Of a DNA stretch of 64,000 nt, positions 1 through 64,000 are shown in pieces. The translations under genes and the position numbers were made by a program. Within the stretch, counting starts at the first letter, position 1; each line of letters starts with the position of its first letter. This stretch comes from Gluconobacter albidus (GTDB lineage Bacteria > Pseudomonadota > Alphaproteobacteria > Acetobacterales > Acetobacteraceae). The stretch covers positions 186,001 to 250,000 of the forward strand of contig NZ_BEWL01000002.1 of assembly GCF_002723915.1 (NCBI RefSeq), given 5' to 3'. Under the pieces are notes generated by a model, which saw nothing but the letters and a program-made list of their open reading frames with translations, had not been told where the DNA came from and did not search any database.

Positions 1-150
1 GCATTGCCATGGATCATGATTGGCGTTGTCTGGATCTATGCCCTGATCTGGATGGTCATCATTGATCTCATCAAAATCGTTTCCAGTTCTCAAATAAAGC
101 GTCGCGAAGAGAACAGCCTGAAACTCGGTCAGCCTGTTATTCACAACTAA
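1..150 (+). CDS. C-terminal end of a probable P-type cation-transporting ATPase (partial)
   Basis: Only the last 49 codons are present; the gene enters from the left edge and stops with TAA. The fragment is one hydrophobic segment rich in Trp, Ile and Val, with a WIYALIWMVIIDLIK core, followed by a basic, hydrophilic tail. This arrangement resembles the last transmembrane helix and cytoplasmic tail of plasma-membrane proton-efflux P-type ATPases, where an aromatic helix ends in Asp-x-x-Lys. No catalytic motif is visible in the fragment, so the family is an inference. It lies 29 bp upstream of the polyphosphate kinase gene and probably shares its transcript. Confidence 0.45.
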   Translation, partial: ALPWIMIGVVWIYALIWMVIIDLIKIVSSSQIKRREENSLKLGQPVIHN

Positions 151-179
151 ATATAAAATTTAAAAAAAGGATATCTGTT

Positions 180-1016
180 ATGGATTTGCGTCGCAAATTG
201 ATCGTCAAGCCGGGAACCACGGTTCGCCTTAAAGATGTCAACGCATCTTATCACGCTCACTACAAAACAGAACATGACGCCGACAAGGATATTGAAGAAC
301 ATCAGGCACGTGTCAGCGCCTATCAGCAAAAACTATATGCCGAAAAAAAGCATGCCCTTTTGATTGTTCTTCAGGGAATTGATGCGGCTGGTAAAGATGG
401 TACCTGTTGGCACGTCATGAAAGCGATGAACCCTCAGGGCACATCCGTGCATGGCTTCAAACAGCCAGCGGAAGAAGAAAAGCTCCATGATTTCTTATGG
501 CGCGTTCATCCTTATACGCCTGCCCGAGGACAGGTCAGTGTGTTTAACCGATCGCATTACGAAGATGTGTTGGTAACCAGAGTGCATGATCTGGTTCCCA
601 AAAAAATCTGGTCAAATCGTTATGACCTGATCAACGATTTTGAAAAAATGCTGGTTGCGAACAATGTGACCATTCTGAAGTTCTTCTTATATATTACGCC
701 GGAAGAACAGTTGGAACGCTTTCGTCAGCGTCTGAATGATCCGGCCAGACAGTGGAAAATCAGTGATGCTGATTACAAGGAGCGGGAGTACTGGGATAAA
801 TATACTGCCGCATATCAGGACATGATGGAAAAATGTTCAACAAAGCATGCTCCTTGGTACATTATTCCATCCAATAACAAATGGTTCAGAAATCTTGCCG
901 TGTCTAATATTATCTGGAAAACCCTTCAGGACATGGACCTGAAATTTCCGGAACCTACTGTTGATATTGAGAAAATCAGAAAAGAATATCATCACGCGAA
1001 AAAGGAAAATATCTAA
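180..1016 (+). CDS. ppk2: PPK2-family polyphosphate kinase (polyphosphate:nucleotide phosphotransferase)
   Basis: A 278-aa cytoplasmic protein of normal single-domain PPK2 length. A Walker A-like loop GIDAAGKDG lies near residues 67-75, and the family motif FNRSHYEDVLVTRVH follows near residues 121-135 (Walker B and lid region). PPK2 enzymes move phosphate between inorganic polyphosphate and nucleoside mono- or diphosphates; the class (ADP or AMP preferring) cannot be read from motifs alone. The start is well supported by AAGGAT about 9 nt upstream of ATG. AT content is clearly higher than in the genes beyond 2.4 kb, as in its two neighbours. A role in energy or phosphate buffering next to a cation ATPase is inferred. 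Confidence 0.92.
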   Translation: MDLRRKLIVKPGTTVRLKDVNASYHAHYKTEHDADKDIEEHQARVSAYQQKLYAEKKHALLIVLQGIDAAGKDGTCWHVMKAMNPQGTSVHGFKQPAEEEKLHDFLWRVHPYTPARGQVSVFNRSHYEDVLVTRVHDLVPKKIWSNRYDLINDFEKMLVANNVTILKFFLYITPEEQLERFRQRLNDPARQWKISDADYKEREYWDKYTAAYQDMMEKCSTKHAPWYIIPSNNKWFRNLAVSNIIWKTLQDMDLKFPEPTVDIEKIRKEYHHAKKENI

Positions 1017-1084
1017 TTCCGAGGCTCAGGGGCGGCCTTTTTGTTTGGGATTTGAGATTCCCGGTTTCTGGGCTGGTATGATTG

Positions 1085-2341
1085 ATGAATATAACGCTTT
1101 TTATTTTCCTGATGGTTTATCTGGCAATGGGGCTGGGCAAATTGCCCGGCTTCAAAGTCGATCGTACAGGCGCGGCCATGATTGGTGCCATGGCGATGAT
1201 GGCTGTGGGCAGTATAGGTGCCAAAGCTGCATGGGTGGCAGTCGATTATCGAACCATCGGTATGCTTTTCGGCTTGATGGTCGTGTCGGGTGCCTTCGCT
1301 GAATCCGGGTTTTATGAATGGACAGCACGCAAGGTTGCAACGCTTTCTGTAGGGCCAATAGCACTTCTGGCCGTCTTTGTAGCGGTGTCCGGTTGCCTGT
1401 CAGCGTTGCTGACGAATGATGTCGTTGTGGTGGCCATGACGCCTCTTCTGGTCTCCGTAACTTTGGCGCGTGGCCTTAATCCGGTTCCGTTTCTGCTGGC
1501 TTTTTGCTTTGCCGCCAATACAGGATCAGCCGGGACTTTAATTGGGAGCCCGCAAAATATGATTGCAGCCCAGGAACTCGGGATTTCATTTACAGGCTTT
1601 TTATCTGTCGCTGGAATACCGGCCTTGCTGTCCTTGCCTATTGTATGGGGGATTGTTGCCTGGATGTATCGTGGAAAATGGACTTTAGAACATGCAGGAG
1701 TTTCCAAGGAAAGAACCGGAACAAAAACGGAGCAAACTCCCTTAAATATTCAGGAGACCTGCAAAGCAATATTTATAACCATTTCCGTGATTATCGCATT
1801 TGTTTTGGATGTTTGGCCAAAAGAGCTGGTCGCGTTGACGGCTGCTGCAATTCTTCTTTTGAATAGAAAAATTTCATCGAATGATGTTCTCCGTAGAGTT
1901 GACGCAAATCTTTTATTGTTGATATCAGGTCTGTTTATCGTCAACGCGGCATTATCAAAAACAGGTTTGCCACAAAATATTCTACACCATCTTCATGGCT
2001 ATGGAATTGATTTGAATGATCCCCTGTCCCTGTTTCTGACGAGCGCAACTTTGAGTAATATTATTGGAAACAACCCTACTGTCATGTTGCTGGTCCCATT
2101 CCTGAATTCAGGTGAAAACGTGAATGCCGTGGGGGCTGCTTTGGCACTGGGAACAGGTTTCTTCAGCAACCTGATCATCTTTGGCAGCCTTGCAGGGATT
2201 ATTGTTGTCGAGCAATCAGCGCGCTGCGGCGTGAAGATTTCATTCGGGACTTTTACGCGCGTGGGGGCCCCAATCTCTGCCGCCTGTATGTTGATGGCTG
2301 CAGGTTGGATCATTTTCCTGACGAGCCACCAGTCATACTGA
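1085..2341 (+). CDS. SLC13/ArsB-type anion permease
   Basis: A 418-aa inner-membrane protein with about 11 hydrophobic segments. Two pseudo-symmetric hairpin motifs typical of the ion-transporter superfamily are visible: LTNDVVVVAMTPL in the first half and SNIIGNNPTVMLLVP in the second. Members export arsenite or move di- and tricarboxylates or inorganic anions with Na+ or H+. The two Asn-rich hairpins form the substrate site, but the substrate is not readable here. No ArsR, ArsC or sensor gene is nearby, so an arsenite role is unsupported. ATG at 1085 is preferred over the preceding TTG codon. Codon use is AT-rich like ppk2, unlike the following island. Confidence 0.85.
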   Translation: MNITLFIFLMVYLAMGLGKLPGFKVDRTGAAMIGAMAMMAVGSIGAKAAWVAVDYRTIGMLFGLMVVSGAFAESGFYEWTARKVATLSVGPIALLAVFVAVSGCLSALLTNDVVVVAMTPLLVSVTLARGLNPVPFLLAFCFAANTGSAGTLIGSPQNMIAAQELGISFTGFLSVAGIPALLSLPIVWGIVAWMYRGKWTLEHAGVSKERTGTKTEQTPLNIQETCKAIFITISVIIAFVLDVWPKELVALTAAAILLLNRKISSNDVLRRVDANLLLLISGLFIVNAALSKTGLPQNILHHLHGYGIDLNDPLSLFLTSATLSNIIGNNPTVMLLVPFLNSGENVNAVGAALALGTGFFSNLIIFGSLAGIIVVEQSARCGVKISFGTFTRVGAPISAACMLMAAGWIIFLTSHQSY

Positions 2342-2360
2342 TGCCAGGAGGAATGAGGCT

Positions 2361-2388
2361 GGGCGGATACCATTTTTGATACCCGCCC
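2361..2388. terminator. Hairpin between convergent genes
   Basis: Arms GGGCGGATA and TACCCGCCC (one mismatch) flank a 10-nt loop between the convergent permease and reductase genes. No U-run follows on either strand, so a bidirectional, perhaps Rho-assisted terminator is the most that can be claimed. Confidence 0.4.
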
Positions 2389-2435
2389 GGTTTGACCGTC
2401 TCTGTAATAGGGGGAAGGCGTTACGCTCTGGCTTG

Positions 2436-3338
2436 CTATGCGGCTGACTTCGTCAGGCATTCCATGGCAAGTCGGCAGGCTGCGAGATCCCACGCGGCAC
2501 AGCCGACGCTTTTGAAAAAGACCGGCTGGTCCTGCTCAGGCTTCTCCTCAAGGAAATCCGCCAGAGCCCACACCTCTGACCAATTTTTCCCGGCCTGAAG
2601 AATGTCCCCCGCTTCGTGGGGTGCGCCAATGGGATCATCGACAACGCAAAGACTTTTCAGGACGATCCCCGGTCCGATCTCGATCATGTCCGGTTTGTAT
2701 GCACCGACACCGATCACCAGTGTTTCCGGCGCAGCCTCCTGATCGAAAAGGATTTCCCGGCTGCTGGTGACGGAAATGACCGCATCGTAACGGTCTGCTG
2801 TCTCTCTCTCGGCCTGAATGCGAAGAGCGGGGTAAGGGCCCTCGATCAGGGACTGGATACGCTGCGTGTTCCGCCCACGGATCGTCACGGAAAGGCCCGG
2901 ATAGAGCTCATTCAGTGCTTCAAGATGAACCCGTGCCTGTGCGCCGGTCCCGATGAGCAGAACGTGTTGAAGGCGTTTTGGTCGAAAGCAGGACAGTCCA
3001 AGCATCGAGATCGCGGCGGTGCGCCGCTCGGTCGCGGTAATGCCGTTCATGGCGAACAAAAAACGTCCGTTTTGCCCATCCAGACACGTCACCTGTCCCT
3101 GAAGGGTCGGTAGAGCGCTATTTCCGGGAAAAATGGTCAACAGCTTGTGTGCGATCAGGTCCGGCCCACAGGCCACCATCGACAGCACCGTTCCGGTGCG
3201 GTCGGCGGTCGGCACGACAAGGCGTTCCGGACAGACGATGGTCCCGTCCCGATATTCCGTAATGGCTGTTCTCAGCGCTGCGATCAGGGGCTGAAAGGGC
3301 AGGGCCTGTCGTGTTTCATCGGCAGAGAGAAGGCGCAT
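2436..3338 (-). CDS. Ornithine cyclodeaminase/mu-crystallin family ketimine reductase
   Basis: A 300-aa NAD(P)-dependent protein. The dinucleotide-binding loop VLLIGTGAQARVHLEAL lies near residues 125-141, and the family's substrate-side sequence RRTAAISMLGLSCF lies just before it. The family includes ornithine cyclodeaminase, alanine dehydrogenase and delta-1-pyrroline/piperideine-2-carboxylate reductases. The short length and the D-amino-acid transaminase and RidA next door favour reduction of a cyclic ketimine made when a D-amino acid is deaminated; this is inference. ATG follows GGAG closely. It is the last gene of a minus-strand trio (transaminase, RidA, this gene). Confidence 0.85.
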   Translation of the reverse strand: MRLLSADETRQALPFQPLIAALRTAITEYRDGTIVCPERLVVPTADRTGTVLSMVACGPDLIAHKLLTIFPGNSALPTLQGQVTCLDGQNGRFLFAMNGITATERRTAAISMLGLSCFRPKRLQHVLLIGTGAQARVHLEALNELYPGLSVTIRGRNTQRIQSLIEGPYPALRIQAERETADRYDAVISVTSSREILFDQEAAPETLVIGVGAYKPDMIEIGPGIVLKSLCVVDDPIGAPHEAGDILQAGKNWSEVWALADFLEEKPEQDQPVFFKSVGCAAWDLAACRLAMECLTKSAA

Positions 3339-3378
3339 GGAGGCTCCGGGACAGTGTCAGGGGAAGGGGAGTTTTGCC

Positions 3379-3732
3379 TCAGGAGCCGAGGCGTGCAACC
3401 AGCGTCATTTCGACTTTCCAGGCGGGGTCCACCAGACGGGCTTCCACCGTGGCCCGTGCAGGCTTGGCGTCCTGATCGAGCCAGGCGTCCCACGCTCTGT
3501 TCATCGCGCCGATCTCGGAAATATCCGTCAGGAAGATCTGGACGGAGACGATGTCGCTTTTCCGGCTTCCGGCCTGTGCCAGAAGGCTGTCAATCTGATG
3601 GAGGACGTTGGCGGTCTGGCCTTCGGTGTCCAAGGTTTCGTCGGTGGTCACCTGACCCGCAAAGTGGATCATGCCATTGCAGATTACAGCGCCGCTGAGG
3701 CGCTCGTGAGGATCCAGACGTGTGATCGACAT
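3379..3732 (-). CDS. RidA/YjgF-family enamine/imine deaminase
   Basis: A 117-aa single-domain protein of typical Rid length. The C-terminal half carries the family's substrate-binding Arg in ARATVEARLVDP and the Glu in KVEMTLVARL. Rid proteins hydrolyse reactive 2-aminoacrylate or imine intermediates released by PLP enzymes and FAD oxidases. It lies between a D-amino-acid transaminase and a ketimine reductase on the same strand (33-bp and 40-bp gaps), so clean-up of an imine intermediate in the same pathway is likely. The Rid subfamily (RidA or Rid1-7) is not resolved. An AAGGA sequence lies about 10 nt before the ATG. Confidence 0.88.
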   Translation of the reverse strand: MSITRLDPHERLSGAVICNGMIHFAGQVTTDETLDTEGQTANVLHQIDSLLAQAGSRKSDIVSVQIFLTDISEIGAMNRAWDAWLDQDAKPARATVEARLVDPAWKVEMTLVARLGS

Positions 3733-3765
3733 TGCTGATGGTCCTTGTTCTTGGGGAAGGAAATT

Positions 3766-4641
3766 TCAGGAAATGATTGCGGGCAGCTGCATGACGTCCT
3801 GCAGATAGGCATCATAAAGACTGCGGAAAACCGGACCGGGAGCACCGCCGCCGACACTCACACCATCCATTTCGATAACGGGGACGGCGATCGTCGAGGC
3901 ACTCGTGTAAAAGACTTCCGTCGCGCACAGAACGTCCGCCTTTGAAAACGGCCGCTCCACGATCGTCAGACCGTGACGTTTGGCAATTTCGATGATCGTG
4001 CGTCGCGTAATGCCTGGAAGAATATCCTGAGAAAGATTGCGCGTAATCAGCTCGTTGCTCGCACTGACGATGAATGCGGTCGAGGAAGCGCCTTCGGTGA
4101 TCTCGTCGCCATCCAGCATCCAGGCCTCGTTCACCCCGGCCTGTTTCACGGCGTGCTTGGCCATGACCTGCGCCAGAAGCGATGTGGACTTGATGTCCCG
4201 TCGCGCCCAGCGCAGATCGGGCACGGTAATGATCCGCCCCCCGGTTTTGATGACCGGATTGGACTGGACCCGGTTGAACTGCGGGAACATCACCACGGTG
4301 GGCTCAAGACCGTCCTTGTACTGGAAAGCCCGTTCGGCCACACCGCGGCTGACCTGAATATAGATCAGCCCGTTGCGCAGTTCATTGCGGCGCATGAGTT
4401 CGGTCTCAACGCCAGTCCATTTCTCGATGCTGAACGGGTTGGCAATGCCGATCTCTGCCAGTGAGCGGTCCAGACGCCGGAGATGGTGGTCGTTATCCAC
4501 CAGACGCCCCTCAATGACGGCCGTCACCTCATAGACGCCATCCCCGAAAAGAAACCCGCGATCCATGACAGGAATGACGGCCTCCCGAAGAGGAACGAAT
4601 TTACCCATAACGAACCCGATACGGTTGTCGACAGTCGACAC
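3766..4641 (-). CDS. dat: D-amino-acid transaminase (class IV PLP aminotransferase)
   Basis: A 291-aa fold-type IV aminotransferase. The family signature DRGFLFGDGVYEV lies near residues 27-39, the PLP lysine is in DIKSTSLLAQ, and the phosphate-side motif TEGASSTAFIV follows. These match D-alanine-type transaminases better than branched-chain enzymes (a separate ilvE lies at 52856). It converts a D-amino acid and 2-oxoglutarate or pyruvate into the 2-oxo acid. The start is GTG at 4641 with GGAGG just upstream. It is transcribed away from the hydantoinase and leads the trio dat-ridA-reductase. A 15-bp palindrome touches the start codon. It could serve D-amino-acid catabolism rather than cell-wall D-Glu synthesis; context favours catabolism. 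Confidence 0.88.
   Translation of the reverse strand: MSTVDNRIGFVMGKFVPLREAVIPVMDRGFLFGDGVYEVTAVIEGRLVDNDHHLRRLDRSLAEIGIANPFSIEKWTGVETELMRRNELRNGLIYIQVSRGVAERAFQYKDGLEPTVVMFPQFNRVQSNPVIKTGGRIITVPDLRWARRDIKSTSLLAQVMAKHAVKQAGVNEAWMLDGDEITEGASSTAFIVSASNELITRNLSQDILPGITRRTIIEIAKRHGLTIVERPFSKADVLCATEVFYTSASTIAVPVIEMDGVSVGGGAPGPVFRSLYDAYLQDVMQLPAIIS
4626..4640. repeat. 15-bp perfect palindrome abutting the dat start codon
   Basis: TGTCGACAGTCGACA is its own reverse complement around a central A. It covers the first codons of the transaminase gene, beside its GTG start. It may be an operator, an mRNA hairpin or chance overlap of two GTCGAC hexamers. Confidence 0.5.
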
Positions 4642-4843
4642 GATCCCTCCACTGCAAGCCGGTCTGTTGAGGTCTTGTATAAAAGAAGTTTCCCGCGCTG
4701 GCGTATCGGATATCCGGACTGGCTATTCATGGGCGTGATAGTGACCCACAACTGCCGATAGAGCGGACACTGGACGCACTCATGCCTGACATGGAGTATT
4801 TTTCGACCCGATATCATTCCCAGAGCAGGCAAGGACGACCCTC

Positions 4844-6160
4844 ATGGACCATTTCGATCTCATTCTGAAAAACGGGACTGTCGTCACCTCGTCGCAGGAA
4901 CGCGCCGATATTGGCTGCCGTGACGGAAAGATCGTCGCCATCGGAGATCTCGGTCGCGCAGAGGCAACCGAAGTCATCGACTGTACTGGTCTGCACGTCC
5001 TGCCCGGCATCATCGACCCGCATGTCCATCTGCGCGAACCGGGCAATGCCAGCGTCGAGACCATCCATGACGGAACGAGGGGCGCCATTCTTGGCGGCGT
5101 GACGGCGGTTTTCGACATGCCGAATACGGCGGAATCAGTGGTTTCCCAAGAGGTTCTAGACCGCAAGCGCGCCATGATTCCGGGTAAGAGCTGGTGTGAT
5201 ATCGGCCTCTATGTCGGGGCGACGAAGAAGAACATCGACACGCTGGATATACTCGAAGTCCAGGACAATGTCTGCGCGATCAAGGTCTTTGCTGGATCAT
5301 CGACGGGTGATCTTCTTGTGGAGGACGATGCCAGCCTTGAAGCCCTGATGCGGAACGGAACCCGCCGCGTCTGCTACCATTCCGAGGACGAAACGCGCCT
5401 TCAGGAACGCAAAAAACTCTTTTCCGTCGGTCAGCCCTATCGCGCGCATATGGAATGGCGCGACGTCGAATGTGCGTTTCTCGGCACACGCCGCCTGATG
5501 TCGCTGGCCCGCAAAACGGGGCGCAAGACGCATATCCTGCATGTCTCCACCGCGGAAGAACTCGCCTATATGCGCGATTTCAAGGATATCGGAACGGTCG
5601 AGGTTCTGGTCAATCACCTTACGCAGGTCGGACCGGATGTTTACGATCGCCTTGGGGGTTACGCGATCATGAACCCGCCCATCCGTGACCAGCGCCACTA
5701 CGATGCGTCCTGGGCGGCGGTCAATGCGGGAGATGTGGATTGCATCGGCTCCGATCATGCACCCCATTCCCGTGAGGCCAAGGAACGCCCTTGGCCGCTG
5801 ACTTCTGCGGGTCTCACGGGCGTGCAGACGCTTGTCCCCATCATGCTTGATCATGTGAACGCCGGTCGTCTGCCGCTTGAGCGGATGGTATCGCTGATGT
5901 CCGCTGGTCCCGCGCGCGTCTATGGCGCGGTCGGGAAGGGGCATATCGCTCCGGGCTATGACGCGGACTTCACGATCGTCGATCTCGCGCATCGCCAGAC
6001 AATCGAGGAAAGCTGGATTACGTCTCCCTGTGGCTGGACACCGTTTGCAGGGATGTCCTGCACCGGCTGGCCTGTCATGACGGTCATTCGCGGTCAGGCC
6101 GTCATGCGCGAGGACGAAATCATCGGATCGCCCCGCGGTGCGGTCGTGTCCTTTTCCTGA
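4844..6160 (+). CDS. Dihydroorotase/hydantoinase-family cyclic amidohydrolase
   Basis: A 438-aa metal-dependent ring-opening hydrolase. The HxH pair is H60/H62 in DPHVHLREPG, the candidate carbamylated lysine is K147 in AIKVFAGSSTGDLL, further ligands lie in CYHSED and ILHVST, and the catalytic Asp is in GSDHAPHSREAKERPW. The Arg after HVHL and the Asn in MPNT are the carboxylate-binding pair of true dihydroorotases, so dihydroorotate-like substrates (5-carboxymethylhydantoin, dihydroorotate) are possible. The neighbours encode N-carbamoyl-D-amino-acid hydrolase and hydantoin racemase, which favour a hydantoinase role. AAGGA lies about 10 nt before ATG. It is divergent from dat across 202 bp and tail to tail with the LysR gene (3-bp gap). 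Confidence 0.85.
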   Translation: MDHFDLILKNGTVVTSSQERADIGCRDGKIVAIGDLGRAEATEVIDCTGLHVLPGIIDPHVHLREPGNASVETIHDGTRGAILGGVTAVFDMPNTAESVVSQEVLDRKRAMIPGKSWCDIGLYVGATKKNIDTLDILEVQDNVCAIKVFAGSSTGDLLVEDDASLEALMRNGTRRVCYHSEDETRLQERKKLFSVGQPYRAHMEWRDVECAFLGTRRLMSLARKTGRKTHILHVSTAEELAYMRDFKDIGTVEVLVNHLTQVGPDVYDRLGGYAIMNPPIRDQRHYDASWAAVNAGDVDCIGSDHAPHSREAKERPWPLTSAGLTGVQTLVPIMLDHVNAGRLPLERMVSLMSAGPARVYGAVGKGHIAPGYDADFTIVDLAHRQTIEESWITSPCGWTPFAGMSCTGWPVMTVIRGQAVMREDEIIGSPRGAVVSFS

Positions 6161-6163
6161 TGC

Positions 6164-7057
6164 TCAAGGCTCTTTGGGAAGATCGGTCACAACCTCGCGG
6201 ACGCGCTCCAGAAAAAAGCGTCCAAGTCGTGAAAGCGAGCGGTTCTCGGACCATATCGCATACGCGGCGACGGGAATGGCCGGTGCAAAGGGGCGACTGA
6301 CGAGTTTGAAGCGCCCCGACGAGGCCGTCAGCGGGTCCACAATTGCGACCCCCGCATTGGCTTCCGCAAGCGTACAGGCTGTGTTGGCGTAGCGGACTTC
6401 GGCAGAGAAGGTGAAACCCTCGTCTTCCTGATCGAAGGCCGCGCGTGTGGCTTCCCCGAGCTTGGTGCCGGATTCCAGGGCGATGAAATGATAGTCCCGC
6501 AGGTCCCAGGGGCGGATCTGCCGGCGTTCGCTGAGCGGATGGCCCGGCGGCATGACGCAGACCATCTCGCCGCGATACAGAACCTCCGACGCCAGCCCCG
6601 GCTTGCCGCTGAAGCCGAGCGCAAATCCCAGTTCCGCCTTGTGGCTTTCCACACTATTGACGACGCCTTCATAGCGCCGGACGTCGAAATACGTCCGGAT
6701 TTTCGGCCGAAGGGACTGCGTGCGCTGGATCGCCGTTGCCAGCATCCCGTATCCGATCGGCGGTGTGGCCACGAGCCGGAGCTGCCCGGCCCGGCTGTCC
6801 CGAAGATCCTGAATCCGGCCTTCGAGCCGTTCATGCAGATCGAAGATTGCCTCCGCGTCATCCACGATGATCGTGGCTTCAGGCGTCGGGTAAATCCGGT
6901 TGTTGACCCTCTGGAACAGGGCGAAGCCCACCTGATCCTCCATCGTGCGGATGGCATTGCTGATCGCAGGCTGCGACAGCCCCAGAACGCGCGCGGCTGC
7001 GACGGTTGTGTTGTGGCGAATGATTGCCCGGAGGATCTCGATCTGGCGGAGGTTCAT
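6164..7057 (-). CDS. LysR-family transcriptional regulator
   Basis: A 297-aa regulator. The winged-HTH is at residues 1-60 (RQIEILRAIIRHNTTVAAARVLGLSQPAIS split across positions 4-33), followed by a linker helix and a two-lobed effector domain. It is divergent from the nine-gene operon starting with the carbamoylase across a 144-bp gap that contains a TTAGC-N11-GCTAA dyad, the usual LysR T-N11-A geometry. It is therefore the likely pathway-specific, inducer-responsive activator of that operon and its own repressor. No Shine-Dalgarno sequence is evident before the ATG. The inducer is unknown; a carbamoyl- or D-amino acid intermediate is a reasonable guess. Confidence 0.9.
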   Translation of the reverse strand: MNLRQIEILRAIIRHNTTVAAARVLGLSQPAISNAIRTMEDQVGFALFQRVNNRIYPTPEATIIVDDAEAIFDLHERLEGRIQDLRDSRAGQLRLVATPPIGYGMLATAIQRTQSLRPKIRTYFDVRRYEGVVNSVESHKAELGFALGFSGKPGLASEVLYRGEMVCVMPPGHPLSERRQIRPWDLRDYHFIALESGTKLGEATRAAFDQEDEGFTFSAEVRYANTACTLAEANAGVAIVDPLTASSGRFKLVSRPFAPAIPVAAYAIWSENRSLSRLGRFFLERVREVVTDLPKEP

Positions 7058-7093
7058 CTATAAGTTTTTTGAATATGAAGGTGGGATATCTGA

Positions 7094-7114
7094 TTAGCGG
7101 GATTATTGAGCTAA
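7094..7114. promoter_or_regulatory. Candidate LysR-binding dyad
   Basis: TTAGC and GCTAA are separated by exactly 11 bp in the intergenic region between the divergent LysR gene and the carbamoylase operon. The spacing matches the T-N11-A class of LysR operators. It is the best dyad in that gap. Footprinting would be needed for proof. Confidence 0.5.
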
Positions 7115-7201
7115 CCGAAACAAAATGGCAATGAATTTGTAACCGGCCGGTGTGCGAAGGGGTTCGCCGTCGTGCTGCATATGAGACCCGGACGAGAGAA
7201 A

Positions 7202-8161
7202 ATGACTATGGGACGGATCATTCGGATTGCCGCAGCCCAGATGGGCCCGACACAGAAAGCCGATGCGCGGAGCCATACGGTCGGGCGCATGATCGCCCTT
7301 CTGGAAGAGGCAGCCTCGAAAGGTGCCACGCTCGTTGTCTATCCCGAACTCGCGTTCACGACATTCTTCCCGCGCTGGCTGCTTGAGGGAGCGGAGCTCC
7401 TGAAGGAATACGAGCGTTCCATGCCCAATCCGGAGGTCCAGCCTCTGTTCGATCGGGCCAGGGAGCTCGGCATAGGCTTCTATGTCGGCTACGCGGAGAT
7501 CACGTCCGAAGGCGAACGTTTCAATACCAGCATTATTGTTGCGTGCGACGGCACGATCCTTGGCAAGTACCGCAAGGTCCATCTGCCGGGTTCGGTCGAG
7601 CCAAGGCCCGGCGCGCAGTTCCAGCAGCTCGAGAAGCGCTACTTCGAATATGGCGATCTCGGTTTCCCGGTTTATCGTGCGGGAGCGGAATGGTCCGGTG
7701 CCCTTATCGGCATGCTGATCTGCAACGACCGCCGCTGGCCGGAAGCCTGGCGCACGCTGGCCCTGCAAGGCATGGAACTGCTCTGCGTGGGCTATAATTC
7801 CGCCGCCTACGATCCAAACGGCGGCGATACCGAAAGTGCGGATCTGCGCACCTTCCATGCGCAGCTCGTCGCGCAGGCCAATGCGTATATGAATGCCTGC
7901 TGGGCCGTAGCCGTGGCAAAAGCGGGCGACGAGGACGGGTCCTGCCTGATCGGCGGAAGCTGCATCGTTGACCCGAACGGCCAGATTGTTGCCGAGACCA
8001 CGACTCTTGCCGACGAAGTGATTGTCGCGGACTGTGATCTTGATCTCTGCCAGCAGGGCAAGACCAAGATGTTCAACTTCGAGGCACATCGGCGGCCGCA
8101 ATGGTATACCCGCATCACAAGCCAGACGGGCGTCATCTACCCGGAGGACGAAATCGGCTGA
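7202..8161 (+). CDS. N-carbamoyl-D-amino-acid hydrolase (nitrilase superfamily)
   Basis: A 319-aa carbon-nitrogen hydrolase with catalytic triad E49 (VVYPELAFTTFFPRW), K125 (GKYRKVHLPG) and C174 (LICNDRRWPEAWR). FFPRW, LEKRYFEYGDLGFPVY and ICNDRRWPEAWR are hallmarks of Agrobacterium-type D-carbamoylases, as recalled from family knowledge. The enzyme hydrolyses N-carbamoyl-D-amino acids to D-amino acid, CO2 and ammonia. The likely start is ATG at 7202 after a GA-rich stretch; an upstream ATG at 7172 would add ten residues with no support. It is the first gene of an operon reaching to 14451. It would supply the D-amino acid used by the nearby transaminase. Confidence 0.9.
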   Translation: MTMGRIIRIAAAQMGPTQKADARSHTVGRMIALLEEAASKGATLVVYPELAFTTFFPRWLLEGAELLKEYERSMPNPEVQPLFDRARELGIGFYVGYAEITSEGERFNTSIIVACDGTILGKYRKVHLPGSVEPRPGAQFQQLEKRYFEYGDLGFPVYRAGAEWSGALIGMLICNDRRWPEAWRTLALQGMELLCVGYNSAAYDPNGGDTESADLRTFHAQLVAQANAYMNACWAVAVAKAGDEDGSCLIGGSCIVDPNGQIVAETTTLADEVIVADCDLDLCQQGKTKMFNFEAHRRPQWYTRITSQTGVIYPEDEIG

Positions 8162-8973
8162 TGACGTCGACATTCCGGACACTCCTGTCTCTGACGGCCT
8201 GTCTCCTCTGGGGGCATGTGGAGGGCGCACAGGCGTCTTCCGGAGTGCTCCGGATTGCGGTTAATCCGATTTATCCACCGCTTGAATTCCGCGATCCGGT
8301 CACGGACCGCCTGACCGGTTTCGACATTGATTTCGGAAATGCCCTGGCGGCCCGCATGGGTGTGAAGGCCGAATGGGTCGAGACGGCCTTCCCTCAAATG
8401 ATCCCCTCGGTCCAGAGCGGCCGCACCGACATGATCCTCAGTGGATTTTCCGACCGTCCCGAACGCCGCGCCTTTCTGAATTTTCTGGACTATCTCAAAT
8501 CCGGCGCACAGGTCCTCGTCCTGTCACAGGGCGATGTCCGGAGCCCCGAGATGCTGTGCGGCCAAAAGGTCGCCGCCAGCCGCGCCACATCCTTCCCGTC
8601 CATGATCCGGCAGTGGAGCCACGATCACTGCGAGGCGCAGGGACATCCCGCGATGGTGTTCTACCCGTCCGAAAGCGGGGCCGACGCCCGGATACAGCTC
8701 CTTCAGGAGCGCGTCGCGGCCATGGTGCAGGGGGGCGAGACGGTCGGATATTTTATCGACATCACCCATCACGCTTTCCGCCGACTGGGAAATCCGCTGT
8801 CGAACATGCTGCTGTCGATGGCTTTTCCCAAAGGACAGACTGCGCTTGAGGCACAGGTCGCGCACGCCTTCGCCGATCTCAGGGCAGACGGGACCTACGC
8901 ACGCCTTCTCCAGCGCTGGTCCCTTCAGGACGCCGCACTTTCCGACCCGGACTCAGACGGATCAACACCATGA
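8161..8973 (+). CDS. ABC transporter substrate-binding protein, polar amino-acid type (first of two)
   Basis: A 270-aa periplasmic protein with an N-terminal signal peptide ending near GAQAS, followed by a type II periplasmic-binding fold: LRIAVNPIYPPLEF at the start, TGFDIDFGNALAARMG, and a VAASRATSF segment in the second lobe. It belongs to the HisJ/GlnH-like family. The start codon overlaps the stop of the carbamoylase gene (TGATG), so the two are translationally coupled. The permease and ATPase follow directly. It is clearly paralogous to the protein at 12960, sharing the YPPL, GF(D)-D, FVD/LDYL-SG and VAASR-TS landmarks. The ligand is presumably an N-carbamoyl-amino acid, hydantoin or amino acid. 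Confidence 0.9.
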   Translation: MTSTFRTLLSLTACLLWGHVEGAQASSGVLRIAVNPIYPPLEFRDPVTDRLTGFDIDFGNALAARMGVKAEWVETAFPQMIPSVQSGRTDMILSGFSDRPERRAFLNFLDYLKSGAQVLVLSQGDVRSPEMLCGQKVAASRATSFPSMIRQWSHDHCEAQGHPAMVFYPSESGADARIQLLQERVAAMVQGGETVGYFIDITHHAFRRLGNPLSNMLLSMAFPKGQTALEAQVAHAFADLRADGTYARLLQRWSLQDAALSDPDSDGSTP

Positions 8974-9806
8974 CCAGAATGACAGAGTCTTCCCGGCTTC
9001 TTGCCCTGCCGCGTGGAAGGGGTATTGCATGGACGCAGATCGCCTCGGGCGTCGTGCTGCTCGCCCTCTGCGTTTGGATCATCCATGCCTTCGCCGTCGG
9101 GCAGATCGAATGGCGCTATGTCGGCCAGTTCCTGTTCGTGCCGTCCATCCTGCGCGGCGTTGGCGCCACGCTGCTGATGGCGGTATGCGCCATGGCGCTG
9201 GGCATGGTCGCGGGTATTGTTCTGGCGCTGGGCCGGCTGTCCACGGCGTGGCTGCCGCGGATCGTCTCGGGGCTGTATGTCTGGTTGTTTCGTGGCGTGC
9301 CGGTCATTCTGCAACTGCTGATCTGGTTCAACCTCGCGCTGATCTTCCCGCATGTCACCCTGCCGGGCATCGGCTCGTACCGGACGGTCGATCTCATGAC
9401 GCCGTTTCTCTCGGCGCTGTTCGGGCTGGGCCTCAATCAGGCCGCCTATATTGCCGAAATCTTTCGCGCCGGTTTCCAGAGCGTGGATCGCGGACAGTAT
9501 GAAGCCGCGTCCGCCATCGGCATGACGCGCCTGATGGCCATGCGCCGCATCATTTTCCCGCAGGCGTTCCGGACGGTCATCCCGCCGCTGGGCAACGAAT
9601 TCATCAATATGATCAAGCTGACCTCGCTCGCCAGCCTCATCCAGTATCCCGAAGTCCTGCATAATGCGGAGACGATCTATTACGCCAATACGCGTGTGAT
9701 CGAACTGCTGATCGTCGCCGGGTTCTGGTATCTGGCCGCCGTGACTGCCCTCTCGCCGTTGCAGCATCTGCTTGAACGCCGCTTTTCACGAGGAAAATCC
9801 TCATGA
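8970..9806 (+). CDS. ABC transporter permease, HisM/GlnP type
   Basis: A 278-aa inner-membrane protein with about five or six transmembrane segments. The ABC permease EAA loop [18 protein letters not shown] lies in the second half and contacts the ATPase. It resembles polar amino-acid permeases that work as homodimers, which fits the single permease gene here. ATG overlaps the stop of the binding-protein gene (ATGA), and its own end overlaps the ATPase start in the same way. It would form the channel for substrates delivered by one or both binding proteins of the operon. Confidence 0.92.
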
Positions 9807-10585
9807 CCGAACCTGCGATCTGGATCAGGAACCTGCACAAATCGTTTGGCACGAACCCTGTTCTGAAGGGTGTGTCGCTCGATATCCCACCGGGACAGGT
9901 CGTGTGCGTCCTCGGCGGTTCCGGGTCAGGCAAGACGACGATGCTGCGCTGCATCGCCCAGCTTGAGACAGCGGAAGACGGACTGATCGTGATGAGCGGC
10001 GAACTGCTCGGCCTCCGGGAGCGGAACGGACGACTGGTCCCCCGAAGCGCGCATGACATTGCCCGTCAGAGACGTCTGGCCGGTATGGTTTTCCAGCGTT
10101 TCAATCTCTTCCCGCACATGACGGCGCTTGAAAACGTCATGGAAGGGCCGGTCCGCGTGCAGAAGCGCGCGGCTGCGGAAGTCCGGTCCGAAGCGCTGGA
10201 GCTTCTGCGCAGCGTCGGGCTGGAGCATCGCGCGGATCATTATCCCGCGCAGCTTTCCGGCGGCCAGCAGCAGCGCGTCGCCATCGCCCGCGCGCTGGCG
10301 CTGAAACCCACCGTCATGCTGTTCGACGAGCCGACCAGCGCGCTCGACCCGGAATCCGTAGGTGATGTGCTGGCCGTCATGAAAAGCGTCGCGGCCAGCG
10401 GCGTGACGATGCTGGTCGTCACCCATGAACTCTCTTTCGCCCGGGAGGTCGCCGATCGCATCCTGTTCATGGATGGTGGCGTCATTCTGGAAGATGCCCC
10501 AACCGCCGACTTCTTTGGAACCCCACGCGAAGACCGCACACGCGCGTTCCTCGCCGCGGTTCTCGGCCAGAAAACCACTGCCTGA
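9803..10585 (+). CDS. ABC transporter ATP-binding protein, polar amino-acid type
   Basis: A 260-aa ATPase with Walker [11 protein letters not shown]-loop [12 protein letters not shown], signature [15 protein letters not shown], Walker [15 protein letters not shown] and the switch His in VVTHE. The LFPHMT sequence after the Q-loop is typical of the GlnQ/HisP subfamily. The start codon overlaps the permease stop (ATGA). A 36-bp gap then leads to the NodB-family gene, still on the same strand and probably the same transcript. Confidence 0.93.
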
Positions 10586-10621
10586 TCCTTAGGCCTGACT
10601 CTTCACACGCGGAGATACCCC

Positions 10622-11506
10622 ATGACTCGCAGTTACGACGACGTTCCGATCCGCCCCTCGAACCTCGCAGGGCCAGCGCCGGAATTCCCCTGGCCCCACG
10701 GCATGCGGGCTGCGATGATGCTGTCCTTCGATATCGACGCCGAAAGTGCCATCACCAGCAAGGACCCGTCCCACGCGGACAAGCTCGTCTCGATGTCCTA
10801 TGGCGGCTATGAAGCCCGTGTCGGACTGCCCAAGGTCCTCGAACTGCTGCGTGAACTGGACCTCAAGGCCACGTTCTTCACGACCGGCTGGGCAGCGGAT
10901 GCCTACCCTGCGATGGTGGAAAGCGTTCTGCGCGACGGCCACGAAGTCGGCCATCACGGCTATCATCACCTGCTGCCCGATCCCGGATCGGCGCATATCG
11001 AGGACGAACTGGCGCGCGGTTTCGAGGCGCTGGCCAAGCATGGTGTGCGCCCTGTGGGCTACAGGGCGCCTTATGGCGAAAGCTGTGACGAACTGCGCAC
11101 GGCGCTTAAGCGCGAAGGCATTCTCTATTCCAGCTCATGGCGTGATGATGTACGCCCCTACCGTCAGATCCTGCCGGACCTGACGGCGGGCGTCGTCGAG
11201 CTGCCGCCATCCTCCTGTTTCGATGACTGGATGCACGGCCTCAGCACCCGCTTTGGCGCGCGCTCGATCTTCCCGAAGGAACACGTCCTGTCCATGTGGA
11301 AGGATGAGCTGGACGAAACCCGCGCCTGGGGTGCCATGGTTGGCACCGTCCTGCACCCGCTGGTCAGCGGCCGTCCGATGCGCCTGCGCCTGCTGCGCAA
11401 TTTCCTGCTCTACACGATCGAATGTCGTGACGTCTGGATCGCGACCGGAGAGCAGATCGCCCGTCACTTCGAGGCGTGTGAAGCGGCCGGGTCGACCGCA
11501 CCATGA
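10622..11506 (+). CDS. NodB/polysaccharide-deacetylase-family hydrolase, probable cyclic imide hydrolase
   Basis: A 294-aa protein with the NodB metal site: the SFDIDAE motif near residues 36-42 and the HHGYHHLLPD histidine motif near 111-120, followed by RAPYGE. It has no signal peptide or wall-binding domain, so a cytoplasmic small-molecule substrate is likely. Cytoplasmic NodB proteins of this size include the PuuE allantoinase and the imidase (cyclic imide hydrolase) of Pseudomonas putida, recalled at about 293 aa. Placement among hydantoin-pathway genes supports opening of a cyclic imide or ureide rather than chitin or peptidoglycan deacetylation. GGAGA precedes ATG by about 7 nt. Confidence 0.75.
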   Translation: MTRSYDDVPIRPSNLAGPAPEFPWPHGMRAAMMLSFDIDAESAITSKDPSHADKLVSMSYGGYEARVGLPKVLELLRELDLKATFFTTGWAADAYPAMVESVLRDGHEVGHHGYHHLLPDPGSAHIEDELARGFEALAKHGVRPVGYRAPYGESCDELRTALKREGILYSSSWRDDVRPYRQILPDLTAGVVELPPSSCFDDWMHGLSTRFGARSIFPKEHVLSMWKDELDETRAWGAMVGTVLHPLVSGRPMRLRLLRNFLLYTIECRDVWIATGEQIARHFEACEAAGSTAP

Positions 11507-12960
11507 CCGCCCGTCCGATCCGCATTTCCGGCCTGCGGCAGGCCGTCCTGTGGGACGAGCGTAGTGCGGGGCATGTCTATGCGCCCGACACCGACCTCGT
11601 GATCGAAGGTGACAAAATCGTCTTCACTGGCCCCGCATCGGAACTGCCGGACGTGTATGCCGCATTGCCGGTCGATGTGGACGGGCGCGATCTCATGGCC
11701 ATGCCGGGGCTGGTAGATGTCCATTCCCACCCGGCGACGGAACCCATGAGCCGGGGCATGTTCGATGAACTCGGCTCGCCCGGCCTGTTCTATTCGTCCC
11801 TGTACGAATACATGCCGGTCTTCCGCGCCGATGCCGCCAGCAAGCCGGACTGCGCACGCGTGGCCTACAGCGAAATGCTGCTCTCGGGCGTGACCACGAT
11901 CGTGGACCTGTCCACGCCATGGGCCGGGTGGCTCGATGCGGCGACGGAAAGCGGGCTGAGGGTCTGTCTGGGGCCGATGTTCCGCTCCGCCGCGTGGAAA
12001 ACTACGAACGGCTATACCGTCGATTACAGCTGGAGCGAGGACGGCGGCCAGCGCTCGATGGATGAGGCGCTGGAAACCGTGGACGCTGCACAGGCCCACG
12101 CATCGGGCCGTCTGTCCGGCATGATCGTCCCCGCCCAGATCGACACCTGCTCCCCCGAAATTCTGAAAGCCTCCTTCGCCGCGGCCGAAAAACGGGACCT
12201 GCCGTGGCAGACCCATGCGGCGCAGTCAATCGTCGAGTTTCAGGAAATCACCCGCCGCCACGGCATGACGCCCGTTCAGTGGCTCGACAGTCTGGGCGTG
12301 CTCTCCAGCCGCAGCATCGTCGGCCATGCGATCTTTCTGGACGACCATCCGTCCACGCCCTGGCACACGAAACGCGATCTCGACATCCTCGCCAGCCGGG
12401 ACGCGGGTGTCGCGCACTGCGCTACGGTTTTCGCCCGGCGCGGCTACGTCCTGCGCGATTTCGGGCGCTACAAACGCGCCGGAATCCGCATCGGTCTGGG
12501 GACGGACACCTATCCGCACACCATTCTCGATGATCTGCGTCTGACAGCCTATCTGGGCCGCGTGCAGGAACAGAGCCCCGAGGCCGTCTCCACGCGCGAC
12601 GTGTTCGATGCCGCCACCTGCGTTGGGGCCTCGCTGCTTGGACGGGACGATATCGGCCGTCTGAAAACCGGTGGTCCGGCCGATCTGGTGCTGGTCGATC
12701 TGTCGCATCCGATGATGCGCCCCTCGATCGATCCGGTGCGCTCGCTCATTTTCTCCGCCGATGACCGCGCCATCCATTCCGTCTACGTGGCGGGCCGCAA
12801 GGTCGTGGAGAAGGGGAGGGTGCTCACGATGGATTATGAAGGTGCGACTTCCCGTCTGGTCGAGGAGCAGGCGCGGATTGTCGGCTCCGTTGCCCAGCGT
12901 GACCGGCTGGGCCGGTCCGTGGAAACACTCGTGCCGCCCACCTTTCCGACCCGCCGCTGA
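11503..12960 (+). CDS. Amidohydrolase-superfamily enzyme acting on N-heterocycles (AtzB/TrzA-like)
   Basis: A 485-aa protein with a beta-sandwich flanking domain and a metal-dependent TIM barrel. HxH is in GLVDVHSHPATEP, further metal or substrate ligands in LPWQTHAAQS and IVGHAIFLDDH, and the Asp in GLGTDTYPHTI. There is no carbamylated Lys motif, which points to a mononuclear subtype III enzyme such as cytosine or guanine deaminases and s-triazine hydrolases. These remove amino or other groups from nitrogen heterocycles. ATG overlaps the previous stop (ATGA), and its own TGA overlaps the next ATG, so it is tightly coupled in the operon. The exact substrate is unknown. Confidence 0.82.
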   Translation: MTARPIRISGLRQAVLWDERSAGHVYAPDTDLVIEGDKIVFTGPASELPDVYAALPVDVDGRDLMAMPGLVDVHSHPATEPMSRGMFDELGSPGLFYSSLYEYMPVFRADAASKPDCARVAYSEMLLSGVTTIVDLSTPWAGWLDAATESGLRVCLGPMFRSAAWKTTNGYTVDYSWSEDGGQRSMDEALETVDAAQAHASGRLSGMIVPAQIDTCSPEILKASFAAAEKRDLPWQTHAAQSIVEFQEITRRHGMTPVQWLDSLGVLSSRSIVGHAIFLDDHPSTPWHTKRDLDILASRDAGVAHCATVFARRGYVLRDFGRYKRAGIRIGLGTDTYPHTILDDLRLTAYLGRVQEQSPEAVSTRDVFDAATCVGASLLGRDDIGRLKTGGPADLVLVDLSHPMMRPSIDPVRSLIFSADDRAIHSVYVAGRKVVEKGRVLTMDYEGATSRLVEEQARIVGSVAQRDRLGRSVETLVPPTFPTRR

Positions 12961-13808
12961 TGTGCCGCGCCATGCCCCCGTTTGTAGCGCGGTTCATGCC
13001 GCACTTCTTCGCGGTCATCGCGCTTCTGGGTCTCGGTGCCGCAAAAGCCGAGGCCCCTGATCTCCCGCTGGGGCTGTATCCCAGCTATCCGCCGCTCGAC
13101 ATGCGCGACACCACGACGGGCGTGCTCGAAGGCTTCGATGTCGATCTCGCAACGGCCCTGAGCCAGCGGATGGGCATGACGCCCCGGATGGTCGAGACGG
13201 GTTTTGCGCAACTCATCCCCTCCCTTCTGACGGGGCGGATCAGGATGTTTTTCAACGGCATGGTGGATACGCCCCTGCGACGCCAGAGCGTGTCCTTTGT
13301 CGATTATCTGCAATCGGGTTTTCAGTTCGTCACCCTCTCCGGAGATGATCAGGCCCCGTCCAGCCTGCCTGAACTCTGCGGCCGCAGGGTGGCGGCCAGC
13401 CGCGTGACCTCCGTTCCCGCCGAGCTTCTGGCTTGGAGCGATCGTAACTGCGTGGCCAAAAATCGTCCGCCCGTCCTTCTCTTCGCGACCGAAAACTCAG
13501 CAGATGCGCGGCTCCAGCTTCGCGAAGGCCGCGTGGTTGCTGCCCTGCAAGACAGCCTGACGCTTCCCTGGACGGTTGAAATCAGCGGCCACACGCTTCA
13601 GGCTCTGGGTGAGCCGTTTCATCTGAGTCCTTTGGGCATCGGCCTACCCAAAGGGGACGCCGCCTTCACCTGCCGCGTCTCAAACGCGCTTTTGGCGCTT
13701 CAGCAGGACGGAACCTATCTGTCCCTGATCCATAAATGGCACCTGCCCGAAAATGCTGCCCTTCCGGCGCAGCCCGTTCCCAAGGAGTGCACCGATCATG
13801 CTCCCTGA
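12960..13808 (+). CDS. ABC transporter substrate-binding protein, polar amino-acid type (second of two)
   Basis: A 282-aa protein with a signal peptide ending near KAEA, and a periplasmic-binding fold starting LGLYPSYPPLDMRD. It is a diverged paralogue of the protein at 8161. Here the first lobe reads FFNGMVDTPLRR, where the other reads ILSGFSDRPERR, so ligand choice may differ. No second permease or ATPase accompanies it, so it probably docks on the same membrane complex. The start overlaps the amidohydrolase stop (TGATG). The 3' end overlaps the racemase start by 11 bp in another frame. Confidence 0.85.
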   Translation: MCRAMPPFVARFMPHFFAVIALLGLGAAKAEAPDLPLGLYPSYPPLDMRDTTTGVLEGFDVDLATALSQRMGMTPRMVETGFAQLIPSLLTGRIRMFFNGMVDTPLRRQSVSFVDYLQSGFQFVTLSGDDQAPSSLPELCGRRVAASRVTSVPAELLAWSDRNCVAKNRPPVLLFATENSADARLQLREGRVVAALQDSLTLPWTVEISGHTLQALGEPFHLSPLGIGLPKGDAAFTCRVSNALLALQQDGTYLSLIHKWHLPENAALPAQPVPKECTDHAP

Positions 13809-14451
13809 CCGTATTCTCGTTATCAACCCCAATTCTTCGTCTCAGGTGACGCGTGCGATTGATGCCGCGCTTGCTCCGATGCGCGAGCGCACGTCCTTCC
13901 GGATTGATGTGATGGATCTTCCCGAAGCCCCACCGGGTGTTGCGTTGCAGAGCGATGCCGACGAGGTCGCGCCGCTGGTGCAGCGCGCCATCCGCGACAA
14001 CCCGGCAGAAGCCTACGCCATCGCCTGTTTCAGTGATCCGGGCGTTGCGGGCGCGCGCGAAAACACACCGGGCGCCGCAGTCCGCGGGATCGGGGAAAGC
14101 GCGATCCTGCACGCCCTGACGAAGGCAGACCGCTTCGGCATCATCGCCCTGTCCGAAAAATCGGTCTTCCGTCAGCGCCGTCTGGTACGCGGAATGGGCG
14201 TGGGTGAGCGCTATGCCGGCAGTCTCGGCATCGGCACCACGGCTGCCGGGGCCACGGATCATGCGCTGCTCGACAGGATGGTTGATGCGGCAAAACGCCT
14301 CGTCGATCAGGGCGCCGATACGATCCTCATGGGCTGTGCAGGCATGGCGCATTTCCAGCCGCATCTTGAAGACATCTGCCAACGCCCCGTGATCGAACCC
14401 ACCCGCGCGGCCGTCGCCCTCCTGATCGGAGACCTTACCCTCAGGCCCTGA
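13798..14451 (+). CDS. Asp/Glu/hydantoin racemase family protein, probable hydantoin racemase
   Basis: A 217-aa cofactor-independent racemase of family length. ILVINPNSSSQVT at the N-terminus is the family signature. The two catalytic cysteines are seen in IACFSDPG and MGCAGMAHF. Hydantoin and allantoin racemases interconvert ring enantiomers so that a stereospecific hydantoinase/carbamoylase pair can consume both. AAGGAG lies 8 nt before ATG 13798, inside the previous gene. It is the last gene of the operon and completes the hydantoinase-carbamoylase-racemase set. Allantoin or Asp/Glu racemase activity cannot be excluded. Confidence 0.85.
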   Translation: MLPDRILVINPNSSSQVTRAIDAALAPMRERTSFRIDVMDLPEAPPGVALQSDADEVAPLVQRAIRDNPAEAYAIACFSDPGVAGARENTPGAAVRGIGESAILHALTKADRFGIIALSEKSVFRQRRLVRGMGVGERYAGSLGIGTTAAGATDHALLDRMVDAAKRLVDQGADTILMGCAGMAHFQPHLEDICQRPVIEPTRAAVALLIGDLTLRP

Positions 14452-15694
14452 TAGGTGCTCGGACACAGGCCAGCGCTCCAACCCCCGCCAGCCCCAGAAA
14501 CACCAGCATCCCATCCGCCAGCCACCAGTCCCCGAGAAGCGTAACACTCCACGACATGGCCAGCGGCACCACCGCAACGGACAGGTTCCCCAGAAACTGC
14601 GTCCACGATGACACCTGCGCCGTGGATGCCCCGCCGAACTCCTGTACGCAGGACCAGATCGAGATCTGGCCTAATCCCAGAAATGCTGCGGCGATGAGGG
14701 CGAGAGGGAGCATGGCTGTGCCGCTCGACATCATCAGGGCCACGGCCAGAAAGGCTGTCCCGCCGCCGAGCCCTGCGATTCCAAGCGGAACCCGTGCGCG
14801 CCATTGCGAAAAACCCGCGCGCAGCAGCATGTCCGACGCGACGCCGCCCAGCAGCTTCGACAGCAGAATGACAAGATAGGATGCAGAAACGTACCAGGCG
14901 ACATGGCTCATGTTCAGGTGGAATGTGTTCCTCAGGTACAGGGGGAACAGGGCCAGAAAAAATCCTTCGACGCCCATGAGACAGAAATAGGCCCCTCCGA
15001 TACTGAACAGGCGGGACAGGGCGAAGGGTTCTGTCATGCTGGCCCTGTTCTGCGGCACGGAAGGTTCTGCCGCTTTGCGGCTGTAGGCCAGAAGAATGCC
15101 GAAGAGCAGGATCCCTACTGTTCCGTAGATCGCAAAACACAGACGCCATGACAGCGATGTCATAAGAAAAACGGAAAGAGGCGCGCCCACGACGGCTCCA
15201 AGGGAGAGTGCGGCCAGCAGGATTGCGATGACGGAAGAGCGGTGAATGGAACTGAAGCGTTGCTGCACGGTGATGAGTGCGGCCGTCCAGTCCGGCGCCT
15301 GCCCGATGCCGAGGAGCGCGCGGCACAGGATCAGTTCTGCGATCGTGGTGGCAAAGGCCGTGGAAAGCAGGGCAACGGACCAGAACAGGCAGGCCAGCGC
15401 ATAGGTCCGGGCCGCGCCCAGTTGGCGGCAGACCCAGCCAGCGGGGATCTGGCAGAGGGCATAGGTAAAAGAGTATGCGGAAATGACATTGCTGATCTGC
15501 CCCAGACTGCAGCCGAGGCTGTTCTGGATCTGGGGCGCCATGACGACCATCGCCTGTTTGTCGATGGCCATCAGGAATGTCGCGGGGAGAAGAACCAGTC
15601 CGAGAATGCACCAGGGACTGTTCCAGTATCCTCTTGTCCTCAGGTCGTGGTCCAGATCGTGGCGGGCAGGCGGGAAGGCATCTGGACTCTGCAT
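14441..15694 (-). CDS. Major facilitator superfamily transporter (anion:cation symporter type)
   Basis: A 417-aa membrane protein with 12 predicted helices. The early MAIDKQAMVVMAPQIQ segment and the helix IPAGWVCRQLGAART resemble the loop 2-3 MFS motif of the ACS (anion:cation symporter) family, which carries organic anions. It is 5 bp downstream of the TonB-receptor gene on the same strand, so outer- and inner-membrane uptake steps are likely co-transcribed. Its 3' end overlaps the racemase 3' end by 11 bp (convergent). The substrate is unknown, but the context suggests a ureido or amino acid, or an oxo-acid product. Confidence 0.85.
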   Translation of the reverse strand: MQSPDAFPPARHDLDHDLRTRGYWNSPWCILGLVLLPATFLMAIDKQAMVVMAPQIQNSLGCSLGQISNVISAYSFTYALCQIPAGWVCRQLGAARTYALACLFWSVALLSTAFATTIAELILCRALLGIGQAPDWTAALITVQQRFSSIHRSSVIAILLAALSLGAVVGAPLSVFLMTSLSWRLCFAIYGTVGILLFGILLAYSRKAAEPSVPQNRASMTEPFALSRLFSIGGAYFCLMGVEGFFLALFPLYLRNTFHLNMSHVAWYVSASYLVILLSKLLGGVASDMLLRAGFSQWRARVPLGIAGLGGGTAFLAVALMMSSGTAMLPLALIAAAFLGLGQISIWSCVQEFGGASTAQVSSWTQFLGNLSVAVVPLAMSWSVTLLGDWWLADGMLVFLGLAGVGALACVRAPIRA

Positions 15695-15699
15695 CGTTG

Positions 15700-18093
15700 T
15701 TAGAAATCGGAGCTTAGGGAGAAGGCAACCGCAAAATCTCCGCCGACATAATAGGTCGGTGTCCCGGCGGCGACGGCTGTTCCGAAAATCCCCTTTGTTG
15801 CGCGGGCGTTCGTGGCGATGCCGTTCACGCCGGACAGATAGTGCTCGTCGCCGATATTCATCAGGTTGAGCTGGATCTGCGGATGCTGGGCCGGGCCGAT
15901 TTTCCTGAAGCGGTAACCGGCGGACAGGTTGGCCGTCTTGAATGCCGGAATGCTCTGGTCATTCATGAAAGTGCTGTATTGTGAATCCACGTAGTTGAAA
16001 GTGAAGTTTCCGAAGAAACGGGTGTCGTCGTAGCTCAGACCGATTGATCCGGTGAATTTGGGAGCGAGAACAGCAGCTTTTCCCTTGGTCGGCAGGTAAT
16101 CGTTTCCGACCTGGATGTTGTTGCCCATTTCGGAATGGAGATACTGGCCCGAAATATAGGGGGAGAAATGATGCCATGCAGGGAGGCTCAGTTCCGCCTG
16201 TACGCCGCGGATCGTCTGACCGCCGCCATTGACCGAGAAGGACTGCGGGCTGTTGTTGACGTAGGTGATGCTGGAAATCTGGCGGTTGGTCAGATTGTAG
16301 TTAAACGCTGCCGCCGAGAAGTTGACTGCGCCGTAATGGCGATAGCCGATTTCTTCGGAGATCGAATATTCCGGCTTGAGGTTGCTCGAATGGCTGCTGG
16401 TCTTTCTTCCCGTTGTGGCGCTGTAGATGTCGACATAGGCGCTCAGAGCGGCCGGTTCCTTGAAGGCCGTCGACGCACTGAAATAGACCTGGTCATGGGG
16501 GGTGATCCGATAGCTGACTGAAAGCTGTGGCAGCGGCTCTGCATCGTTCTTGTTAACGGCATAAGTCGGGCCGGGCATCGCGCTGGTGGCATGGCGGGAG
16601 ACCATGACTTCCTTGAACCCTACATTCAGCACGAGGCGATCGTCGAAAAATTTCATCGTATCGTTGATGAAGAGGGCGTTTGTCTGCTGGATGAGATGAC
16701 CATTATAGGTTCCGATGACCGTTCCCGAAGACGATTTGATCGGATTGCCGCCATACTCGTTCATCACGTTGCCGTTGGGTTCGACTGGTGTGTACGAAGT
16801 GTTTTCGTTGTGGTCGAAGTAATCGTACCAGTAGCCGACCTGAAGGGTATTGAATTTGTGCTTCCATGTCAGGGTTGCGTTCTGGCCACCCGCGGCCTGC
16901 GTATAGGCATCGACGTTTTCCACGGTAGCGACATTGTTGATGCTGTAGGGTAGCTGCACCGTTCCGACCGACTGGTCTCCGACGAACATCGAATTCCCGT
17001 TGACGTTTGCACCACTGTTGATGAAGCCGCGCGTATACATGATGTAAGGCGTGATCTTGAACGTCAGTTCCGGCAGAAGTTCGAACTCCGTCGGCATGGC
17101 GGCGATGACGTTCTGCCGCTGGTTGAAGCGCAGCTTGTAGTAATTGGATGTGCCGTAGGAGTATTTTCCGGCGTAGTTATAGGAAATTCCGTCCTGCTTC
17201 CACTGGCTCAGGATGGGGTTGGTGTAGACGTCCGTGCGCATCCAGTTCCAGGCGAAGAACGGGGCGATGCTGTTATGGCCCCATTCCTTCAGAAAATGGC
17301 TGTCGACATGATAACGCTTCGTGTTGCCCGATCCACGCCAGTTGTTCACTTCCGTGTGGGAAAAGGACGTGTAGTTCCGGATGCCGGTATGGCCGATTTC
17401 GCCGCTATCGAGGCGGATAAACTGTCGGTTGAGGGATTTGTTGCCACCGCTGAGGTCGATGTACCCGCCCGCCTTGTGGGAAGGCTGCCGCGCAGAAGCC
17501 CGGATCTGACCGCCCACCGAGTTGTAGACAGGAGCCTCAATATCAGGCGAACCCTGTGAAACCTCGAGATGGCTGATGTTCTCAGTATCGGACCACTCGG
17601 TTGCGAATGGTGTGTAGTAGAGGCGATCGCCTGCAGGCATGCCTTCATATGTCGTGCCCAGTTCGGTCTGGTTCAGGCCGCGGATGGAGACGTTCATACG
17701 GTCGCTGAGACCCAGGGGATCATTGGCTGCAACAACGACGCCCGGGCTCATTGCAAGAAGGGTCACCGCATTGGCTGTCGGTGACTGTTTGGCAATGTAG
17801 TCCCGGGAGACGCCGCTGACGGATTTTGCTGCGCTCTGCACGGGCATCAGACCTCCGCCCGGCGTCGTGTTCGTAGCGCCGTTGGCATCGACGGCCTGTT
17901 TGCGGACCGAGATATATTCGTCCTTGTGCGCGGGAATGGCTTTGGGAGCGGGGTGGGAAGTTTCCCGGCTGCGAGGAGCATGATGTGTAGGAGCGGGTTT
18001 TCCGGTTTTCACACTGGATGCTGCCAGCGCTGGCTGGAAGTATAGCGCACAGCCCGACAGAAGAAGGATTTTATAACCGTTTTTCGTCAGCAT
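15700..18093 (-). CDS. TonB-dependent outer-membrane receptor
   Basis: A 797-aa protein starting at ATG 18093, which begins a clear signal peptide (LLLSGCALYFQPALA). A candidate TonB box EYISVRK lies after a Pro/Lys/His-rich spacer. The plug domain (SVSGVSRDYIA, MSPGVVV, VSIRGLNQTE, NSVGGQI) is followed by a beta-barrel ending with a terminal aromatic-rich strand, FAVAFSLSSDF. TonB receptors import siderophores but also sugars, peptides and other scarce solutes. No siderophore gene or Fur box is near; the adjacent MFS gene and the island suggest uptake of an organic nitrogen compound, by inference. An ATG 60 bp further upstream has no signal-peptide logic. Confidence 0.88.
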   Translation of the reverse strand: MLTKNGYKILLLSGCALYFQPALAASSVKTGKPAPTHHAPRSRETSHPAPKAIPAHKDEYISVRKQAVDANGATNTTPGGGLMPVQSAAKSVSGVSRDYIAKQSPTANAVTLLAMSPGVVVAANDPLGLSDRMNVSIRGLNQTELGTTYEGMPAGDRLYYTPFATEWSDTENISHLEVSQGSPDIEAPVYNSVGGQIRASARQPSHKAGGYIDLSGGNKSLNRQFIRLDSGEIGHTGIRNYTSFSHTEVNNWRGSGNTKRYHVDSHFLKEWGHNSIAPFFAWNWMRTDVYTNPILSQWKQDGISYNYAGKYSYGTSNYYKLRFNQRQNVIAAMPTEFELLPELTFKITPYIMYTRGFINSGANVNGNSMFVGDQSVGTVQLPYSINNVATVENVDAYTQAAGGQNATLTWKHKFNTLQVGYWYDYFDHNENTSYTPVEPNGNVMNEYGGNPIKSSSGTVIGTYNGHLIQQTNALFINDTMKFFDDRLVLNVGFKEVMVSRHATSAMPGPTYAVNKNDAEPLPQLSVSYRITPHDQVYFSASTAFKEPAALSAYVDIYSATTGRKTSSHSSNLKPEYSISEEIGYRHYGAVNFSAAAFNYNLTNRQISSITYVNNSPQSFSVNGGGQTIRGVQAELSLPAWHHFSPYISGQYLHSEMGNNIQVGNDYLPTKGKAAVLAPKFTGSIGLSYDDTRFFGNFTFNYVDSQYSTFMNDQSIPAFKTANLSAGYRFRKIGPAQHPQIQLNLMNIGDEHYLSGVNGIATNARATKGIFGTAVAAGTPTYYVGGDFAVAFSLSSDF

Positions 18094-18193
18094 ATCGGCA
18101 GTTCCGTTCCAGCCATAAAATTTGGTGTGATACAGAAACGATAAGCGATGCAAACAGCAGAATCTTGCTCTAAATCTATCATGATAATCAGAA

Positions 18194-18222
18194 TTGGACC
18201 GGTTGGTATTTATTTTTATTAT
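18194..18222 (+). promoter_or_regulatory. Weak candidate promoter for the FAD dehydrogenase gene
   Basis: TTGGAC and TATTAT are separated by 17 bp in the AT-rich part of the 346-bp gap between the TonB-receptor start and the FAD gene. The -10 matches 5 of 6 consensus bases, the -35 only 3 of 6. Nothing else stands out in this gap apart from an AT-rich stretch; no ORF in it has a coding look. Confidence 0.25.
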
Positions 18223-18439
18223 ACCCCTTGAGGCTAGGGGAAGGCTGACTATAAGAAAGTTCCCGGTTGTAACGATCCGGGATGATTGCGTTCCAGGAAG
18301 ATGATGCGGACACGGAAGTGACAGCAGTGGGAGGCGGCCGTTTCCGTGCTGTCTTTGATATGTCAGGCCAATATCTGAGGACTCTCCCAGAAACCGGGGA
18401 TCGCATGCGGCTGAATGTCAGGTCAGGACAGGAGTGATG

Positions 18440-19852
18440 ATGGAAATGGATAACCGGATAGAGGCGATCCATGCCGGATTGCAGGCGATTGTCGGGGTGG
18501 ATCAGGTCTTCGCGGGGTCTGCAACGGAGCGCTGGTCACGGGATTGGACAGGCCAGTTCGAGGGACAGCCTCTGGCCGTTGTCCGTCCCGCAAATCGTGA
18601 TGAGGTCGCCGCGATCCTGCGTCTTGCAGGCCAGTATCATGTTCCGGTCGTTCCGATCGCCGGCAATACCGGCCTCAATGGCGGAGCTTATGGACCGGAG
18701 GCCATTCTGGTTTCCATCGAACGGATGAACAGGATCCGCGAGATCAGAAATGATGCCCGTGTGGCCATTGTCGAAGCCGGCGTCATTGTGGCAGCGCTTG
18801 ATTCCGCGGCCGCTCAGCACGGTTTGACGTTTCCGCTTGCGTTTGGAGCGGCGGGTTCTGCGATGATTGGGGGCGTGCTCTCCACCAATGCGGGGGGTGC
18901 GAATGTCCTGCGTTACGGCAACGTGCGCGATCTTTGTCTGGGGCTTGAAGTTGTGCTTCCGGACGGCTCTGTCCTTGATCTGATGACGGCCCTGAAGAAA
19001 GACAATTCCGGTTTCGATCTGCGTGATCTCATCATCGGAGCGGAAGGGCAGCTCGGGATCATTACTGCGGCCATCCTGAAACTGCATCCTCGACCTCTGT
19101 TTCATGCAACGGCGCTGGTCGCGCTTGAAGATCTGAGCGTAGCACCTGCATTGCTGAATGCTTTCCAGGATGCTTCTGGGAATGCCGTGACGGCCTATGA
19201 GTTCATGTCCCGCAGTTACGTTGCCGGATATGAGGCCCTCGTGCCGGCGGGCCGCCGGTTTTTCGATGTCTCCTATCCTGCGGTTCTTCTTGTGGAACTG
19301 GCGACTGTGCGGAACGAGGAGCTAGGGGAGATTCTGGAGACAGTTCTGGCTGATGCTCTGGAGAGGGGGATACTGGTGGATGCCGTTGTCGCCCAGAGTG
19401 ACACACAGCGTCAGGAAATGTGGGCGCTCCGGGAGGCCGCCGCAGAACTCGCCTTTCAACGCCATCCCGTCATTGATACTGATGTTGCCGTTCCGCTGGA
19501 TCGGATTCCAGACTACCTCGACCGTATTCCGGAAATCATGGCTGCAATAGATCCCGGATTTACGGACATTGCCGTCGCGCATTTTGGTGACGGAAACATC
19601 CATTATACGGTGTGGCCCTCAGGAAGTGACCCCGCAGTCGAAGCGGCCCTGCGTGCAGCCATTGATGCTCTCGCAGTGGAAATGGACGGGACATTCTCGG
19701 CAGAACATGGGATCGGTCTTTGCAAGCTGCCATCCATGGCGCGGCACAAAAACACTGTGGCTCTTGATATGATGCGGGCGATCAAGGCGGCTTTTGATCC
19801 TGGAAATATCCTGAATCCCGGCAAGACCCTGCCGGGTGTGAACGTGGGATAG
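18440..19852 (+). CDS. FAD-linked D-2-hydroxyacid dehydrogenase (GlcD/D-2-hydroxyglutarate dehydrogenase type)
   Basis: A 470-aa protein of the vanillyl-alcohol-oxidase-fold family. The PCMH FAD-binding domain is in the first half (VVPIAGNTGLNGGAYG and GGVLSTNAGGANVLRYGNVRD), and the C-terminal cap holds the metal-binding histidines in VAHFGDGNIHYTV and the SAEHGIG motif. Relatives oxidise D-lactate, glycolate or D-2-hydroxyglutarate to 2-oxo acids. Three in-frame starts lie close together after GGAG; ATG 18440 gives the best spacing. In this island it may oxidise 2-hydroxy acids that come from D-amino or nitrile substrates, which is inference. Confidence 0.88.
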   Translation: MEMDNRIEAIHAGLQAIVGVDQVFAGSATERWSRDWTGQFEGQPLAVVRPANRDEVAAILRLAGQYHVPVVPIAGNTGLNGGAYGPEAILVSIERMNRIREIRNDARVAIVEAGVIVAALDSAAAQHGLTFPLAFGAAGSAMIGGVLSTNAGGANVLRYGNVRDLCLGLEVVLPDGSVLDLMTALKKDNSGFDLRDLIIGAEGQLGIITAAILKLHPRPLFHATALVALEDLSVAPALLNAFQDASGNAVTAYEFMSRSYVAGYEALVPAGRRFFDVSYPAVLLVELATVRNEELGEILETVLADALERGILVDAVVAQSDTQRQEMWALREAAAELAFQRHPVIDTDVAVPLDRIPDYLDRIPEIMAAIDPGFTDIAVAHFGDGNIHYTVWPSGSDPAVEAALRAAIDALAVEMDGTFSAEHGIGLCKLPSMARHKNTVALDMMRAIKAAFDPGNILNPGKTLPGVNVG

Positions 19853-19869
19853 TCCGCTCTCCGGACGGG

Positions 19870-20778
19870 TTAATTTTCTGTTTTCCGAAACTGTGCGAAA
19901 GCGTCGCGGATGATCTGACGTATCCAGGGATTATCTGCCGTACGCTGCCAGAGTAACGACACAGAATATTCGCCCAGATCAATGGGCGCCGCGCAGACCG
20001 TAAGGCCCGAAACTGCAGCAATACTTCGAGCGGCGTGCACTGGTAGTGTGGCAACAGCCCGCGTCCCGGTCAGGAATGGTGGTAGTGCAGAGAAATGCGT
20101 TAAAGCCGTTTGTACCCGTCGCGACAGGCCAAGATTCTTCAGGACATGATCTACAATGCCCTCGCGGCCTGAAAACGACACCAGAAGATGTGGCAGAGCC
20201 AGATAGTCTTCGAGACGCAGTGGAAGTGTAAGGCCACAGGCGATCGGATCAAGCAGACAGGCATAACCGGACTGTCCAATCTCCTGCTGCTGTAATCCGG
20301 AACGCACGTTTGGCTGTGCAACCAGGGCAAAGTCGATTTCGCCCGCTGCGAAAAGCGCCTCGACCCGGTGCCTGTTGGCCTGCCTGAACGTTACTGAAAT
20401 ACGGGGCGCTTCCGCTGCCAGCCGCCTTGCGATCAGTGGGCCGATTGCGATCTGGAAATCGTCTGACATTCCCAAGGAAAAGTGCTGCCGGCTGGTTGCC
20501 GGATCAAATGCCGTGACGGTCGAGAACGCTGTATGGATCCGGGCCACTCCGTCCTGAAGTGGCTCTGCCATGGCAATCGCCCGAAGGGTGGGTTGCATGC
20601 CCTCACGCGTACGGACGAACAATGGATCATCTGCCGCTTCCCGCAGGCGCGCCAGAGAAGCACTGACAGCCGACTGGCTCAGGGACAATCGGTGTGCCGC
20701 TCTGGAGACGCTGCGTTCTTCCCAGAGTGCGAGAAAGGTGGTGGCCAGATTGAAATCAAGGCGTGAAATATCGACCAT
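19870..20778 (-). CDS. LysR-family transcriptional regulator
   Basis: A 302-aa regulator (start ATG 20778). The winged-HTH is near residues 7-65, with RAAHRLSLSQSAVSASLARL as the recognition region. DDPLFVRTREGM follows, which is typical of the NodD/NahR-like branch, then the effector domain. It is divergent from the nitrilase gene and convergent with the FAD dehydrogenase gene (17-bp gap). A 15-bp dyad (TTTTGA-CTA-TCAAAA) lies 5 bp upstream of its start in the shared promoter region and is the obvious operator candidate. A start 66 bp further upstream is possible but would run through that dyad. Confidence 0.9.
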   Translation of the reverse strand: MVDISRLDFNLATTFLALWEERSVSRAAHRLSLSQSAVSASLARLREAADDPLFVRTREGMQPTLRAIAMAEPLQDGVARIHTAFSTVTAFDPATSRQHFSLGMSDDFQIAIGPLIARRLAAEAPRISVTFRQANRHRVEALFAAGEIDFALVAQPNVRSGLQQQEIGQSGYACLLDPIACGLTLPLRLEDYLALPHLLVSFSGREGIVDHVLKNLGLSRRVQTALTHFSALPPFLTGTRAVATLPVHAARSIAAVSGLTVCAAPIDLGEYSVSLLWQRTADNPWIRQIIRDAFAQFRKTEN

Positions 20779-20783
20779 GGTGA

Positions 20784-20798
20784 TTTTGACTATCAAAA
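20784..20798. promoter_or_regulatory. Candidate LysR operator: 15-bp dyad
   Basis: TTTTGA and TCAAAA form perfect arms around CTA, located between the divergent LysR and nitrilase starts. The position suits autorepression of the regulator and activation of nitrilase. Confidence 0.5.
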
Positions 20799-20876
20799 CA
20801 ATCAATTTGCCCGATAATGCAGGGAAGTCCACTCTCTCCGCCATTGCAATCCACCACCTCCATAAGAGATCCGGAC

Positions 20877-21845
20877 ATGAGCCAGCGTCGCGTCGCCGTC
20901 ATTCAGGCAGGAACCAGTCTCTTCGACACCCCCCGCACACTGGATCGGATGGAAGCCCATTGCGAAGCTGCTGCGGCACAGGGCGTTGAGCTTGCAGTCT
21001 TTCCGGAGGCGTATGTCGGCGGCTATCCAAAGGGGCTAAATTTCGGCGCTGTTCTGGGCAGTCGTTTCCCGGGAGGGCGTGAGGACTATCTGCGCTACTG
21101 GAAAGCGGCAATTGATGTGCCAGGGGTAGAAACAGCGCGGATCGGCTCTTTCGCAGCGAAAATGAAGGCACATCTTGTCGTTGGTGTCATCGAGCGTGAC
21201 GGCGCCACGCTTTACTGTACGGCGCTTTTTTTCGGGCCTGACGGAAATCTTCTGGGCAAACATCGCAAGCTGATGCCGACCGGAACCGAAAGGCTGGTCT
21301 GGGGGCAGGGGGACGGTTCGACCATTCCAGTCTTCGATACGGATATCGGGCGGATCGGAGCTGCAATCTGCTGGGAAAATTATATGCCAGACCTGCGTCA
21401 GAGCATGTATGCACGGGGCATCAATCTCTGGTGCGCGCCCACGGTGGACGAGCGCGACATCTGGCAGGCTTCAATGCGGCATATTGCCTATGAAGGGCGG
21501 ACGTTTGTTCTCAGCGCCTGTCAGTACATGACGCGCGCCGACGCGCCAGAAAATTATACCTGCCATCAGGGCAATGACCCGGAGACCGTGCTCATTCGTG
21601 GCGGCAGCGTGATCGTCAGTCCGCTCGGGGAAATCATTGCCGGACCAATCTATGATCGTGAAGCCGTCCTTACGGCCGATATTGATCTGGACGACGTGAT
21701 CCGCGGCAAATACGATCTCGACGTTGCCGGCCATTATGCACGCCCTGACGTCTTCAGCCTGCGGGTTAACGATAGCCCGCAGCGTCCTGTAGTATTCTCT
21801 GAGGCAGTAAATACTTCGTCCGTTTTCAAAGAAACTTCCGAATAA
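20877..21845 (+). CDS. Nitrilase (aliphatic/arylaliphatic type)
   Basis: A 322-aa carbon-nitrogen hydrolase with catalytic E44 (VFPEAYVGGYPKG), K131 (KHRKLMPTGTERLVWG) and C165 (AAICWENYMP). The CWEN motif separates true nitrilases from the carbamoylase at 7202, which has CNDR. Nitrilases convert R-CN to the carboxylic acid and ammonia. ATG 20877 follows AAGAGAT; an ATG 60 bp upstream is less likely because it sits in the promoter region. The gene is monocistronic and divergent from its LysR regulator. With the adjacent D-2-hydroxyacid dehydrogenase it could handle 2-hydroxynitriles, which is inference. Confidence 0.9.
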   Translation: MSQRRVAVIQAGTSLFDTPRTLDRMEAHCEAAAAQGVELAVFPEAYVGGYPKGLNFGAVLGSRFPGGREDYLRYWKAAIDVPGVETARIGSFAAKMKAHLVVGVIERDGATLYCTALFFGPDGNLLGKHRKLMPTGTERLVWGQGDGSTIPVFDTDIGRIGAAICWENYMPDLRQSMYARGINLWCAPTVDERDIWQASMRHIAYEGRTFVLSACQYMTRADAPENYTCHQGNDPETVLIRGGSVIVSPLGEIIAGPIYDREAVLTADIDLDDVIRGKYDLDVAGHYARPDVFSLRVNDSPQRPVVFSEAVNTSSVFKETSE

Positions 21846-22012
21846 ATTCACCTGCCGTGCGTGATGCCGACGTAATTCAGCGGGTTACATGTCGTAAAGG
21901 CCTGAATCAGAGCCCGTATTTTCCCGATTATTTCAGGAATAACCCAACATTTTAAAAGTTGACCTGCCGCTTAATCATCTGTGAAATTTGCACAAGACTG
22001 CAATAAATCAGA

Positions 22013-22088
22013 TGGTGTCCCATAGGGGATTCGAACCCCTGTTGCCGCCGTGAGAGGGCAGTGTCCTAGGCCTCTAGACGAATGGGAC
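22013..22088 (-). tRNA. tRNA-Glu (anticodon CTC)
   Basis: The minus strand folds as a complete 76-nt cloverleaf with encoded CCA. The acceptor pairs GTCCCAT with ATGGGAC, the anticodon stem CTGCC/GGCGG holds loop CTCTCAC (anticodon CTC), and the T-arm is AGGGGTTCGAATCCCCT. It reads GAG codons. The 167 bp between the nitrilase stop and this tRNA contain nothing I recognise. Confidence 0.95.
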
Positions 22089-22092
22089 GAGG

Positions 22093-22118
22093 CGAAGGGC
22101 TTAATAGGAGGCCCTTCG
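22093..22118. repeat. 8-bp perfect inverted repeat between hinT and tRNA-Glu
   Basis: CGAAGGGC and GCCCTTCG flank a 10-nt loop. It sits downstream of hinT and just 5' of tRNA-Glu on the minus strand. It has no U-run, so it could be a weak terminator for hinT or a processing structure ahead of the tRNA. Confidence 0.4.
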
Positions 22119-22136
22119 GATCTTGGCAAGCATTAT

Positions 22137-22505
22137 TTAGGAAGTTTTTTGTGTCAGGAGGGGACCCAGGCTTTTTCCGCCGAAGAGATGAACATGGAAA
22201 TGGGGAACTTCCTGTCCGGAATTGGGGCCGGAATTGCTGATGAGTCGAAAACCTTCGTGGGTCAGGCCCTGTTCTTCAGCGATTTTTGAGACCGCGCGCC
22301 AGAAGCCCGTGATTTCTTCCGCAGAGGCTGTCGCACCGAAATCGGCAATGGAAACGTAAGGGCCCTTGGGGATGACCAGAACGTGGATCGGAGCCTGCGG
22401 GGCGATGTCGTGGAAGGCAAGGGCGAAGTCGTCTTCATAAACGGTATGCGCAGGAATTTCTCTGCGCAGGATGCGGGCGAAGATATTGCCGGGATCGTAT
22501 GTCAT
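22137..22505 (-). CDS. hinT: HIT-family protein (HinT-like purine nucleoside phosphoramidase)
   Basis: A 122-aa histidine-triad protein with the active-site motif HFHVHLFGG near the C-terminus and an N-terminal NIFARILRREIPAHTVYED typical of HinT. HinT hydrolyses AMP-lysine and related phosphoramidates. It is the last gene of the histidine operon, just after hisE, as in many alphaproteobacteria. The ATG at 22505 was chosen because the family start (MTYDPGNIF) begins there; longer readings extend into hisE. Confidence 0.92.
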   Translation of the reverse strand: MTYDPGNIFARILRREIPAHTVYEDDFALAFHDIAPQAPIHVLVIPKGPYVSIADFGATASAEEITGFWRAVSKIAEEQGLTHEGFRLISNSGPNSGQEVPHFHVHLFGGKSLGPLLTQKTS

Positions 22506-22519
22506 GGTCGGGCTCCTGC

Positions 22520-22921
22520 TCAGCCGAGCTTTTCCTTGGGGCGGGCAGCTTTTTCGGCGATGCCGCTCGTGCCTTCGCGGCGCTTGAGCTCTGTCCAGAC
22601 GTCTTCGGGTGAGACGCCTGCGTCCACCCACATGACGATCAGGTGGTACAGCACGTCCGCGCTTTCCCCGATCAGTTCCTTGCGGTTGCCGTTGACGGCT
22701 TCGATCAGGCATTCCACGGCTTCTTCGCCGAATTTCTGGGCGATCTTGTTGCGGCCGCGGGACATCAGGCGCGCGGAATGGCTAAGCGACGGATCAGTGC
22801 CACGACGGGACTGAACCGTGTCATAGAGGCGCTGGAGGACCTGTTCCTGCAGGGCATCAGACTTTTTATCGTCCTGCTGCTTCGAAGGCTTTGGAGCCGG
22901 TTTGGTGGCGGGTTTACCCAT
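22520..22921 (-). CDS. hisE: Phosphoribosyl-ATP pyrophosphatase
   Basis: A 133-aa MazG-fold protein. The [10 protein letters not shown] helix and the [13 protein letters not shown] helix carry the Mg2+-binding Glu and Asp residues of HisE. It hydrolyses phosphoribosyl-ATP to phosphoribosyl-AMP in histidine synthesis. A Lys/Pro-rich N-terminal extension of about 25 residues precedes the domain. ATG 22921 follows GGAG at good distance, and its first codons overlap the end of hisF; an ATG 15 bp upstream is an alternative. Confidence 0.93.
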
Positions 22922-22925
22922 GATC

Positions 22926-23680
<755 letters not shown>

Positions 23681-23687
<7 letters not shown>

Positions 23688-25039
23688 GATCCGAGGACGT
23701 CCAGAGCGTCTTTGAGCGCGATGCGACCATCATAGAGGGCGCGACCGACAATGGCACCGGAAATGCCTGGAACGTCCCGTGCGATGTCGCGCAGGGCCTT
23801 GAGATGCTCCAGATTGCCGACCCCGCCGCTGGCGATGACGGGAATGGACAGGCGGCGGGCCATATCGGCGGTCTGTTCCAGATCCAGCCCGGCCAGCATG
23901 CCGTCGCGGGTGATCTCGGTGAAGATCACAGCGGCGACACCGGCATCTTCCATGCGCAAAGCAAGGTCGTTGGCTTCGAGTTCGGAGACTTCTGCCCAGC
24001 CTTCGGTGGCGACGCGGCCCTGTCGGGCGTCGATGCCAGCGACGATGCGCCCCGGGAAAGCACGAGCGGCCTGCCGAACCAGTTCGGGGTCCTTGACGGC
24101 CACGGAGCCGAGAATGACGCGGGAGACGCCCGCTTCGAGCCAGCGTTCAATCGCAGCCATATCCCGGATGCCACCGCCGAGCTGTACGGGAAGGCTTGTA
24201 GCCTTCACGATGGATTCAATGGCCGGAATATTGGTGGAGCGGCCAGCAAAGGCACCGTTCAGATCCACGACATGGATGTGACGGCACCCGGCCTCGGCGA
24301 ACAGACGGGCCTGTGCCCCGGGATCGTCGGAATAATGGGTGGCATCTTCCATTTCCCCGCGGCGCAGGCGGACGCAGGCGCCGTCCTTGAGGTCGATGGC
24401 AGGATAGAGCGTCAGGCCGTGTGCCGGAGCGTGCGCTTCCGGTTCGGCGAGCGCATCGGGTGCGGAACCACTGGCGTCAGGCATCGCGATGCTGGACTGC
24501 CAGCGGGCGGCCTCGTTCTCGTTTGCCAGAAGTTTTGAGAGAAAAAGTCCGCGCACCGTCTGCCCTCCGATCCGTGCATAATAAGGATGCGTGCCCCAGT
24601 GTTCGAATTCGAATGACCGGAACAGCCCGATAGCGGCGACATGCGTTTCGCGGATGTCGCAGTTTACAACCTTGCAGCCAATGGCCTTTGCGCCCTTGAG
24701 CATGGCTTCCAGAAGCGCGCGTCCCAGACCGCGGCCTCGGGCATAGGGCGCCACGAAAAAGCCGGTCAGGTTGGCGGTTGCCGCATGGGCTTCATAACTT
24801 GCAGGGGGACGCACAAGCTGCCCCGCGCCGCAGATCACACCATTTTCGCGTACGACGTAGAAGCTGCGCTCAGGGACGAGCAGCAGCCCTTCGAAATAGC
24901 GAGCGAGAGCCTGCGGGCCAGGAGGCTGGAGCCAGCCGAAGCCGCCGCCGTCCAGAATGCCGGCCGATGTCGCTTCGATCAGGGCATCCAGATCTTCGGG
25001 TGATAGCGACGAGACGACCCGTTCGCAGGTGATCGTCAT
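23681..25039 (-). CDS. hisA: GNAT acetyltransferase-HisA fusion protein
   Basis: One uninterrupted 452-aa frame. Residues 1-173 form a GNAT N-acetyltransferase domain, with acetyl-CoA loop [13 protein letters not shown] near 100-112. Residues 174-208 are an Ala/Pro/Glu-rich linker. Residues 209-452 are a complete ProFAR isomerase: YPAIDLKDG with the first catalytic Asp near 216, VAGIDARQG, and phosphate loops LGGGIRD and IASGGVG. HisA isomerises ProFAR to PRFAR in histidine synthesis. No internal Shine-Dalgarno precedes the linker Met, so a separate HisA product is not indicated. ATG 25039 overlaps the hisH stop (ATGA); a GTG 9 bp upstream is possible. The acetyl acceptor is unknown. Confidence 0.93.
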
Positions 25040-25674
25040 GAAGTCCACCGCAGGAAGTTGCCGAGGATAGTCAGGCCGACATCCTGGCTTTTTTCAACGT
25101 GGAACTGCGTGCCGCAGCGGTTCCCGCGAGCGACGATGGCCGGAACCTGCGTGCCGTACTGCGCGGTGGCGACCAGATCGCTGTCCGTCCCGTCATGCAG
25201 GGCATAGGAGTGAACGAAATAACCGTGATTGCCAGGCGTGAGACCGTCCGTCAGCAGATGCGCGCCGGGCGTGAAGTCCAGCGTGTTCCAGCCCATATGC
25301 GGCAGGCGCAGGCCCGCACTGGCGGCTTCATCCATGCGGCGGATATTGCCGGAAATCCAGCCCAGCCCTTCGGTGCGTCCATGTTCGAGGCCATATTCGC
25401 ACATAAGCTGCATGCCGACGCAGATGCCGAGAAAGGGTGTACCATTGGCGGTTGCGGTTTCCAGCATAGTGCGCAGTTCCGGGCCGAGACCCTGCGCGCA
25501 GTCTGCGAATGCGCCCTGACCGGGGAGGATCAGGCGGTCTGCGGTGAGGATGTCGTCTGCGTCGCGGGAGATGACGACATCGGCCTCGATTCCCTTGCGC
25601 GTCGCGGCCTTGCGGGCAGCCTGTGCGGCCGAGGCGAGATTTCCGCCATTGTAGTCAATTACGACGACGCGCAT
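25036..25674 (-). CDS. hisH: Imidazole glycerol phosphate synthase glutamine amidotransferase subunit
   Basis: A 212-aa class I glutamine amidotransferase. The nucleophile Cys is in FLGICVGMQLM and the His/Glu pair in QFHVEKSQD. It supplies ammonia to HisF. ATG 25674 follows GGAG at 5 nt and lies 16 bp inside the end of the DUF2628 gene; upstream starts would give a non-homologous N-terminus. Length is typical. Confidence 0.95.
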   Translation of the reverse strand: MRVVVIDYNGGNLASAAQAARKAATRKGIEADVVISRDADDILTADRLILPGQGAFADCAQGLGPELRTMLETATANGTPFLGICVGMQLMCEYGLEHGRTEGLGWISGNIRRMDEAASAGLRLPHMGWNTLDFTPGAHLLTDGLTPGNHGYFVHSYALHDGTDSDLVATAQYGTQVPAIVARGNRCGTQFHVEKSQDVGLTILGNFLRWTS

Positions 25675-26060
25675 GGAAACTCCGGGGATGTGCCGTAGGA
25701 AGGGGCGTATTGCTGCTGGTCCATCCAGCGCAGGAGCGCGATGTCCCGGCTGGGGGCGGCGATGGGCGTGCCGGGGACGCGGCCGTTCAGGCGCTGTTCC
25801 CACAGACGGATCTCAGCCGTGAAGCTGGCGAGCACAACGTGGATGGCCACGATCAGGTCCAGCCGGGACCAGAATCCTTTCAGGACATGCAGCAGGATCA
25901 TCGTCACGGCTGCGGCCAGAAGGGCGGAAATCCATGCGCCATAGGTCAGCAGACCAAACCAGCCGAAAAACAGGACGCGCCATGAAAAGCCGTCCTGCAC
26001 CATGACGGGCATCTGCGGGCCGGAAGCACCGGGCTTTGTGCAGGGAATGTAAAGCTTCAC
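25659..26060 (-). CDS. DUF2628-like small membrane protein in the histidine operon
   Basis: A 133-aa protein with MKLYIPCTKPG at the start, then VQDGFSWRVLFFGWFGLLTYGAWI, split here as VQDGFSW followed by two adjacent hydrophobic segments, and a soluble tail. The VxxGFSW-FxFG pattern matches the DUF2628 family. The function is unknown. It overlaps hisB (GTGA junction, GTG start) on one side and hisH on the other, so it is translated with the histidine genes. The same position in other alphaproteobacterial his operons is often filled by a small membrane protein. Confidence 0.8.
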   Translation of the reverse strand: MKLYIPCTKPGASGPQMPVMVQDGFSWRVLFFGWFGLLTYGAWISALLAAAVTMILLHVLKGFWSRLDLIVAIHVVLASFTAEIRLWEQRLNGRVPGTPIAAPSRDIALLRWMDQQQYAPSYGTSPEFPCASS

Positions 26061-26653
26061 AGCACGCCCTTGGTGGAGGGAATGGCTCCCGCCGAACGCG
26101 GATCATGCGAGACCGCCACCTTCAGGGCGCGGGCAACGGCCTTGAAGCCGCTTTCGGCGATGTGATGGGCGTTTGTGCCGGCCTTGCAGGTCAGATGCAG
26201 GGCGATATGGGCGGACATGGCGAAGGCGCGGAAAAACTCTTCGAACAGTTCCGTGTCCATCGTGCCGATCTTCTCGCGGGGGAAGACGACATTCCATGCG
26301 AGATAGGGACGGCCGGAAATATCCACCGCGGCTTCGCACAGGGCTTCGTCCAGCGGGACGAGGGCATGGCCGAAACGCTCGATGCCGCGCTTGTCGCCGA
26401 TGGCCTGACGGAAGGCCTGTCCGAAAACGATGCCGACATCCTCGACGGTATGATGCCCGTCGATATGCAGGTCTCCCCTGGCCTTCAGGTCAAGGTTGAA
26501 GCCGCCATGTTTGGCCAGCGCCGTCAGCATGTGATCGAAAAAGCCGATGCCGCTGTCCACGTCGGAGCGGCCTTCGCCGTCGAGCGTGAGGGCAAGGGTG
26601 ATGTCGGTTTCGCTGGTGGCGCGATGCAGGCTGGCGTGGCGGATGTCGTTCAT
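26057..26653 (-). CDS. hisB: Imidazoleglycerol-phosphate dehydratase
   Basis: A 198-aa protein with the two metal-binding His repeats: GIGFFDHMLTALAKH with DGHHTVEDVG, and SAHIALHLTC with NAHHIAES. It dehydrates IGP to imidazole-acetol phosphate. ATG 26653 follows AGGGA at about 5 nt; the longer frame upstream has no HisB homology. It is the first gene of the operon hisB-orf-hisH-hisA-hisF-hisE-hinT. The 224-bp gap to the divergent nitroreductase gene must hold its promoter, but no clear hexamers were identified. Confidence 0.95.
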   Translation of the reverse strand: MNDIRHASLHRATSETDITLALTLDGEGRSDVDSGIGFFDHMLTALAKHGGFNLDLKARGDLHIDGHHTVEDVGIVFGQAFRQAIGDKRGIERFGHALVPLDEALCEAAVDISGRPYLAWNVVFPREKIGTMDTELFEEFFRAFAMSAHIALHLTCKAGTNAHHIAESGFKAVARALKVAVSHDPRSAGAIPSTKGVL

Positions 26654-26877
26654 GACATCCCTGCTACACCAGCATGGCGCGGATTTCCACGTTGTCCAGC
26701 CAACATGAGTGCAAAATCCGTACGTAGGCAGAAAGAAAAAGCAAAGGCAGAAAAAGGGAGCGGGGAAAGTACGTTCTCGCGGGAGATGGCCCGAAAGGGC
26801 GTCACGTTTCCTTGAAGTGGGCCGTGTCAGGAAATTGCCCTTGGCGGGGAGGAGAGATAGGCCCATATTTCCTGATT

Positions 26878-27480
26878 ATGGCACATCATCATTCTCCCCT
26901 CGACGTCCTTCTCTCCCGCGCCTCGACGGACCATCTCGTCGAGCCTCCACCGAAGGGGGATGACCTCCGCACCATTCTCTCCGCAGGTCTGCGGGCCCCG
27001 GATCACGGGAAGATGCGGCCCTGGCGCTATACGGTGATCAAGGGCAAGCATCGCGAGGCGTTCGCGGATCTCGTGGTGGAAGCGATGGGGCGGCAGGAGC
27101 CTGATGCGCCCGAGGCCAAGAAGACCAAGCGCCATCACCGCTTTTCCAACATGCCGATGATCATAGCACTCGGGATGCATCTTAAGCCGGAAGGAAAAAT
27201 CCCGGTCATCGAACAGGAAATGGCTGTGGCGGCAGGGGCGATGAACGTCCTGAACGCGCTCCATGCGTCCGGATTCGGCGGCATGTGGGTGACGGGTCCA
27301 TTCTGCGAGGACCGCGTACTTCTTGAGTCGCTCGGGCTGCCCGAGCCGCATCGTCTGGCAGGTTTCCTGTTCGTCGGAACGCCCGGAAAGCATTCGGATG
27401 AGCGCAAACGTCCTGAAGTCGACGATTACATGGCGGTCTGGAAGGGAGACGCCATCAAGTTCGCTGCTGATGCCGGCTGA
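26878..27480 (+). CDS. Nitroreductase family protein (YdjA-like)
   Basis: A 200-aa FMN-binding protein. LLSRASTDHL near residue 9 and the phosphate-contact AGLRAPDHGKMRPWRY near 34-49 match the short YdjA-like nitroreductases that form homodimers. GAMNVLNALHASGFGGMWVTG in the second half is the usual FMN/dimer region. It reduces nitro or quinone compounds with NAD(P)H; the physiological substrate is unknown. ATG 26878 was chosen because family similarity starts there. The UbiH-like gene begins 4 bp downstream, so they form an operon. Confidence 0.85.
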   Translation: MAHHHSPLDVLLSRASTDHLVEPPPKGDDLRTILSAGLRAPDHGKMRPWRYTVIKGKHREAFADLVVEAMGRQEPDAPEAKKTKRHHRFSNMPMIIALGMHLKPEGKIPVIEQEMAVAAGAMNVLNALHASGFGGMWVTGPFCEDRVLLESLGLPEPHRLAGFLFVGTPGKHSDERKRPEVDDYMAVWKGDAIKFAADAG

Positions 27481-27484
27481 GCTG

Positions 27485-28669
27485 ATGCGTTACGACGTTA
27501 TTATCGCCGGTGGTGGTCCGGTCGGGCTGGCTGCGGCTCTCTCACTGGCGCGGGACGGACGCAGGGTCTGCCTTGTCGAGCGGTCATCTGTGGATGTGCT
27601 GGCCGATCCGCCTTTTGACGGGCGGGAAATCGCGCTGACACATCATGCCTCGGAATGGCTGAAGGCCGTCGGGGCATGGGACGAAATCCCCGCTGGCAGC
27701 ATCTGCCCGATGTATACGGCCCGGATTGAGACCGGAAAGACGGGAAATCCGCCGCTTCTGTTCGATGCGCCAGCCGATGGCCCCGATGCGCTCGGACATA
27801 TGGTGGCGAACCATCTGATCCGGCGAGCGCTGTATCGCGTGGTGTCGCGGATGCCCGGCGTGAAGATCAAGGCCGGAGAAGGCATTGCCAGTTCCTGGCA
27901 CGATACGCGCTCGGCAGGCGTTGTTCTGGCCAATGGCGAGCGTCTTGAGGCTGATCTGCTGATCGCGGCAGACGGGCGTTTTTCACGCCTGCGGACCGAA
28001 GCCGGGATCGGGGCGATCGTTCACGATTTCCAGCGCAAAATCATGGTCTGCCGGATGCGGCATCCCGAGCCGCATGCCAATACGGCGCTTCAGTGGTTTG
28101 ATGAAGGGCAGACGATTGCTCTTCTGCCGGTCGCAGCAGATGACCGTCCGGGCTCCTGTTCGTCGCTGGTTCTGACGCTGGAGCCGGACGAGATCGCGCG
28201 TCTCAAGGCGCTCGATGGGAAGGCCTTCAGCGAAGATATCACCGCCCGTACGCAGGGCCGTATGGGGCCAATGACGCTGGAGAGCGCGCGCTGCGTCTAT
28301 CCGCTCAAAGCCGTTTACGCCCATCGCTTTCAGGCGCCGCGTCTGGCCCTGATCGGGGATGCCGCGGTGGGGATGCACCCGATTACGGCGCACGGGTTCA
28401 ATCTTGGCCTCAAGGGGCAGGAGGTTCTGGCCAAGGCGATTGCGGACGGCCCGGGCGATGCGGGTGACCCATCCGTTCTGTCCCGTTTCGAACGCACGCA
28501 TCGTCTGGCCACGGCGCCGCTTTTTGCGGCCACCAATGCGATTGCAACCGTTTACACCCGCGACGAAGCTCCGTTCCTCATGGCGCGCCGGGCCGGGCTT
28601 GCGGTGGCCAACCGCCTTCTGCCCTTCAAGGCAGCGGTGACGAACATGCTGATGGACCGTCATGGCTGA
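27485..28669 (+). CDS. UbiH/UbiF/COQ6-family FAD-dependent monooxygenase
   Basis: A 394-aa flavoprotein. The N-terminal Rossmann motif DVIIAGGGPVGLAAALSLA lies at residues 4-22, a DG-motif region is in LIAADGRFSRLR, and the second FAD site LIGDAAVGMHPITAHGFNLGL is seen split near residues 287-307. The HPITAHGFNLG variant is characteristic of ubiquinone-biosynthesis hydroxylases, which add ring hydroxyls during ubiquinone synthesis. Acetic acid bacteria depend on ubiquinone for periplasmic oxidations. ATG 27485 is chosen; ATG 27470 would add five residues. Which ring position it hydroxylates is not readable. Confidence 0.88.
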   Translation: MRYDVIIAGGGPVGLAAALSLARDGRRVCLVERSSVDVLADPPFDGREIALTHHASEWLKAVGAWDEIPAGSICPMYTARIETGKTGNPPLLFDAPADGPDALGHMVANHLIRRALYRVVSRMPGVKIKAGEGIASSWHDTRSAGVVLANGERLEADLLIAADGRFSRLRTEAGIGAIVHDFQRKIMVCRMRHPEPHANTALQWFDEGQTIALLPVAADDRPGSCSSLVLTLEPDEIARLKALDGKAFSEDITARTQGRMGPMTLESARCVYPLKAVYAHRFQAPRLALIGDAAVGMHPITAHGFNLGLKGQEVLAKAIADGPGDAGDPSVLSRFERTHRLATAPLFAATNAIATVYTRDEAPFLMARRAGLAVANRLLPFKAAVTNMLMDRHG

Positions 28670-28673
28670 AACT

Positions 28674-28698
28674 CCTGTTGCCTTCTGAAGGCGACAGG
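28674..28698. terminator. Hairpin between convergent genes
   Basis: CCTGTTGCCTT and AAGGCGACAGG form an 11-bp stem (one G-T pair) with a CTG loop, between the ubiH-like gene and the convergent HTH gene. No U-run follows, so it is a probable bidirectional terminator of modest strength. Confidence 0.5.
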
Positions 28699-28717
28699 GG
28701 AGCGTCTGGAGGATTCG

Positions 28718-29239
28718 TCAGTTGAAATGCGCCCGCAGCAGCGGGGTGGACGAAATGCAGAGCATGATCAGCCCGAATAGCGCCATGACCTTGATGACGA
28801 AAAAACAGGCGTGGTGACGGGCATCTGCGCCGGTGGCCAGCATCATGAACGGGTCAGGATCGGGAAATCCGGTTTTGCTGTTGATCTGCACGAGCTCCAG
28901 CGCGCGTTGACGGCTGGGCGCCGCCTGTGCCCGGCGGCGCGTCATTTCAGTCCCGGAAATATCGGCTTTTTCGTGCAGGGCCGTAAGATAGAGTTCCAGA
29001 TCCTCCCGGCGATAGGCAATTCTGCCATCAGGACCCTGCGTGTGCGCAGGCCCCGTGCCGAGAAGGGAAAGCAGCTTCATCCTGCGTTCTGGTAGCGCGA
29101 GATGGGCTGCTGCTTCCGCTCTGGAAAGCGTTTTGGAGCGCACAGGCAGATGAAAGACCTGTCCGCCTGACTTTTCACCGGGAATATGTGTCGGAGACGG
29201 CATCGGTCTGAATCCTGATTTCTCTGGACGGACTGACAT
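28718..29239 (-). CDS. Unknown protein with HTH-like domain and C-terminal membrane segment
   Basis: A 173-aa protein I cannot assign to a named family. Residues about 38-90 look like a MerR/excisionase-type helix-turn-helix (LSRAEAAAHLALPERRM then GRIAYRREDLELYLTAL), where the RIAYRREDLE stretch is the usual wing. A soluble linker follows, then one hydrophobic helix near the C-terminus (FFVIKVMALFGLIMLC). A membrane-tethered DNA-binding protein is therefore possible. Its ATG lies in the loop of a 15-bp perfect inverted repeat; an alternative ATG at 29203 would leave that repeat upstream as an operator or leader hairpin. Confidence 0.6.
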   Translation of the reverse strand: MSVRPEKSGFRPMPSPTHIPGEKSGGQVFHLPVRSKTLSRAEAAAHLALPERRMKLLSLLGTGPAHTQGPDGRIAYRREDLELYLTALHEKADISGTEMTRRRAQAAPSRQRALELVQINSKTGFPDPDPFMMLATGADARHHACFFVIKVMALFGLIMLCISSTPLLRAHFN

Positions 29240-29258
29240 TATGGTCAGTCCGTCCAGA
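29223..29258. repeat. 15-bp perfect inverted repeat at the start of the HTH/membrane gene
   Basis: Arms TCTGGACGGACTGAC and GTCAGTCCGTCCAGA flank loop ATTATG. Neither side has a U-run, so it is not a standard terminator for the upstream mscS-like gene. It covers the first codons of the HTH gene and is a candidate autoregulatory operator or RNA hairpin hiding the start codon. Confidence 0.85.
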
Positions 29259-29296
29259 AATCGAGTATTTCCCGGAGTCCCGCCCTGTATTTTTGA

Positions 29297-31723
29297 TCAG
29301 GCTGTCGTGATGGCGATACCTTCGGAACGAAACCGGCGGAAGACGTCAAAAAGAATGGCATCCTGCACGCTGCTGGCGTCCCGGGCGGAGGCGAGGGCGA
29401 TACTCAGGGTCAGGGTCAGGCTGTCTGCAGTAATGGCACTGACCCGAACTTTCGGGGCAGGTGTCGCGAGGACTTCGTCGCGATGTGCCGCAACTTCCAG
29501 CAGCATGGATTTTGCCCTTTCCGGATGGGTCGCCACCGGCACCTGAAATGTCAGGGTAAGGCTGCCCGTTGCTCCGCTCAGCGTGGCGTTCTTGACGCTT
29601 GTCGTGATGAACTGGGAGTTCGGAACGATCATGGTCGAACCATCACTCAGCCCGATATCGGTCGCGCGGATGCTGATGCGTTTGATATCGCCCCGTGTGC
29701 CGGCAATCTCAACCATGTCGCCAACGCGCACCGGCCGCTCGGCCATGAGAATAACGCCGGAGACGAAGTTCTGCACGATGGATTGCAGACCGAAACCGAT
29801 ACCGACCGAGAGGGCACTGACCACCCAGGTCAGGTTCTGCACGGACACCCCGGCAATGGAGAGAATACCAAGGCCAACAAGGATCCACGAGCAATAGGTG
29901 AAAATGCTGAGGATCGACGTCCGGCTGCCGATGTCGAGGCGGGTTGTGGGGAAGAAACGGTCCCTGATCCAGCTTCGGGTCTGGCGGATGATGTAATAGG
30001 CGGCCACGGCCAGCACGATGACCAGCACGACTGTATCGAGAGAGATCTTTACGCCGTGGATGGTGTTGCCGACGAACAGCAGCCAGAGCCTGTTGGTAAT
30101 GTCCGTGACGCTGAAGCTGCCATCTGTCTGTGCAATGGAAAACAGCAGCAGAAGCAGCAGGATATTTCCAAGCCCGGAAAGGATCACTCCGATCTGCGAC
30201 AGGCGGGGTTGGGGAAGGCCAAGCTGCATCAGGCGGAGGCTGAAGAAACTACCTTCCGAGAACAGCCGCTCCAGAACATCGCGCCAGCACAGACCCAGAA
30301 GTGCCACGATGGCCACGCCCGTGCCCAGCGAGAGCAGCCAGCCATTGAGTGTGAAGGCGAAGGCCACATAGCCCAGCAGGATGGAAATGACCGTGACGGT
30401 CAGAAGCAGGCTGGACACACCGAGTGCGGACGGCGCGAAGCCGCGCGTATCGTTCTGGTTGCCCAGTCGGCGGAACGTATCCACGGCACACAGGCCGATG
30501 GCGATGGAGAACACGATTTCCAGCAGGATCTGAAGCGTTGGGCCAAAAGCATCCTGGGCCTGAAACGCACGCAGCAGGTCCAGAAGAAGAATGCTGATCG
30601 CCAGAATCCAGTCCACTCCCCGAAGCGCCTTGCGCTCACCGGGATTGCCCTGTGCCAGAACGCCGCTCCGTCCGAATACTGGCAGACCGGCGCCAATGAT
30701 GAAGCCGCAGACGGGAACGGTCTCGCCAATGATCGCACCGATCGGGCCGCCACCATCGGGCAGGGTGGCCGCAGCCCAGATGAACCATGTCAGGGTAGCG
30801 ATCAGGGCTTCCAGCGCACCATTGAGCGTGATGGCAATGATGCTGGCGGAGAGAGCCTCTTTCACGCTGTCTTCAGTGGCGGGGCGGAAATGGGCACCAC
30901 AACGCTTGAGCAGACGCAGGATCAGAGGGGAGCTAAGGCCAATGACCACGAAGGTGATCGCGCAGCCGATCAGGAGATGGAGCCAGTCCGCCAGAACACC
31001 GCCCGGATGAAACGAAGAGTGGTTTTCGGCGCGTTCGGTCAGGAGTGTATTCCAGAAGCGCGGAGCCAGCGGTGAAACCGTGTGTTCGGACAGTGCCGCA
31101 TGCTGAAGCTGTGTGCGGCGCGCGTTGATGGCTGTGTTGAGCTGCTGGGCCTGAAGATTATAGAGTCTGGCGCGGATCAGGGCCGATTTCACGGACTGCG
31201 CATTCTGCTGCATCCGCTGGCGCTGTGCCGTGACGGAGGGATCTTCGTTTTCCGCCGCGCTGGTGCCGAGGATCTTCAGAAAAGATTCGGTGATGTTGTC
31301 ATAGGACTGGATCTGCGTGACGGCGTCCTGCGTGTTCTGCTGGACCTTCTGGATCCGGGACGACAGGCTGTCGAGCTCGCTGTTGCCCGTATTTTCGTCC
31401 TTGCGGTTCAGAACGGCGAAGACCTGCCGCAGAGTGGTGGCGCTGTCGTCGAGCTGATGAGCAATGGTGGTGGAAACCGCAGCCCATCCCAGACCGGACG
31501 TGGTGGGATCGGACTGTGAATCTTTTCCAACATCTTTTTTGGAAGGCACGGCGACTGCCGGGGCGGAAGCAGCCTGAGGTGCAGCGAGCGCGATAGGAGG
31601 AGCCAGTCCGGCAAATGCCAGCGCAACAGTGACGAACAGAACACCCAGAGTACGTCCACAAACGGCTCCGGACCGCTGTCTGCTGAAAGATGAAAAGGCG
31701 CGCGCGGCAGGCCGTGTGGTCAT
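29297..31723 (-). CDS. Large mechanosensitive ion channel of the MscS family (MscK/DUF3772-like)
   Basis: An 808-aa protein with a signal peptide (LFVTVALAFAGLAPPIALAAP), a periplasmic helical region of about 200 residues with coiled-coil character, some ten membrane helices and a C-terminal MscS core. The pore helix reads TWVVSALSVGIGFGLQSIVQNFVSG in parts (VGIGFGLQSIVQNF), followed by the beta domain VGDMVEIAGTRGDIKRI. It releases solutes during osmotic downshift. ATG 31723 starts the signal peptide; an upstream 32-residue extension is unlikely. It is preceded by a terminator of pyrD, so it has its own promoter. Confidence 0.9.
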   Translation of the reverse strand: MTTRPAARAFSSFSRQRSGAVCGRTLGVLFVTVALAFAGLAPPIALAAPQAASAPAVAVPSKKDVGKDSQSDPTTSGLGWAAVSTTIAHQLDDSATTLRQVFAVLNRKDENTGNSELDSLSSRIQKVQQNTQDAVTQIQSYDNITESFLKILGTSAAENEDPSVTAQRQRMQQNAQSVKSALIRARLYNLQAQQLNTAINARRTQLQHAALSEHTVSPLAPRFWNTLLTERAENHSSFHPGGVLADWLHLLIGCAITFVVIGLSSPLILRLLKRCGAHFRPATEDSVKEALSASIIAITLNGALEALIATLTWFIWAAATLPDGGGPIGAIIGETVPVCGFIIGAGLPVFGRSGVLAQGNPGERKALRGVDWILAISILLLDLLRAFQAQDAFGPTLQILLEIVFSIAIGLCAVDTFRRLGNQNDTRGFAPSALGVSSLLLTVTVISILLGYVAFAFTLNGWLLSLGTGVAIVALLGLCWRDVLERLFSEGSFFSLRLMQLGLPQPRLSQIGVILSGLGNILLLLLLFSIAQTDGSFSVTDITNRLWLLFVGNTIHGVKISLDTVVLVIVLAVAAYYIIRQTRSWIRDRFFPTTRLDIGSRTSILSIFTYCSWILVGLGILSIAGVSVQNLTWVVSALSVGIGFGLQSIVQNFVSGVILMAERPVRVGDMVEIAGTRGDIKRISIRATDIGLSDGSTMIVPNSQFITTSVKNATLSGATGSLTLTFQVPVATHPERAKSMLLEVAAHRDEVLATPAPKVRVSAITADSLTLTLSIALASARDASSVQDAILFDVFRRFRSEGIAITTA

Positions 31724-31810
31724 GCGTCGGGTGTTCCGTTCAGTGTCTTGATGGGTTTTCAACGGTTTGCAGAGACAGAGGTTCGATTGCTGCGGACAGT
31801 ACGGATATGA

Positions 31811-31844
31811 AAAGGGCACCTTTCCCGGATCAGGAAAGATGCCC
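31811..31844 (-). terminator. Rho-independent terminator of pyrD
   Basis: On the minus strand GGGCATCTTTCC pairs with GGGAAAGGTGCCC-type arm (12 bp, one wobble) around a 7-nt loop and is followed by CTTTTC. It lies 24 bp past the pyrD stop and upstream of the mscS-like gene. Confidence 0.7.
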
Positions 31845-31867
31845 CGAACCGGGAAGGACCTGAATGC

Positions 31868-32941
31868 TTAGTCCTGCCAGTCGACCCCATGGGCATCCGC
31901 GATCGACTCGAAGCCGTCGCGGCGCATGGCGTCCAGAAGTTCCTGTTTCATGCGGCTCAGGATGCCGGGGCCCTGAAGCACGAAGGACGAATAGATCTGC
32001 ACCATGTCCGCGCCCATGCGGATGCGGGCAAGAATGTCCTCTCCGGTTTCGATCCCACCGCAGGAGATGAGCGCCAGCCGACCCTTGTTCAGCCCCGAGA
32101 CAATCCGCAGCACATCCCGAGAGCGGGCTGCCAGAGGGCGTCCGGACAGGCCGCCGGTCTCGCGGGCTGCCGGATCGCGCAGGGTACCAGGACGAGCGAT
32201 GGTTGTGTTGGTCAGGATCAGACCCTGCGCGCCGCCGTCGATGGCGGCCTCGAGGATCGGTTCGTAGGAGCTGTCATCCAGATCCGGCGCGAGCTTGACC
32301 AGAAGCGGCGGCCGTTCGGGATTGCGCGTGTTGATGGCCGCGAGAAGCTCTTTCAGCATCGCCGCCGACTGAAGATCCCGCAGTCCCGGTGTGTTGGGCG
32401 ACGACAGGTTCATCGTGATGTAGTCGGCATACGGGCGCACGCGGGCTACAAGTTCGGGATAGTCCCGCAGCGGGTCGGAACCGGTCTTGTTGATGCCGAT
32501 ATTCACACCCAGCGGCACAGTCGGGCCGCGCATCCGGCCATTGGGCATCGGACGGTGCAGACGGGCGAGACGTCGGCAGAAGCGGTCAACGCCGCAGCCA
32601 TTGAACCCCATGCGGTTGATGATCGCGCCGTCCTCGACCAGCCGGAACAGGCGTGGGCCCGGATTGCCGGGCTGGGGGCGAGGCGTCACGGTTCCGGCCT
32701 CGATATGCCCGAAGCCCAGCTTGGCAAGCGGGCGGATGGCGCGGGCGTCTTTATCGAACCCGGCGGCCAGGCCGATCGGGTTGGGAAAGCGCAGGCCGAG
32801 CGTGCGGGTCGAGAGGGCCGGGACGTCTTTCGGAGCCTGACCACCGAGGCCAAGAGCGAGAGAGTGAATGGCGAGTTCATGCGCCGTTTCGGTGTCGAAG
32901 CGGTGCAGGAGGGGGGTGACGAGCGTTCCGAGATCGATCAT
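31868..32941 (-). CDS. pyrD: Dihydroorotate dehydrogenase (quinone), class 2
   Basis: A 357-aa FMN enzyme with the N-terminal membrane-associating helix region of class 2 enzymes, the catalytic Ser in NLSSPNTPGLR, FMN-contact motifs LLVKLAPD and TNTTIAR, and phosphate loop ISCGGIETGED. It oxidises dihydroorotate with ubiquinone in pyrimidine synthesis at the inner membrane. ATG 32941 is used; an upstream start would add nine residues. Length is normal for the class. Confidence 0.95.
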   Translation of the reverse strand: MIDLGTLVTPLLHRFDTETAHELAIHSLALGLGGQAPKDVPALSTRTLGLRFPNPIGLAAGFDKDARAIRPLAKLGFGHIEAGTVTPRPQPGNPGPRLFRLVEDGAIINRMGFNGCGVDRFCRRLARLHRPMPNGRMRGPTVPLGVNIGINKTGSDPLRDYPELVARVRPYADYITMNLSSPNTPGLRDLQSAAMLKELLAAINTRNPERPPLLVKLAPDLDDSSYEPILEAAIDGGAQGLILTNTTIARPGTLRDPAARETGGLSGRPLAARSRDVLRIVSGLNKGRLALISCGGIETGEDILARIRMGADMVQIYSSFVLQGPGILSRMKQELLDAMRRDGFESIADAHGVDWQD

Positions 32942-33054
32942 GAATCGTTTCCATACTCCAATCCGCACTGTGAAGCACCTGCCTCACAGCTCTGGACGAT
33001 GGGTGACGTCGTTTTGTCTTGGCCGTGGCGTGGGGACACGATAGACGCGAGAGC

Positions 33055-33294
33055 ATGTCCAATGCCTTCACCGCTGAATCCTATGACGAGCCTTATCTTG
33101 AGACGTGCTGCCGTTCGACGCTGCACCGGCTCCTGCTCTGTGGCGCGACGGGCCGTCCGACAGGTTTGAAGGACCAGCCCTGTCTGGAGCGACTGGAGCG
33201 GCTGGGGCTGTCTGAACTGCGAGATGACGGACGCTTCGTCATCACGCAGGACGGTCTGAAGCGGCATCGCGAGGAAATCGGGCCGACCGAATGA
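33055..33294 (+). CDS. Small protein of unknown function
   Basis: A 79-aa acidic/basic mixed protein starting MSNAFTAESYDEPYLETCC. It has a Cys pair near the N-terminus and an ERLERLGLSELRDDGRFVITQDGLKRHREEI tail (shown here as parts ERLGLSEL and GRFVITQDGLKRH) that resembles a winged-helix wing. It is divergent from pyrD (113-bp gap) and convergent with the isomerase gene. No family is recognised. A GAGAG sequence lies just before ATG. The codon pattern and the clean start support a real gene, but only weakly. Confidence 0.55.
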   Translation: MSNAFTAESYDEPYLETCCRSTLHRLLLCGATGRPTGLKDQPCLERLERLGLSELRDDGRFVITQDGLKRHREEIGPTE

Positions 33295-33311
33295 AAATAG
33301 TCGACTGAAAA

Positions 33312-34163
33312 TCAGGCTGTACTGGTCCAGGCCTGATTCAGTCCTTCGCGGCAGAAGCGGATGACTTCGTTCAGGTCACGGTCATAGAGGCTGTCCGGCA
33401 CGCCGGATGAGAAGATCTCCACAGTGCAGGCGCCCCGAAAACCTGCATCCCATGTGGCATGCAGCATTTCATGAAGCGGAATGCAGCCATCGCCGGGGAT
33501 CAGACGGTCCGCTGCGGACCAGGGTGTGCGCCAGTCGCTGACCTGAAGAACGTTGATCTTCCGGCCTGCGGCCCGGATGGCCGCGCAGACGTCTTTCTGC
33601 TGCCAGATGTTCCAGTAATCCAGGCACAGACCCATGGCGGAGTGTCCGACGCCATCGATGATGTCCAGCGCCTGTTCGATGGTCCAGATCGCACTTTCGG
33701 TGTTTACAGAGGTCGGGTTGAGCGGTTCCAGTGACAGGGAGACACCCAGATCGTCCGCAAGGGGGCAGAGGGCACGCAGAAAGCGCACCGTCTCGTCCAT
33801 GGTGCGGCGCATATTGCCCTTGGGTGGGGCGCCGGTATTGGTGACGAAAACGCTGCCGGGCACATGCGGGGCTAGGGTTTTCAGACTCCGGGTCAGACGT
33901 TCGACGCGGGCTTCGGGTGCGCCGGGCTCGGGCACCATGGCGCTGCCGAAAAATGTACGCACAGCAGGCTGCACGGCACTGACGGTCAGGCCGCTCTCTC
34001 TCACAAGGCGCATCTGTTCTTCGATGCGGTTTGGATCGAGCTTGGCTTCGCAGATCTCGATCGCATCCACGTCAAGCGCGCAGTAACGGGTTACGTCTTC
34101 CTCGAATGACCAGGGCTGGGTCGTGAATTCGTTCATGCCGAAGCTGAAAGGCAGTGTCGTCAT
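33312..34163 (-). CDS. Sugar phosphate isomerase/epimerase family (xylose-isomerase-like TIM barrel)
   Basis: A 283-aa AP-endonuclease-2-type barrel. Metal-site acidic residues are visible in LSLEPLNPT, LCLDYWNIW (Asp), LQVSDWRTP and CTVEIFSS, and GDGCIPLHEML is a family hallmark. Members isomerise or epimerise keto sugars, or dehydrate dehydroshikimate or inosose. The gene follows the alpha/beta hydrolase on the same strand with a 4-bp gap, so they act together. The substrate is unknown. Confidence 0.82.
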   Translation of the reverse strand: MTTLPFSFGMNEFTTQPWSFEEDVTRYCALDVDAIEICEAKLDPNRIEEQMRLVRESGLTVSAVQPAVRTFFGSAMVPEPGAPEARVERLTRSLKTLAPHVPGSVFVTNTGAPPKGNMRRTMDETVRFLRALCPLADDLGVSLSLEPLNPTSVNTESAIWTIEQALDIIDGVGHSAMGLCLDYWNIWQQKDVCAAIRAAGRKINVLQVSDWRTPWSAADRLIPGDGCIPLHEMLHATWDAGFRGACTVEIFSSGVPDSLYDRDLNEVIRFCREGLNQAWTSTA

Positions 34164-34167
34164 GGGA

Positions 34168-34977
34168 TCAGCCCTTCATGAAGTCGAGAACGGTGCGGTT
34201 GAATTTTTCGGTCTCATCGAGAAAGACCATGTGGGCACTGTCCGTAAAGTCTACGCCCTGGCAGTTGGGCATGTGCTGCGCGACCCAGGCGGGCCCCTCC
34301 GGGTTAAGGACCTTGTCCTTGCGGGCCACCATCATCAGAGCCGGAAGCGTGAAACGCGGCAGGACATCGCGCCAGTCCTGCGTGGTGTGGTCGGCCATCA
34401 TGGCGCTGCGGGCATGTGAGGGACTTTGCGCCATCTCCCGAAGCAGGAAGGCCTTTTCCTCGTCCGCAAGCGGATGACAGATGCAGTTTTCCAGATTGGC
34501 CAGGTCGAAGTCTTCCGGGGTAAGGGTCAGCTGCTGCTGTACGGCCGTCAGGCCCGCCTGGTCGTAACAGTCGGCATGGCCGAGCTTCCAGTCAGCAGAA
34601 TAATACTGTTTCGGGGTCTGCTGGACGAATATGGCGTTGCGGATGCGCTCTGATCCGAACAGTTCCAGATACGACCAGATGACCGGACAGCCGATCGACC
34701 AGCCCAGAACCGTGACGTCCCGCAGGTTCAGCGCCACCAGCAGATCCCGCAGATCGGCGGCCAGACGGGCGATCCTGTAACCATGTGATGGTTTTTCCGA
34801 ACGTCCGTGGCCGCGCAGGTCCACAGTGATGACGCGGGCCTGTTCGGAGATCGGGCCGACATTGCGGTGAAAGAAGCGTCCCGAAAACGTCCAGCCATGA
34901 ATCATGACGATGGGCCGTCCGTGCCCCTGTTCCTCGTAATGGATGCGGATTCCGTCACTGGTCGTGATATGCGGCAT
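34168..34977 (-). CDS. Alpha/beta hydrolase
   Basis: A 269-aa hydrolase. The oxyanion motif is VMIHGWTFSG, the nucleophile elbow LGWSIGCP (Ser), the acid in ARKDKVLNPEG (Asp), and the His in FTDSAHMVFLDE. The family includes haloperoxidase-like esterases, lactonases and C-C hydrolases. ATG 34977 follows GGAGAAG at about 6 nt. It is the first gene of a two-gene unit with the TIM-barrel isomerase. A lactonase plus isomerase pairing would suit sugar-acid metabolism, but this is speculation. Confidence 0.85.
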   Translation of the reverse strand: MPHITTSDGIRIHYEEQGHGRPIVMIHGWTFSGRFFHRNVGPISEQARVITVDLRGHGRSEKPSHGYRIARLAADLRDLLVALNLRDVTVLGWSIGCPVIWSYLELFGSERIRNAIFVQQTPKQYYSADWKLGHADCYDQAGLTAVQQQLTLTPEDFDLANLENCICHPLADEEKAFLLREMAQSPSHARSAMMADHTTQDWRDVLPRFTLPALMMVARKDKVLNPEGPAWVAQHMPNCQGVDFTDSAHMVFLDETEKFNRTVLDFMKG

Positions 34978-35109
34978 GGTCTTCTCCGTAAAAGCACTGG
35001 CCGGATGGGCGTGGAAACTGTCACAGGCCATAGCGCGCGGACCGTAAGGCGGGTTGCGTTCAAAGGAGCGTTTGCGCTTGCGGGGGCAGGGCGGTAAATT
35101 GGAAGGGCC

Positions 35110-36225
35110 ATGACTGTTTCCTCACCTTCCGTCACGCCCGACGCGCCTGAAACCGCCCCTCCGAACCGTGTTCTGAAACCCATTGATCTGGGGCAGGGCG
35201 TGGTGATCGAGGACCCGGTGATTCTCGCCCCGCTCTCGGGGGTGACGGATCTGCCGTTCCGTCAGCTCGCGCGCGATCTGGGAGCAGGGCTTGTCGTATC
35301 GGAAATGATCGCCTCCTGGGCGATGATCCGTGAGAACGAAAACACCATGCGTATGGCTCGGATGGCCGAGCGCGGTCCCAATGCGGTCCAGCTTGCCGGG
35401 TGTGATCCCGAAGCCATGGCGCAGGCGGCGAAGATTTCGGTCGATGGAGGGGCAAACCTCATCGACATCAATTTTGGCTGTCCGGTGAAGAAAGTGGCGA
35501 TCGGGCAGATGGCTGGCTCCGCACTGATGCGCGACGAGGTTCTGGCCGGGAAGCTGCTGGAAGCCACGGCGCGGGCCGTGAATGTGCCGGTGACGCTTAA
35601 GATGCGCATGGGGTGGGACCACAACTCCCTCAATGCGCCGCGTCTGGCAAAAATCGCGGAAGAGAGCGGAATCCGGCTTGTGACGGTCCACGGTCGCACC
35701 CGGCAGATGTTCTATAACGGCACGGCGGACTGGCGTTTCGTCAAAACGGTGAAGGACGCGGTGTCGCTGCCGGTTATCGTCAATGGCGATATCAACACCA
35801 TCCGCGATGCGCGTGAGGCGCTACACCAGTCTCAGGCCGATGGCGTCATGATCGGGCGGGGTTGCTATGGCCGCCCGTGGTTCACGGCACAGGTGGCGCA
35901 GTCCCTGCGGACAGGCGAAGACGTGCCGGATCCCGATCTGGCCACGGAAAAAGAAATCGCCCTGCGTCATTATCGCATGATGCTTGACCATTTCGGCGAG
36001 CGTCCGGGTCTGCGGCTCGCACGCAAGCATGTGTCCTGGTATTCCGCCGGGCTGCCGGGGTCTGCGACGTTCCGCTCTACAATCAATAATGTGGATAATG
36101 CCGCTGAAGCCATCGCGCTGCTTGAAGGCTTCTATGACCGTCATATCGAAGCCGGTGTTGTCCGGAACCGCGAAGCCGGCCCGGCCGGCAGTCTGAGCCG
36201 CGATGGCACGCGTGAGGCGGCCTGA
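35110..36225 (+). CDS. dusB: tRNA-dihydrouridine synthase B (NifR3)
   Basis: A 371-aa FMN enzyme. It has the [12 protein letters not shown]-terminal motif, ELxxSEMIASW, the catalytic Cys in [13 protein letters not shown] contacts in LKMRMGW and [10 protein letters not shown], and the phosphate loop NGDINT. It reduces uridines in the tRNA D-loop. In alphaproteobacteria this gene (nifR3) normally precedes ntrB-ntrC-ntrY-ntrX; here only a broken ntrC follows. GGAAGGG precedes the ATG. The last 60 residues are a variable tail. Confidence 0.94.
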
Positions 36226-36240
36226 GATCATGCGCCGTTC

Positions 36241-36966
36241 ATGACGGAAGCGTCCGTATCCGGTCTGGTCGAGCAGGGCTGTCATCCGGTTTTCCTTTAC
36301 GGGGCCTCCCGGCTGGACCGGCAGGACGTGGCCCGCAGGCTGCACGGCCACAGCCCGCGCGCGCAGCGCCCTTTCGTGGTGGCGGCTCTAACCGCCACCC
36401 CGCGCGCACTGCGCGAGGCAGCACTGTTCGGGAGCGCCGAGGCGGGCTGGATCCAGCAGGCGCAGGGTGGAACCCTTCTGCTGGACGAGATCGACTGTCT
36501 GTGCCCCACGCTGCAGGACCGGTTCGTGGACTGTCTTGCTCAGACGGATCTGCGCGTCATCGCCGGAAGCCGTCACGATCCGCTCCTGCTTCTGAGGCAG
36601 GGTGGTCTGGCGGCAGGACTGCATCAGTGGCTGTCGGCACTCCCGTCGGCGCAGCGGATGGGGCCTGAACGGATCAGCGCGGTCTGTCGTCTGGCGGCAG
36701 GTACGGGCACGGCACGTCCCCGCGGTCTGGAGCGGGCGCTGGAAAGGCCTTTGTCCGAATATCTTGAGGGTGACCTGGAAAACGGCGCGGGCGATCTGCA
36801 TGCCTGCGTGGTGGGGGAAGTCGAACGGCCGCTGATTACGATGGTCCTGCGCCGCACCTGCGGCAACCAGTTGCGCGCCGCCGCCATTCTGGGTGTAAAC
36901 CGCAACACCCTGCGCAAGCGTATCCGAGAACTGGACATCACGATCCCGAAAGGCATCGACGAGTGA
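36241..36966 (+). CDS. Degenerate NtrC-like protein: AAA+ remnant plus Fis-type HTH
   Basis: A 241-aa protein, about half the length of NtrC (usually about 470-480 aa). There is no receiver domain. The Walker A position reads FLYGASRLDRQDVARR instead of GxxGxGK, and the GAFTGA loop is absent (LFGSAEAGWIQQAQGG). A recognisable Walker B remains in GTLLLDEIDCL. The C-terminus keeps an intact NtrC/Fis HTH (NQLRAAAILGVNRNTLRKRI). It should not activate sigma-54 but may still bind DNA. It overlaps ntrY (GTGA). The position between dusB and ntrY identifies it as the ntrC remnant. Confidence 0.85.
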   Translation: MTEASVSGLVEQGCHPVFLYGASRLDRQDVARRLHGHSPRAQRPFVVAALTATPRALREAALFGSAEAGWIQQAQGGTLLLDEIDCLCPTLQDRFVDCLAQTDLRVIAGSRHDPLLLLRQGGLAAGLHQWLSALPSAQRMGPERISAVCRLAAGTGTARPRGLERALERPLSEYLEGDLENGAGDLHACVVGEVERPLITMVLRRTCGNQLRAAAILGVNRNTLRKRIRELDITIPKGIDE

Positions 36967-39368
36967 AATTTCGTTCCCTGAGGCGCCTGTTTGCAAGGCT
37001 GACGAGTGCCAACGGGGCGGTTCTTCTGACGGTTATGGCGCTTGTGCTGGCCTTTGCCACGTTCGTCGTGCTGTCAGGCGGCATGTCTCTGGCGCATCGC
37101 CCGCAGGTTCAGGCGATCGTGTTCCTGCTCGATTTCATCATGCTCATGCTGATTGCGGCTGCCGCCGTGGTGCAGATCGGGCGGATGGTGGCCGAGCGCA
37201 GACTCGGCCTGGCGGGTGCGCGTCTGCATGTACGGCTCATTACGCTGTTTGGCATTGTGGCGGTCGCCCCGACCATCGTCGTGGGGGCGGTGGCGACGCT
37301 GTTTTTCCATTATGGCGTGGAAATCTGGTTTTCCAACCGTGTGAACGATGCGCTGACGGAGGCACGATCGGTCGCGGTCGGTTACCTGCAGGAGCATAAC
37401 GACAATGCCCGGACCGAGGCCTTCGCGCTCGCGAACACGCTGATCACGGTCCAGAACGACGAGCTTTTCTCGCGCGGCACCGATCTTTTCCATGACCCAG
37501 CGCGTCTTCAGGAATTTCTGGACGACGAAGTGACGGAACGGGGCCTGACGGATGCGGAGGTCTTCGATCCCCTGACATCCAAGGTGCTGGCCGTCGGTGG
37601 CCTTCTGGGCAGCGATGCCGATATGTCCACCGCGCCCCCCCTTCCGCCGAAATCGGTCGTGGAACTGGCCCGGCATGGAGAGGCCGTGATTCTTGACCGC
37701 CCGGATCAGCGCAAGGTGCGCGCCGTAGTGGCGCTGGGCGGCAATTCGGGACTCATGCTGGTCATCACCCGTCCGGTCGATCCGGATGTCGTCGAACACA
37801 TGCGCCGGACGGACACGCTGGTTACGGATTACCAGCGGCTGATTGCCAATCGCGGCAAGACGCAGGTCCTGTTTGCGGTCATTTTCGCGCTTATGGGCCT
37901 GCTGGTTCTGGCGGTGGGAATGCTGACGGGTCTGGCGCTGGCCAACCGGATCGCCAATCCGCTGGGCCTTCTCATCCTGGCGGCCCAGCGGATTTCCAAA
38001 GGGGATCTCGGGGTGCGCGTTCCTGTTCCCGACGATGCGGGGGAAGACAAGGATGACGAGGTGACGGGGCTGTCCCGTGCGTTCAACAGCATGACAGACC
38101 AGCTCGAAAGCCAGCGTTCCGAGCTGATGCAGGCCTATGACCAGATCAACGAGCGCCGCCGCTTTACTGAAACCGTGCTGGCAGGCGTTTCGGCGGGCGT
38201 GATCGGGCTTGACCGGGCGCAGGTGATCGAACTGCCGAACCGCGCAGCCTCCAGTGTCCTCCAGCGTGACCTCCAGCCCGCCATCGGCCGGAAACTGACG
38301 GAGCGTGTGCCGGAGTTCTCCGCTCTGCTGGAGGCGGCACGCATGGCGCCAGAGCGCGTCCATACGGCCGAAATCCAGGTGGATACCGAAGGCGCGCAGC
38401 GTCCAGGTGGACCGGGCGAGGGTGCGGGTGCGGGTGCGGGTGCGGGCCGCACGCTGCTTGTCCGGGTCGTGGCAGAGCTGCGCGGGCAGGATGTCGCGGG
38501 CTATGTCGTGACCTTCGATGACATCACGGATCTTCAGTCTGCCCAGCGCAAAGCCGCTTGGGCGGATGTGGCCCGGCGGGTGGCGCACGAGATCAAGAAT
38601 CCTCTGACCCCGATCCAGTTAGCGGCAGAGCGCCTGAAGCGGCGCTTCCTCAAGGAAATCCATTCCGATCCCGAGACCTATACGCAGCTTGTCGATACGA
38701 TCGTGCGGCAGGTCGGCGATATCGGGCGAATGGTTGACGAGTTCTCCGCCTTTGCACGGATGCCACAGCCCGTCATGCAGCCGGAGGACTTCTCGCGGCT
38801 GTGTCGGGAGGCGTTGGTGCTCCAGAGAAATGCCCATCCCGAAATTGTGTTCGAGACGGCTGGACTGCCGCCGTCAGGGCCGATCGCGCGCTGTGACCGG
38901 CGACTCATCGGACAGGCACTGACAAACCTGCTACAGAATGCAGCCGATGCCATCAGCATGGCAGGCCGCGGAAAACCGGGAGAAAATGTCTCCGGACAGC
39001 CCGCAGGACAGGTAGTGCAGCCAATAGGACACATTGTGGTGGGCTTGCACATTCACGGCGGGCATGTCCTGCTAGACATAGAAGATGACGGGATCGGCCT
39101 GCCGACGGTGGAACGCCACCGGCTGACCGAGCCTTATGTAACCCACAAGGCGAAGGGCACCGGCCTCGGCCTTGCGATCGTCAAGAAGATCATGGAGGAC
39201 CATTCCGGGATGCTTCAGCTCACTGATCGGGAACCAGACCTTTCCCGTGGCCCGACATCCGGGCAGCGGGGAACGCGCGTCACCCTGTCCCTGCCGTTAT
39301 GGGAGCAGGAGAGCCATGTCCCGATTGTAACGGACCTTCAGACCATGAGGACAGCAGATGGAACATGA
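36963..39368 (+). CDS. ntrY: NtrY sensor histidine kinase
   Basis: An 801-aa membrane kinase. Two N-terminal helices, a third near residue 90 and a periplasmic sensor region come first. A helix near 305-325 and a HAMP domain (LANRIANPLGLLILAAQRI) follow, then a PAS domain, and the DHp box with the phospho-His in RRVAHEIKNPLTPIQ. The HATPase_c domain has NLLQNAADA and KGTGLGLAIVKKI. NtrY phosphorylates NtrX and senses nitrogen or redox state in relatives. GTG start, overlapping the ntrC remnant. A hexanucleotide repeat encodes a Gly-Ala linker between PAS and kinase regions. Confidence 0.94.
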   Translation: MKFRSLRRLFARLTSANGAVLLTVMALVLAFATFVVLSGGMSLAHRPQVQAIVFLLDFIMLMLIAAAAVVQIGRMVAERRLGLAGARLHVRLITLFGIVAVAPTIVVGAVATLFFHYGVEIWFSNRVNDALTEARSVAVGYLQEHNDNARTEAFALANTLITVQNDELFSRGTDLFHDPARLQEFLDDEVTERGLTDAEVFDPLTSKVLAVGGLLGSDADMSTAPPLPPKSVVELARHGEAVILDRPDQRKVRAVVALGGNSGLMLVITRPVDPDVVEHMRRTDTLVTDYQRLIANRGKTQVLFAVIFALMGLLVLAVGMLTGLALANRIANPLGLLILAAQRISKGDLGVRVPVPDDAGEDKDDEVTGLSRAFNSMTDQLESQRSELMQAYDQINERRRFTETVLAGVSAGVIGLDRAQVIELPNRAASSVLQRDLQPAIGRKLTERVPEFSALLEAARMAPERVHTAEIQVDTEGAQRPGGPGEGAGAGAGAGRTLLVRVVAELRGQDVAGYVVTFDDITDLQSAQRKAAWADVARRVAHEIKNPLTPIQLAAERLKRRFLKEIHSDPETYTQLVDTIVRQVGDIGRMVDEFSAFARMPQPVMQPEDFSRLCREALVLQRNAHPEIVFETAGLPPSGPIARCDRRLIGQALTNLLQNAADAISMAGRGKPGENVSGQPAGQVVQPIGHIVVGLHIHGGHVLLDIEDDGIGLPTVERHRLTEPYVTHKAKGTGLGLAIVKKIMEDHSGMLQLTDREPDLSRGPTSGQRGTRVTLSLPLWEQESHVPIVTDLQTMRTADGT
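38421..38446 (+). repeat. In-frame hexanucleotide tandem repeat in ntrY
   Basis: GGTGCG is repeated four times with a partial fifth copy. It codes for Gly-Ala repeats in the linker before the kinase core. A 6-bp unit changes length without frameshift. Confidence 0.85.
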
Positions 39369-40770
39369 GATCCTGATCGTCGATGACGAACCGGACATCC
39401 GGTTCCTCATCGAGGGTATTCTGAACGATGAGGGCTACAGAACCCGGACTGCCGCCAACTCGGATCAGGCGCTTGAACTCTTTCGCGCGCATCGTCCGTC
39501 TCTGGCGATTCTGGACATCTGGCTTCAGGGCTCCCGGCTGGATGGAATCGAACTGCTCAAGATTTTCCAGACCGAGGAACCTGGCCTGCCGACGCTCATG
39601 ATCTCGGGTCACGGCACCATCGAGACGGCAGTGTCGAGCCTCAAGCTCGGCGCCTATGACTTTATCGAAAAACCCTTCCAGTCGGACCGGCTGCTGGTGG
39701 TGGTGCGGCGCGCGCTTGAAGCCGCGCGCCTGCAACGTGAGAATGCGGAACTGCGTTTGAGGGCCGGCCCGGAAACGACCCTTTCGGGAGAGGGGGCCGT
39801 CATTTCGGCCATCCGCGCCCAGATCGAGCGTGTTGCGCCCACCAATTCCCGTGTACTGATCAGCGGTCCGGCCGGATCGGGCAAGGAAGTGGCGGCGCGG
39901 ATGATCCATGCGCGCTCGCGCCGGGCAGAAGGGCCGTTCATTGCCCTGAACTGTGCGACGCTGGCGCCCAACCGCTTCGAAGAGGAACTGTTCGGCCTTG
40001 AGGGCGAAGACGGTCAGCCGATGCGTCGTGGCGTGCTGGAGCGCGCCCATCGCGGAACGCTCCTGCTTGATGAAGTCGCGGACATGCCGCCTGAAACGCA
40101 GGGCAAGATTGTTCGCGCGCTTCAGGACCAGACCTTCGAGCGTCTGGGCGGCAATACGCGGGTGAAAGTGGATATCCGCGTCATCGCCACCACCAACCGC
40201 GACCTTCAGTCCGAGATTGCCGCGCACCGGTTCCGGGAAGACCTGTATTACCGCCTTGCGGTCGTGCCGCTACGGATTCCCTCCCTGCGCGAACGGCGCG
40301 AAGATATTCCGGGTCTGGCGCGGCACTTCCTTGACCGCTGCGCCCAGTCTTCCGGGCTGCCGGTCCGGGAGCTGTCGGTCGATGCACTTGCCGCGCTGCA
40401 ATCTTATGAGTGGCCGGGAAATGTGCGGGAGTTGCGCAACCTGATGGAGCGGCTGCTGATTATGATGCCAGGGACCGGCAATGATCCGATCCGGGCAGAC
40501 ATGCTTCCCTCCACCATCAGTCAGGGCGCGCCGTCCATGACACGCCTCAATTCCGGGGCCGACGTCATGAGCCTGCCGCTGCGTGAGGCACGGGACCTGT
40601 TCGAGACGCAGTATCTTCAGGTGCAGCTCATGCGCTTTGGTGGCAATATCAGTCGTACGGCCAGTTTTGTCTGCATGGAGCGCAGTGCGCTCCATCGCAA
40701 GCTCAAGCAGCTTGGCGTGACGACAAATGAAGACCGTGCGCCTGCGTCGTCCACGCCAGTGAGTGGTTGA
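39358..40770 (+). CDS. ntrX: NtrX response regulator (sigma-54-activator type)
   Basis: A 470-aa regulator. The receiver domain has acidic pocket D9/D10, phospho-acceptor D53 (LAILDIWL) and Lys in FIEKPF. The AAA+ domain has Walker A ISGPAGSGKEVAAR, Walker B GTLLLDEVADMP and arginine-finger region RFREDLYYRL. A Fis-type HTH is at the C-terminus. The GAFTGA loop used to contact sigma-54 is replaced by FGLEGEDGQPMRRG, so sigma-54 activation is doubtful, as is known for several alphaproteobacterial NtrX proteins. The start overlaps the ntrY end by 11 bp. Confidence 0.94.
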   Translation: MEHEILIVDDEPDIRFLIEGILNDEGYRTRTAANSDQALELFRAHRPSLAILDIWLQGSRLDGIELLKIFQTEEPGLPTLMISGHGTIETAVSSLKLGAYDFIEKPFQSDRLLVVVRRALEAARLQRENAELRLRAGPETTLSGEGAVISAIRAQIERVAPTNSRVLISGPAGSGKEVAARMIHARSRRAEGPFIALNCATLAPNRFEEELFGLEGEDGQPMRRGVLERAHRGTLLLDEVADMPPETQGKIVRALQDQTFERLGGNTRVKVDIRVIATTNRDLQSEIAAHRFREDLYYRLAVVPLRIPSLRERREDIPGLARHFLDRCAQSSGLPVRELSVDALAALQSYEWPGNVRELRNLMERLLIMMPGTGNDPIRADMLPSTISQGAPSMTRLNSGADVMSLPLREARDLFETQYLQVQLMRFGGNISRTASFVCMERSALHRKLKQLGVTTNEDRAPASSTPVSG

Positions 40771-40818
40771 AATGGCCCGTCGATTTTCCTTCTCTTTCCT
40801 CTGTCGACTGATAACAGC

Positions 40819-41070
40819 GTGACTTCAGAACATTCCTCTCCTGTCGGTTCTCGTGCCGTTCAGGAGGTTTTCCTCGACCATCTGCGCCGGACGGAAGCCT
40901 CCGTGACCGTCTTTCTGGTCAATGGCGTAAAGCTTCAGGGAATCCTGGCCCAGTCGGATGCGCAGACCCTGCTGCTGCGGCGTGATGGTCATGTGCAGCT
41001 TGTTTACAAACACGCCGTCAGTACGATCATGCCGGTAACGGCGATGAATTTTGTGGAAGAAGAGCTTTGA
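40819..41070 (+). CDS. hfq: RNA chaperone Hfq
   Basis: An 83-aa Sm-like protein. The Sm1 motif [15 protein letters not shown] and the Sm2 motif [10 protein letters not shown] are complete, including the family FLVNG and KHA residues. It forms hexamers that pair small RNAs with mRNAs. The likely start is GTG 40819, and no ATG is available before the domain. hflX follows with a TTGA overlap, the classic hfq-hflX pair located after ntrYX in alphaproteobacteria. Confidence 0.95.
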
Positions 41071-42380
41071 GCGGTTTCGAGACCAAAAAACCCGCAACAC
41101 GCGCCGCGGTCATCCTGCCGTGGGAAAAGTCCGGACCGCAGGAAGAAATTCGTGCGGCGGATGCGCGCCTTGAGGAAGCGGTGGGTCTGACGGCGTCGAT
41201 CGGGCTGGTCGTGGTGCGTCAGGCCGCGATTCTGCTGCGTGCACGCCGCCCCGCGACCCTGCTGGGAAGCGGTCAGGTCGAGCAGCTCGCCGAGGCTGTG
41301 AAGCTCGACGATGTGGATGTGGTCGTGATTGATGCGCGTCTGTCCCCGGGACAGCAGCGCAATCTTGAAAAGGCCCTGGCCTGCAAGGTCGTGGACCGAA
41401 CCGGGCTGATTCTTGATATTTTCGGCGCGCGCGCTGCCACCCGTGAAGGTGTGTTGCAGGTCGAGCTGGCTCATCTGGAATACCAGCGTTCGCGCCTTGT
41501 GCGGCTCTGGACCCATCTTGAGCGTCAGCGGGGCGGCTTCGGCTTCCTCGGCGGCCCGGGTGAGACGCAGATGGAAGCCGACCGCCGGATGCTGGCCGAG
41601 CGGATCGGCAAGATCCGCAAGGAACTGGAACAGGTGCGCCGGACACGCGGCCTACACCGTGAATCCCGCAAGCGCGTACCGTTCCCGGTCGTGGCCCTCG
41701 TCGGTTACACCAATGCAGGCAAGTCCACGCTGTTCAATGCCCTGACCGGCGCGTCCGTTCACGCGCAGGACCAGCTTTTCGCCACGCTGGACCCGACCAT
41801 GCGCGGCATGCGTCTGCCGTCCGGGCGCAATGTGATCCTGTCCGACACGGTGGGGTTCATCAGCGAACTGCCAACCGAACTGATCGCGGCATTCCGGGCG
41901 ACGCTTGAGGAAGTGGCGCAGGCGGATGTGATTTTGCATGTGCGCGATATTTCGCATCCCGACAGCGTGGCCCAGCGGGCGGACGTCCTGAACGTGCTGG
42001 ACGGCATGGTGCGGGATGGCGTGCTGGATTCACACTGGTCGGATCGCACGATCGAGGTTCTGAACAAGGCCGATCTGGTGGGCGGTGTCGAAGCGGTTCC
42101 GAAGCGTGAGAATGCTGTCGCGATTTCCGCCATCACAGGCGAGGGTCTGCCGGATCTGTTCGAGGTTCTGGACCAGTACCTGACGCGATCCATGAAATCC
42201 GTCGATGTCCGTCTGCCGATCACGGACGGTGCGGCGCTGGCCTGGCTTTACCAGCACGGTGAGGTGGTTGGACGCACGGATCGGGATGACGGGATGGATG
42301 TGCAGGTCCGTCTGTTCTCGGCGGATCTGGAGCGTTTTGAACTGCTTCATCCAGACCGGATCGTGCAGCCGGACGCCTGA
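41067..42380 (+). CDS. hflX: GTPase HflX
   Basis: A 437-aa ribosome-associated GTPase. The N-terminal HflX domain has the glycine-rich [12 protein letters not shown] and the [19 protein letters not shown] block. The G domain has [16 protein letters not shown] (G1), [10 protein letters not shown] (G3) and LNKADLVGG (G4). It rescues or splits stalled ribosomes under stress. The start is TTG at 41067, overlapping the hfq stop; no ATG is close enough to replace it. Convergent with opgC with a 5-bp gap. Confidence 0.95.
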
Positions 42381-42385
42381 ATTTT

Positions 42386-43549
42386 CTACTCGGACGCCCG
42401 TGTCGCAGGAGCCACGCTGCGTGAAGAGGCACGGGCGGCTCTGGCGCGTTGGCGGACACGGTCCAGCGGTATGGCCAGTGCATAGGTCAGACCGAGGCCG
42501 ACCACATTCATCACAAGCTGTTCCCACAGGTTGATGCCGAAGCTGGCGAACATCAGCCGTCCCAGCAGATCGAGCACCGTGCTGCAGGCGAAGACTTCCA
42601 GCGAATTCCGGCCGAGCAGGGCAAGGCTCTGGCCGATCCGGTCGGCGGAAATACGGCGCAGCGCAGCAGAAGACTGCACCAGATAGAAGATCGCCATGAT
42701 GTCTAGCAGTCGCCAGATGGCCAGCGTGGATTTGCCCGTGTTGGGGGGCGCCGGAAAAACCCGCAGGAACGGGACGTGCCAGTATTCGTAGGGGAAGCAC
42801 AGTACGAAAGCGCCGGCGAGGTAGGCCAGACACAGGGCTTTGGCCCATGGACGGTACGGCAGGTCGCCGTTGTTTTTTGAAGCCCAGACAGCGCCCAGAA
42901 TGCCGAGGATATAGAGAAACTGCCAGCCAAACGGATTGAGATACCATCCACTGGGATCGAGCCAGTTGGGGATGGTAATGCGCGGATCCAGATTGGCGAT
43001 GGCCCAGATGCCGACACTGAGAGCAATAAGCAGCCACAGGCTGCGCTTGAGAACCCAGTAGATCAGCGGAAACAGCGCCAGCAACACGACATAAAGCGGC
43101 AGGATGTTCAGATAGCTGGGCAGCGCATCGAAGGTCAGGATGCGCCACAGCCAGCTATAGCCGTGTGCGAGCTGGGGCTCGATCGTATATTCCGGCAGGG
43201 GCTGGTAGTGTCGCCATTGGCGGACCGTCCAGACGAAAACCAGCGTCATGCCGGTCTGGTACAGGTACAGTTTCAGGCAGCGGGCCAGAATACGGTGGAT
43301 GCCGGTTTTCCAGCCCTCCCGGTCGATCAGGCGCCCGTAAGCCAGATAGGAGGCATAGCCTGCCAGCATGACGAAGATTTCGGCCGCATCGGCAAATCCG
43401 AAATTGCGGATCGTAATGCGATTGAGCAGGTCATCCGGGACATGGTCCACCAGCATCATCAGCAGTGCAATGCCGCGAAGGGCATCCACGCGATGATCGC
43501 GGGGAAGCTTGCGCGTTAAAGCTGATGGGGAGGGTTGGGACGGCTCCAT
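42386..43549 (-). CDS. opgC: OpgC-family integral membrane protein (acyltransferase-like)
   Basis: A 387-aa protein with about ten hydrophobic helices. The N-terminal sequence RDHRVDALRGIALLMMLVDHVP and NFGFADAAEIFVMLAGY are hallmarks of OpgC, which in other proteobacteria succinylates periplasmic osmoregulated glucans. The His in LVDHVP is the presumed catalytic residue of acyltransferase-3-like proteins. No opgG/opgH genes are visible in the window. The ATG position follows from the family start. Function as OpgC is by family; the acceptor here is not proven. Confidence 0.85.
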   Translation of the reverse strand: MEPSQPSPSALTRKLPRDHRVDALRGIALLMMLVDHVPDDLLNRITIRNFGFADAAEIFVMLAGYASYLAYGRLIDREGWKTGIHRILARCLKLYLYQTGMTLVFVWTVRQWRHYQPLPEYTIEPQLAHGYSWLWRILTFDALPSYLNILPLYVVLLALFPLIYWVLKRSLWLLIALSVGIWAIANLDPRITIPNWLDPSGWYLNPFGWQFLYILGILGAVWASKNNGDLPYRPWAKALCLAYLAGAFVLCFPYEYWHVPFLRVFPAPPNTGKSTLAIWRLLDIMAIFYLVQSSAALRRISADRIGQSLALLGRNSLEVFACSTVLDLLGRLMFASFGINLWEQLVMNVVGLGLTYALAIPLDRVRQRARAARASSRSVAPATRASE

Positions 43550-43586
43550 AATCTCTTCTTATCGTCAGAGCGCGGGCAGGGGTATG

Positions 43587-43641
43587 GGGGCAGATTACAG
43601 CCAGATTAAAGATTGGACGGAATTCATACCCAATCTGCCCC
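43587..43641. repeat. Long-loop inverted repeat between sulP and opgC genes
   Basis: GGGGCAGATT and AATCTGCCCC form a perfect 10-bp stem around 35 nt. It is located just past the SulP-gene stop on the minus strand and may end that transcript or shape the opgC leader. There is no U-run directly after the stem. Confidence 0.4.
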
Positions 43642-43655
43642 GCCCGGATCGTTTT

Positions 43656-45110
43656 TTACAGCGCGAGAAGGGCTTCGTTCGACTGGTCAGCAAGAATGCC
43701 GTGTCGGTCGGGATCGAGCCCCGTGACGTCGACGGTGCGGCCGCGCGATTGCAGTTTGCTGATGATTTTTTCCAACGTCTGAACGGATGTGATGTCCCAC
43801 AGACGGGCATCGGTCAGGTCCAGTACGACTGTGGGTGCGTCGGTATGGTAGTCGATCGCATCCGAGAGGCTGTCTGCGGACGCAAAGAAAATCTGACCAG
43901 AGGCGCTGTAAGTCAGCACATCGCCGGAGCGCCGCTCCGTAACGCGCAGGAGACTTGCGGCGTGCCAGGCGAAGAAAACGCCCGAAAGCATGACGCCGAC
44001 CGCGACACCGGCTGCCAGATCGTGGGTCATGACGACCACGGCCACGGTGACAAGCATGGTCAGGCTGGACAGACGCGGATGGCGTGTGAGGTCGCGCAGA
44101 CTTCCCCAGGAGAATGTGCTGGCGGAGACCATGATCATGATGGCGACCAGCGCGGCCATCGGAACCTGCCCGACCCAGCGGTGCAGCAGAACCATGAGCG
44201 CCAGCAGAAACGCGCCTGCAGTGAAGGTCGACAGACGCCCGCGTCCGCCATAGCGCAGGTTGCCAACGGTCTGGCCAATCATGCCGCAGCCCGCGATGCC
44301 CCCGAAGGCGCCAACGAGAATGTTGGAAATGCCGAGACCTGTGCACTCCATGCGCTGGTCGCCATGGGTATCGGTGATGTCATCGACGACGGAGGCCGTC
44401 ATCATGGATTCCAGCAGGCCCACAGCCGCCATGGCCAGCGCATAAGGCAGCACGACGGACCATGTGGCCCAGTCCAGTGCGATATGCGGGAAGGTCAGGC
44501 TGGGAAGACCGGTCGGGAGATCGCCGAGATCGGAGACGGTATGAACCGGCATCGGATAAAACATCGTGATGGCTGTGAGAACCACGATGCAGATCAGCGG
44601 AGAAGGAATGGCATCTGACAGGCGCGGCAGCAGATAGATAATGACAAGGCCCAGCGCGATGAGCGCATAGGTGTGCCAGCTCACCCCCAGCATCTGCGGG
44701 ACCTGCGCGGCGAAGATCATGATGGCCAGCGCGTTGACGAAGCCTGTCCGGACTTCTGCGGGGACGAACCGCATGACGGCCTGAAGCCGCAGCAGACCGA
44801 ACAGGACCTGAAACGCACCGGCAACCAGTGTGGCGAGCAGCATGGCCTGAACGCCATGGGCATGAACCAGTGGCGCGGCCACCAGAGCAACAGACCCGGC
44901 GGCCCCCGAGATCATCCCCGGACGTCCGCCGAAAATGGCGATTGAAACGGAAATGACGAATGACGCGAACAGCGAGACCGCGGGGGAGACCCCGGCGATA
45001 TAGGAAAAGGCAATGACCTCGGGAATGAGGGCAAATGTTCCGACCATTCCGGCCAGCACTTCGCGCAGAGGGTTCTGTGCCCACTGGCGACGATAGAGAG
45101 CGGGAGTCAT
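43656..45110 (-). CDS. SulP-family anion permease with STAS domain
   Basis: A 484-aa protein with an N-terminal TM1 motif GTFALIPEVIAFSYIAGVSP, about 10-14 membrane helices with the SulP-typical VGAFGGIAGCGMIGQ, and a cytoplasmic STAS domain in the last 90 residues (TVVLDLTDARLWDITSVQTLEKI, abbreviated region). SulP carriers move sulfate, bicarbonate or dicarboxylates. No sulfate-assimilation genes are adjacent, so the anion is unknown. AAGGA lies 6 nt before the ATG. Confidence 0.9.
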   Translation of the reverse strand: MTPALYRRQWAQNPLREVLAGMVGTFALIPEVIAFSYIAGVSPAVSLFASFVISVSIAIFGGRPGMISGAAGSVALVAAPLVHAHGVQAMLLATLVAGAFQVLFGLLRLQAVMRFVPAEVRTGFVNALAIMIFAAQVPQMLGVSWHTYALIALGLVIIYLLPRLSDAIPSPLICIVVLTAITMFYPMPVHTVSDLGDLPTGLPSLTFPHIALDWATWSVVLPYALAMAAVGLLESMMTASVVDDITDTHGDQRMECTGLGISNILVGAFGGIAGCGMIGQTVGNLRYGGRGRLSTFTAGAFLLALMVLLHRWVGQVPMAALVAIMIMVSASTFSWGSLRDLTRHPRLSSLTMLVTVAVVVMTHDLAAGVAVGVMLSGVFFAWHAASLLRVTERRSGDVLTYSASGQIFFASADSLSDAIDYHTDAPTVVLDLTDARLWDITSVQTLEKIISKLQSRGRTVDVTGLDPDRHGILADQSNEALLAL

Positions 45111-45287
45111 GAAAATCCTTGAGGGCAGGGCGTGAACGGGGTGCGACGTATTCAGGCCCGGCGCGGCAATGATGCACGCAGTGTAACCCGGCTCGGTTCA
45201 GGATTGAAGGTCTGGAGAACCTGAATTGAACAGGGGCGACGTCTTTGCGTTGGGACGGAACAGACCTTCCTTCATCCGGAGCAGATC

Positions 45288-46151
45288 ATGGCCACCTATC
45301 CCACCCCGCCGTTCAATACCCCGCATCAGGATCATATTCCCGGCCAGACATCACTCATGACGCCGAAGCCCGATCATGGCGAGCAGAGCTATGTCGGCCA
45401 TGACCGTCTGCGCGGAAAGATTGCGATCATCACCGGCGGCGATTCCGGTATCGGTCGAGCCGTTGCAATCGCCTTTGCGCGCGAAGGGGTGGATGTCGTC
45501 CTGTCGTTCCTGCCAGAGGAAATGGACGATGCCCGCGAAACCGAATCCTGGATCCGCAAGGCAGGACGGCACGCTCTTCTTGTTCCCGGAGACCTGCGGG
45601 ACAGGGATGTCTGCGCCGAATTGGTGGACCGGACGGTCGCTGAGTTCGGGCAGATCGACATCCTCGTGAATAACGCGGCTTTTCAGATCGAGCGTTCGTC
45701 TCTCGCGGATGTCAGTGATGAGGAATGGGACAAGACGTTCGATATCAATGCCGGGTCGGCGTTCCGGCTGTCGCGTCTGGCTCTGCCGCACATGCCGCGT
45801 GGTGGCGCGCTCATTCATACGGTTTCGGTCAATGCCGATCAGCCCAAGCCGAAGCTTCTGGCCTATTCCGCGACCAAGAGCGCCATCCAGAACTTCAGCG
45901 GGGGACTGGCGCAACTTCTGGGGGAAAAGGGGATCCGCTCCAACGTGGTGGCGCCCGGCCCGATCTGGACGCCGCTGATTCCCGCGACCATGGAGGTGGA
46001 GCATGTTGAACGCTTTGGCGCGGACACGCCAATGAAGCGTCCGGGGCAGCCCGCGGAACTGGCTGGGGCTTATGTGTTCTTGGCGAGCGATGAGGCAAGC
46101 TATGTCTCCGGCGCCACGATTGCGGTCACGGGGGGCACTCCGGTGATCTGA
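45288..46151 (+). CDS. Short-chain dehydrogenase/reductase (YghA/GsiB-associated stress type)
   Basis: A 287-aa SDR with a roughly 40-residue N-terminal extension (YPTPPFNTPHQDHIPGQ), as in YghA-like oxidoreductases. The cofactor loop is IITGGDSGIGRA, NNAA is present, and the catalytic Ser/Tyr/Lys is in VSVNADQPKPKLLAYSATKSA (YxxxK). Members often belong to general stress regulons and reduce aldehydes or ketones with NADPH. GGAG precedes ATG by 6 nt. A TGAAC-N16-CGTT element 36-60 bp upstream resembles an EcfG stress promoter. Confidence 0.9.
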   Translation: MATYPTPPFNTPHQDHIPGQTSLMTPKPDHGEQSYVGHDRLRGKIAIITGGDSGIGRAVAIAFAREGVDVVLSFLPEEMDDARETESWIRKAGRHALLVPGDLRDRDVCAELVDRTVAEFGQIDILVNNAAFQIERSSLADVSDEEWDKTFDINAGSAFRLSRLALPHMPRGGALIHTVSVNADQPKPKLLAYSATKSAIQNFSGGLAQLLGEKGIRSNVVAPGPIWTPLIPATMEVEHVERFGADTPMKRPGQPAELAGAYVFLASDEASYVSGATIAVTGGTPVI

Positions 46152-46251
46152 GCCGGAAGGGGGAAGGCGGAAAAACCCAGGATGCAAAAAAAAATGCATT
46201 AAAGGACTGGACGACTGCCCCCACCTTCCTCTAGAGAATGCGTCGCTGTGT

Positions 46252-46328
46252 GGCGGATGTAGCTCAGTCGGTAGAGCGCCGGTTTGTGGTACCGGTTGTC
46301 GCGGGTTCGATCCCCGTCATTCGCCCCA
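46252..46328 (+). tRNA. tRNA-His (anticodon GTG)
   Basis: A 77-nt cloverleaf including encoded G-1 and CCA. The acceptor GCGGATG pairs with CATTCGC, G-1 faces C73 as required for histidyl-tRNA synthetase, the anticodon loop TTGTGGT carries GTG, and the T-arm is GCGGGTTCGATCCCCGT. A 9-A run lies about 65 bp upstream. Confidence 0.96.
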
Positions 46329-46357
46329 GCACTTTCTTCTGAAAATCTGAATGAATG

Positions 46358-47287
46358 CTATCTGGGCTTTGCAGCATCCGTGTGATGTCTGTGTTCCCAG
46401 TGTTCTTCCAGTGCCATGCGTTCGAAACGCAGTTTCTGGCGGATCCAGTTCAGCATGCCTGACAGCGTTACGACGATGATTCCCATGAATGTCCAGTTGT
46501 CCAGCGGTTGATGAAACAGCAGGTAGCTGAACGCCACGGCCCAGACCATCTGGCTGTATTGCGGTAGCGCGACGCGGTTCGCAGGAGCAACGGCCGTGGC
46601 CATCATCATGAAAAGCTGACCAAGGGCCGCAAGAAAGCCATAGCCGAACAGGATGGCCCAGATCCGCAACCCATGTGGCCATGAAGCATGGGTTATCATG
46701 AGAAGGCCATCGCCGATCAGCGGGCCGAACAGGCTCGACCCGAATAAGGAAAGCCGTGCACTCCTGTCTCCGGCCAGTCGGTAAGCCACAACGCTGATGG
46801 CGTTGGCGAGAGCCGCGACGATGGCGCAGACATGCCCGAGATGGAATGTCCGCGCCCCGGGCCGTAGAACGATCAGTACGCCAAGAAAACCGATTCCAAC
46901 CGAGAGCCATGTCCAGAACGAAACCTTTTCCTTCAGGACCGTCACGGAAATCATGGTGACGAAGAACGGCATCAGGAACATCAGCGATAGGGCTTCGGGC
47001 ATGGGCAGCAGCATGAACGCCATGACGCTCGCTGCTGTCGAGACGAATGTCGAAGCGGCCCGAAGACTCCACATGCCCGGGCGGCTGGTTGCGAAAATAT
47101 CGGAATAGGGTTCTTCAGGGCGCCGGATGAACGGCAGGAGCAGGAAGCCGAAAACACCGCCGGAAAAGGCGACTTCAAAAGGATCGAGATGTCCGGCCAG
47201 CCCTTTGGAACAGGCATCGCTGATGGAAAAAGCGGCGTATCCGAGAAGTGCCAGCAGAATACCCGAGGAGAAAATGTTCTGTTTCAT
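46358..47287 (-). CDS. EamA/DMT-family transporter
   Basis: A 309-aa protein with ten hydrophobic helices in two EamA halves. Typical features are the early YAAFSISDACSKGLAG segment and SVGIGFLGVLIVLRPG at the end of the first half. DMT proteins export amino acids, nucleobases or other metabolites; the substrate is unknown. GGAGAAC precedes the ATG. It is convergent with the tRNA-His gene and divergent from the GDP-mannose gene across 242 bp, which holds a 21-bp AT-rich near-palindrome and no ORF. Confidence 0.87.
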   Translation of the reverse strand: MKQNIFSSGILLALLGYAAFSISDACSKGLAGHLDPFEVAFSGGVFGFLLLPFIRRPEEPYSDIFATSRPGMWSLRAASTFVSTAASVMAFMLLPMPEALSLMFLMPFFVTMISVTVLKEKVSFWTWLSVGIGFLGVLIVLRPGARTFHLGHVCAIVAALANAISVVAYRLAGDRSARLSLFGSSLFGPLIGDGLLMITHASWPHGLRIWAILFGYGFLAALGQLFMMMATAVAPANRVALPQYSQMVWAVAFSYLLFHQPLDNWTFMGIIVVTLSGMLNWIRQKLRFERMALEEHWEHRHHTDAAKPR

Positions 47288-47395
47288 GGATCTGTTCTCC
47301 GCGGGCGGGACTGATTCCCGTGCGGGGATAAGAAAGCCTGCTATTGCTGACAGTCAATCTTCGCGGCGTGCCGGGATCGTTCTTTCTGCGTTGTA

Positions 47396-47416
47396 ATTCA
47401 TTAATATTAAGTGAAT
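47396..47416. repeat. AT-rich near-palindrome in a divergent promoter region
   Basis: ATTCA-TTAATATTAA-G-TGAAT is symmetric except for one extra base. It lies between the divergent EamA and GDP-mannose genes, in the most AT-rich part of the gap. It could be a promoter or operator element. Confidence 0.4.
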
Positions 47417-47529
47417 ATTGGATTTGGAGAAAGTATCTGTAAAGCGAAATTGGAATAGCTCTCACCTTCATGTATGGTGCTGGCCATTCGGGTAGGCTGT
47501 ATGGCCCCCATCTCCTGGATGAAAAAGTT

Positions 47530-48951
47530 ATGTCTCAGAAGATTGTTCCAGTCATTCTCTCCGGTGGATCAGGCAGCCGCCTCTGGCCGGTGTCCCGCAG
47601 CAGCTATCCCAAACAGTTCTGGCCCCTCCTGACCGAACGGACTCTGATTCAGGAAACTGCTCTGCGCGGCGTCCGGGCAGAGCTCTCGGCGCCGATCGTG
47701 ATCTGTAATTCCGAGCACCGTTTCATCGTGGCGGAACAGTTGCGAGATGTCGGCGTCGAAAACGCCCGGATCATGCTTGAGCCTGTCGGACGCAATTCTG
47801 CTCCGGCCATTGCAGCGGCAGCATTCCTCGTGGCCGAAACCGATCCGGACGCCATCCTGTGGATTATGGCTGCGGACGCCGCAATTACCGACGAAGCCGC
47901 GCTCTATGCCTCGCTTGAACACGCAGTCTCTGCGGCGGCCGAGGGACGGATCGTGACGTTCGGCATGAAGCCGACGCGCGTTGAAACCGGCTATGGCTAT
48001 ATTGAAAGCGGCGCGCCTCTTTCGGGGCTGGACGGTGTTTTTGAAGTGTCGCGCTTTGTCGAAAAGCCTGATGCCGCAACTGCCGAAGCCTTTTTCCGTG
48101 ATGGCCGGTATCTGTGGAATTCCGGTATGTTCGTGACGCAGGCTGGCGTTTTCCTCTCCGAGATCAAGACGTTCGAGCCGGAGATCTATGAACATGTCGG
48201 GCAGGCCGTTCAGACGCGTCACAGCGATCTGGACTTCGACCGGCTGGACGATGCGAGCTTCCGTCAGGCTCCGGACATCTCTGTGGATTATGCCGTCGCC
48301 GAACGTACTAAGCGTGCGGCTGTGGTGCCGGGAACATTCGGCTGGTCGGATATCGGAAGCTGGGATGCGCTGTGGGACCTGTCTCCCAAGGACGATGCGG
48401 GCAACGCCACGTTCGGTGACGTTTTCCTGGATGCTGCCAAGAACTGTTACGTCCGCTCGGACGGGATCGTTGCCACGGTTGCCGGGGTAGAGGATCTGGT
48501 CGTTGTCGTGACGCAGGATGCTGTCATGGTCTCGCATCGTGATCGTGCGCAGGACGTCAAGCACATGGTCAGCCGTCTGAAAAAGGCTGGCCGCAAGGAA
48601 GCAGTGGCGCATAACCGCATGTATCGTCCGTGGGGCTTCTATGAAAGCCTGATCCAGGCGGACCGTTTTCAGGTCAAGCGGATCGTGGTCGAGCCGGGAC
48701 AGAAGCTCTCGCTGCAGAAGCACTTCCATCGTGCCGAGCACTGGGTTGTCGTTGGTGGCACGGCGCTCGTGACGCGCGATACGGACCAGATCATGGTTCG
48801 TGAAAACGAGAGCGTCTATCTGCCGCTGGGCTGTGTTCACCGTCTCGAGAATCCGGGCCGGATTCCCCTGACTCTCATTGAAGTCCAGTCTGGCCCCTAT
48901 CTGGGCGAAGACGATATCGTGCGTATCGAAGACGTTTACGCCCGCAACTGA
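47530..48951 (+). CDS. Mannose-1-phosphate guanylyltransferase/mannose-6-phosphate isomerase
   Basis: A 473-aa bifunctional type II enzyme (AlgA/XanB/CpsB class). The N-terminal nucleotidyltransferase has VILSGGSGSRLWPVSR, and FVEKPD follows in the middle. The C-terminal cupin isomerase has WGFYESL, SLQKHFHRAEHWVVVGG and the LPLGCVHRLEN metal site. It makes GDP-mannose for exopolysaccharide, LPS or glycoprotein. ATG 47530 was chosen by family start; the 20 residues upstream are not homologous. It stands alone here, with no other polysaccharide gene in the window. Confidence 0.94.
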   Translation: MSQKIVPVILSGGSGSRLWPVSRSSYPKQFWPLLTERTLIQETALRGVRAELSAPIVICNSEHRFIVAEQLRDVGVENARIMLEPVGRNSAPAIAAAAFLVAETDPDAILWIMAADAAITDEAALYASLEHAVSAAAEGRIVTFGMKPTRVETGYGYIESGAPLSGLDGVFEVSRFVEKPDAATAEAFFRDGRYLWNSGMFVTQAGVFLSEIKTFEPEIYEHVGQAVQTRHSDLDFDRLDDASFRQAPDISVDYAVAERTKRAAVVPGTFGWSDIGSWDALWDLSPKDDAGNATFGDVFLDAAKNCYVRSDGIVATVAGVEDLVVVVTQDAVMVSHRDRAQDVKHMVSRLKKAGRKEAVAHNRMYRPWGFYESLIQADRFQVKRIVVEPGQKLSLQKHFHRAEHWVVVGGTALVTRDTDQIMVRENESVYLPLGCVHRLENPGRIPLTLIEVQSGPYLGEDDIVRIEDVYARN

Positions 48952-48958
48952 GGCAGGC

Positions 48959-48993
48959 CGCAAACCCTGATCCTGAACGGATCAGGGTTTGCG
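48959..48993. terminator. Bidirectional terminator-type hairpin, 15-bp perfect stem
   Basis: CGCAAACCCTGATCC and GGATCAGGGTTTGCG flank TGAAC between convergent genes. The right arm covers the stop codon of the minus-strand gene. The U-tract is short, but the stem is very stable. Confidence 0.65.
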
Positions 48994-49905
48994 CTTCTCG
49001 TGGGAACGGCGTCCGAACAGGTGATGAAGCCCGTTGGCAAGCGGGATGGGTGTCACGCCCAGACGATGTTCCATCGGGCCGACATCGAAGTTCTTGTCTT
49101 CCAGAAGTCTGCGGATTTCTTCCGGGGCGATCTGGGGCAGCCTGCGGATACGGCGCGTCACATGAGACAGCGCCATGAGCATCCATCCCGGCAGGGAAAT
49201 GATGGGGCGTCCGCCAAGCTCCGCAAAATACAGAACCATGCGAACGAAGGTCCGGTACGCCACAGCGGTCGGGCCGGCAATAACGATGCTCTCGGGGCCT
49301 GTGACGTCTCCGCTCTGGATGAGGCGGATGGCCGCGACGACGCAGCGTGTTACGTCGCGCTGGTCGATGGGCTGTACAAGGGCGCGTCCCCCGCCCGGCA
49401 GCGGAATGACAGGTAGACGTTCCAGAAGCTTGGCCAGCCGCTGCACGTTGTCTTCGCCCTGCGCGCCATAGATCATGGTCGGATGCAGCAGAATCGAGGG
49501 ACGACCATCCGCTTTGAGCGCGGCCTCCCCAGCGAGAACCCCGCGTCCGTGATCGTCCGGCCAGTTCGTGAACTTGCGCGTGCTGCCCAGAGCGACGATC
49601 GGAGCTGGCGTGGCCGCGAGAATGGCGGGCAGATGTCGCGCATGGGCCGTGTTGACGACAATCGCAGCGCCTTCGAAAGCCAGCGCGAGCGTACCGGGGG
49701 CCGTCAGGTCGGCAATGCGGACGGCCTGACAGGCCTGCGCGATGTCCGGCGCCAGATTGCCCTGGCTGCGGACGACGGCGATGATCTGCTGGCCCTGTGC
49801 CAGAAGCGTGCGGCACAGGGCTGCCCCTGAGCGTCCACTTGCGCCGATGATGCAGACAGGACCGCTGGTCGGGGTCGTGGGGTGTGTGATGTCATCGGGC
49901 GTCAT
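48982..49905 (-). CDS. NAD(P)-binding protein, complex I NDUFA9-like atypical SDR
   Basis: A 307-aa Rossmann protein. VCIIGASGRSGAALCRTLL at the N-terminus is the cofactor loop, VVNTAH and HPTMIYGAQGEDNVQRLAKL (shown partly) match the NDUFA9 group, and there is no YxxxK active site. NDUFA9 relatives assist or stabilise complex I or bind quinone-related partners. ATG overlaps the stop of the upstream DUF2125 gene (ATGA), so both are translated together. The biological role is unproven. Confidence 0.82.
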   Translation of the reverse strand: MTPDDITHPTTPTSGPVCIIGASGRSGAALCRTLLAQGQQIIAVVRSQGNLAPDIAQACQAVRIADLTAPGTLALAFEGAAIVVNTAHARHLPAILAATPAPIVALGSTRKFTNWPDDHGRGVLAGEAALKADGRPSILLHPTMIYGAQGEDNVQRLAKLLERLPVIPLPGGGRALVQPIDQRDVTRCVVAAIRLIQSGDVTGPESIVIAGPTAVAYRTFVRMVLYFAELGGRPIISLPGWMLMALSHVTRRIRRLPQIAPEEIRRLLEDKNFDVGPMEHRLGVTPIPLANGLHHLFGRRSHEKRKP

Positions 49906-51308
49906 TGTGCAAAAGCCTTCAGATCGGGGGAGGCGAGGAATGTCAGCATCGCGGCGGGCGAAGACATGGCCTCATTGAGCGCCTTGAGGGACATGGGCGT
50001 AGCCGAGGCATAAATTACTGTCAGGGTACGACCTGCAGGATGCATCACGTAATCGGGAATCGCCGTAAGGGCGGGATTGGCCGCAAGGCCAGTCTGAAGG
50101 ATCTGGGCGGTCTGTTCGCGGATCTGTGCAGCGGTGATGCCGTTTCCGCTCTGCCGTGCGGCAAGGAGAAAACCGGCATCAAGAAGGCGGTCGCCCTGCA
50201 GGGAGATTGTGACATTCTGCAAGGCCGTGGATTGCAGCATCTGCTGCTGTGACGGATGCCGTTCTGTAAAATCCGTCTGGATGGTCCGTGCATCGGCAGT
50301 CAGGGTCATGAAACCCGGAACTGCGAGGGTGGCGTTGGTTCGTGACGTGTGATCCGCAAGGTTGGAAACCTGCACATAATGGGCTGTCGAACCTGCCCCG
50401 TTGATGTGAAAAGGAAGCTTTTCGTCGCTCTGGAAATGAAAGCCTTTCAGGTCCTGCGTCACGGTTGCGATCTGGTTTTCCAAAGTGCCCGTGCCATGCA
50501 GATCGTCCAGCCGGAACAGACCGGATGTCATGTTCAGTCTGAAATTATGCGCGGCGAAACTCTGGGGCGGGGCCATCTGCGACGGGAGCGGAAGATGATC
50601 CCAGAGCGCTGCGACCTGTGCGGCGAGATTCACCTGTTTCAGATCAAGCCGCTCCAGACTGGCCTGTCCGCTGACAAGCTGCGGGTCATGACCGGGGACC
50701 TGCAGCGTGCGTTCATAAGCGACGGTTGCGGCGTCGGTCCGTAGGGCCGTCAGCAGGGCCGGGCCGTAATTGTCGAGTGTCAGGCGGCGGGTAAAGAGGC
50801 TGTGAACATTGACCGGACCGGGCGCTGAGGACTGTGCCAGATTCTGGATGGAAAGCTGTTCGATCTGGCCGTGGGCAAGCGTTACGTGCGCCAGATCAAT
50901 GCGGGAATGGCCTTCTGCCGCCGCCCTTGATGGTGGCAGGAACAGGCGCCTCAGGCTGAGCGTGCTGCCGTGAATAATCTGGGTCGGTGTCTGAAGGAAA
51001 GGTTCACGGACCTCTACCGAACGGATGGAAAGCCTGCCATCCGGCATCGGCCGGGGATGACCCAGTCGCATTTGGGAGGCGCGCAGGGTGATGGACCCGT
51101 CACGCAGGGTAATGTCCGTCAGGGTGGCGCCAAGAGCCAGAATGGATGGCGTAGCGGTCCCGTAAGTGAATGTGGTTCCCGGCGGAAGGGCCGCCCGGAA
51201 GCTCGACAGGCCGCGGACCAGTTCCATATGGGCTTCGTGGTGAACACCGGCCAGGCCGATCACAGCCGTTACTGAAATCAGGCTCGCCGCGAGCCAGGGT
51301 TTTTTCAC
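49902..51308 (-). CDS. DUF2125-family protein, exported or membrane-anchored
   Basis: A 468-aa protein starting at GTG 51308, with AGGA 8 nt upstream. The first 20 residues form a signal anchor (KKPWLAASLISVTAVIGLAG). The rest is a long run of amphipathic beta strands with repeated LTDITLRDGSITL- and VTLAHGQIEQLSI-like units, as in DUF2125 and AsmA-like lipid-transport proteins. It probably acts in the periplasm. An ATG 84 bp further upstream would break the signal sequence. Its function is unknown; it is coupled to the NDUFA9-like gene. Confidence 0.8.
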   Translation of the reverse strand: MKKPWLAASLISVTAVIGLAGVHHEAHMELVRGLSSFRAALPPGTTFTYGTATPSILALGATLTDITLRDGSITLRASQMRLGHPRPMPDGRLSIRSVEVREPFLQTPTQIIHGSTLSLRRLFLPPSRAAAEGHSRIDLAHVTLAHGQIEQLSIQNLAQSSAPGPVNVHSLFTRRLTLDNYGPALLTALRTDAATVAYERTLQVPGHDPQLVSGQASLERLDLKQVNLAAQVAALWDHLPLPSQMAPPQSFAAHNFRLNMTSGLFRLDDLHGTGTLENQIATVTQDLKGFHFQSDEKLPFHINGAGSTAHYVQVSNLADHTSRTNATLAVPGFMTLTADARTIQTDFTERHPSQQQMLQSTALQNVTISLQGDRLLDAGFLLAARQSGNGITAAQIREQTAQILQTGLAANPALTAIPDYVMHPAGRTLTVIYASATPMSLKALNEAMSSPAAMLTFLASPDLKAFAQ

Positions 51309-51363
51309 GTTGATGTTCCTGTCTGAAACGGCCCCGCACAGGCGTCGGGCGCGAACGTTCTGT

Positions 51364-51436
51364 GTTGCGGCAGGATACCATTGTCGCGACATGGAGCAAT
51401 GCGGACGTCGTTTTTGTTGCGGTAACAGGATACCAT
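51364..51436. repeat. Direct repeat pair GTTGCGG-(0/3 nt)-CAGGATACCAT
   Basis: Copy 1 is 51364-51381 with no spacer; copy 2 is 51416-51436 with a TAA spacer. The CAGGATACCAT cores start 55 bp apart, about five helical turns. They sit in the gap shared by the DUF2125 gene and rplM. Confidence 0.55.
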
Positions 51437-51494
51437 ATTGCCAAAAACGGCTGAAAACCGCTGCGAATCACATAATTCAATGTGTGAACGGGGC

Positions 51495-51522
51495 TTGACG
51501 CGCGCGCCGCAGACGGCAATAA
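51495..51522 (+). promoter_or_regulatory. Probable rplM-rpsI promoter
   Basis: TTGACG and CAATAA are separated by 16 bp, about 115 bp upstream of the rplM start. TTGAC with a 16-17 bp spacer is the strong alphaproteobacterial housekeeping pattern. Confidence 0.55.
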
Positions 51523-51553
51523 GGCCCCACCTGATCCGCCTTGCGGGGGAGGG

Positions 51554-51569
51554 GATGCTTTCGGGCATC
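51554..51569 (+). promoter_or_regulatory. Leader hairpin upstream of rplM
   Basis: GATGC-TTTCGG-GCATC followed by GTTTT lies in the inferred rplM 5' leader. It may be an autoregulatory site for a ribosomal protein or a weak attenuator. Confidence 0.35.
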
Positions 51570-51635
51570 GTTTTGACCGCAGGCGCCATCCACGGTGCGG
51601 CCTTTGTGGGCGCACCCCAAGCTGGAATGTCACTA

Positions 51636-52109
51636 ATGAAGACCACACGTTCGCTGAAGCCAGCGGAGGTGACGAAGAACTGGGTGCTGATCGACGCCGA
51701 AGGGCTCGTTCTCGGCCGTCTCGCCACCATCATCGCCACCCGCCTGCGCGGAAAGCACAAGCCGCAGTTCACCCCGCACGTTGATTGCGGCGACAACATC
51801 GTCGTCATCAACGCCGAGAAGGTTGTCCTTACGGGCAACAAGGTCGGGCAGAAGCTGTTCCATTACCACACGGGTCATCCGGGCGGTATCAAGGAGCGCA
51901 CCATCACGCAGCGTCTCACGGGCAAGCACCCGGGTGAAGTTGTCGAGAAGGCTGTCGAGCGCATGATCACCCGTGGTCCTCTGCAGCGCGCCCAGATGAA
52001 GCACCTGTATGTCTATGCCGGTTCCGAGCACCCGCATGACGGCCAGAAGCCCGTCAAGCTGGACGTTGCTGCGATGAACCGCAAAAACACCGTAACCCAC
52101 GAGTCGTAA
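51636..52109 (+). CDS. rplM: 50S ribosomal protein L13
   Basis: A 157-aa protein with the L13 core: [43 protein letters not shown] and [16 protein letters not shown]13 is an early assembly protein of the large subunit. ATG 51636 is preferred because GGA lies 9 nt upstream; ATG 51627 would add three residues. The next gene, rpsI, starts 10 bp after the stop, in the universal L13-S9 pair. Confidence 0.97.
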
Positions 52110-52119
52110 GGCCTGTATC

Positions 52120-52611
52120 ATGTCCGAGACCCAAGAGCGCACCGGCACGCTGCAGGACCTTGCGAGCGTTGCTCCTGCCGTTACCTCCAACGCTGCCCCG
52201 GTTCACGAAGTCAAGCGTGACGCCCAGGGCCGTTCCTACGCCACCGGCCGTCGTAAGGACGCCGTGGCCCGCGTATGGATCAAGCCTGGCAAGGGTGACA
52301 TCATCGTCAACGGCCGTCCGGTCACGACGTATTTTGCCCGCCCGGTTCTGCGTATGCTCCTCACGCAGCCGTTCCTGATTTCCGATCGCTACAACCAGTT
52401 CGACGTGTACTGCACGGTCGCTGGCGGTGGTCTGTCCGGTCAGGCTGGTGCCGTCCGTCACGGTATCTCCCGTGCGCTGACGTATTACGAGCCGAGCCTG
52501 CGCGGCATCCTGAAGGCTGCTGGCTTCCTGACGCGTGACAGCCGTATTGTCGAGCGTAAGAAGTACGGCCGTGCGAAGGCACGTCGTTCCTTCCAGTTCT
52601 CGAAGCGCTGA
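52120..52611 (+). CDS. rpsI: 30S ribosomal protein S9
   Basis: A 163-aa protein with a roughly 40-residue alphaproteobacterial N-terminal extension, then the S9 core [18 protein letters not shown] and [19 protein letters not shown]. The C-terminus [17 protein letters not shown] contacts P-site tRNA. It is co-transcribed with rplM and followed by a clear terminator. Confidence 0.97.
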
Positions 52612-52635
52612 TTTTTTCAGCCTTTTCGAACGACG

Positions 52636-52668
52636 AAAAACCCGGTCAGAAATGGCCGGGTTTTTTTT
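52636..52668 (+). terminator. Rho-independent terminator of rplM-rpsI
   Basis: AAAAACCCGG pairs with CCGGGTTTTT around a 10-nt loop, followed by a run of eight T residues, 24 bp after the rpsI stop. Confidence 0.85.
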
Positions 52669-52855
52669 GCCCGATTTCTGGATAATCGGATCTGCCTTTA
52701 TTCTTAAGAAAAGAACCCAAAAAGCACTATAAACGCACCTTAATTTCAACAAAGAATTTGAAAAAGAAATAAGCTTTCCATATCGCCAGCGCGAACCATG
52801 TATGGCAGAGTGCGTCCGCTGTTTTAAAGACCAAAATCTTCGGAAGTGTTTTCCC

Positions 52856-53935
52856 ATGACGCCTTTCATCATCGAACAGACCGAAACCCCGACCGATCCC
52901 GTGAAGCGGACGGAACTGCTGGCCAATCCGTCCTTTGGGCGTGTCTTCACTGACCACATGGCCATCATCCGCTATTCCGTGGACAAGGGCTGGCATGATG
53001 CGAAAATCACACCGCGCCGCCCCCTGAGTATCGATCCGGCTTCGACGGTCCTGCATTACGGGCAGGAGATCTTCGAGGGCATGAAGGCCTATCGCGAAAA
53101 GGACGGCCATGTTGCCACCTTCCGCCCCGAGGCCAATGCGGCGCGTTTTGCCGAGTCTGCTCGCCGCATGGGCATGGCTGAACTGCCAGAAGACCTGTTC
53201 GTGCAGGCCGTTGATGAACTGGTGCGTGTGGATCAGGACTGGGTGCCATCGGGAGAGGGGCAGAGCCTCTATCTGCGTCCGTTCATGATTTCCAATGAAG
53301 TCTTCCTCGGGGTGAAGCCGGCGAACGAATATTTGTTCATCGTCATCGCCTGTCCGGTCGGAGCCTATTTCGGTTCAGGTTGCGTATCCGTGTGGGTGTC
53401 CGAAAACTATACGCGGGCTGCGATCGGCGGCACGGGTGAAGCCAAGTGTGGCGGCAACTATGCCGGCAGCCTGATCGCCCAGGCCGAAGCCAAGGAAAAG
53501 GGCTGCGATCAGGTCCTGTTCCTTGATGCGCGTGAGCGTCGCTTCGTCGAGGAAATGGGCGGCATGAACGTGATGTTCGTTCGCAAGGACGGCAAGATCG
53601 TCACGCCGCCTCTGGGAGGAACCATTCTGCGTGGCATCACCCGCAACAGCCTGATCCAGCTTGCTGCCGATCAGGGAATTGAGGTGATTGAAGAGCCTGT
53701 CGAGATCGACGAGCTTTTCGCGGGTGCGGCTTCGGGCAAGTACACGGAAGCCTTTGCCTGCGGCACGGCAGCGGTTCTCTCGCCCATCGGCAGGTTCGTC
53801 CGTCCGTCGGGCGAGGCCGTGTTCGGTGATGGAACGACGCCCGGCCCGGTGTCGCAGAAGCTCAAGAAATCCCTGACGGATGTGCAGGGTGGCCGGACGA
53901 ACGACGTCCATGGCTGGATTCACCGCATTTCCTGA
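52856..53935 (+). CDS. ilvE: Branched-chain amino-acid aminotransferase (class II)
   Basis: A 359-aa PLP enzyme. The YGQEIFEGMKAYR motif lies near the N-terminus, and the PLP lysine is in GTGEAKCGGNYAGSLIAQ. FLDARERRFVEEMGGMNVMFV and TPPLGGTILRGITR match the long class II BCATs. It transaminates Leu, Ile and Val. ATG 52856 follows GGAAG at about 9 nt; the preceding 18 codons are not conserved family sequence. The 187-bp region upstream is AT-rich and must hold its promoter. Confidence 0.95.
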   Translation: MTPFIIEQTETPTDPVKRTELLANPSFGRVFTDHMAIIRYSVDKGWHDAKITPRRPLSIDPASTVLHYGQEIFEGMKAYREKDGHVATFRPEANAARFAESARRMGMAELPEDLFVQAVDELVRVDQDWVPSGEGQSLYLRPFMISNEVFLGVKPANEYLFIVIACPVGAYFGSGCVSVWVSENYTRAAIGGTGEAKCGGNYAGSLIAQAEAKEKGCDQVLFLDARERRFVEEMGGMNVMFVRKDGKIVTPPLGGTILRGITRNSLIQLAADQGIEVIEEPVEIDELFAGAASGKYTEAFACGTAAVLSPIGRFVRPSGEAVFGDGTTPGPVSQKLKKSLTDVQGGRTNDVHGWIHRIS

Positions 53936-53944
53936 AGACGCTCC

Positions 53945-53973
53945 GCCGGGTTCGTAACGGGCCCGGCTTTTTT
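53945..53973 (+). terminator. Rho-independent terminator of ilvE
   Basis: GCCGGG and CCCGGC form a GC-rich stem followed by six T residues, 9 bp after the ilvE stop. It touches the end of the convergent MocA-like gene. Confidence 0.8.
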
Positions 53974-54569
53974 CAGTCTTGATCAATCCATCCGGCACGG
54001 ATTGCGGCATCAAGCTGCTCGGGCGTGTCGATGTCGAAACCGAGTTCCGGGGCGTGGAAGAAAGCCGGTGTGGTTGCGCCGTTTTTCCAGAGCTGACGCA
54101 GCCCGGTATCGCCCTGCAGGTCGGCAAGATGCGGCTGCGTCGCGGGGCTGAGCAGCACCGGAATACCCCGGCCTTCCTCTCCATAAACTGCGACGACATC
54201 CCTGTGTTGCTCCCCCTGTTTCAGGAGGGCACGGAGATGGTCGCATGTCAGGCGTGGCTGATCCGTTCCGGCGATCAGCAGCGGGGCCGGGTCTGCTCCG
54301 AGCGCCCGGTATCCGCATTGGAGCGAGGACGCCATGCCGGTTTCCCAGTTATCATTCTGCACCAGAACGATGTCGAGACCTGCGAGAGCCTGAGATATCC
54401 GCGCAGCCGCGCCACCCGTCACGACGACCAGGCGCTCCGGTCCCGTCGCCAGAAGCAGTTCTGCAATATGCCGCACCAGTGGCACGCCATTGACAGTCAG
54501 CAACTGCTTTGGCCGTCCGAGCCGTGTGCTTCCCCCTGCAGCTAGAAGAAGAGCAGAATAGCGTTTCAC
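53973..54569 (-). CDS. MocA-like molybdenum cofactor nucleotidyltransferase
   Basis: A 198-aa nucleotidyltransferase. LLLAAGGSTRLGRPKQLLTVNG holds the NTP loop (LAAGGSTRLGRPKQ), and LLIAGTDQPRLT carries the metal-binding Asp. MocA adds CMP to molybdopterin for xanthine-dehydrogenase-type enzymes; MobA-like proteins add GMP. The GRPKQLL form and the neighbouring XdhC gene favour MocA. GTG start, overlapping the xdhC-like stop (GTGA). No molybdoenzyme structural gene is in the window. Confidence 0.83.
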   Translation of the reverse strand: MKRYSALLLAAGGSTRLGRPKQLLTVNGVPLVRHIAELLLATGPERLVVVTGGAAARISQALAGLDIVLVQNDNWETGMASSLQCGYRALGADPAPLLIAGTDQPRLTCDHLRALLKQGEQHRDVVAVYGEEGRGIPVLLSPATQPHLADLQGDTGLRQLWKNGATTPAFFHAPELGFDIDTPEQLDAAIRAGWIDQD

Positions 54570-55537
54570 TGAGGCTGTTTCGCGATCATCTGGGCCAGAA
54601 TGGAAAGGGCGATCTCCATGGGAGCATGTGCGCCGATTTCCAATCCGGCGGGCAGGTGCAGCCGGTCAAAGGTTTCGGCAGGAACGCCCGCTGCGCTGAG
54701 AGCTTCCAGACGTCCGGGAATTTTGCGGCGGCTGCCGAGAATGCTGACGCAGAAAGCATCAGACTTCAGCGCATGTGCCGTCAGCATCAGATCGGAATGA
54801 GCGTCGTGGGTGAGGCTATAAACCGCCGTCCATCGGTCCAGTGGCAGCGTGGGAAGGGCAGCCTCCAGATTTCCGCGCAGATAACGCGCCGGGTGCAGTC
54901 CCGGAGGAGGCTCGGGCGGTCCGTAGGGCCGGATGAGAATGGTTTCGAGTCCCATGATGGTGGACAGGTTCAGGATCGCGAGGGTGACCGGATCTCCTCC
55001 CGCCAGAACCAGTCGTAAGGGCGGCAGATACGGACGGAAGAAACGGTCTGCTTCCTGTCCGGCAGGGCGCACTCCGTCCCGGAACGTCATGCTCCCGCTG
55101 TCGAGGTCCGTGACCAGTGTGAGGGGGCGGCGGCTGTCCCGGGCCGCTGTGCGGACGGCAACATGAGCCGCGAGATCAGGAATCGGGCGCACGAAAATAC
55201 CGATCCGACCGCCGCAGGTGAGCTGGATGTCCAGAACCGGGCTGCCCGCGCCATAATCCAGTGTCCGGGGCTGTCCGTCCTTCAGACAGTCCAGCGCCTC
55301 GGCACGCACGGCCGCTTCCACGCAACCGCCGGACACATATCCCTGAACCTCCCCGTCCTCGCAGATCGCCATTTCACTTCCCAGCGGGCGGGGCGAAGAG
55401 CCCGTGATGCTGACCAGTGTCGCCAGGGCCGCATTTTTCCCGTCTGCGGACCAGCGTTGCAGCGTAGGAAGCAGGTCGTCCGTCAGGCCGTAATTCGGCC
55501 ACGGGGGAAGGGGAGAGAACTGTGCCGCGTCCGTCAT
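54566..55537 (-). CDS. XdhC/CoxI-family molybdoenzyme maturation factor
   Basis: A 323-aa protein. An N-terminal XdhC/CoxI domain (LVSITGSSPRPLGSEMAI, YVSGGCVEAAVRAEAL) is followed by a Rossmann-like XdhC_C domain (LVLAGGDPVTLAILNLSTIMG). XdhC binds Mo cofactor, promotes sulfuration and inserts it into xanthine dehydrogenase-type enzymes. It is transcribed with the MocA-like gene and divergent from moeA. The pairing XdhC-MocA implies at least one XDH-type enzyme elsewhere in the genome. Confidence 0.88.
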   Translation of the reverse strand: MTDAAQFSPLPPWPNYGLTDDLLPTLQRWSADGKNAALATLVSITGSSPRPLGSEMAICEDGEVQGYVSGGCVEAAVRAEALDCLKDGQPRTLDYGAGSPVLDIQLTCGGRIGIFVRPIPDLAAHVAVRTAARDSRRPLTLVTDLDSGSMTFRDGVRPAGQEADRFFRPYLPPLRLVLAGGDPVTLAILNLSTIMGLETILIRPYGPPEPPPGLHPARYLRGNLEAALPTLPLDRWTAVYSLTHDAHSDLMLTAHALKSDAFCVSILGSRRKIPGRLEALSAAGVPAETFDRLHLPAGLEIGAHAPMEIALSILAQMIAKQPQ

Positions 55538-55706
55538 GGAGGGTCCCTGATGCGCTTTGAGGGCATCAGGGTAACGCCAAAGACAATTATGACATACCCT
55601 TTCAGCCGTAGACTGTTGATCCGTGGGCCATGAGGTCTATATCGGCAGGGAACGCGGCGTGGGCATTTCAGCCAGCGCAACAGACGCACCAGCGACCGGA
55701 GCGGAA

Positions 55707-56903
55707 ATGAGTGATCTCCTGAGCGTTACACGGGCCATGGAACTGGTGCTGGATTATGCCGGCAGCTTTGGGCCCGAGACGGTGGATCTGACGATGGCGG
55801 CCGGTCGCGTACTTCAGCAGACGATCCATGCCGAGCGCGCCCAGCCACCTTATGACCGCGTGATGATGGACGGCATTGCCTACCGTCACGGCAGCGGCCA
55901 GACGCTGGTGTCGCATGGAATCCAGCGCGCCGGTGCGCCGGGCCAGGCTTTACCGGATGGCCCTGTCTGTCTGGAAGTAATGACGGGCGCGGTCCTGCCG
56001 GAAGGGGCGGACACTGTGGTGCCGGTCGAACGTCTTGTCCGCGAAGGGCGACTGATCCGCTTTGAAGAGGGCTATGAGCCGCGCAGGGGCCAGTTCATCC
56101 ATCGCCGGGGTTCCGATTGTGCGGCCGGAACGGAGCTTCTGGTGCCGGGGCGTCGGCTGGATGGTCCGGCGCTGGCGGTTCTTGCGGGGAATGGGCATGC
56201 GCAGGTCTGCGTGTCACGGATTCCCTCCATCGGGATCGTGGCGACGGGCGACGAACTCGTGGATGTGGGCGCCCCTGTGCGCGACTGGGAAATCCGCCGC
56301 TCCAACGAATTCGCCCTGACCGGCGCGCTCCTGTCACGCGGCTTTAACTGCATTGAACGCTCCGTCGTACCGGACGATCTCGCGGAGACGATCGTGGCGC
56401 TGCGCGAACAGCTCTCGCGACATGATGTTCTGATCCTGAGCGGGGGCGTTTCGATGGGGGCCTTCGATCACGTTCCCAAAGCGCTGTCGAAAATCGGGGT
56501 CGAGCGAGTGTTCCACAAGGTGGCGCAGCGTCCGGGCAAGCCGCTCTGGTTCGGGGTCGGTCCGGAAGGGCAGCGCGTTTTCGGGCTGCCGGGCAACCCT
56601 GTTTCCGCCACGACCTGCGGAGTGCGTTATGTCATGCCGATGCTTCTGGCCGGGCAGGGATTGAGCCGTCCCGAACCCTATACGGTCGTGCTGGATGCCG
56701 ATGCCGAACGGATCCCGACACTGACGCGCTTTCTGCCCGTAAAACTCCATCACGATGCGACGGGACAGGTGCGCGCAACGCCGTGTCCAATGCCAACATC
56801 CGGGGATTTCAGCTTTCTGGCCTCCACGGACGGGTTTGTGGAGCTGTCACGCGGGGATGCCGTGTCGCCCCGTGGGACAGCCGTGTTGTTTTATGGCTGG
56901 TAA
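55707..56903 (+). CDS. moeA: Molybdopterin molybdenumtransferase MoeA
   Basis: A 398-aa protein. ERAQPPYDRVMMDGIAYR, MTGAVLPEGADTVVPVE and the MPT-binding/catalytic region IGIVATGDEL and LILSGGVSMGAFD are MoeA signatures, then LPGNPVSA. It inserts molybdate into adenylylated molybdopterin. ATG 55707 is used; the longer frame upstream lacks homology. Its end overlaps moaA by 11 bp. The Tyr-Asp-Arg-Val-Met-Met variation near the N-terminus (SAMDG is the usual form) is a mild oddity. Confidence 0.94.
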   Translation: MSDLLSVTRAMELVLDYAGSFGPETVDLTMAAGRVLQQTIHAERAQPPYDRVMMDGIAYRHGSGQTLVSHGIQRAGAPGQALPDGPVCLEVMTGAVLPEGADTVVPVERLVREGRLIRFEEGYEPRRGQFIHRRGSDCAAGTELLVPGRRLDGPALAVLAGNGHAQVCVSRIPSIGIVATGDELVDVGAPVRDWEIRRSNEFALTGALLSRGFNCIERSVVPDDLAETIVALREQLSRHDVLILSGGVSMGAFDHVPKALSKIGVERVFHKVAQRPGKPLWFGVGPEGQRVFGLPGNPVSATTCGVRYVMPMLLAGQGLSRPEPYTVVLDADAERIPTLTRFLPVKLHHDATGQVRATPCPMPTSGDFSFLASTDGFVELSRGDAVSPRGTAVLFYGW

Positions 56904-57918
56904 CGCCCTGTCTGACCGCTTCAGCCGTCCGCTGCATGATCTGCGGATTTCCGTCATGGACCGGTGCAATTTCCGGTGTCCGTACTGCATGCCGGAAGCG
57001 ACCTATCACGAGCATTTCCGCTTTCTGGAACCCAAAGAGCGTCTGAGCTTCGATGAAATCGAACGCGTGGCGCGCGTGGCGGTGTCGCTCGGGGTGCGCA
57101 AGCTGCGGCTGACGGGCGGGGAGCCGCTCCTGCGTCCGAAGCTGCCGGAACTCGTGGCGCGTCTGGCGGCCATCGAGGGTGTGGAAGATGTTGCCCTGAC
57201 CACGAACGGCGTGCTGCTGGAGCGTCATGTGCAGGAGCTGAAAGCGGCGGGGCTGAACCGCGTGACAGTCAGTCTCGACAGTCTGGACCCTGCGGTTTTT
57301 GCGCGGATGAGCGGAGGCCGGGCGCAGCTTGAACCCGTTCTGGAGGCCATCGACAGCGCTGCGCGGGCAGGTTTTTCAGGCGGCGTGAAACTCAATAGCG
57401 TCATCCAGCGCGGCCTGAACGATGCGGGCGTCGAAGAACTGGCCGAACGCTTCCGCCACAGTGGTATCGTGCTGCGGTTCATCGAATATATGGATGTCGG
57501 AACGCGCAATCACTGGGAGCGGGCGGAAGTAGTTCCGTCGCGTGACCTGCTTGAACGTCTTGACGCCCGCTGGCCGCTCGAACCGGTCGACGCGCACTAT
57601 CGCGGAGAGGTTGCACAACGATACCGTTACTGCGACGGGGGCGGAGAAGTCGGGTTTATTTCTTCCGTCACAGCCCCGTTCTGCGGGGACTGTTCGCGCG
57701 CGCGCCTGTCGTCGGAAGGGCAACTTTATACCTGCCTGTTCGCTTCGGAGGGGACAGATCTGCGGACGCTTCTGCGCAGCGACGCGGACGATACGGCCCT
57801 GCGCGCGCTGCTGGCCGGGGTGTGGCGCCAGCGGACGGACAGGTATAGTGAGGAGCGGGCAGCATCTTCGGATGCACCCGCACGCCGCCGTATCGAGATG
57901 AATTATATCGGCGGATAG
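56893..57918 (+). CDS. moaA: GTP 3',8-cyclase MoaA
   Basis: A 341-aa radical SAM enzyme. The N-terminal cluster is in CNFRCPYCMPE, the SAM-related GGEP in LTGGEPLLRP, and the C-terminal second cluster in APFCGDCSRARLSSEGQLYTCLF (Cys triad). The C-terminus ends MNYIGG, the conserved GG tail needed for activity. It makes 3',8-cyclo-dihydro-GTP, the first step of Mo cofactor synthesis. The start ATG 56893 lies inside the end of moeA, indicating coupling. Confidence 0.96.
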   Translation: MAGNALSDRFSRPLHDLRISVMDRCNFRCPYCMPEATYHEHFRFLEPKERLSFDEIERVARVAVSLGVRKLRLTGGEPLLRPKLPELVARLAAIEGVEDVALTTNGVLLERHVQELKAAGLNRVTVSLDSLDPAVFARMSGGRAQLEPVLEAIDSAARAGFSGGVKLNSVIQRGLNDAGVEELAERFRHSGIVLRFIEYMDVGTRNHWERAEVVPSRDLLERLDARWPLEPVDAHYRGEVAQRYRYCDGGGEVGFISSVTAPFCGDCSRARLSSEGQLYTCLFASEGTDLRTLLRSDADDTALRALLAGVWRQRTDRYSEERAASSDAPARRRIEMNYIGG

Positions 57919-57949
57919 AAACGGTAGTCGGACCGGGAGATCGAAGACG

Positions 57950-58432
57950 ATGAAGACGCTCACTCATGTCAACGAACACGGCGAAGATCCGCGCATGGTC
58001 GATATCAGCGGCAAGGACGTGACCGAGCGCAATGCCCATGCCCAGGCCCGTCTGGTTTTCCCGTCCGACATTGCGCAGACATTGTCTGAAGCGGGGTTCA
58101 TGACGGCCAAGGGCGCGGTTTTGACCGTGGCGCAGATTGCGGGCGTGATGGGTGTGAAATCGACGTCGCAGCTCATTCCTCTGTGCCATCCGCTGGCCCT
58201 CAGCGGCTGCCGGGTAGACATCACGATCGAGGGCGACGAGGCGGTGATCGACTGTCGGGTGTCGTGCAAGGGGCGGACAGGTGTGGAAATGGAAGCTCTG
58301 ACCGGCGCGTCCGTGGCGGCACTCACGATCTATGACATGTGCAAGGCCATGTCCCACGACATGGTCATCCGCGAGGTTCGGCTGATGGGCAAGGCAGGTG
58401 GCAAGCGCGACTTCCAGAGGATCGAATCGTGA
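57950..58432 (+). CDS. moaC: Cyclic pyranopterin monophosphate synthase MoaC
   Basis: A 160-aa protein. MVDISGKDVTERNA at the start, QLIPLCHPLALSG and GVEMEALTGASVAALTIYDMCKA are invariant MoaC blocks; the Asp and Lys of KAM and the His of CHP are catalytic. It forms cPMP from the MoaA product. GGGAGA lies about 10 nt upstream of ATG. The stop overlaps the mobA-moaD start (GTGA). Confidence 0.96.
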   Translation: MKTLTHVNEHGEDPRMVDISGKDVTERNAHAQARLVFPSDIAQTLSEAGFMTAKGAVLTVAQIAGVMGVKSTSQLIPLCHPLALSGCRVDITIEGDEAVIDCRVSCKGRTGVEMEALTGASVAALTIYDMCKAMSHDMVIREVRLMGKAGGKRDFQRIES

Positions 58433-59268
58433 GGCCCCTTTACGGCCTGATCCTTGCGGGAGGGGCCAGCAAGCGCATGGGGACGGACAAGGCCGCGCTC
58501 GCCTATCACGGCAGGCCGCAGCTTCAGGCGGCCTTCGATGTTCTGTCGCCTCTGGTGGAAAAATGTTTCGTCTCGGTGCGTGCGGACCAGACGGAAGACC
58601 CTCTTCGCGCCGCTTTCCCGCAAATCGTCGATTCTGTGGAAATCGACGGGCCGGCGGCGGGTCTGCTGTCCGCGCATCAGGCCTGTCCGGATGTCGCCTG
58701 GCTGGTTCTGGCCTGTGATCTGCCGATGCTGGATCGGGGCACGCTGGAGAACCTGATCGCAAGGCGGGAGGCCGCAGACGTCGCGGTTGCCTATCGCAGT
58801 GAGCACGACGGTCTGCCGGAACCGCTCTGTGCCATCTGGGAACCCGAAGCGCTCGATCGTCTGGAGCAGCAGGTTCTGGATGGCCGGACCTGCCCCCGCA
58901 AGCTGCTGATCAACAGCCCGACCAGACTGCTGGAGCCCCATGCCCGTGGTGCGCTCGACAACATCAATACGCCCGGAGAACGCGAGGATGCGGCCCGGCG
59001 TCTGGAACACCCGACAGGAGTGCCGATGATCCGCCTGACACTGGAATATTTCGCCCAGCTCCGGGAGCTTGCCGGAACGCGGGAGCAGTCGCTCGAGACG
59101 GCATTTGCCACCGTCGGGCCGCTTTATGAGGAGTTGCGTGAGACATACGCCTTTCCCTTTGAAGCCTCGAAGCTCCGCGTGGCGATCAATGGCGATTTCG
59201 CGCCTTGGACGCAGCCCCTGAAGGACGGAGACCACATCGTGTTCATTCCGCCGGTGACAGGAGGATGA
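58429..59268 (+). CDS. MobA-MoaD fusion protein
   Basis: One continuous 279-aa frame. Residues 1-195 are a MobA-type guanylyltransferase, with GLILAGGASKRMGTDKA near the start and LVLACDLPML in the middle. Residues 200-279 are a full MoaD sulfur-carrier domain ending FIPPVTGG, the double-Gly tail that is thiocarboxylated. MobA attaches GMP to Mo cofactor; MoaD donates sulfur to MPT synthase with MoaE. GTG start, overlapping the moaC stop. An AGGAG placed 5 nt before the in-frame ATG at 59026 could also give a free 80-aa MoaD. Confidence 0.93.
   Translation: MRPLYGLILAGGASKRMGTDKAALAYHGRPQLQAAFDVLSPLVEKCFVSVRADQTEDPLRAAFPQIVDSVEIDGPAAGLLSAHQACPDVAWLVLACDLPMLDRGTLENLIARREAADVAVAYRSEHDGLPEPLCAIWEPEALDRLEQQVLDGRTCPRKLLINSPTRLLEPHARGALDNINTPGEREDAARRLEHPTGVPMIRLTLEYFAQLRELAGTREQSLETAFATVGPLYEELRETYAFPFEASKLRVAINGDFAPWTQPLKDGDHIVFIPPVTGG
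59016..59028 (+). promoter_or_regulatory. Internal ribosome-binding site and start for free MoaD
   Basis: AGGAG, a 5-nt spacer and ATG in the same frame lie exactly at the MobA/MoaD boundary. Initiation here would yield a normal 80-aa MoaD alongside the fusion. Confidence 0.6.
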
Positions 59269-59759
59269 GCCGCTTTCGGATGGCGTCTGCGCCGCTGGAT
59301 CTGAACCTGCTGCGTGAGGATCTGCATCTGGCCGAGGCGGGTGGCTTCTGCACCTTTGAAGGCTGGGTCCGTAACAGGAATGACGGCCGTCCCGTAGATG
59401 GTCTGGAATATGAATCCTACGAAGCTCTGGCACAGCTTGAAGGTGAACGTATCGTGGCGGAGGCGCTGGAGCGCTTCGAGATCAGCGAGGCCGTGGCCAT
59501 GCACCGGACGGGCAGCCTGAAGGTCGGAGAGGTCGCCGTCTGGATCGGCGTTTCGGCACCGCATCGCGATGCGGCATTCCGGGCCTGCCGCTACGTCATC
59601 GACGAGGTCAAGCACCGTGTTCCTGTCTGGAAGAAGGAGCATTATCTGGATGGGGATGCCGAATGGGTGGCGTGCCATCACTGCCAGACGGCGCCTCGCG
59701 CCGCGGAAACTGATGCCCATGACCACGATCATGGGCATTGCGGGCATCATCATCACTGA
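59265..59759 (+). CDS. moaE: Molybdopterin synthase catalytic subunit MoaE with His-rich tail
   Basis: A 164-aa protein. The MoaE core has GFCTFEGWVRNRNDGRPV, LEYESYEALA, HRTGSLKVGEVAVWIGVSAPHR (split here) and the catalytic lysines in VPVWKKEHYLDG. The usual length is about 150 aa; here an additional C-terminal tail alternates His and Asp and ends in four His residues. It likely binds metal. ATG overlaps the fusion gene stop (ATGA). It completes the operon moeA-moaA-moaC-mobA/moaD-moaE. Confidence 0.94.
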   Translation: MSRFRMASAPLDLNLLREDLHLAEAGGFCTFEGWVRNRNDGRPVDGLEYESYEALAQLEGERIVAEALERFEISEAVAMHRTGSLKVGEVAVWIGVSAPHRDAAFRACRYVIDEVKHRVPVWKKEHYLDGDAEWVACHHCQTAPRAAETDAHDHDHGHCGHHHH

Positions 59760-59769
59760 CGGGGGCTAA

Positions 59770-59807
59770 CCGCGGGACAGCAGGTTTCTGTTCCGCGGGG
59801 TGTTTTT
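59770..59807 (+). terminator. Rho-independent terminator of the moa operon
   Basis: CCGCGGGACAG pairs with CTGTTCCGCGG (one G-T wobble) around a 7-nt loop and is followed by GGTGTTTTTG, 10 bp after moaE. Confidence 0.8.
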
Positions 59808-59815
59808 GAGTTGTA

Positions 59816-59840
59816 ATTGCAAATCATTCTCAATTAGAAT
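59816..59840. promoter_or_regulatory. Candidate Fur box
   Basis: TTGCAAATCATTCTCAATT (core, within 59817-59835) matches the Fur-box pattern of alternating A/T-rich hexamers; its reverse reads TTGAGAATGATTTGCAA. It lies 33-57 bp upstream of the 196-aa ORF and downstream of the moa terminator. Confidence 0.65.
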
Positions 59841-59872
59841 AAGTTCGGTCCTGCTGATTCGGAGTTATCCCC

Positions 59873-60463
59873 ATGACACGGCTGTCGCTTTCCCTGTCCG
59901 ATCTCTGCTGCTGTGAACGGCTGGCGCTGTGGAGTATCCGCTGCCTCATCAGCCACTACCGTTTGCCGAACTGTCCCGAGACAAAAACGACCGACGGCCT
60001 GTTCCCGGTCTGCTTCCGCCCGGCGCTCGATGCTGCGGAAGGAGCCTTTGCGGACGCCGTGCATCTTCTGGCGGTTGCGGGGCAGCCACGGCTTGCCGTG
60101 AACGCGCCGGGCATGCAGTCCCTGACGGTGCTGGAAGAGCGCTTCCTGCACGGGATCATCGCCGCCCAGAACGAAGGCCAGCGTGACGTTTTCATTCTTC
60201 TTGCTGAAGTCTTTCCGGACCGCTTCGTCCAGGGCTGTCTGGCCACGGCCCTGACGCTGCTCGCGGATTGCCTTGCGGGGGCAGGGCACTGGCTTCCCAA
60301 AACACTGCTGAAAGACGAGACCACGATTTCCGGGGGCGGGGCGCTGTCGTCGATCAGCCGCTGGCGATCGGTCAGCCCGTCGCGGATGCGCGTCCTGTGG
60401 CCGCAGGATAGCGGACCGCTGCAACGGGGGAGAGCGCCTGACGCGAACAGGGTGATGCACTGA
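59873..60463 (+). CDS. Unknown protein, probably iron-regulated
   Basis: A 196-aa protein I cannot assign. The N-terminus has LSDLCCCERLALWSIRCL with a Cys triplet. The middle is helical and Leu/Ala-rich (FLHGIIAAQNEGQRDVF, CLATALTLLADCL), and the tail is basic. There is no signal peptide. GGAG lies 8 nt before ATG, and a Fur box lies just upstream, so expression probably rises under iron limitation. Its stop overlaps the next ATG (TGATG). The His/Cys content could suit metal handling, but this is only a guess. Confidence 0.7.
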   Translation: MTRLSLSLSDLCCCERLALWSIRCLISHYRLPNCPETKTTDGLFPVCFRPALDAAEGAFADAVHLLAVAGQPRLAVNAPGMQSLTVLEERFLHGIIAAQNEGQRDVFILLAEVFPDRFVQGCLATALTLLADCLAGAGHWLPKTLLKDETTISGGGALSSISRWRSVSPSRMRVLWPQDSGPLQRGRAPDANRVMH

Positions 60464-60678
60464 TGATGTCGCTGGGCAGGCGCACTGTCCGGAATGGCGT
60501 TGCGTCACACATTCCGGGCCTTGAGGAGCTGGAACACATGACGGTCTGTCTGTTGCTGCTGTCCGTGGGCGTGGTCGGTTTTTGCTGGCTCGCCTGCGTA
60601 AACCTTGAAATTTCCGCTGACGATCTTCTGTCCGCACTGGGGTACCAGTCCGGGTTGGAAGAGCCGTTCAGAGGCTGA
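60463..60678 (+). CDS. Small membrane protein of unknown function, coupled to the Fur-box gene
   Basis: A 71-aa protein with one hydrophobic helix (CLLLLSVGVVGFCWLACV) at about residues 29-46 and an acidic tail. It starts within the stop codon of the 196-aa gene, so the two share the Fur-box promoter. An internal Met just before the helix could be the true start (46 aa). No family is recognised. Confidence 0.6.
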   Translation: MMSLGRRTVRNGVASHIPGLEELEHMTVCLLLLSVGVVGFCWLACVNLEISADDLLSALGYQSGLEEPFRG

Positions 60679-60716
60679 ACCCTCCCCAGCCCACAGATGG
60701 GCCGGAGACGCCGTTT

Positions 60717-61856
60717 TCAGATGTAATATTCGGTCAGCGGCGGAAAGCCGTTGAAACCGACGGAGCAGTACGTCGAAACATAGGCTCCGGTGGCGAGGAT
60801 CTCGACGCGATCGCCACATTCAAGGGAATCCGGCATCGGGATGCGGTTCTTCTCGTACATGATGTCCACACCATCGCAGCTCGGACCGGCCACGACGCAT
60901 GGCGAACGGGTGCCGTCTTCTGAATCGCGTGACGTGCGGAACGTGTAACGGATGGCCTCGCCTTCCGTCTCTGCCAGCCCACCAAAACGGCCGATGTCGA
61001 GATAGACCCAGCGCGGATCGGTGACGGCACCCCCGCGGCGGCTGACGAGAATGACCTCGCTCGACACCACGCCGGACTGCCCGACCATGTAGCGGCCCGG
61101 CTCCAGCAGGATTTCGGGTGCGTCGTCAGGGAAATGCGTCTTGAGGGACGCGTGGATCGTGTCGGCGAAATCCTGAACGGAAGGCACGTTCTCGCGGTAG
61201 TGGGTCGGGAATCCGCCACCTAGATTGAGCATCTGAAGGTCCACGCCCTGCGAGCGCAGGTCATGATACAGCCCTGCCGCCTTGGCGATGGCATGATCAT
61301 AAGCCGCAACACCGGTCTGCTGGCTGCCGACATGGAAGGACAGGCCATAAGGCTTCAGGCCGAGCTCGCGTGCGCGCAGCATGAGCGTGCGGGCATTGTT
61401 CAGCGTGGTGCCGAACTTGCGCGACAGGGGCCAGTCGGCACCTTCGTTTTCCACGGCCAGGCGGCAGAAAACGCGGGCGCCGGGCGCATGCTTGCCGAGC
61501 TTTTCCAGCTCTTCGATGCTGTCGAACACGAACAGGCTGATGCCCAGATCATGCGCTTCACGGATCCACTCCGGCTTCTTCAGCGTATTGCCGTAAGAGA
61601 TCCGGTCCGGCGTTGCGCCGGCATCGAGGCACATGCGGATTTCCGCAATAGAGGCGGCATCGAAAGACGATCCCAGACCGACCAGGCGCTCGAGGATGGC
61701 CGGGGCCGGGTTGGCCTTGATGGCGTAATAGATTTTCGCTTCCCCAAGCGCATCGTGCAGGGCACGGTAATGCGCGGCCACGACGTCGAGATCGACGACG
61801 AGGCAAGGAGTTGCCGGCTGCTGCTCGGCAAGGAAACGGGTGATTTTGGGAGTCAT
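60717..61856 (-). CDS. Type III PLP-dependent decarboxylase (ornithine/lysine decarboxylase group)
   Basis: A 379-aa fold-type III decarboxylase. The PLP lysine is in YYAIKANP, and HVGSQQT, LNLGGGFPTHY, LLEPGRYMVG and the catalytic Cys in GPSCDGVDIM match ornithine decarboxylases. There are no diaminopimelate-specific features in the substrate loop. It makes putrescine or cadaverine for polyamine synthesis. ATG 61856 is favoured over a TTG 9 bp upstream. The 3' end is convergent with the Fur-box pair. The long upstream leader with two hairpins suggests regulation at the RNA level. Confidence 0.9.
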   Translation of the reverse strand: MTPKITRFLAEQQPATPCLVVDLDVVAAHYRALHDALGEAKIYYAIKANPAPAILERLVGLGSSFDAASIAEIRMCLDAGATPDRISYGNTLKKPEWIREAHDLGISLFVFDSIEELEKLGKHAPGARVFCRLAVENEGADWPLSRKFGTTLNNARTLMLRARELGLKPYGLSFHVGSQQTGVAAYDHAIAKAAGLYHDLRSQGVDLQMLNLGGGFPTHYRENVPSVQDFADTIHASLKTHFPDDAPEILLEPGRYMVGQSGVVSSEVILVSRRGGAVTDPRWVYLDIGRFGGLAETEGEAIRYTFRTSRDSEDGTRSPCVVAGPSCDGVDIMYEKNRIPMPDSLECGDRVEILATGAYVSTYCSVGFNGFPPLTEYYI

Positions 61857-62239
61857 GACACTCAATTCCCAGAACCGGACTCGTCAGGGAACAATATCGC
61901 CCTGCGAGTGTGTTGCGAAACGGTCGAACGGACCGGCGAATAGCGGGAATCCGTAACGGGTGGATTCCTGAAGGCCAGAACGCTTGACGTCGTTGCGTAA
62001 CCTCGAGTGGGCCAGTGGCACGTGCGTTGCTGCGTGAGGCGGGCATATGGGACCAAATGCCCCGTCGTGCAACCGCTAATTTTGCATTGTGATGCTTTTG
62101 CCAATATTGGTGTGGTGAATCTGGGCGAATTCGGAACGCTGAAGGCATCTTCCGCGTAGGTACATGGCTCATGTCGTTCGATCCGGACTGTCATGAGCGC
62201 GACCGCTGCCCCAACAGGACACTGCCGAGGAAACCCTGC
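61857..62239. other. 383-bp intergenic region between the decarboxylase and YihY genes
   Basis: It holds two adjacent perfect hairpins (61921-61935 and 61946-61968) in the decarboxylase leader and a CCAATATTGG palindrome (62101-62110). The YihY-family gene may extend to ATG 62171. No other coding sequence is evident. Confidence 0.5.
61921..61968 (-). promoter_or_regulatory. Tandem hairpins in the decarboxylase 5' leader
   Basis: CGGTC-GAACG-GACCG and GGAATCC-N9-GGATTCC lie back to back, 65-112 bp upstream of the decarboxylase ATG. Their position resembles polyamine-controlled leaders of speF-type genes, but no known consensus was verified. Confidence 0.4.
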
Positions 62240-63289
62240 GTGAGTTTGACACCCGAATCTGCGACCCTTTCCGGCTCCCGGGTCGTGCCGGAACAAGCCG
62301 TATCTTCGGAGTCGGGACAATCACCTGCTGTCACGGATGCCGCTGATCCGAATGCCGCATCATCGCAGAACAGACTGCATCATGCCGCCTGGCGGGTCAT
62401 CGCCAAGCATCTCTTTGCGGAAGTCGGCTCCAGCCAGACTTCGCTCTCTGCGGCGGGATGCGCGTTTTACGCCACGCTGTCGCTTTTTCCAGCCATCTCC
62501 AGCCTGATTTCCCTTTATGGTCTGGCCTTTGATCTCCAGTCAGTCGAGCCCCAGCTCGAAGTGCTGAGGCATCTCCTGCCGCCATCGGCCTATGCCCTGA
62601 TTGGTGACCGGATTCACGAACTGATTTCCCAGCCTCACTCGTCGCTGACAATCGGCCTGATCTTCTCGCTTGCGGTGGCCCTGTGGTCCGCTTCGGCAAG
62701 CACGAAGTCGATCCTCTCCGCGTTGAACATGGCCTATAATGCGCAGGAAACGCGGAGTTTCCTGAAATTTCAGGCTGTCGCGCTGTCAACCACGCTGACG
62801 GCTATCGTGGGCGCTGCGCTCACTCTGGCGCTGATGGTGGCAGCACCCGCTCTCGTGGATTACCTGCCGCGCCACGTCAGTTTCCTCAGCGATCCGCCAT
62901 TTCCGGTGAATTTTCTGCTGTCCTACGGTGCACCGATGATCGTGCATACGCTTGCGCCGGTTCTGATGCTGCTGTTCGTCTTTATTGCTGTGACGCTGCT
63001 GTACCGCTTTGCGCCGTGCCGCGTGCATACAGAGTGGCGCTGGATTTTTCCGGGCTCGATCCTCGCGACGATCCTGTGGGTGGCAACGTCTCTGGGCTTC
63101 TCATGGTATGTCGCGCATTTCGCCAGCTATGGCGCAACATATGGACCCCTCGGCGCTGTCGCAGCCATCATGATGTGGCTTTTCGTGAGCGCATATGTGG
63201 TGCTGTTCGGAGCGGAACTGAACGCCAGCCTTGAGGCCCGGGCTGGTAAAAGTCAGGCCGTGCCGCCGGAAGGAACAAGTCTGGCCTGA
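62240..63289 (+). CDS. YihY/BrkB-family inner-membrane protein
   Basis: A 349-aa protein (from GTG 62240) with a disordered, Ser/Ala-rich N-terminus of about 50 residues and six membrane helices. SLSAAGCAFYATLSLFPAI is the first helix signature, WSASASTKSILSALNMAYN follows the third, and GPLGAVAAIMMWLFVSAYVVLFGAELN is the last (split). The family was once called ribonuclease BN, but has no shown nuclease role. GAGGAAA precedes GTG 62240 well; ATG 62171 would add a Cys/Arg-rich 23-residue stretch without a ribosome-binding site. Confidence 0.86.
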   Translation: MSLTPESATLSGSRVVPEQAVSSESGQSPAVTDAADPNAASSQNRLHHAAWRVIAKHLFAEVGSSQTSLSAAGCAFYATLSLFPAISSLISLYGLAFDLQSVEPQLEVLRHLLPPSAYALIGDRIHELISQPHSSLTIGLIFSLAVALWSASASTKSILSALNMAYNAQETRSFLKFQAVALSTTLTAIVGAALTLALMVAAPALVDYLPRHVSFLSDPPFPVNFLLSYGAPMIVHTLAPVLMLLFVFIAVTLLYRFAPCRVHTEWRWIFPGSILATILWVATSLGFSWYVAHFASYGATYGPLGAVAAIMMWLFVSAYVVLFGAELNASLEARAGKSQAVPPEGTSLA

Positions 63290-63311
63290 GGATCAGGCCA
63301 GTTGTTCAGCG

Positions 63312-63962
63312 TTAGTGATGATGGTGCGGGATGCGTGGTGATGTGCTGCCCCGCGGAGAGGTAGGGGCTGTATTGGTGCCTGCGGCTTCAATTGCCTGTG
63401 CGCTGGTGTCCGAAGGATCGGCTTCCGCCACTTCAGGCTCGGAGCCCGCCTGCATGGACGGTGCCACTTCCGTCATTTTCGCGATGGTGACATGCGCTGT
63501 ACCCGCGCCCAGCATCCCGATTTTTGCGGCCGCAGCGTGGGACAGGTCGATGATGCGGCTGTTGAAAGGACCACGGTCGTTGACGGTTACCACGACTGAT
63601 CGCCCCGTGTCCTGTGACGTCACCAGAAGCTTTGTCCCGATCGGCAGGGACGGGTGCGCGGCGGTCAGGTCATTGGTGTTGAAGGTGGCGCCGCTTGCGG
63701 TGCGCCGTCCGTGGAAATGCCGTCCATACCAGCTCGCCATGCCATGCTGGGACCAGGCATGTGCGGCCTGATGGGCCCGGTTGGAGAGTGCGGCCCGAAC
63801 GGAGTCTGCCCAGTTTGTTCTCGGCGTTCCATCAATGGCGGACTCGTCACTCGCGTGAGCGGTGTGATGACCGGCCAGACCAGCAAGCGCTACGGCAAAT
63901 GTCATGCTGCGCAGGGGGATGAAGCCTAGGGGATTGCGAAGGACAGACAGGTTGAAGCGCAC
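63312..63962 (-). CDS. rlpA: RlpA-like septal ring lytic transglycosylase/endolytic protein
   Basis: A 216-aa exported protein. The signal sequence (MTFAVALAGLAGHHTAHA, after a longer n-region) is followed by a DPBB RlpA domain with MASWYGRHFHGRRTASG, VTVNDRGPF and RIIDLSHAAAAKIG, including the conserved Asp. There is no SPOR domain; the C-terminus is a Thr/Pro/Ser-rich tail ending in four His. RlpA cleaves naked glycan strands. The start is GTG 63962, near the window edge; the frame stays open to the edge, so a longer N-terminus cannot be excluded. Confidence 0.85.
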   Translation of the reverse strand: MRFNLSVLRNPLGFIPLRSMTFAVALAGLAGHHTAHASDESAIDGTPRTNWADSVRAALSNRAHQAAHAWSQHGMASWYGRHFHGRRTASGATFNTNDLTAAHPSLPIGTKLLVTSQDTGRSVVVTVNDRGPFNSRIIDLSHAAAAKIGMLGAGTAHVTIAKMTEVAPSMQAGSEPEVAEADPSDTSAQAIEAAGTNTAPTSPRGSTSPRIPHHHH

Positions 63963-64000
63963 TATATCAGGTTCTTCTCCAGTGGACGGGACGGGCTCAG

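Follow-up and report, generated by a model that had tools for sequence, protein, structure and literature searches.

A probable hydantoin to D-amino acid catabolic cassette under its own LysR gene in Gluconobacter albidus

The stretch of Gluconobacter albidus DNA analysed here (the window, 64,000 nucleotides) carries genes that resemble a route from cyclic ureides to D-amino acids, which raises the questions of where this unit ends, which enzyme would open the ring and what compound would enter the route. A first-pass annotation had drawn the unit from 2436 to 21845, and all of the genes that it named are open and recognised in the window. The extent itself is not borne out, because homology with sister loci stops at about 19841. 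The conserved unit of about 17,400 bases (about 2439-19841) is probably a horizontally moving hydantoin to D-amino acid catabolic cassette under its own LysR regulator, and can be regarded as a variant of the hyu clusters in which mostly known enzyme families form a new combination.

The gene set suggests a route whose reactions, reaction order and substrate we infer from the sequences. The TonB receptor (TBDR) and the ABC importer with its two binding proteins (SBP1 and SBP2) would take up a nitrogen heterocycle, either a hydantoin or a 2-amino-imidazolin-4-one type of ring, and the amidohydrolase AMH would strip the exocyclic amine, where the ring has one, to yield a hydantoin. The racemase RAC would epimerise C5, and DHO, a recruited dihydroorotase paralogue, and/or the NodB-type hydrolase NODB would open the ring to an N-carbamoyl-D-amino acid, which the D-carbamoylase (DCase) would convert to the D-amino acid, CO2 and ammonia. 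The transaminase DAAT would then produce the 2-oxo acid while RidA hydrolyses free imines, the ketimine reductase P2CR would reduce cyclic imines from omega-amino side chains, and a D-2-hydroxyacid dehydrogenase (FADox) would recover the related hydroxy acid.

Extent, conservation and relatives of the unit

Four sister Gluconobacter loci align with window positions 2439-19841 at 85-90%, and no match of more than 200 bases to the window flanks was found outside this interval. The block therefore ends after FADox (18434..19852, + strand; PF02913 and PF01565), a member that was missing from the earlier gene list. The AMH marker occurs in 5 of 26 genomes of the genus. The set and its linkage were observed in nine type-A loci from at least four genus groups, namely five Gluconobacter loci, an Acetobacter-named metagenome-assembled genome (MAG), G025, G350 and G430. 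The regulator LysR1, DCase, SBP1, the permease, the ATPase, NODB, AMH, SBP2, RAC and DAAT are found in all nine, DHO and TBDR in eight each, and RidA, P2CR and FADox in seven each; genes missing from the G350 and G430 loci are still absent in a further 14-16 kb on either side. LysR1 is 71-100% identical in the other eight loci and TBDR at least 52% identical in eight of the nine, and the MFS carrier is limited to the five Gluconobacter copies. The search for the same gene set in other genomes, as the first reading had proposed, found that in other genera the genes stay linked but follow a different order. Its central claim, that one unit looks equipped to import a cyclic ureide-like compound, open its ring, decarbamoylate the product and transaminate the resulting D-amino acid, is upheld by the conserved linkage and shared promoter boxes, but not with a D-hydantoinase-type opener.

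Smaller groupings also occur. DCase, DHO and RAC adjoin one another in G143 and G226, and on a Methylobacterium plasmid RAC and DHO are paired with a different carbamoylase-family amidase. D-carbamoylase relatives are common, being present in 196 of 395 genomes of the order. A further parallel is a Terrarubrum flagellatum plasmid operon (L242), in which a LysR gene is divergent from a run of D-carbamoylase, ABC importer, NODB, RAC, DHO and amidohydrolase genes; unlike the cassette, DAAT, RidA, P2CR and FADox are not annotated within its 18.9 kb, and its DHO comes from another branch.

The excerpt of PMC3546935 considered here describes hyu clusters with D-carbamoylase, D-hydantoinase and in some cases hydantoin racemase genes in Aminobacter DSM24754, Rhodobacter and Bradyrhizobium, and ABC transporter genes that adjoin the dihydropyrimidinase gene in strain DSM24755. 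Like the clusters in that excerpt, the cassette combines a D-carbamoylase with a cyclic amidohydrolase, and it shares the racemase with some of them. In contrast to them, its proposed opener is of the dihydroorotase and/or NodB type rather than a dihydropyrimidinase-type D-hydantoinase. Further additions are AMH, the transaminase, RidA and ketimine reductase group, the hydroxyacid dehydrogenase and a TonB receptor, and its promoter regions share a LysR-type box.

Two candidate ring openers

DHO (4844..6160, + strand) had been described as hydantoinase/dihydroorotase-like, and it is the dihydroorotase half of this description that stands: it scores 664 bits against the dihydroorotase model PRK09060 (NF006559, cut-off 482), but only 203.6 bits against the D-hydantoinase/dihydropyrimidinase model TIGR02033, under the cut-off of 393.25. 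It keeps the dihydroorotase residues H60, H62, R64, N94, K147, H233 and N277 (the last is Ser in one of eight linked rows), and the motifs at three further dihydroorotase positions are also seen, so that it may still act on dihydroorotate. The host genome has another copy, 59% identical and placed in an unlinked part of the tree; judged by sequence, DHO is thus a paralogue of dihydroorotase that the host has in addition to its own. G350, G226, G143, G123 and G174 likewise each have a linked DHO and one other copy.

A copy is here called linked when a D-carbamoylase lies no more than about 17 kb away (n=11). Ten of the eleven linked copies form one clade (support 95/88) together with the copy of G071, the context of which is cut by a contig end on the upstream side. 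In G143 the linked copy lies inside this clade and the other copy outside it, and the G188 DHO, near DCase, also falls outside. The Terrarubrum and Methylobacterium copies form a separate group, which means that the paralogue is linked in two separate tree groups. RAC and DCase adjoin the linked copy in G226; in G174 and G123 the distance is about 10 or 17 kb. DHO resembles PRK09060 in score and tested catalytic residues, but differs from it in being an extra copy within a catabolic unit, with its own clade and altered loops in the linked copies: the Pro after the MPNT motif is changed to Glu or Asp in all eight non-redundant linked rows, and the GSSTG loop is altered in six of them, being unaltered in Gluconobacter and G350.

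NODB (10622..11506, + strand) belongs to the polysaccharide deacetylase (CE4-type) superfamily by PF01522 and its conserved Asp/His motifs, which in NodB-type enzymes have a metal role. Its best PDB match is 3rxz (168 bits), followed by a peptidoglycan deacetylase (3qbu, 66) and the PuuE allantoinase (3cl6, 60); its predicted structure is poor (pLDDT 50.9). PuuE allantoinase opens a hydantoin ring, and NODB shares its superfamily and motifs, but at 58.7 bits it is far under the cut-off of the PuuE model TIGR03212 (424.6) and has other neighbours. Orthologues lie near a D-carbamoylase in 13 of 29 family loci, many of which are cut by contig ends, and in G143 the orthologue is elsewhere in the genome. 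NODB is probably a second ring opener.

It is conceivable, if unlikely, that DHO is an ordinary second dihydroorotase, either a hitch-hiker or serving orotate salvage, and that NODB alone opens the ring in a pathway of importer, AMH, RAC, NODB and DCase. The model score and the retention of all seven tested residues fit this explanation, as do G430, which has the core and a single DHO that is not linked, and other Acetobacteraceae, in which NODB stands beside DCase with DHO absent. Against it speak the presence of the host's other DHO, the separate clade of the linked copies, their changed Pro and GSSTG positions, and G226, G123 and G174, which have a linked DHO and no NODB match above 34%. 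Since linked DHO occurs without NODB in these three and NODB without linked DHO in G430, each seems to be an alternative to the other as ring opener. A dihydroorotase paralogue and a NodB-type enzyme would be two unusual openers for a D-amino acid hydantoinase process, and the automatic names 'dihydroorotase' and 'polysaccharide deacetylase' may both mislead on function.

Uptake, the amino acid end and the substrate

DCase (7202..8161, + strand; PF00795) is convincingly assigned as an N-carbamoyl-D-amino-acid hydrolase from its 344 bits to 8i99 and an intact catalytic triad and CNDRRW motif, although no NCBIfam model is above cut-off; E49/K125/C174, as given before, is correct when numbered from the ATG at 7202. 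RAC (13753..14451, + strand; PF01177), an Asp/Glu/hydantoin racemase, is likewise above no NCBIfam cut-off, and all three of its PDB matches are named putative hydantoin racemases. Both of its previously noted catalytic Cys motifs, IACFSDPG and LMGCAGM, are present.

At the amino acid end, DAAT (3766..4641, - strand) scores 334 bits against NF005209 (cut-off 320) and 222.8 against the equivalog TIGR01121, under its cut-off of 277.45, and its top PDB matches are D-amino acid aminotransferases. RidA (3379..3732, - strand) is an imine hydrolase family member by PF01042 (95 bits, above cut-off), and is under the cut-off of TIGR00004. P2CR (2436..3338, - strand; PF02423) belongs to the delta-1-pyrroline-2-carboxylate reductase family (ornithine cyclodeaminase/mu-crystallin), with 339 bits against NF005603 (cut-off 266) and 320 against the bifunctional reductase NF045512, under the cut-off of 400. 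D-ornithine and D-lysine give rise to cyclic imines. Imine clean-up had been assigned to both proteins; RidA would retain this role, but the reductase need not be a clean-up enzyme and may instead reduce such cyclic imines, as its family name suggests. The nearest PDB entry to FADox is 3pm9 (313 bits), followed by D-2-hydroxyglutarate dehydrogenase.

The importer consists of SBP1 (8161..8973, + strand; family 3, PF00497), a polar amino acid-type permease (8970..9806, + strand; PF00528, TIGR01726 above cut-off), an ATPase (9803..10585, + strand; PF00005; nearest models EhuA, GlnQ and TcyN, each under cut-off) and SBP2 (12960..13808, + strand; PF00497). The MFS carrier (14441..15694, - strand; PF07690) and TBDR (15700..18153, - strand; PF00593 and PF07715) follow. 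A binding-protein Asp is expected for a free alpha-amino group; SBP2 keeps it, and SBP1 has Gly at this position.

AMH (11503..12960, + strand; PF01979), of the deaminase/chlorohydrolase group, is the proposed ring deaminase. Its AlphaFold model (pLDDT 84.8) best matches an isocytosine deaminase (7ww2) in Foldseek. The HxxE acid residue expected in COG0402-type ring deaminases is lacking, as Gln241 replaces the Glu in 10 of 11 AMH members; the aligned 3hpa has Glu.

A tentative and rather improbable reading is that the cassette serves arginine derivatives with a ring. The foremost candidates would be the hydroimidazolones that methylglyoxal and glyoxal form in glycated food and plant protein, MG-H1 and G-H1. 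AMH would cleave the 2-alkylamino-imidazolinone to 5-methylhydantoin and ornithine, RAC, DHO/NODB and DCase would convert the racemic hydantoin to D-alanine, and DAAT would yield pyruvate. NODB relatives elsewhere adjoin argininosuccinate lyase and agmatinase genes (the lyase alone in one case), or lie near creatininase and arginase-family genes or an arginine-deiminase-family gene. These neighbours, which hint at a cyclic guanidine substrate, count in its favour, as do the fold of AMH, nearest to a deaminase of a 2-amino-4-oxo ring, and SBP1 without the Asp. MG-H1 has a free alpha-amino group, and would therefore need SBP2. A carboxylate-binding site in DHO would be in keeping with a second candidate, argininosuccinate anhydride.

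It is highly unlikely that the unit instead degrades a conjugate that contains a D-amino acid, for instance an opine or a fragment of peptidoglycan, with NODB as deacetylase, DCase as general amidase and no hydantoin. Such a role would agree with the placement of NODB in Pfam Polysacc_deac_1 and the peptidoglycan deacetylase second among its PDB matches, with the D-amino acid transaminase, and with family-3 binding proteins similar to amino acid and opine binders. It is opposed by the DCase score and CNDRRW motif and by the names of the sole RAC matches. Furthermore, profile models recognise no unit gene product as a peptidoglycan enzyme, and the linked DHO and AMH would be left without a role.

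Promoter boxes and the right-hand flank

Both LysR genes reported earlier are present, but the second (19870..20844) lies outside the unit, as does a NIT4-type nitrilase (20817..21845, 382 bits to NIT4) that fell within the earlier interval without being named; both are absent from all sister flanks fetched. Nitrilases can produce 2-hydroxy acids, and this one lies near the FAD-linked dehydrogenase, but since sister homology ends at 19841 and FADox is found in most type-A loci, there is very little chance that these two flanking genes and the unit serve one pathway, leading from a nitrile or cyanohydrin through a hydroxy acid to an oxo acid via the FAD enzyme.

LysR1 (6164..7057, - strand; PF00126 and PF03466), the proposed regulator, is divergent from DCase. 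The window unit has four LysR-type TAT-N11-ATA boxes, all within its three divergent promoter regions: two between DAAT and DHO (4642..4843; boxes at 4724 and 4797), one between LysR1 and DCase (7058..7201; 7059) and one between TBDR and FADox (18154..18433; 18207). All three regions were filled in none of 5000 shuffles. The TBDR/FADox box has conserved ends and a variable centre in five Gluconobacter, and a box precedes DCase in 23 of 35 loci against 1.4 expected, the exact box being missing there in 12, including G350 and G430. The shared box argues for co-regulation of the unit genes, and LysR1 would be the protein that binds it. A compact, transferable cassette controlled by LysR and equipped with its own importers would offer a direct way to the inducer, hence to the natural substrate. 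Boxes also occur by chance inside genes, with one in the TBDR of G025 and 15 in the locus of the Acetobacter MAG. Of the sister Gluconobacter loci, three have 2-4 boxes outside the three regions and L089 has 0.

Gene content and borders of the unit

Judged from its sequence, the block at window positions ~2439-19841, on contig C2 of the 3.29 Mb genome, is a real, conserved catabolic unit, and it is best classed as a variant of the known hydantoin-utilization cluster whose unusual part is the predicted ring openers. These, together with the chance of finding the natural substrate, give the unit its value. The first-pass annotation, which had described 2436-21845 as an island that would convert cyclic ureides or imides to D-amino acids and has its own uptake, spotted the catabolic unit correctly and its gene list is borne out, while the edges and two enzyme roles are corrected here.

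The D-carbamoylase (DCase) runs from an ATG at 7202 to 8161, where the stop codon overlaps the first bases of the gene for SBP1, a binding protein of the ABC importer. Its score is of 344 bits to an N-carbamoyl-D-amino-acid hydrolase with a solved structure, compared with 28 bits to the nitrilase NIT4. The gene at 20817-21845 (plus strand), considered as a candidate D-carbamoylase, scores 382 bits against NIT4 and at most 31 bits against D-carbamoylases; these scores and a comparison with the relative genome G025 reject that assignment and place DCase at 7202-8161. The same comparison led to the rejection of an antisense ORF at 7103-8230 in favour of the DCase ORF (7172/7202-8161). The NIT4-type nitrilase ORF overlaps at its start the start of the divergent LysR2 gene (19870-20844, minus strand). 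Both genes lie within the coordinates first given for the island; they occur in one of the nine loci that carry the cassette (type-A loci), and homology stops at ~19841.

Four sister Gluconobacter loci share 85-90% nucleotide identity across ~2439-19841, a span that begins at the ketimine reductase gene's end and takes in the FAD-linked hydroxyacid dehydrogenase (FADox). For the amidohydrolase of the deaminase/chlorohydrolase group (AMH), identity stands at 96-98% to the proteins of Gluconobacter vitians, G. potus, G. cadivus and a Gluconobacter MAG. Nucleotide comparison revealed no flank match longer than 200 bases to these loci, with flanks of 10-12 kb compared on the left in two and on the right in two and shorter flanks in the others, and neither the nitrilase nor LysR2 occurs in the sister flanks fetched. 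With AMH as marker, the unit is present in 5 of 26 genus genomes. The adjoining stretch at 21990-24900, beside tRNA-Glu (22013-22088), is matched in all 26, and in 23 the main match sets in no more than 24 bases into the query; in the five genomes with upstream DNA fetched, it starts at most ~30 bases from the tRNA. The sharp homology edges, the variable DNA upstream of tRNA-Glu and the copies in other genera point to horizontal movement of the unit.

Since conserved genus synteny starts at or near tRNA-Glu and the upstream DNA differs in the five genomes fetched, this tRNA gene is a possible hot spot of variable gene blocks. On the other side of the unit, a PPK2-type polyphosphate kinase and a CitMHS/ArsB-type transporter lie at 180-2341, a stretch with 46.5% G+C versus ~61% for 22000-64000, which is probably foreign. 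In addition, the minus-strand ORF at 23681-25048 joins a GNAT acetyltransferase domain to a histidine-biosynthesis (HisA/HisF family) domain, and is either a genuine fusion or a frame running two genes together.

Conservation in other genera and promoter boxes

The gene set, for which a search in other Acetobacteraceae had been proposed, was found with changed order and orientation in an Acetobacter-named MAG (locus L090) and in the relative genomes G025, G350 and G430. With the window and the four Gluconobacter loci these make up the nine type-A loci, which amount to fewer independent cases than nine because the five Gluconobacter copies are close relatives. All nine carry the regulator LysR1, DCase, SBP1, permease, ATPase, the NodB/PuuE-fold hydrolase (NODB), AMH (at least 73% identity), the second binding protein SBP2, the Asp/Glu/hydantoin racemase (RAC) and the D-amino-acid transaminase (DAAT). 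The dihydroorotase-family amidohydrolase (DHO) is present in eight and missing from G430, and the TonB receptor (at least 52% identity) in eight and missing from L090. RidA, ketimine reductase and the FAD enzyme occur in seven; they are absent in G350 and G430, also over 14-16 kb more on each side. The MFS carrier is found in five.

Among 96 plasmid records with NODB relatives, nine were examined, one of them unannotated. Outside Acetobacteraceae, a Terrarubrum flagellatum plasmid holds in one run LysR, divergent from the DCase run, DCase, three binding proteins, permease, ATPase, NODB, RAC, a 'dihydroorotase' and an amidohydrolase, and a Roseomonas haemaphysalidis plasmid has LysR divergent from DCase, permease, ATPase, binding proteins, NODB and an amidohydrolase. 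A Pantoea plasmid carries NODB and a binding protein on one strand and, on the opposite strand, a second deacetylase-family gene, an ABC importer, an amidohydrolase and an Asp/Glu racemase-family gene, with no DCase within the 18.9 kb seen.

LysR proteins commonly bind T-N11-A dyads. Exact TAT-N11-ATA boxes number ten in the window and four in the 17.4 kb unit, and all four of the latter lie in three divergent promoter regions: DAAT/DHO (4724 and 4797), LysR1/DCase (7059) and TonB receptor/FADox (18207). Of 5000 dinucleotide shuffles of these regions, not one filled all three. Locus L066 of G025 (20 kb) contains two boxes, both in the two matching regions, a result reached in 14 of 5000 shuffles; a further one lies in the following 12 kb, within the TonB receptor gene. 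The ends of the TonB receptor/FADox box are conserved and its centre is variable across five Gluconobacter. Outside the three regions, sister Gluconobacter loci have 0-4 extra boxes; L090, with its lower GC content, totals 15, which makes its count alone uninformative. Furthermore, a box lies within 250 bases upstream of DCase in 23 of 35 loci, which include five close Gluconobacter copies, versus 1.4 expected given the box density of each locus. In G350 and G430 a box sits beside the DAAT start, with no exact one before DCase. When one mismatch was allowed, the pattern was not clearly in excess (24 sites versus 17.6 expected; 7 of 100 shuffles reached that number), in contrast to the exact form, which stands out. 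To the extent that sequence allows, the boxes in all three divergent regions bear out the co-regulation that the first-pass annotation had called for: the unit is probably co-regulated, and LysR1 would bind the boxes.

A second arrangement, in which DCase-RAC stands beside two ABC ATPases, was seen in L224, L225, L226, L230, L231 and L239 (three Gluconobacter, three other Acetobacteraceae). A box lies within 250 bases upstream of DCase in all six, no NODB occurs in the stretches read, and DHO is ~10 kb off in G174 and ~17 kb off in G123. Locus L229 (G367), where DCase adjoins LysR1 together with a PGA_cap/MslH-type gene, a distant transaminase relative, an acetylornithine-deacetylase-type M20 enzyme and a DctA-type carrier, is by its gene content another putative D-amino acid locus.

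Proposed ring-opening enzymes

A DHO match is found in 250 of 250 better-assembled family genomes and in 298 of 299 overall, so that a housekeeping enzyme of this kind is general. Five clear relatives occur in the host genome: besides the unit copy, there is one of 59% identity (C1:105962) and there are three of 29-31%. A tree of 43 DHO proteins was built without the L134 copy of the G123 gene, which duplicates L045. In this tree, 10 of the 11 copies near DCase form one clade with that of G071 (95/88); near covers copies within the unit, adjacent ones (G143, G226) and distances of 7.5 kb (G188), 10 kb (G174) or 17 kb (G123). The G071 copy starts 76 bases from a contig end that cuts off its upstream context, and no DCase occurs in the 30 kb fetched downstream; the eleventh DCase-near copy, that of G188, falls outside the clade. 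G350, G226, G143, G123 and G174 each hold a linked DHO and one other, and G430, whose unit lacks the gene, has a single DHO at the search threshold. In G143, LysR1 is divergent from DCase-DHO-RAC, and the G226 locus comprises LysR1, RAC, DHO, DCase and TonB receptor pieces.

Three of seven plasmid records with DHO relatives were examined (Terrarubrum, Methylobacterium radiotolerans and Sphingomonas). The Methylobacterium plasmid combines RAC and a 'dihydroorotase' with a hydantoinase/carbamoylase-family amidase, and the Sphingomonas plasmid has no such cluster. The Methylobacterium and Terrarubrum copies form a second group (99/95) apart from the first clade, which suggests that DHO was recruited separately there.

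The linked Acetobacteraceae enzymes differ, among conserved columns, chiefly at two places: the loop after MPNT, with Glu or Asp instead of Pro in all 8 non-redundant rows, and GSSTG, which is altered in six of the eight and unaltered in Gluconobacter and G350; G188 and G071 were placed in neither group, and two Gluconobacter near-copies were kept out of the linked one. The tested dihydroorotase residues are retained in the unit's DHO, as would be expected were it just the biosynthetic enzyme and NODB the sole ring opener. This explanation is unlikely: it is weakened by the host's other copy at 59%, by the separate clade of the linked copies and by the five genomes that hold both kinds.

NODB at 53% identity or more is found in 29 of 299 family genomes searched, the window's own not counted. 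DCase lies near it in 13 of the 29 loci (10/15 and 3/14, several of the second set being short contigs) and permease in 17. In a contrast set of 40-44% paralogues, comprising 6 of the 32 loci listed, one has DCase nearby. DCase relatives (E 1e-80 or better, with a query beginning at 7205, one codon after the ATG) occur in 196 of 395 order genomes; an argument from gene rarity was thus dropped, and adjacency, not presence, is the signal. A NODB orthologue is missing genome-wide from G226 (best match 34%), G123 (no match) and G174 (33%), and G143 carries one (63%) at another site of its genome. Based on the linked DHO clade, its DCase and RAC neighbours and the NODB absences, DHO and NODB are read as alternative or complementary ring openers for one DCase step. 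The NODB structure model is poor (pLDDT 50.9, six close sequences). A peptidoglycan deacetylase among the PDB matches of NODB favours a peptidoglycan-type or D-amino-acid conjugate route, with NODB as a deacetylase and no hydantoin, a route that is very improbable.

Substrate hints

Among the matches listed in a literature search, with subscription papers mostly outside its reach, no title or opening part of an abstract dealt with the cassette itself, a dihydroorotase-family hydantoinase beside DCase, or bacterial MG-H1 breakdown through hydantoin. The Asp by which amino acid binding proteins bind the alpha-amino group is Gly in SBP1 and is kept in SBP2, in all seven type-A orthologues aligned (G350 and G430 left out).

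The neighbours of NODB relatives offer a further hint. Those of Agrobacterium and Neorhizobium, at ~50% identity, have argininosuccinate lyase, an ABC importer, an MmgE/PrpD-type gene and agmatinase as neighbours, and that of Sinorhizobium meliloti has the same companions without agmatinase. Creatininase and arginase-family genes adjoin the Bosea relative, and the Kozakia relative (64%) is accompanied by an arginine-deiminase-family gene, an M20 peptidase and a TonB receptor. These arginine- and creatinine-type genes favour a cyclic guanidine or its hydantoin as the substrate, as a lead and not a result.

The AMH model is confident (pLDDT 84.8), and its top structural matches are isocytosine deaminase and triazine hydrolases. 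A Glu is changed to Gln in 10 of 11 members, so the exact reaction may differ; alignment A2 leaves out L086 and L089 (near-copies), L098 (AMH in two frames) and the second AMH of L094 (stop codon).
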